18,938 nucleotides of DNA, taken from NCBI GenBank assembly GCA_023262365.1, contig JALRBF010000302.1:1-18938 (forward strand), in the 5' to 3' direction. Source of the DNA: Burkholderiaceae bacterium. Lineage in GTDB: Bacteria; Pseudomonadota; Gammaproteobacteria; Burkholderiales; Burkholderiaceae_C. The stretch's first letter is position 1, and each line of letters begins with the position of its first letter. Under the pieces are notes generated by a model. It made no database searches and was not told where the DNA came from. It saw nothing but the letters and a program-made list of their open reading frames with translations. Positions 1 to 18,938 of this stretch are shown here, piece after piece. A program made the position numbers and the translations under genes.

Positions 1-1314
1 CAGCAGCAGCGTCAGCGCAAAACCCAGTCCCGTAATGTTCAGCACCCCAATCACAAAGCCTGCCGCCGCCACGATCAGTATCAAGCTCACCATGGCCTGG
101 GCAGTTTCGCGCACCACGCCCAGCAGGCTCGACCAAGTTAAGCGTTGATCCCCGTATCCGCGCATCCAGCCAAGAACCAACACCAGCATGGCCGCAACGA
201 TTGCCGCATCTTCAGGGTCCATGTCCCAAACGAACAAACAAGCCAAGAGCATGGCAATAGGAAACAAAAAGTGCCATCCTTTTTGCAACACCTCGCCCAA
301 ACTGAGTCGCGCATCAACTGCCTGTACGATGTTGTCGCGCCCGGCAATCAGGTCCACCTGGGCAAACACACTTACGTAGTACAGCACGGCGGGTATCAGG
401 GCTGCCGCGGCAACGGCACTGTAGGGCACCTCCAAAAACTCGGCCATTAAAAATGCCGCTGCCCCCATGATGGGCGGCGTTAGCTGTCCGCCGGTTGAGG
501 CCACCGCCTCCACCGCACCGGCATCCTGGCGCGAATAGCCTCCGCGCTGCATCAACGGGATGGTGATCACGCCAGTGGTTACCACATTCGATACTGCACT
601 ACCCGATATCGAGCCAAACAGTGCGGAGCCGACCACAGCAATCTTGGCGCTACCACCGCGCGATTTACCTGTCACGGCCATCGCCAAATCAGTCAAAAAC
701 GCCCCACCGCCCGCGGCGAACAGCAACTGTCCGAAAAATACAAACAACACCACAATCACGGTGCCGACTGCCAAGGGTGAACCAAATACGGCACTGGGAT
801 CAAAGCCAACGTACTGCACCAACTCTTTAATTGACACCGCATTGCCTACGAGTCGCCCTGGCACTTGGTCGGCAACAAACGCGTAAGCAAAAAACCCAGC
901 CACGATTGCGCTCAGCATGTTGCCAGCAAGGCGTTGGATGCCGTGCATGACCGTTACCACGACCACAGTGCCAACCGCTGCGATCTGCCACGGTCGGTAG
1001 GATTGTTCTTTGAGTAACCAAGCGAAACTCCACGCCGTGTACATCAACGTGCCAAAAACCACCAGCGCAGCCAGCCCATACACCCCCTGCTGCCAGGCGG
1101 CACGGGGCCCGGCCATGACCTGAGACAAATAAAACAGCGTGAGTGCTAAACCCAACTGAAACGCCATGTACTGCTGCTTTAGCACCGCATAGCCCAAGCG
1201 TAATGGCAACTCAAGGTTCCAGGCAACACAAGCAGCCACCATGGCCACCGAAAGCACCATCATTGCAGCATTACACAAGCGGCTGACCCGATTGCTACCT
1301 ATCGTTTGATCCAT
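1..1314 (-). CDS. Fused TRAP transporter permease, TAXI type (second copy, partial)
   Basis: This is the first 438 residues of a fused DctQ-DctM TRAP permease; the reading frame is open to the window edge, so the C-terminal part is missing. Members of this family use the sodium gradient to import substrates delivered by a periplasmic TAXI binding protein. The protein is a series of hydrophobic segments. It carries the family's conserved central block: GSALFGSISGSAVSNVVTTG (about 229-248), then EAVASTGGQLTPPIMGAAAF (about 269-288). The ATG at 1314 is preceded by GGTGGAG almost touching the start and GAGGTG further up, so the ribosome site is imperfect. It lies 102 bases after a homologous complete permease on the same strand and is probably co-transcribed with it. 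Family assignment is firm; substrate is unknown. Confidence 0.9.
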   Translation of the reverse strand, partial: MDQTIGSNRVSRLCNAAMMVLSVAMVAACVAWNLELPLRLGYAVLKQQYMAFQLGLALTLFYLSQVMAGPRAAWQQGVYGLAALVVFGTLMYTAWSFAWLLKEQSYRPWQIAAVGTVVVVTVMHGIQRLAGNMLSAIVAGFFAYAFVADQVPGRLVGNAVSIKELVQYVGFDPSAVFGSPLAVGTVIVVLFVFFGQLLFAAGGGAFLTDLAMAVTGKSRGGSAKIAVVGSALFGSISGSAVSNVVTTGVITIPLMQRGGYSRQDAGAVEAVASTGGQLTPPIMGAAAFLMAEFLEVPYSAVAAAALIPAVLYYVSVFAQVDLIAGRDNIVQAVDARLSLGEVLQKGWHFLFPIAMLLACLFVWDMDPEDAAIVAAMLVLVLGWMRGYGDQRLTWSSLLGVVRETAQAMVSLILIVAAAGFVIGVLNITGLGFALTLLL

Positions 1315-1345
1315 GCTCCACCAAAAAAACACCTCAAATATTCAG

Positions 1346-1389
1346 GGCCTGCCAGGCCACTTACGGTCATCTTTCAGTCCTAAGACCGT
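1346..1389. repeat. Two small inverted repeats between the tandem TRAP permeases
   Basis: The 102-base gap between the two permeases contains ACGGTC/GACCGT (1363-1368 and 1384-1389, 15-base spacer). Next to it is GGCCT-GCC-AGGCC (1346-1358, 3-base loop). In the minus-strand transcript both could fold. The second is followed only distantly by a T-run, so it is not a classical terminator. They could moderate expression of the downstream permease; this is inference. Confidence 0.3.
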
Positions 1390-1416
1390 CGCAAAAGAAC
1401 TGGTCTACAAAGCCGT

Positions 1417-3174
1417 CTAAACCAACACCAACGCCAGCCCCCCCAAAGCCGCGGCCCCACGCAGCCACACCGTCATGGGTGCAAGCAACCCATACGACAA
1501 CAAGCCCAGCCCGGTAGCCATTTGCAGCAGCGCGACAGCCGCGGCCACAGGCTGACTCCACCAATCAATGAGTGCCGGATGCACCACCATGCCAACGGGC
1601 ACGACGTACAAGCCAATGCCCAGCGCCATGGCGCTCAACGCCACCCGCAGCCAATGCTCCCCCACCATGCCCGCGGCAATAAACACCGCACCACACACCG
1701 GCGGCGTAATGGTAGAGAGCAGGGCAAACCAAAACACAAACAAATGCACTTGCAGCGGCTGCAGCCCCAACTGCATCAGCGCCGGCCCCGCCACTGAAAC
1801 ACAAATGACATACGCCGCCGTGGTGGGCACCTCCATGCCCAGCACCAAGCACGCCACCGCTGTGAGCAGCAGCGACAACGCCAGCGACCCATTGGCCCCG
1901 GACAAAATCATGGACGTGATTTTTACGCCCAAACCCGTAATGGCCAGCACCCCCACCACGATGGAGGCGCACAAAATAATGCAGCCAATCGTTGCCACCT
2001 GCTGCCCCGAGCCGCGCAAAGCGGCGGCCACGCGTTGCCCGAGTTTGGCGCGGCTTACCCGCCCCTCGTTGTCCCACCCCAGCAGCACCGCCGCGGCCAG
2101 CGTGGCAAACGCCGCGGCGTACTCAGGCGTCCAGTGTTGACCAAACATACCCCACAGCAGCGTGGCAAATGGCACCACAAAAAACCCCACCGTCACACCC
2201 AGCATGCGCCGCGTGGGCTGCGCCTCGCTGGGCAACGCCGCCAGGCACTCGCGCTTGCTCCACGCGTTAATGCCCATCCACACCGTAAAAAAGTACAAAA
2301 ACGCAGGCAACAACGCCGCTGCCATGATGGTGACGTAGGGCGTGGACGTAAGCTCAACCATCACAAAGGCGCCCGCCCCCATCAACGGGGGCATGATTTG
2401 CCCCCCCGACGACGCCACCGCCTCCACCGCAGCGGCAAGCCGCTTGGGGTAGCCCAGGCGCGTCATGGCCGGCAGCGTAATGGCACCGGTCGAGGCCACA
2501 TTGGCCGAGGCCGAACCCGAAATGGAACCAAAAAGTGCCGAGGAAACCACCGACACCTTGGCCGCTCCCCCCACCAGCCGACCTGCCGCGGCCGAGGCCA
2601 CGTTCATGAACCCCTGACCGGCCTCGCCCGCATTAAGAAACGCGCCAAAAATCACAAAAATCGCCACCACCCCAACCGAGATGCCCGTTAAACTCCCCCA
2701 CAGTCCACCTTCGGCAATGGTTAACGTGCCCAAGAAACTCGCCAGCGGCAAACCCGCATGGCCCAGTTCACCGGGTACGTACTGCCCCAACATGCCGTAT
2801 AGCAAGGCAGTCAATGCAATGAGCGGCAGCGGCCAGCCAATCACGCGACGCGCGCCCTCCAAAATCACCACCAACAGTACCCCCGCCACGGCCAACTGCA
2901 GGCTGCCCTCAAGGGCGCCATACTGGTCGCCCAGCGCATTGGCGTGCCACGCCACCCACAGACTGGCAGCCATGCCCAGGCAAGCCAGCAACGCCCCCGT
3001 GCGACGCTGCCACGGTGAGCGCGCCGCGGCCAGGTATATCCAGGGCAAGATGTAAGCCATGTGCAACGGGCGCACCACCAAATTGGGCACCAACCCGTAC
3101 CACACCAGCCCCAAGTGCATGGCCACGCCCAAGGCACCCCACGCCACCCAGGGCAAACCTAGCATGTGGGCCAC
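1417..3174 (-). CDS. Fused TRAP transporter permease, TAXI type (first copy, complete)
   Basis: This 585-residue inner-membrane protein combines the small (DctQ-like) and large (DctM-like) subunits of a TRAP transporter. The N-terminal part has the family's RPLHMAY motif (about 35-41). The core has SSALFGSISGSASANVASTG (211-230) and EAVASSGGQIMPPLMGAGAF (251-270). The second half has GMEVPTTAAYVI and STITPPVCGAVFIAAG, typical of the DctM fold. It follows the TAXI binding-protein gene after 40 bases and precedes a homologous second permease. The start is uncertain: GTG at 3174 gives the longest form and an ATG at 3165 gives three residues fewer. Neither has a clear Shine-Dalgarno sequence, and an in-frame stop lies just upstream. 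Many relatives are somewhat longer, with an extra C-terminal domain that is absent here. Confidence 0.92.
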   Translation of the reverse strand: MAHMLGLPWVAWGALGVAMHLGLVWYGLVPNLVVRPLHMAYILPWIYLAAARSPWQRRTGALLACLGMAASLWVAWHANALGDQYGALEGSLQLAVAGVLLVVILEGARRVIGWPLPLIALTALLYGMLGQYVPGELGHAGLPLASFLGTLTIAEGGLWGSLTGISVGVVAIFVIFGAFLNAGEAGQGFMNVASAAAGRLVGGAAKVSVVSSALFGSISGSASANVASTGAITLPAMTRLGYPKRLAAAVEAVASSGGQIMPPLMGAGAFVMVELTSTPYVTIMAAALLPAFLYFFTVWMGINAWSKRECLAALPSEAQPTRRMLGVTVGFFVVPFATLLWGMFGQHWTPEYAAAFATLAAAVLLGWDNEGRVSRAKLGQRVAAALRGSGQQVATIGCIILCASIVVGVLAITGLGVKITSMILSGANGSLALSLLLTAVACLVLGMEVPTTAAYVICVSVAGPALMQLGLQPLQVHLFVFWFALLSTITPPVCGAVFIAAGMVGEHWLRVALSAMALGIGLYVVPVGMVVHPALIDWWSQPVAAAVALLQMATGLGLLSYGLLAPMTVWLRGAAALGGLALVLV

Positions 3175-3214
3175 TGGGGTGTGCGGTTTGCTTTAGGCCT
3201 TGCCGCCGGCGCCG

Positions 3215-4171
3215 TCACATCTGCTCAGGCCGTAGGGGCATGCCCTGTTCTTTGTAAAAACGCACGGCGCCGGGGTGAATTTTCGTGCCAATGTTTTGCA
3301 GCAGCTCAGGGGTTACGCCGCGCCACCACGCCGCCTGCGCACTCATGGCCTGGCGCTGGGCCCAAAACGTCTTGGTTAGCGTGTAGGCTACCTCGTTGCT
3401 CATGGCCGTGGTGGCATACGCCACCACCGGCAGCGTGGTGGTTTGCACCGCCGCTGTTTGCCCCGCGTACGTACCCGCTGGTATCGTCAGCGCGTTGCGC
3501 TTGGTGGCGGCAATTTGCTCAGCCGTTAAGCCCACCACCACCACCGGGGTAGAAGCCGCGGCCTCCACCACGTTGGGGGCTGGCCATGAGCCAGCGGTGA
3601 CAAAGGCGTCAATCTGCCCGTTTTTTAGCGCCGCAACAGCGTTTGACAACTCCACATCCACCAGTTTGGTCTGGTCTTTTACGCCAAACAGCTCCAGGTA
3701 CTTAGCCCCCTCACGTGCGCCAAACGAGCCTTTGCCCAGCAACACCGACTTGCCCGCCAAATCGGCCCAGTTCGCCACGCCACGGTCGGCACGCGCCACC
3801 AAATGCATGGTCAGAGCCGGTATAGGAAACAACGCACGAATCTCGGCGAACTTGGGGTCGGCCTTGTCTTTGAATGGGCCTTTGCCCTCTTGCGCCATGG
3901 CAATCAGCGCTGGAGGCGTGGTAAACACGTAATCACCCCCGCGCACGCGCGTCTCCATCACGTTTTGCGTTGAGCCTTGGCTTTCCTCTACCGTAACTGA
4001 AATGTTGCCCGCTGTGCCCGTCTTCATGGCCTCGGCGATTTCTACACCCATTTGGTAATAAGACGAGCCCGCCTTTGCCGATTTGTACGTAACCCGGGTT
4101 TGGGCCTGCACCCCAAAAGCGGTGGTCATTGCCACGGCAAGCCAGGTCATGCGTTTGATGAACTGCGTCAT
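3215..4171 (-). CDS. TAXI-family TRAP transporter solute-binding protein
   Basis: This is a periplasmic binding protein of the TAXI family (318 residues), which captures substrate and hands it to a fused TRAP permease. The N-terminus is a signal peptide: charged MTQFIKR, a hydrophobic stretch, and a likely cleavage after VQA (residue 23). The mature part opens with the family signature YKSAKAGSSYYQMGVEIAEAM, and a conserved ESQGSTQN block follows. The reading frame is open further upstream, but the ATG at 4171 is chosen because AAAGGAG lies 9 bases before it and a signal peptide begins there. The upstream extension would run into the P450 gene. The permease gene starts 40 bases after the stop, so the two form one importer. 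The substrate cannot be predicted; characterised TAXI proteins bind small carboxylates or amino acids. Confidence 0.93.
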   Translation of the reverse strand: MTQFIKRMTWLAVAMTTAFGVQAQTRVTYKSAKAGSSYYQMGVEIAEAMKTGTAGNISVTVEESQGSTQNVMETRVRGGDYVFTTPPALIAMAQEGKGPFKDKADPKFAEIRALFPIPALTMHLVARADRGVANWADLAGKSVLLGKGSFGAREGAKYLELFGVKDQTKLVDVELSNAVAALKNGQIDAFVTAGSWPAPNVVEAAASTPVVVVGLTAEQIAATKRNALTIPAGTYAGQTAAVQTTTLPVVAYATTAMSNEVAYTLTKTFWAQRQAMSAQAAWWRGVTPELLQNIGTKIHPGAVRFYKEQGMPLRPEQM

Positions 4172-4259
4172 GTCACCAGTCTCCTTTAGTTGGTTTGTGT
4201 TTGAGCGCCGATATGTTAACTGCCAAATCGTGTCCTCGGGCAAGTGCAGCCGGACGACC

Positions 4260-5495
4260 CTAACTGCGCCTGACACGTACCGGTAAACTGTGCATGCCTC
4301 GAAAAACCAGCGAGTTAATCCACCGCGGAGGATCGCCAAGCGGCTCAATCTCGCGGTACCGCGACAGCACCATTGGAAAAGCCACCTCTCCTTCAGTACG
4401 GGCCAGAGGAAATCCCAGACAAATGTGTTGACCGAAGCCAAAAGTCAGATGGGGCACGCCGTCACGCGTTAAATCAAGTCGGTCGGGTTGCGTATAGGCA
4501 CGGGCATCGCGATTCGCCGCATTGAGCATAATGAAGATGCGTTGCCCCGGAAGAAGCGACTTGCCGTGCAGCTCGTGCTCACGCTTCACCACCCGCACTT
4601 GCGCACCCTGTGGCCCGTCGTAACGAAGTAGCTCTTCCACCGCCATGGCAGCCAGTCCGGGATCTTCGCGCAGGCGACGCATTTCACCCGGGAAGTGCAT
4701 CAGCGCATTCAATCCATTGGTGATGTGGTTGGTCGTGGTCTCGTGCCCAGCAAACAACAGCAACATGCAGGTCGCCACCAACTCGTCCTCGCTTAGGCAA
4801 TCGTCACCGTCGCGCAGGTGAACCAACTCACTCAATAAATCAGCGCTGGGATGCCGCCGCCGTATGGCAATCAAGTCTCGAAAGTACGCCGCCATCTCTT
4901 GTGTGGCGGCCTCAGCGGTGTCGTACTTTTGCGGGTTGATGCGCGAAGACCCCACAAAAAGCGCCATGTCGTCTGACATTCGCTTGACCTGAGTCAAATG
5001 CTCCACTGGCACCCCGAGCATGGCCATAATGACCAAACACGGCAACGGTCCGGCGTAGTCTGCAACAAAGTCAAACGTGTCCCGCTCGCCAAGCTGGTCC
5101 AGCAGCCAGCCACCAATTCGCTCAATCTGCGGCCGCATGGCCTGCATGGACTTGGCGTGAAACACCTTACTCGTCAAACGGCGCAATCGGGTGTGATCGG
5201 GTGGGTCAGTAAACACCATCCATAACGACAAATACCGAATGATTTGCCCGATACGTTCTGCCTCGGAGGGCGGCATCGCCGAAAAAAAGGGTTTGAGCCT
5301 ATCCGAAGAGAGCAGGTCTTTGTCCAAGCACACCCGCTTGACGTCGTCGTAGCGCGTTAACACCCAAGACCTCAGGCGCGGACTCCAATGACACGGATCC
5401 TCGTCACGCATGCGGTTAAACAGTGGGTACGGATCGGCAAGCGTCGCCGGGTCCTCCGGCTGCCAATCGATTGGCGGGATGTGTTTTGATGTCAT
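4260..5495 (-). CDS. Cytochrome P450 (bacterial, soluble)
   Basis: This is a 411-residue haem monooxygenase of the soluble bacterial class that takes electrons from a ferredoxin. Visible landmarks are the oxygen-activating I-helix FAGHETTTN (AGHET at 249-253), the K-helix ExxR (E288-R291), and the haem loop FGFGQHICLG with the cysteine ligand at C359. Length is normal and no membrane anchor is present. All catalytic signatures are intact, so the gene should be functional. It lies between the FAD oxidoreductase (121-base gap) and the TAXI binding protein (88-base gap) on the same strand, which suggests a role in oxidising the imported compound or a product of it. No ferredoxin or ferredoxin reductase is encoded in the window, so redox partners must come from elsewhere. 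Substrate unknown. Confidence 0.96.
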   Translation of the reverse strand: MTSKHIPPIDWQPEDPATLADPYPLFNRMRDEDPCHWSPRLRSWVLTRYDDVKRVCLDKDLLSSDRLKPFFSAMPPSEAERIGQIIRYLSLWMVFTDPPDHTRLRRLTSKVFHAKSMQAMRPQIERIGGWLLDQLGERDTFDFVADYAGPLPCLVIMAMLGVPVEHLTQVKRMSDDMALFVGSSRINPQKYDTAEAATQEMAAYFRDLIAIRRRHPSADLLSELVHLRDGDDCLSEDELVATCMLLLFAGHETTTNHITNGLNALMHFPGEMRRLREDPGLAAMAVEELLRYDGPQGAQVRVVKREHELHGKSLLPGQRIFIMLNAANRDARAYTQPDRLDLTRDGVPHLTFGFGQHICLGFPLARTEGEVAFPMVLSRYREIEPLGDPPRWINSLVFRGMHSLPVRVRRS

Positions 5496-5616
5496 GACTT
5501 CAGGGGCAGAAGTTTTTCTCTAACCCCCTAATCGTGTCATATCTCGTGAAAAATCCCAAGAACACGGGTTCCTTCAATAGCTGGTGATTTAGTAGGCACC
5601 TTAACCGACTTGTCAC

Positions 5617-6732
5617 CTACGCCGCAAACCGATTTGGACTGACTTGGTTCGGGTTGAAACCCATGTCTAAGATAGCGCTCGGTATTGCGCCCTCCCGGAT
5701 TAAGGCCGATCCGACTTGCGCCAAAGCTGGGGCCATTTGAATACCATAGCCACCCTGCCCCGCGAACCAAAAAAATCCGTCCACACGGTCGTCAAAACCG
5801 CAGACTGGTTGTTTATCAGCCGCAAAAGTTCGCAGCCCCGCCCATTTGCTTCGAATTTTCGAGACCTTCAGCTCGAATGCGGCTTGAATGCGCTCGACTG
5901 TCAAAGCAACATCCACCTCCTCCGGTTGAGCGTCGCAAGCAACAGAGGGCGTCTCGTCAGCTGGCGAAATCAACAAACGACCGGCGTCCGGGCGAAGGTA
6001 AAAGTCTTCCTCACAGTCAATCACAGCGGGAAAAGATTGACTATCCGTACCCGAGGGTGAATCGATGGTCATCGCGGTGCGACGCTTGGGCGTCAGGGGG
6101 ATGGGCGAGGCACCCACCAATTTGCCTATATGACTTGCCCATGCCCCCGCTGCATTAACCACCACATCGGCAAAAAACTCCTGGGACGCAGTTGACACCA
6201 ACCAACCATTACCTTTTCTCTGAATTTGCTCGACCCGGGCGTTTGGCCAGAATGAGCCATTTGCAAGCTTAAAACGCTTCAAATACCCCTGATGCAAAGC
6301 ACTTACATCCATGTCCATGGCGCCCACGTCTAACATCGCCCCGCTCACATAGTCCTCGCGCAGAATAGAGCACCTCATCAGCGCCTCTTCGCGACTGATA
6401 AGCGTGACGTCAGGATTCGGACCCATGTCTGCATACAGTCTCTGCAACGATGCCTCTTGACCCTTTGTGGCGATGAACATGGCTCCTCGGGGCAGCAACA
6501 CCTGATTTAGCCAAAAAGTAGGATTCAGCCGGGAAAAAAAAGGGAGCGAGGCCTTAGTGAGAACTCTCACCACCTGCGGCCCGTACGAGGGCGCATACAA
6601 GGCAGCCGAGCGCCCAGTGGTGTGGTAACCCGGCTGGCTTTCCATTTCAACCAAGTCAACGGACACCGACCCAGCCAACTCTGCGGCTATTGACGCCCCT
6701 GCGATGCCTGCGCCTATCACCACAATCTTCAT
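5617..6732 (-). CDS. FAD-dependent amine/amino-acid oxidoreductase, DauA-like (DAO family)
   Basis: This 371-residue flavoenzyme of the D-amino-acid oxidase superfamily most resembles D-arginine dehydrogenase DauA. Shared blocks are the dinucleotide motif GAGIAG (7-12), PGYHTTGRSAA (34-44), ALHQGYL (145-151), VVNAAGAW (191-198), PKRR (215-218), FYLRPDAG (244-251), WAGLRTFAAD (297-306) and GQGGYGIQ (325-332). It probably dehydrogenates a C-N bond, with electrons passed to a quinone or oxygen. Against DauA as I remember it, the catalytic-site Tyr (Y50), R218, Y245 and R301 are kept. The His and Glu that shape the arginine pocket appear to be L45 and A84, so D-arginine is an unlikely substrate. 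The start is well supported by AGGAGGAGG five bases before the ATG. It lies 26 bases after the EamA gene and is probably co-transcribed with it. Confidence 0.9.
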   Translation of the reverse strand: MKIVVIGAGIAGASIAAELAGSVSVDLVEMESQPGYHTTGRSAALYAPSYGPQVVRVLTKASLPFFSRLNPTFWLNQVLLPRGAMFIATKGQEASLQRLYADMGPNPDVTLISREEALMRCSILREDYVSGAMLDVGAMDMDVSALHQGYLKRFKLANGSFWPNARVEQIQRKGNGWLVSTASQEFFADVVVNAAGAWASHIGKLVGASPIPLTPKRRTAMTIDSPSGTDSQSFPAVIDCEEDFYLRPDAGRLLISPADETPSVACDAQPEEVDVALTVERIQAAFELKVSKIRSKWAGLRTFAADKQPVCGFDDRVDGFFWFAGQGGYGIQMAPALAQVGSALIREGAIPSAILDMGFNPNQVSPNRFAA

Positions 6733-6758
6733 ATCTGCCTCCTCCTAACCCGCGCGGT

Positions 6759-7661
6759 TCAAGTGTTCTTATCGGGTGAAGTGCCACGCCCAATCATCGT
6801 TCTCGGGTCGAAGCCAGTGGTCAACGCGGTGCCTAACAACACCAAAGCCCCCCCACTGAGGGTGCTCCATCCTATGGGCTCACCCAAAAACCAGGCCCCC
6901 CACAAGGTCGCAAAGGCTGGGGTGAGAAGTGTCACCGTCAACGCCGAGGTGGCGCCAAACTCGTCAATCAGTCGAAAGTAAATTAGATAGGCCACGCCGC
7001 TGCACAAGACGCCGAGCAAAACAACCGAAAGCACCACGGACAATGACAGCGCCTCGCTGGGCATTGGCGCCACGCCCGCCAGTGGCAACAGAAAGATACA
7101 GGCGCCCCACATGCCGCCATGCGCATTGGCAAACGCACCAACTTTGGGCGCATACCTTAAATAGTTGCTCGCCACCCCATAACAAAACGGTGCGGCCAAG
7201 CCAGCGGCCAACGCCCAGCCCATACTCGCCGAGGTCATCAAAGGGCCCTGCCCCACCAGCCAGCCCACCCCCGCCAAGCCCAGCAGCATACCCATCCACT
7301 TAACCGATGGCGTTTGCACCTTAAACCACACCGCTGAAATTAAAGCCGCCCAAATGGGGGCCGTTGCATTCAAAATCGACAGCAACGACGCCGTGAGATC
7401 ACGTGCGGCAAAAGCGAAAAGCAAAAATGGCAGCGCTGAGCTAAAAAAGGCAAGTTTTAGAAAATGTCGCCATTGGCCCGCGATTGGTAAGTTTCTACCC
7501 AGCCACTTTCCCACGATCCACAAGAAGCATGCCGCCAACAAAACACGAAAAAAAATCAACCAAACCGGTCCTAAAACTGGTACCGCAATCCGCATGAACA
7601 GAAATGAGGCGCCCCATATGGCAGAGAGCAAAAGCAGTCGGGCAAAACCAGAGGCGTTCAT
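6759..7661 (-). CDS. EamA/DMT-family transporter (putative metabolite exporter)
   Basis: This is a 300-residue inner-membrane protein of the drug/metabolite transporter superfamily, with two EamA repeats and about ten hydrophobic helices. The first begins LLLLSAIWGASFLFMRIA, and the first repeat ends near SVKWMGMLLGLAGVGWLVG. The second repeat ends with LTPAFATLWGAWFLGEPIGW and a final GGALVLLGTAL helix. Such proteins often export amino acids or small metabolites, but substrates are rarely predictable. The frame is open upstream to 7790. The ATG at 7661 is preferred because it places the first helix at the N-terminus as in the family, whereas the upstream segment is Arg/Gln-rich and atypical. 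Its ribosome site (GAGAG, about 12 bases away) is weak. It is the first gene of the leftward group and diverges from the SDR gene. Confidence 0.88.
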   Translation of the reverse strand: MNASGFARLLLLSAIWGASFLFMRIAVPVLGPVWLIFFRVLLAACFLWIVGKWLGRNLPIAGQWRHFLKLAFFSSALPFLLFAFAARDLTASLLSILNATAPIWAALISAVWFKVQTPSVKWMGMLLGLAGVGWLVGQGPLMTSASMGWALAAGLAAPFCYGVASNYLRYAPKVGAFANAHGGMWGACIFLLPLAGVAPMPSEALSLSVVLSVVLLGVLCSGVAYLIYFRLIDEFGATSALTVTLLTPAFATLWGAWFLGEPIGWSTLSGGALVLLGTALTTGFDPRTMIGRGTSPDKNT

Positions 7662-7693
7662 ACGACTCGCGATTCTCTCAGAAGTTGGTAAAG

Positions 7694-7776
7694 GCAATTG
7701 GCGATTCGCTTGCGTGCCGTCGCGCAATCGCAATTGCGACCGAGCCACCGGCCCCGTGCTTTGCTGGGCTCGGTCG
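7694..7776. promoter_or_regulatory. Palindrome-rich divergent region between eamA-like and SDR genes
   Basis: The 218-base divergent gap (7662-7879) contains several inverted repeats. The strongest is a perfect 10-base pair of arms, CGACCGAGCC (7737-7746) and GGCTCGGTCG (7767-7776), with a 20-base spacer. Overlapping its left end is the palindrome CGCAATTGCG (7729-7738). GCAATTG at 7694-7700 is the reverse complement of CAATTGC at 7731-7737, and GCGATTCGC lies at 7701-7709. This looks like a regulator-binding region for the divergent promoters. I could not find convincing -35/-10 boxes, so the promoters remain unplaced. Confidence 0.45.
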
Positions 7777-7879
7777 GACGCCACCCGCACCAGGCCAACG
7801 CGCCCTATGATGCGCGTTCGGGCCCCACATGGTGACGCGTTGGGGTTGGATTGACATCACCGTCAGGAGGCACCCGGTC

Positions 7880-8620
7880 ATGGATTCCACTCGTTTTAAC
7901 GGTCGCATTTATCTTATTTCGGGCGCAGCCCGTGGCATTGGCCGCGCGCTGGCGCGCCGCGTGGTGGCCGATGGCGGCAAGGTGTTCATGGGTGATGTGT
8001 TGCACGCGCAAGGCCAAGCCCTTACCGCTGAGCTTGGCGCCAACGCCCGTTACCAGCCACTGGACGTGACGCGCGAAAGCGACTGGCTTGAAGCCGTGGC
8101 CAGCGCCGAACGCTGGGGTCCGCTGCACGGCTTGGTGAACAACGCAGGCATTTACCTTCCCAAGCCCTTAATGGCGCCCGAGGCAGTGGAGGAGTTTGCA
8201 CAGCACGTGGCGATTAACCAAACCGGGGTGTTTCTGGGCATGCGCAGCGTGGTGCCTGCGTTGGCACGCAGCGGCGAAGGCGCTATCGTCAACCTGTCGT
8301 CCACCGTCGGACTGCGCAGTGCGTCCAATGCGTTTGCCTACACCGCAACCAAATGGGCCGTGCGTGGCATGACCAAGGCCGCGGCGTTGGAGCTTGCGGA
8401 CATGAACATCCGGGTCAACTCGGTGCACCCTGGCCCGATCGACACCGACTTAATCAAAATTCGGGGGGACGCCCAGAATCAAGCCCGCGTCAACCAAATT
8501 CCGATGAAGCGCATGGGTACCGCCGAAGAGGTGGCCGGCCTGGTGTGCTTTTTGTTGAGCGATGAGAGCCGCTACATGACCGGTTCGGAGCTGACCATTG
8601 ATGGCGGGGCGGCCATGTAG
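7880..8620 (+). CDS. Short-chain dehydrogenase/reductase (SDR), likely NAD-dependent
   Basis: This is a 246-residue classical SDR oxidoreductase that interconverts an alcohol and a ketone. Landmarks are the nucleotide motif SGAARGIG (14-21); D39 at the end of the second strand, which usually indicates NAD(H) rather than NADP(H); NNAG (87-90); N113; catalytic S140/S141; Y154 and K158; HPGPIDTD (183-190); and the C-terminal MTGSELTIDGG. All catalytic tetrad positions are filled. It resembles hydroxysteroid or 3-oxoacyl reductase types, which does not fix the substrate. The ATG at 7880 is chosen over the upstream 7829 start because AGGAGG lies 9 bases before it and the Rossmann fold then begins at the usual distance. 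It is the first plus-strand gene, 136 bases before hyuA. Confidence 0.95.
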   Translation: MDSTRFNGRIYLISGAARGIGRALARRVVADGGKVFMGDVLHAQGQALTAELGANARYQPLDVTRESDWLEAVASAERWGPLHGLVNNAGIYLPKPLMAPEAVEEFAQHVAINQTGVFLGMRSVVPALARSGEGAIVNLSSTVGLRSASNAFAYTATKWAVRGMTKAAALELADMNIRVNSVHPGPIDTDLIKIRGDAQNQARVNQIPMKRMGTAEEVAGLVCFLLSDESRYMTGSELTIDGGAAM

Positions 8621-8621
8621 A

Positions 8622-8654
8622 GCCCAGAGGTTGGGCAGGGTTAGGGGTATACCC
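8622..8654. repeat. Hairpin after the SDR stop and GGGTATACCC palindrome
   Basis: Directly after the SDR stop codon is GCCCA-gaggt-TGGGC (8622-8636), a short hairpin without a T-run. It is followed by the perfect 10-base palindrome GGGTATACCC (8645-8654), about 20 bases upstream of the candidate -35 box of the hyuA promoter. The palindrome could be an upstream regulator site; this is inference. Confidence 0.35.
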
Positions 8655-8673
8655 GTGAGGGTAGGACTTGGCA

Positions 8674-8703
8674 TTGACGCGTGGGCAGCGCGTGGGCCAG
8701 AAT
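8674..8703 (+). promoter_or_regulatory. Candidate sigma70 promoter for hyuA-hyuB-iclR
   Basis: TTGACG (8674-8679) and CAGAAT (8698-8703) are separated by 18 bases, matching the sigma70 consensus at 5 of 6 and 4 of 6 positions. The spacer contains two copies of CGCGTGGGC (8678-8686 and 8689-8697), offset by 11 bases. Transcription would start near 8710, at the edge of the inverted repeat described next. If it is used, hyuAB-iclR can be expressed independently of the SDR gene. Confidence 0.45.
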
Positions 8704-8709
8704 GAATTT

Positions 8710-8733
8710 AGGTAACGAAGTTACCTGTTTTTT
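8710..8733 (+). promoter_or_regulatory. Perfect inverted repeat with T-run: operator or attenuator before hyuA
   Basis: AGGTAAC-GAA-GTTACCT (8710-8726) is a perfect 7-3-7 inverted repeat followed by G and six T (8728-8733). By shape it could be an intrinsic terminator of the SDR transcript. Its stem is only 3/7 GC and it lies 24 bases before the hyuA start. As DNA, the 15-base core GGTAACGAAGTTACC has the size and symmetry of an IclR-type operator and sits on the predicted transcription start, as a repressor site would. The two readings are not exclusive. Confidence 0.5.
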
Positions 8734-8756
8734 GCCCCCTGACCAGGAGAGTGATT

Positions 8757-10835
8757 TTGACGGCCACCCCTGCCGAGTGTCGCATCGCAGCCGATGTGGG
8801 CGGCACCTTTACCGACATTGCGATTTTTGATGAAACCACCGGCTCAATCAAACTGGGCAAGTGCCTCACCACCCCTCACCGGTTAATTGAGGGCATCAAC
8901 GATGGTGTGCAAAAGGCTGGCTCGGGCTTTGAGCAGGCCAATTTGTTTTTGCACGGTACCACCACAGCCATCAACACCCTGCTTGAGCGTACCGGGGCAC
9001 GCACTGCCTTGGTGACCACACGTGGGTTTCGTGACATTTACGAAATCGGCCGCATCAATCGCCCCGAGGCGTACAACTTGTTTTTTAAAAAGCATCAGCC
9101 ACTTATTGAACGCGCGTTACGCTTTGAAGTGGGTGAGCGGCTGTACGCCTCGGGTGAGGTGCTACACGCGCTGGATGAAGCCGAACTTGAACCAATTGCG
9201 CAGCAACTGCAGCGGGAGGGGGTAGAAGCGCTAGCAATTATGTTTTTACACTCGTATCGCAACCCAGCGCACGAAATTGCCGCTAAGCGGTTTTTTGAAG
9301 CCCGTTGCCCAGGCCTCTACATCACGGCTTCGCATGAGTTGTCACAAGAGTATCGCGAGTACGAACGCACCTCCACGGTTGCAGCCAACGCGTATGTGGG
9401 GCCACGGGTCAGCTCGTACCTGCGCGAGATCGTCCAGCACCTTCAAGAAAAGCGGTTTGGCGGCGGCTTTTTGATCGTTCAATCCACCGGCGGGCTGTAT
9501 GACGTGCAAAGCGCGCAACGAGAATGCATTCGCATGCTGGAGTCTGGCCCCGCGGCTGGTGTGATAGGCACGCGCGAGCTGTGCCGCGACATTGGCCTGC
9601 AAGACGCCATTGCCTTTGATATGGGCGGCACCACAGCCAAATCAGGGGTGATTTTGGCCGGACAAGTGCTCATGACGAGCCACTCGATGATTGGTGGCTA
9701 CGCCGAGGGCTTGCCGGTGCAAATGCCCATGATTGACATACAAGAGGTGGGCACCGGTGGCGGCAGCATAGCCCGACTCGCTGCTGGGAATGCCTTGCGC
9801 GTGGGGCCACAAAGCGCCGGATCGGTACCTGGCCCGGTGTGCTACGGCATGGGAGGCACCGAGCCCACAGTGACCGATGCCAACTTGGTGCTGGGTCGTT
9901 TGTCTGAAGACCGGTTTTTGGGCGGCGACATGCGCTTAGATGCCCAAGCGGCGCGCCACGCCTTGTTGCAGCACGTGGCTGGTCCGCTGGGCATCAGCGT
10001 AGAGGAGGCCGCAGAAGGCCTGATTCGTATAGCCGCAGTCACCATGTCGCACGTGGTACAGCGCGTCACCACTGAGCGCGGTTTAGACGCACGGGACTTT
10101 CCGATGGTGGCTTTTGGTGGGGCTGGACCGTTGCACGCGGTGCTGGTGGCGCGCGAGTTGCAAATGCCTAAAGTGATAATTCCCAACGCACCGGGACATT
10201 TTTCGGCCTTTGGCATGCTGGTGGCTGATTTGCGACGCGACTACGTGCGTACCCGCTTTACCCCGCTTGAGTTGCTGGACTTTACCCAAACCAACTTGCT
10301 ATTTGAGGCCATGGAGCGCGAGGGCGAGGCCGACATACGCCAGGCGGCAGTCAAGGTGGGAACAATTACGGTGCAACGCGGGCTAGACATGCGCTACGTC
10401 GGCCAAGAGCATGCCGTGGCAGTGGACATACCGCAAGACTACTTTACGCGCGGCGATATCGACGGCATCAAACAGCTATTTGACGACATGCACCAACTAC
10501 GCTACGGCTACTGCTCACCCAACGAGCGCGCCGAGGTGGTGAGCCTGCGCACCTCGGTGGCCGGTGAAATGCCCCGCCCCACCCTAGCGCCACTGGCGCA
10601 AGGCTCAGCCACGCCGGCCGCCCCACCCACGCAGCGTCCGGTGTACTTTTCACCAACCCAGGGCTGGCAGCAAGCCCGCGTGTATCAACGCAGCGATTTG
10701 CGCTCGGGAAACCAGATACCAGGCCCAGCGCTTATAGAGGAATACGCTTCGACGACCGTGATTTTTCCGGGCGACCAGCTCACCGTGGACCCATTGGGCA
10801 ACCTAATCATCGAGGTCAACCATGACAACGACTAA
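8757..10835 (+). CDS. hyuA: Hydantoinase/oxoprolinase family subunit A (HyuA-like ATPase)
   Basis: This is a 692-residue subunit of the family that includes N-methylhydantoinase A, 5-oxoprolinase, and acetone/acetophenone carboxylase. In those enzymes this subunit carries the ATP-binding site that activates the substrate by phosphorylation. Visible motifs are DVGGTFTD (13-20), HGTTTAINT (66-74), ESGPAAGV (262-269), the second phosphate motif FDMGGTTAK (287-295), VGTGGGSI (331-338) and PTVTDANLVLGR (370-381). Length is normal. The start is best read as TTG at 8757: AGGAG (8745-8749) is 7 bases away from it but only one base from the GTG at 8751. The gene overlaps hyuB by 14 bases, consistent with coupled synthesis of a complex. 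Whether the complex opens a lactam or hydantoin ring or carboxylates a ketone cannot be decided from sequence. No third small carboxylase subunit is present. Confidence 0.92.
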   Translation: MTATPAECRIAADVGGTFTDIAIFDETTGSIKLGKCLTTPHRLIEGINDGVQKAGSGFEQANLFLHGTTTAINTLLERTGARTALVTTRGFRDIYEIGRINRPEAYNLFFKKHQPLIERALRFEVGERLYASGEVLHALDEAELEPIAQQLQREGVEALAIMFLHSYRNPAHEIAAKRFFEARCPGLYITASHELSQEYREYERTSTVAANAYVGPRVSSYLREIVQHLQEKRFGGGFLIVQSTGGLYDVQSAQRECIRMLESGPAAGVIGTRELCRDIGLQDAIAFDMGGTTAKSGVILAGQVLMTSHSMIGGYAEGLPVQMPMIDIQEVGTGGGSIARLAAGNALRVGPQSAGSVPGPVCYGMGGTEPTVTDANLVLGRLSEDRFLGGDMRLDAQAARHALLQHVAGPLGISVEEAAEGLIRIAAVTMSHVVQRVTTERGLDARDFPMVAFGGAGPLHAVLVARELQMPKVIIPNAPGHFSAFGMLVADLRRDYVRTRFTPLELLDFTQTNLLFEAMEREGEADIRQAAVKVGTITVQRGLDMRYVGQEHAVAVDIPQDYFTRGDIDGIKQLFDDMHQLRYGYCSPNERAEVVSLRTSVAGEMPRPTLAPLAQGSATPAAPPTQRPVYFSPTQGWQQARVYQRSDLRSGNQIPGPALIEEYASTTVIFPGDQLTVDPLGNLIIEVNHDND

Positions 10836-12759
10836 ACCCCACACACCCAATCCCCGCCATGATGCGGTGGTGACCGAGATCATCCGCAATGGCATGGTAG
10901 CCGCCACCGAGGAGATGAAGTCGAACCTTATGCGCACCGCCTACAACATGATTATTTACGAAGCGTTGGACTTTACCGTGGGCTTGTTTGACCGACAGGG
11001 CAACACAATATCTATTGGCATTGGGTTACCCATGTTTATTCGAGGCATGAGCAACACAGTCAAGCAAATGATTACTGATTGCGGGTACGCCAACATGGCC
11101 CAAGGCGATGTGCTGCTTACCAATGACGCGTACATAACCGGCAGTCACCTCAACCACATGACATTTGTGGTGCCCATATTTTTTGAAGGCGAAATACAAG
11201 GCTTTTCGGCCTGCATGGCGCACTGGCAAGATGTAGGTGGCACGCTTGACGGCATGACGCTGGATATTTACTCCGAGGGGCTACAAATGCCCATTGTTAA
11301 GGTGTATCGGCAAGGCAATCCCAATCAGGACATATTTCGGATCATTGAGATGAACGTGCGTATTCCAGAGCGCGCGATGGGTGACTTGCGCGCGCAAATT
11401 GCCACTGTTAAAACGGGCGAAAAGCGGTTTTTGCAAATGCTCACCAAATACGGTAAAGACACGGTGCTGGCCGCCGTTGAGCAAATATTCAACCAAAGCG
11501 ATGCCGCCTCTCGCGCCGCCCTGCAAGCCATGCCTGACGGCGAGTACGAAGCCGAATCATTTTTAGACGATGACGGGGTCAACCTAGGTCAGCGCATTCC
11601 GATCCGCGTTAAGGTTAAGGTGCTCGGCGATCAAATGACGATTGACCTCTCGGGCGTGAGCGAACAGGTTAAAGGCTTTTACAATTCTGGCCAAGCCGCC
11701 GGCATTGCCTGCGCACAGGTTGCCTTTAAGTGCTTGGTGGCACCCACCGAACTGCCCATCAACGACGGCTGTTTTCGCGCGTTAACCGTGATTTTGCCGG
11801 AGGGTAAAGTGATCAACGCCACCCGCCCTGCCCCCATGCGCTGGTGGATGACGTACCCCATGACGGTGGTGGATACGGTGTTTCGCGCACTGGCCCCAGC
11901 CATTCCCGACAAGGTGGTGGCCGCGCACCACGCCGATTTGTGCATAGCCTCGGTGCACGGCCGCCAGCCCAAGGACGACCGGCTATTTTTGTATCTGGGC
12001 GGGCTCATCGGTGGGGGCTGGGGCGCCAAGCACAACGAAGACGGCATGAGCGCCACCATTGCCATCAACGACGGCGACACGCACAACGGCCCGTCAGAGC
12101 AAGTAGAGGCCAAGTACCCACTGCTGGTGCAGCGCTACGCACTGCGCGAAGATTCAGGCGGGGCAGGCACATTTCGCGGGGGGCTTGGCAATGAGCAGGT
12201 TATTCTTGTGCTCTCCGAGATCATGTTCAACACCCAAATGGAGCGAGTCGAGTGCCGGCCGTGGGGCCTTTTTGGTGGGCTATCGGCCATGGGCAACGAG
12301 GTGGCGCTGCAACGCGCCGGACAGGATGAAGTGGTATACACCACTGGCAAAGTATTTTCGCAAATGCTTAAGAAGGGAGACACCTGGACGCTTCGCTCAG
12401 GTGGCGGCGGTGGGTACGGAAAGCCTACCGAGCGTAGCATTGAGCGGGTGCAACAAGACGTGGTCAACGGCTATGTGTCCCTGCAAGCGGCACGCCACCA
12501 GTACGGCGTGGTTATTGACCCCGCCACCCAACAAGCCGACCGCGCGGCCACGGCACAGCTACGCCAACAACTGCGACGCCAAGGGCTGCCTGCCGACCAG
12601 CCCTACACCAGCCCCGCGCGCCTGCTGCAGGCACTGCAAAACCCGGCCAAATCGCGTATGCGCTTGGCCCACGGCAGCACCGAAGTATCGGCCCAAGCCC
12701 AAGCCTGGCACGAGCAAGCCCGCGCCCAAGGGCTTTTGGCCAACCGGTGCTGCAGCTAA
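10822..12759 (+). CDS. hyuB: Hydantoinase/oxoprolinase family subunit B (HyuB-like)
   Basis: This 645-residue partner of HyuA carries the second catalytic site of the complex. Family landmarks are NDAYITGSHLNH (101-112), AHWQDVGG (133-140), GGGWGAKHNEDG (397-408), NGPSEQVE (422-429), DSGGAGTFRGGLG (444-456) and the glycine-rich GGGGGYG (527-533). In acetone carboxylase I recall a metal bound by His-x-x-Asp and a His 25 residues after the first. Here the matching positions are H109, H112 and H134, so the Asp is replaced by His. About 80 residues after the usual family end (near 566) form a Gln/Ala/Arg-rich extension. The ATG overlaps the end of hyuA and has GAGG six bases upstream. The stop shares a base with the iclR start. 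Probable substrate class is a cyclic amide, hydantoin or ketone. Confidence 0.92.
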   Translation: MTTTKPHTPNPRHDAVVTEIIRNGMVAATEEMKSNLMRTAYNMIIYEALDFTVGLFDRQGNTISIGIGLPMFIRGMSNTVKQMITDCGYANMAQGDVLLTNDAYITGSHLNHMTFVVPIFFEGEIQGFSACMAHWQDVGGTLDGMTLDIYSEGLQMPIVKVYRQGNPNQDIFRIIEMNVRIPERAMGDLRAQIATVKTGEKRFLQMLTKYGKDTVLAAVEQIFNQSDAASRAALQAMPDGEYEAESFLDDDGVNLGQRIPIRVKVKVLGDQMTIDLSGVSEQVKGFYNSGQAAGIACAQVAFKCLVAPTELPINDGCFRALTVILPEGKVINATRPAPMRWWMTYPMTVVDTVFRALAPAIPDKVVAAHHADLCIASVHGRQPKDDRLFLYLGGLIGGGWGAKHNEDGMSATIAINDGDTHNGPSEQVEAKYPLLVQRYALREDSGGAGTFRGGLGNEQVILVLSEIMFNTQMERVECRPWGLFGGLSAMGNEVALQRAGQDEVVYTTGKVFSQMLKKGDTWTLRSGGGGGYGKPTERSIERVQQDVVNGYVSLQAARHQYGVVIDPATQQADRAATAQLRQQLRRQGLPADQPYTSPARLLQALQNPAKSRMRLAHGSTEVSAQAQAWHEQARAQGLLANRCCS

Positions 12760-13610
12760 TGGCCAACGACACTCAGAGCCCCAAAAAACGGGCGGCCAAG
12801 GCCCCCACCGTGACGGGTGGTGTGTTGTCGGTGCGACGCAGCCTGCAGCTACTTAAGCTGATGTGCGAGGGACAGGCCTATTGGTCGCTGGCAGACTTAA
12901 GCCGCCATTTGGGAGTAAACAAGGCCATTGCGCGGCGCTTGGTGGATGAACTGTGCGCCGCGGGATTTGTGTATCGGGACGACCTCAGCGGCCACTACGT
13001 GATGACGTACAAGCTCAGCAACTTGGGGCTGCGCAAGTTGGCACAAACGCGCGTACTCGACCAAACCAGTGGCACGCTGCGCGAGCTAGCCAATGAAACC
13101 GGCGAATTGGTGCGCCTGGGAGTGGTGGAGTTTGACCAGCGCGTCACTTGGGTGCTGGCGTTTGTGGGCGCACGCCGCACCTTACACATTGACCCCAACT
13201 ACCAACTCAGCTTGCAGCTCAATACCCATGCCGCAGGCAAGGCGTGGCTGTCTACCCTTAGCCCGGCAAGGGCGTGGGAGGTGCTACAAGCCACTGGCAT
13301 TGAGCAATGCACACCTCACTCCAAAACCACCCGCCAAGCCATTGAGGCCGATTTAGCCCAGGCACGCGAACGAGGGTTTGCCCTAAGCTACGAAGAAAAT
13401 GAACTCCACGTAGGGGCCATTGCTGCACCCATTACCGTGCGCCAGCCCTCGGGGCTGGTGGCGTGCGTGGGCGTGGTCAGCGTGGCGGCGCCGACCTCGC
13501 GTATGTCACCCAGCGACCTGGTGCAGCTGGCCCCCTCGCTGCTGGGTGCCGTGGCGCGTTTGAGCGACATGTGGCCAATTGGCGAATTGAACCAACCCAC
13601 GCGCCCCTGA
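12759..13610 (+). CDS. IclR-family transcriptional regulator (hyuAB-linked)
   Basis: This is a 283-residue regulator with an N-terminal winged helix-turn-helix (about 22-85, with LADLSRHLGVNKAIARRLVD as the DNA-reading part). A C-terminal ligand-binding domain contains the family motif NTHAAGKAWLS (155-165). The first about 20 residues are Lys/Ala-rich and precede the fold. The ATG at 12759 overlaps the hyuB stop (TAATG), indicating translational coupling; a start four codons earlier is possible but has no better ribosome site. Being co-transcribed with hyuAB, it probably senses the substrate or a product of that pathway and controls its own operon. The inverted repeat at 8710-8726 is the best candidate target in the window. 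That link is inference. Family assignment is firm. Confidence 0.93.
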   Translation: MANDTQSPKKRAAKAPTVTGGVLSVRRSLQLLKLMCEGQAYWSLADLSRHLGVNKAIARRLVDELCAAGFVYRDDLSGHYVMTYKLSNLGLRKLAQTRVLDQTSGTLRELANETGELVRLGVVEFDQRVTWVLAFVGARRTLHIDPNYQLSLQLNTHAAGKAWLSTLSPARAWEVLQATGIEQCTPHSKTTRQAIEADLAQARERGFALSYEENELHVGAIAAPITVRQPSGLVACVGVVSVAAPTSRMSPSDLVQLAPSLLGAVARLSDMWPIGELNQPTRP

Positions 13611-13658
13611 TCAATTTGGCACTTATGCAGGTTGCTCTGCTGGCGGGCTTTCACTTCT

Positions 13659-15209
13659 TTAGCCGCAGCAGTTGTGATGCGAGGCAGTAGGCGGCGTCAC
13701 GCCGCTGTGGTCACAGCACCCCCCGCTCCAAAACCGAGCTCCCTCGCCGCTGCAGTACTTACCATCGGCCTGCACCATTTTCATGAACAACGGGTGGTAG
13801 TTGCGGCAAATGTCCAACTCGCTCTTAACCCACTTGAGCGGGTCAGCGGCGTAGTGAGCGCGGTAGTCGCCCGCCATGTTCAGCCCGGGCACGGCGGGGT
13901 TCCACGATTCATCCAGCCACAGGTCGGGGTCGCCGTACTTTTGCGCAATTTTGCGAATATCGGGGTCATCCAAGGCCAACAAGCGTCCCTGTCGTATCAC
14001 CCAGTCGGTGCCTTGTGACGTTTCGGTTGTGTAGTCGGGAAAATACAGGTGCAGGTGCCAGTGCCCCACGGGCAGGTTGCTACGGGCGGCCTTGCGCTCG
14101 TCCATTGACGAGATGATGGTGCCAAAGCCCATGTGAATCACCCCGGAGCGCACGCGCTCGTACAGGCAGTTCACAAAGCCCGAGGGAAAGTCTTTGCGCG
14201 GGCGATGAATGTGCGGGTTGGTGCCGATAGAGGCCTCCCACCAGTACATCAGGCCTTTACCGGGCATGCCGGGGTACTGCAAGTGGTCGGTTTCTTCTTT
14301 TAGGCGTCGCAGCTTCTCGCCAAATTCACCGCCGGCGTTGATTTCGGTAATCTTTGCGTTCTCTACCTTAAGCTGCGTCCAGTCGCACGGGGCAATATGG
14401 TTGGTGGTGCCGGCAATCACGCCGCAGCCATCTTCCATGCCTTCTAAAAATACCCAAGGGCGTCCAGTAATGTGCCCGGGCAAGTAAGTGGCACCGAACT
14501 TGGCGTTACCCTGCCAAGTTTGGTCAACCAAGCGCGACGCGTAAAGGTTTCGGCCTTTTTCCCAGTACCCGTCGTGATTGGTAAACGAAATATCGGTTCC
14601 CTCGGGGTCGGTAATTCGCACCTGCTTGGCCAGCCTAACCCGGTCCCAGGTCCAGCGGTCAATGGCGGTTAGCAGCTCAGCGGGCATAGCGTGCGCGGGC
14701 GAGGCCAAAATCTCGGGCGTAATAAACGGCATGCGCTGAATCTTAACGAATCGGTCGGTTAGAACCGGGCCACCGTAGCCCATCAAAATCTTGTCATACG
14801 CTTGCTTGCTGGCTATGGCCTCCCATTCGTCCATCCACTGCGCCAACTCTTTGGTGCGGAACAGGTAGTACGCTACCTCGTCGGCACCCACCCATTGCGG
14901 CACCTGGCCGCGATCGATGTACTTCACATCAAACTTAACCTTGTACTTGGTTAAGATTTTTTTGCACGCCTCAATCACCATGTCGCTGTGCCAGTTGTCC
15001 ACGCGCAGCAGCACCCGCTCGCCTTCTTTTAAGTCCCAGCAGGCGTTAAGCCCATGGTTGTATGGGCGACTGGCCACATGCTCCAAATACGGCAGCAGCT
15101 GCTCGGCGCGGGTGATTTCAACAAACGGCGGGCAGCGCGGCGGGCGCGTTGGGTGCAGCGGGCCATCACGCCACATCGGCACATCGGGGTGCAACACGTC
15201 ATGGCTCAC
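13659..15209 (-). CDS. M29 aminopeptidase/NicX-like metalloenzyme with Cys-rich tail
   Basis: This 516-residue protein resembles the M29 fold (aminopeptidase T; also 2,5-dihydroxypyridine dioxygenase NicX), though similarity is moderate. Candidate metal-site blocks are LPGHITGRP (243-251), EASIGTNP (E325-P332), SGVIHMGFG (H359) and GHWHLHLYF (H383, H385, H387). Classical M29 enzymes have Glu in the first block and His-x-Asp in the last; here both positions look like His. It is longer than typical relatives (about 350-420). It ends in an unusual Cys/His-rich tail, with C486, C498-C499, H501, H511-H512 and C514-C515. The start is GTG at 15209, with AAGGAG six bases upstream; the frame's earlier ATG would lie inside dctM. 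It is the last gene of the dctPQM operon, 34 bases after dctM, so it probably acts on the imported compound. Peptidase, hydrolase or ring-cleaving dioxygenase are all open. Confidence 0.7.
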   Translation of the reverse strand: MSHDVLHPDVPMWRDGPLHPTRPPRCPPFVEITRAEQLLPYLEHVASRPYNHGLNACWDLKEGERVLLRVDNWHSDMVIEACKKILTKYKVKFDVKYIDRGQVPQWVGADEVAYYLFRTKELAQWMDEWEAIASKQAYDKILMGYGGPVLTDRFVKIQRMPFITPEILASPAHAMPAELLTAIDRWTWDRVRLAKQVRITDPEGTDISFTNHDGYWEKGRNLYASRLVDQTWQGNAKFGATYLPGHITGRPWVFLEGMEDGCGVIAGTTNHIAPCDWTQLKVENAKITEINAGGEFGEKLRRLKEETDHLQYPGMPGKGLMYWWEASIGTNPHIHRPRKDFPSGFVNCLYERVRSGVIHMGFGTIISSMDERKAARSNLPVGHWHLHLYFPDYTTETSQGTDWVIRQGRLLALDDPDIRKIAQKYGDPDLWLDESWNPAVPGLNMAGDYRAHYAADPLKWVKSELDICRNYHPLFMKMVQADGKYCSGEGARFWSGGCCDHSGVTPPTASHHNCCG

Positions 15210-15243
15210 AATCTTCTCCTTTTTAATGGGCAAACATGGCACA

Positions 15244-16584
15244 TCACATGGCCGAGGGCAACCACAGCGACAACGCCGGAAACAGCACGATGGCGGCCAA
15301 CACAAACACCTCGGCGATCAGAAAGAACGAAATGCCACGAAAAATGGTTTCGAGCTGAACCGTTTTTGGCGCAATCGACTTAATAACAAACACATTAAGC
15401 CCAATCGGTGGCGTGACCAAGCCAATTTCAAGTAGCTTAATCACCACCACGCCAAACCAAATCAACGACAGGTTGTAGGCCTCAACCACGGGCAGCACAA
15501 TGGGCAAGGTGAGTAGGATGATGCCTATGGAGTCCAGAAACATGCCCAGCACCAAGTACAACGCAATAATGAACAGCATCACCAAGGCCAGCGAATAGCC
15601 ACCGTGGGTCAACCACTCGACAAAATTGGCTGACATGCCGGTAAGCGCAATAAAGCTCACGTACAACTTACCGCCCACGGCAATCAAAAAAATCATGCTC
15701 GACTGAAACACACTTTCCTTGAGTGCCGACACAATGGCTGGCACATTAAGCCGCCGGGTTGCCACACCCAGCAGCAGCGTGAGCGTGGCGCCCACCCCAG
15801 CGGCCTCGGTTGGGGTAAACAACCCGCCATAAATGCCGCCAATGATTGAGACAAAGATAAACACAATGCCCCAGCAGGATCTAACGGCTTGCCACTTTTC
15901 GGCCCACGTGAAGCTCACGTTAGGGATGGGCGCATCGGCCTTACGCAAGGTCGCCCACACGTAAATCACTATCAAATACGCCAGCAGCGAGACCAGCCCG
16001 GGAATCACCGCGGCAATGAACAAGCGCCCAATCGACTGCTCGGCAAACACGCCGTAAAGAATAAACAACACCGAGGGCGGAATCAACGAACCCAGCGTGC
16101 CGCCAATGGCCACCGCCCCTGTGGCCAAGGCTGGGGCATAGCCAAACTTCAGCATCTCGGGTACGGCAATACGCCCCATGGCTGCCGCACACGCAACCGA
16201 TGACCCCGTAATGGCCGAAAAGCCACCACACCCCACCACCGAGGCCATGGCAACGCCGCCACGCAAGCGACCCATCCACAGCCGGGCGGCTTCGTAAATG
16301 TTGCGCGTAAATCCAGCCTCATGGGCCAAGTGCCCCATCAAAATAAACAACGGCACCGTGGCCAGCGAGAAGTTGGTGATGAAGCTAAACGGCGCGTTGG
16401 CCAGTAACGACATGGTGGGTCGCACCGCCGCATCAAACGAAAACTCGGTGCCCGGTCGCCAGGCAAACACAACAAATGTGCCAAGCGTCGCAGACACGCC
16501 AAGCGCTGCGGCGATAGGTGTACGAATCAGCAACAACACAAGGGTCAGAATCAAGGCGCTGACGCCAACATCAACTGGGCTCAT
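15244..16584 (-). CDS. dctM: TRAP transporter large permease (DctM-like)
   Basis: This 446-residue inner-membrane protein is the ion-coupled translocation subunit of a DctPQM TRAP importer. It is almost entirely hydrophobic helices. It carries the family motifs GGFSAITGSSVA, GTLGSLIPPSVLFILYG, GGLFTPTEAAGVGA, GMFLDSIGIILLTLPIVLPV and GLVTPPIGLNVFVIKSI in the expected order, and length is normal. The ATG at 16584 follows the dctQ stop by 9 bases. A Shine-Dalgarno sequence, CAGGAG, overlaps the end of dctQ at a rather long 12-base distance, which suggests coupled translation. It forms one importer with the neighbouring dctP and dctQ and is distinct from the TAXI system at the left end of the window. 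Confidence 0.96.
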   Translation of the reverse strand: MSPVDVGVSALILTLVLLLIRTPIAAALGVSATLGTFVVFAWRPGTEFSFDAAVRPTMSLLANAPFSFITNFSLATVPLFILMGHLAHEAGFTRNIYEAARLWMGRLRGGVAMASVVGCGGFSAITGSSVACAAAMGRIAVPEMLKFGYAPALATGAVAIGGTLGSLIPPSVLFILYGVFAEQSIGRLFIAAVIPGLVSLLAYLIVIYVWATLRKADAPIPNVSFTWAEKWQAVRSCWGIVFIFVSIIGGIYGGLFTPTEAAGVGATLTLLLGVATRRLNVPAIVSALKESVFQSSMIFLIAVGGKLYVSFIALTGMSANFVEWLTHGGYSLALVMLFIIALYLVLGMFLDSIGIILLTLPIVLPVVEAYNLSLIWFGVVVIKLLEIGLVTPPIGLNVFVIKSIAPKTVQLETIFRGISFFLIAEVFVLAAIVLFPALSLWLPSAM

Positions 16585-16593
16585 GCTGGGCGA

Positions 16594-17070
16594 TTACTCC
16601 TGTGAGGCATGATGCCACGCCTCCTTGATTTGCCGCCCGATACTCAGCACCAGCTCAACCGAAAACGCCACGAACCCCACACAAAACACCGTTTTGGCTG
16701 GCCAGGTGGGTATTTCCAATTCGCCGTCAAGGTAAGCGCCCGAGGTGAACTCGTAAGGCAGCGAAAGCGCCACAGCGTAGCTGATACCACCAAAGAACAG
16801 CAGCATCAATATTTTTCCTAACACGTCAAATACCAAGCGCCAGTGGGGCGGGCACCACTGCGTAGCCACCGTCACGGCAATATGCCCGTTGTCTCGCTCC
16901 ACAATGGCCGCAGGCAAGGCAATCACCCCCACCATCAGCAACCCCACAAGCAGCAAGTCGTCCGGAACGGGCAACAAAAAAAACTCACGCCCCACCATAG
17001 ATAACGTCACAATCCCCGCCATGGCGAGTAAGCACAGCCCAGCCATCGCTTGGAGTGACGACTTGAGCAT
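16594..17070 (-). CDS. dctQ: TRAP transporter small permease (DctQ-like)
   Basis: This 158-residue membrane protein has four predicted helices: about 4-24, 37-58, 82-105 and 126-146. The family feature VERDNGHIAV follows the second helix. It pairs with DctM and helps docking of the binding protein. It lies 40 bases after dctP and 9 before dctM. The ATG at 17070 has an A-rich leader (seven A) but no clear Shine-Dalgarno sequence, so expression may be lower than that of the binding protein, as is common for permease subunits. Sequence of this family is variable; position between dctP and dctM confirms the call. Confidence 0.94.
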   Translation of the reverse strand: MLKSSLQAMAGLCLLAMAGIVTLSMVGREFFLLPVPDDLLLVGLLMVGVIALPAAIVERDNGHIAVTVATQWCPPHWRLVFDVLGKILMLLFFGGISYAVALSLPYEFTSGAYLDGELEIPTWPAKTVFCVGFVAFSVELVLSIGRQIKEAWHHASQE

Positions 17071-17110
17071 GTGCTTTTTTTCTAACGCTTCAGTGGGCCG
17101 TTAACCCTCA

Positions 17111-18181
17111 TCAATCCCAGGGGTGCCCTTTGGTATCTTTGATTTTCTGATACTTGTTAACGAGTGCACGGTAGTCACCCAAAATTTTCTCTCCAGGCAA
17201 GCCCTTGTCGTTGGCTTTGGCCACCCAGTTGGCGGCATCGGCCTCGGCCACCTCAATCAATGCCTTTCGCATGGCCGCCGGGGCGTCGTGCATGGTGATT
17301 TTCTTGCCATCAATCCCAGTGGCCAATTCGGCCTTGGTTTTGGTTCGCGATTCGTACATCACCTTGGCCACATGCTGGGTGTAGTCTTTGCCCAATTGGT
17401 CAAGCATTTTTTGCTGCGCGCCCGGCAGCGAATCGTAGGTGCCCTTGTTCATGGCAATACCAAACGCCAGCGTCTGGCCCATATTCACCTCGGTCATGTG
17501 GTCTGCCACCTCGTACTGCTTGTAAGCCTTGACCACGTAGTAGTAGGTGGTTGAGCCGTCCACCGAGCCGTTGGACAGCGCCTCATACACCTTGGGCTGC
17601 GGCGTGGAGACGGTGGCCGCGCCGTACTTCTTCATGGCCGGGACAAACGCTCCCGTGGCGCGTATTTTTAGGCCTTTTAAATCGTCCAGCGACTTAACGG
17701 CTTTGCCTTTGGTCAAAATTTGAGTCGGGCCCGTGGTGTAGTTGCCAAAGTACCGCAGATTGAATTTGGCCATTTCTTCTAAGGCTTGCGGGTGAGTGGT
17801 CATCAACTCGTAGGTGGCCATCATGCCGACCCACTCGTTGGGAAACTGCAGCGTGTCGGTAACTTCGTACACCACCATGCGCCCAGGCGCGTACACCGGC
17901 ACAATGCTTGCCATATCGGCCACGCCAGCGGAGAGACCTTTGGCCGCGTCTTTTGCGCCAAGCAGCGCACCACCCCACACGATGTCAAGCCCGAGCTTGC
18001 CATCGGAGCGTTTGCGCATTTCGGCATCGAGCCATTTGATGGTGCCAGCCCGGTCGCCTCGATTGGGCCCGAACTCGGCAAAGCGCAGCAGCTTGATGCT
18101 TTGTGCCGCTGCCACGCTCATTGAGCAAAGGCAAAGCGCTGCCACGGATGCCTTGAGTAAGCCTCGCTTAGATGGTTTCAT
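17111..18181 (-). CDS. dctP: TRAP transporter solute-binding protein (DctP-like)
   Basis: This 356-residue periplasmic binding protein captures an organic acid for the DctQM permease. A signal peptide is clear: MKPSKR, a hydrophobic core, and likely cleavage after AAA (residue 26). The mature part has the DctP fold, with KIRATG (172-177). R174 is the conserved arginine that usually binds the substrate carboxylate, so a carboxylated ligand is likely. The frame is open upstream to 18274, but the ATG at 18181 is chosen because AAAAGGAG lies 8 bases before it and the signal peptide starts there. A strong promoter is located 46-74 bases upstream. It is the first gene of dctP-dctQ-dctM-M29-like and diverges from a second IclR regulator, its probable controller. 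Confidence 0.95.
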   Translation of the reverse strand: MKPSKRGLLKASVAALCLCSMSVAAAQSIKLLRFAEFGPNRGDRAGTIKWLDAEMRKRSDGKLGLDIVWGGALLGAKDAAKGLSAGVADMASIVPVYAPGRMVVYEVTDTLQFPNEWVGMMATYELMTTHPQALEEMAKFNLRYFGNYTTGPTQILTKGKAVKSLDDLKGLKIRATGAFVPAMKKYGAATVSTPQPKVYEALSNGSVDGSTTYYYVVKAYKQYEVADHMTEVNMGQTLAFGIAMNKGTYDSLPGAQQKMLDQLGKDYTQHVAKVMYESRTKTKAELATGIDGKKITMHDAPAAMRKALIEVAEADAANWVAKANDKGLPGEKILGDYRALVNKYQKIKDTKGHPWD

Positions 18182-18217
18182 ACCTGAGTCTCCTTTTACA
18201 GTGAGCAAACCTTGTTC

Positions 18218-18246
18218 TTGCCAGAAATTAAATACAGGCTTATGCT
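18218..18246 (+). promoter_or_regulatory. Candidate sigma70 promoter for the second iclR gene
   Basis: On the plus strand TTGCCA (18218-18223) and TATGCT (18241-18246) are separated by 17 bases, matching consensus at 5/6 and 4/6 positions. The start would be near 18253, about 38 bases before the ATG at 18291. The element overlaps the dctP promoter almost completely, so RNA polymerase could occupy only one at a time. Confidence 0.5.
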
Positions 18247-18255
18247 GATTGTCAA
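18227..18255 (-). promoter_or_regulatory. Sigma70 promoter for dctPQM
   Basis: On the minus strand TTGACA (18255-18250) and TTTAAT (18232-18227) are separated by exactly 17 bases, matching consensus at 6/6 and 5/6 positions. Transcription would start near 18220, leaving a leader of about 40 bases that contains the dctP Shine-Dalgarno sequence. This is the best promoter match in the window and it overlaps the promoter of the divergent iclR gene. Confidence 0.75.
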
Positions 18256-18278
18256 CTAACAAAGTAAAGTTCATCAGC
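18244..18278. promoter_or_regulatory. Inverted repeat in the dctP/iclR divergent region, candidate operator
   Basis: GCTGAT (18244-18249) and ATCAGC (18273-18278) are perfect 6-base inverted arms with a 23-base spacer. They flank the dctP -35 box and cover the predicted iclR start. TTGT-N6-ACAA lies between them at 18249-18262. The position suits binding by the adjacent IclR protein, but 6-base arms are not strong evidence on their own. Confidence 0.3.
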
Positions 18279-18290
18279 TGAAGTCATGGC

Positions 18291-18938
18291 ATGAGTGGTT
18301 ACCCCAACCCCCACCCCGCGGCACCCACCACGCGCACCCGCGCCATCGATCGCGCCGCGTTGACACTGTTGCAGTTCTCGCAAGAGTCGCCCCAGCACAC
18401 CATTCGCTCGCTTAGCGAGGCCACGGGCATTGACCTGGCCACGCAGCGGCGCATCGTGCTGACGTTGTGCCACAGCGGTTTTTTACGCCGCAGCGTGGAC
18501 CAGCAGGTGTTTGAGGTGGGTGAGTCCCTGGTGCGCATTGCCGCGGCCTACATTCGGCCCATGGGCATTGAGGCCATTGCGCGCCCCATGATTACGGAGC
18601 TTGCCCGTCACTACGGGGTCACCACATTTATTTCGCGCCTTGAAAACCAACGCGCCACCTGTGCGCTGCGCGTGGATGGCAACCCCTCGATACACGTGCG
18701 CTGGTGGGAGCCAGGCGCCACCATGAGCTTTAACAAAGGCGCAGCCCCCAAGTTAATTTTGGCCTACAGCAATAACAAAAAAGGCGCGATTACGAGCCCC
18801 TCGCCCCATGCCTTACACATGCGAACACAAAAAAAAGGGGTCGATGCAGCCGAGCTGATGACAATTCGCCAGCGTGGCCGCGCCTACGCCGAAGACGACG
18901 TGGCAGTGGGCTTGGCGGCGCTGGCCGTGCCCATCTTC
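18291..18938 (+). CDS. IclR-family transcriptional regulator (dctP-linked, partial)
   Basis: These are the first 216 residues of a second IclR regulator; the frame is open at the window end, so roughly the last 50 residues are missing. The winged helix-turn-helix spans about residues 17-75 (IRSLSEATGIDLATQRRIVL). The effector domain follows, with the late family motif RGRAYAEDDVAVGLAALAVPI at the right place. The central motif, normally P-x-H-x-T-A-x-G-K-A, is degenerate here (PGATMSFNKGAAPKL), so effector binding may differ. The ATG at 18291 is preceded by a two-codon reading frame, ATG GCA TGA, whose stop overlaps it. Divergent placement 109 bases from dctP suggests control of dctPQM and of itself. 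It is not a close copy of the other IclR in this window. Confidence 0.9.
   Translation, partial: MSGYPNPHPAAPTTRTRAIDRAALTLLQFSQESPQHTIRSLSEATGIDLATQRRIVLTLCHSGFLRRSVDQQVFEVGESLVRIAAAYIRPMGIEAIARPMITELARHYGVTTFISRLENQRATCALRVDGNPSIHVRWWEPGATMSFNKGAAPKLILAYSNNKKGAITSPSPHALHMRTQKKGVDAAELMTIRQRGRAYAEDDVAVGLAALAVPIF

Follow-up and report, generated by a model that had tools for sequence, protein, structure and literature searches.

The 18,938-nt stretch of DNA analyzed here (the window) reads, from its gene content and from the neighborhoods of its relatives, as a mosaic of catabolic units that assort independently, several of them adjoining, and not as one pathway. One such unit is conserved: a gene for an enzyme probably distantly related to peptidase M29 (the M29-like enzyme) and the genes of a DctMQP importer run in one direction, and genes for an IclR regulator (IclR2), a LeuC-like protein, a LeuD-like protein and a lyase of the isocitrate lyase family run in the other. 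The overall reading toward which we lean, with some reserve, is that of a mosaic window whose import-and-degrade unit would make a maleate-type acid that is then hydrated and cleaved, with HyuAB as a separate unit. A literature search of titles and abstract starts returned no paper on this gene set among the matches listed.

Gene content of the window

The window is contig C23 in its entirety and belongs to a draft genome of 1.9 Mb (376 contigs, 90.7% complete). Its 15 genes are long open frames, 14 of which have Pfam matches (Table 1). These frames and matches bear out the gene content given in the preliminary description of the 19-kb stretch (catabolic genes, an exporter, two IclR regulators and importers), and its characterization as a catabolic island with importers is upheld. 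Two TRAP systems had been described and both are present, one of the TAXI type (TIGR02122 and TIGR02123 above cut-off) and one a complete DctPQM set (PF03480, PF04290 and PF06808 all above cut-off), with the refinement that the TAXI side comprises two tandem fused permeases and one TAXI protein. Judging from the start codons, the ATG at 18181 is the likelier start of DctP (356 aa); the DctP query was 17111-18214 in some searches for relatives, and the TAXI query in the TIGR02122 and related searches was one residue shorter than the tabulated call.

Table 1 Predicted genes of the window, with coordinates, strand and supporting matches
Feature	Position	Strand	Evidence and remarks
TRAP-fused permease 1, cut by the contig end	1..1332	-	TIGR02123 E 9e-102; 88% identical full-length relative beside HyuAB in G003
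TRAP-fused permease 2	1417..3174	-	TIGR02123 E 7e-133; paired with a TAXI gene in G003, G006 and G009
TAXI-family TRAP solute-binding protein	3215..4171	-	TIGR02122 E 6e-47; start taken as the ATG of MTQFIK
Cytochrome P450	4260..5495	-	PF00067 E 7.5e-27; FGFGQHICLG in the translation, presumably the haem-ligand stretch
DauA-like FAD dehydrogenase	5617..6732	-	PF01266 E 2e-54; best solved relative DauA (3nyc), E 3e-80
EamA-family exporter	6759..7790	-	PF00892 E 1e-35; start codon position tentative
Short-chain dehydrogenase (SDR)	7829..8620	+	PF13561 E 2e-58
HyuA, ATP-binding subunit	8751..10835	+	PF01968 E 1.5e-93; aligned to 6yra_A
HyuB, metal subunit	10822..12759	+	PF02538 E 2e-155; aligned to 6yra_B
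IclR1 regulator	12747..13610	+	PF01614 E 2e-22
M29-like enzyme, family without a name	13659..15209	-	start taken as GTG; core of the conserved unit
DctM large TRAP permease	15244..16584	-	PF06808 E 3e-82; at most 70% identity in M29-like loci
DctQ small TRAP permease	16594..17070	-	PF04290 E 1e-17
DctP solute-binding protein	17111..18274	-	PF03480 E 2e-29; at most 69% identity in M29-like loci
IclR2 regulator, truncated at the window end	18291..18938	+	PF01614 E 7e-9; completed on contig C103

Co-occurrence of the window genes

For the neighborhood comparison we used 80 loci with a relative of the M29-like gene, the best 80 of 126 confirmed, and scored a window protein as present at an identity of at least 30% across half the query; all locus counts depend on BLAST thresholds and on a simple calling of ORFs. 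Importer genes were found in about a third of these loci (DctM in 27, DctQ and DctP in 26 each), and IclR2 relatives, at merely 27-34% identity, in 10. SDR was scored in seven loci, HyuA in four, TRAP-fused permease 1 in three, and permease 2, HyuB and P450 in one each; TAXI, DauA-like, EamA and IclR1 proteins were scored in none of the 80. Likewise, no gene in the 15 HyuAB loci from outside the genus clustered with the window M29-like, P450, DauA-like, EamA or TAXI genes. It is this low co-occurrence in both sets of loci from which the mosaic character of the island follows, and the suggestion that all six enzymes serve one substrate in a single pathway was not sustained.

The close relative G003, of the same genus, retains part of the arrangement. 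Its HyuAB genes (94-95% identical) converge on the end of the M29-like gene across a gap of ~110 bp, with IclR1 missing in between, and the relative of TRAP-fused permease 1 diverges from HyuA and is followed by a binding protein of the NMT1_3 family (TAXI-like). The TAXI and fused permease 2 genes lie on a different contig. The 10.2-kb G003 contig, which breaks off within the M29-like gene, gave no match to P450, DauA-like, EamA or IclR1, and its sole SDR is 30% identical; searches of the G003 genome gave no close DctP (best 30%), LeuC (34%) or lyase (35%). The supposition that the blocks of the window occur together thus survives for HyuAB beside the M29-like gene, which among the loci compared is kept solely in G003, and fails for the other loci, where the blocks meet seldom or never. 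Given the G003 arrangement, two of the units remain neighbors within this lineage.

A conserved unit across two contigs

When the LeuC-like and lyase proteins of marine loci were searched against the genome of the window, both were found on contig C103 (67% and 64% identity). The final 138 bp of the window coincide exactly with the start of C103 in reversed orientation, and among the loci fetched this sequence occurs solely in C23 and C103. From this junction, C103 continues the IclR2 frame to its end and then encodes a LeuC-like protein of 420 aa, a LeuD-like protein of 168 aa and a lyase of 320 aa. At the opposite end, the leftmost 150 bp matched nothing in the genome except the window itself.

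The same order is found in Sulfitobacter brevis DSM 11443, where lyase, LeuD, LeuC and IclR genes run one way and DctP, DctQ, DctM and M29-like genes the other; its LeuC, LeuD and lyase proteins are 66%, 60% and 65% identical to those of C103. The M29-like, LeuC, LeuD and lyase genes occur together (at least 45% identity) in 14 of the 80 loci, 13 of which also carry DctP and DctM; the fourteenth is an 8.6-kb contig. The other 66 loci, some of which are short contigs, lack the hydratase-lyase set in the fetched DNA, and the hydratase-lyase route is therefore not universal for the M29-like enzyme. In some of these 66, genes of the enolase superfamily, of aconitase X or of the phosphotriesterase family lie near the M29-like gene.

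Active-site loops of the partner hydratase and lyase

The LeuC-like protein of C103 matches PF00330, the aconitase domain (E 2e-60), and contains both GSCASGR and CDYCFG, the stretches with the cluster cysteines of the large subunit; among the LeuC relatives of the 14 module loci, CDYCFG is present in all and the GSCASGR pattern in 12. LeuD-type small subunits have GSSREH-type loops. No such loop and no Pfam match were detected in the LeuD-like protein of C103, in which, as in 14/14 loci, the corresponding loop is NFGYGHPHYPPM; the LeuD relative of locus L015 matches TIGR02087 (LeuD/DmdB) just below cut-off. The lyase of C103 falls in the isocitrate lyase/PEP mutase superfamily (PF13714, E 2e-40) with the loop KRCPAV. 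The catalytic loop of methylisocitrate lyase is KRCGH. It was matched in none of the 14 module copies, all of which have KRCPA, KRCAA or KKCAA, and was seen solely in separate lyase copies of two loci (L033 and L042). A lyase relative (L018) matched the 2,3-dimethylmalate lyase 3fa3 with E 4e-25, and was nearer to PEP phosphomutase and methylisocitrate lyase chains (E 2e-38 and 3e-38).

The nearest known logic is that of nicotinate fermentation, with its pair of 2,3-dimethylmaleate hydratase and dimethylmalate lyase. This pair shares with the module a two-subunit aconitase-type hydratase and a lyase of the isocitrate lyase family; the module differs in its LeuD loop, its lyase loop and its first enzyme. 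Because the active-site loops of both the LeuD-like protein and the lyase are altered, the module likely handles an unusual acid substrate.

The M29-like enzyme as a probable distant relative of peptidase M29

A search with the M29-like protein at E<=1e-3 yielded 267 relatives, of which the 120 best were listed; the family spans Proteobacteria, Firmicutes and Actinobacteria, with one fungal record. No family of Pfam (E<=10) or NCBIfam (E<=0.001) was matched by the protein, and its comparison with the PDB gave no match, the single row (E 0.17) resembling chance. PF02073, the M29 family, was found in 0/30 genomes including that of the window, with the control matched in 4/14. A plasmid search for the gene returned no match, and a literature search found no biochemical data on any family member.

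A probable homology to M29 emerged through an intermediate. Aligned directly by hhalign with 13 true M29 proteins, the family profile gave a weak result (probability 6), and with a family of short paralogues (351-353 aa, cluster 55), which lie near the M29-like gene in three gammaproteobacterial loci, it aligned over nearly the full length (probability 96.8, E 2e-10); the short paralogues in turn matched true M29 with probability 55 (E 1e-4). In the joint alignment, all 13 true M29 proteins have Glu, His and His at the positions of E325, H359 and H385. All 115 aligned members of the M29-like family have H246 and H271; H359 occurs in 114 of them, and each of H383, H385 and H387 in 113. The Asp of the M29 HxD pair corresponds to His387, and this change from Asp to His is seen in 113/115 members; the first M29 Glu falls in a gapped region. 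The label given in the preliminary description therefore stands as a probable distant homology, by the profile chain and the joint alignment, and not as a match to a Pfam or NCBIfam family. The catalytic motif of peptidase M29 is given as EEHYHD (PMC7023490). We rejected membership in Pfam M29, since PF02073 is not matched and this motif is broken (Asp replaced by His387, first Glu gapped).

The C-terminus is rich in Cys and His. At least three Cys/His are found in the last 20 residues of 75/79 M29-like proteins, the window protein included, versus 40/1206 other ORFs, and the four exceptions include a truncated protein; two loci (L020 and L038) were left out of this count and of the importer distances given below. 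By these alignments, the protein would be a distant M29 relative with HxH instead of HxD and a Cys/His-rich tail, and it is probably a metalloenzyme. With the M29 peptidases (aminopeptidases S/T/II, PF02073) it shares a probable distant homology, the aligned Glu and the two metal-site His; it differs in being longer, in its tail, and in adjoining importers and, in the 14 module loci, acid-processing enzymes.

NicX is a ring-cleaving dioxygenase akin to M29. Its Fe(II) ligands are reported as His265, Ser302, His318 and Asp320 (2,5-dihydroxypyridine dioxygenase; PMC7910607). NicX uses its metal on a ring compound, and its ligands include an HxD pair resembling that of M29; in the M29-like family the Asp of this pair is His, a comparison drawn only through M29. 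The M29 peptidases and NicX could bracket the possible activities of the M29-like enzyme.

Importer switching and descent of the M29-like gene

A clustered importer part lies within 4 kb of the M29-like gene in 52 of the 78 loci with a called gene and in none of the remaining 26. The types comprise TRAP, TTT-type (TctC), Fbp-like ABC and NMT1-type ABC importers. Mapped on a tree of 77 rows (24 of them labeled 'other'), the importer label changes at least 18 times compared with a shuffled mean of 41.1, which argues that some importer is retained beside the enzyme even as its type switches.

On this tree, which has an arbitrary root, the window copy groups with those of L015 and L016 (99/91). 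The enclosing set of eight rows (99/94) lies apart from the Burkholderiales rows and consists of the window, six alphaproteobacterial rows and one Halomonadaceae row. The window branch is long (0.72), so its exact place is unsure. Nesting among mostly alphaproteobacterial copies suggests that the window M29-like gene was horizontally transferred from Alphaproteobacteria.

HyuAB as a separate unit with an altered metal ligand

By family, HyuAB would be a separate ATP-dependent unit of the lactam/imide type. In the alignment to 6yra_A, D15 and D290 of HyuA correspond to D11 and D295 of caprolactamase, so that the Asp pair of the ATP site is present. In the alignment to 6yra_B, HyuB has D50-H109-H112-H134 where caprolactamase has D-H-D-H, and the metal tetrad is thus not matched. 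The stretch GSHLNH is found in 120/120 listed HyuB entries (the best 120 of 5632, with the window's own and the N-terminally short P0170 included); the less closely related HyuB proteins of relatives show HxxD instead. The metal site of the caprolactamase subunit CapB is described as including Asp102 (PMC8453981). CapAB caprolactamase and HyuAB hydantoinase (6YRA; PMC8453981) thus share both subunits and the ATP-site Asp pair with the window proteins, which are set apart by His in place of Asp102, by a C-terminal extension, and by scores of 512 and 315 bits against the caprolactamase equivalogs NF050156 and NF050157, below the cut-off of 1000. The HyuB proteins with the His ligand form a distinct clade. 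Counting that of the window, 13/399 genomes of the order contain a HyuB relative at E<=1e-180 (58-71% identical).

HyuAB usually adjoins importers other than those of the window. A tripartite tricarboxylate (TTT) binding-protein cluster is represented in 12 of the 15 loci from outside the genus, a LysR-cluster gene in seven, and a fumarylacetoacetate hydrolase, recognized from its cluster or its annotation, in at least five; locus L119 has DctP in place of TTT and an IclR from the cluster of the window IclR1. No conserved tie of HyuAB to P450, DauA-like, EamA or SDR genes was seen in the loci compared.

Proposed route and alternatives

In the route that we favor for the conserved unit, IclR2 would sense the compound and DctPQM would import it, presumably as a carboxylate-bearing molecule. 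The M29-like enzyme would open or hydrolyze it to a maleate-type acid, probably alkyl-substituted, and it would do so in one step, because the module holds no other candidate first enzyme. The LeuCD-like hydratase may then add water to give a malate-type acid, which the lyase would split to supply central metabolism with a 2-oxoacid and a carboxylate. Considering the enolase-superfamily, aconitase X and phosphotriesterase-family neighbors at other loci, the product of the M29-like enzyme may feed different routes.

That all blocks of the window instead serve one N-containing heterocycle, through import, P450 oxidation and ring or amide opening, is quite improbable to us. G003 does speak for such a pathway, since its HyuAB genes converge with the M29-like gene, HyuA adjoins TRAP-fused permease 1, and TAXI and fused permease 2 lie elsewhere in the genome; against it are the missing P450, DauA-like, EamA and IclR1 matches and the distant SDR on the same G003 contig, the near absence of TAXI, DauA-like, EamA, P450 and HyuB proteins from the 80 M29-like loci, and the mostly different importers beside the HyuAB clade. 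A true metallo-aminopeptidase trimming an imported peptide or amino-acid conjugate, whose side chain the hydratase and lyase would degrade, is also unlikely, if less strained: the probable distant homology and the alignment of one Glu and two His ligands with all true M29 proteins agree with it, whereas the lacking Pfam match, the unaligned first Glu, the near-universal His in place of the HxD Asp and the acid-processing partners do not.

The Cys/His-rich tail could also be taken to mean that the enzyme acts on a metal chelate or metallophore, and a TonB receptor cluster in three loci (directly adjoining the M29-like gene in L065) and nearby Fbp-like ABC importers fit this idea. We nevertheless regard it as very unlikely, since the importers seen are mostly of TRAP, TTT or NMT1 types, the tail may merely load the enzyme's own metal, and carbon catabolism suits the hydratase-lyase partners better. 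The partner families' chemistry brings to mind a more specific substrate as well, on which we would place hardly any weight: the module might be a route for dialkyl-maleimide/maleate debris of tetrapyrroles such as chlorophyll and haem (methylethylmaleimide, hematinic-acid type). The TRAP importer would then take up the acid, the M29-like metalloenzyme would open the imide ring, the altered LeuCD would hydrate the dialkylmaleate, and the altered lyase would split the dialkylmalate, releasing a 2-oxoacid along with a short fatty acid. Imides of this class could also be substrates of HyuAB in the same lineage. If true, such a route would supply a step so far missing from marine carbon and nitrogen cycling.

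Under the favored route of import, maleate-type acid formation, hydration and cleavage, the M29-like family, which has no name and, through its window member, no Pfam, NCBIfam or structural match, gains a genomic role. The HyuB clade with its altered metal ligand provides a second concrete lead. For the M29-like family, the proximity to importers in 52/78 loci and the fixed hydratase-lyase pair in 14/80 point to a testable new catabolic step, probably yielding a maleate-type acid.

HyuB, IclR1 and TAXI genes in the window and in G003

In the window, HyuB belongs to a clade that carries the motif GSHLNH, in which the metal ligand Asp is replaced by His; this was found in all of the best 120 of 5632 relatives. 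The IclR1 gene lies between HyuB and the gene of the M29-like enzyme, and the close relative G003, from the same genus, has a 110-bp gap without IclR1 at this place. G003 also has its TAXI gene broken into two frames, which may be genuine or an assembly error.

Coordinates of the features discussed
Feature	Sequence	Positions
HyuB	window	10822-12759
IclR1	window	12747-13610
Gap without IclR1 (G003)	L115	167-276
TAXI gene in two frames (G003)	L116	5071-5995
Second DctM and adjoining KRCGH-type lyase	L033	6478-8637
Second DctM and adjoining KRCGH-type lyase	L042	3688-5847

Neighbors and relatives of the M29-like enzyme

Several additional genes were observed close to the M29-like gene in other genomes. 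Three gammaproteobacterial loci (L060, L063 and L065) contain a short M29/NicX-type paralogue, and a Pfam search with the L060 copy gave no match. In the Firmicute loci L069, L071, L073, L075, L077 and L084, a nearby gene encodes a small membrane protein that is rich in His at one end, and a Pfam search with the L075 copy likewise gave no match; L069, L071 and L077 also contain a phosphotriesterase-family cluster. Two further loci, L033 and L042, have a second DctM adjoining a lyase of the KRCGH type, which is separate from the lyase of the module itself.

Among the relatives of the enzyme, P0104 (55% identity) has the fungus Exophiala mesophila as its recorded source. Another relative among the matches listed, P0092, has a DctM Pfam domain, the enzyme and permease apparently being joined by fusion or by a mis-called frame.
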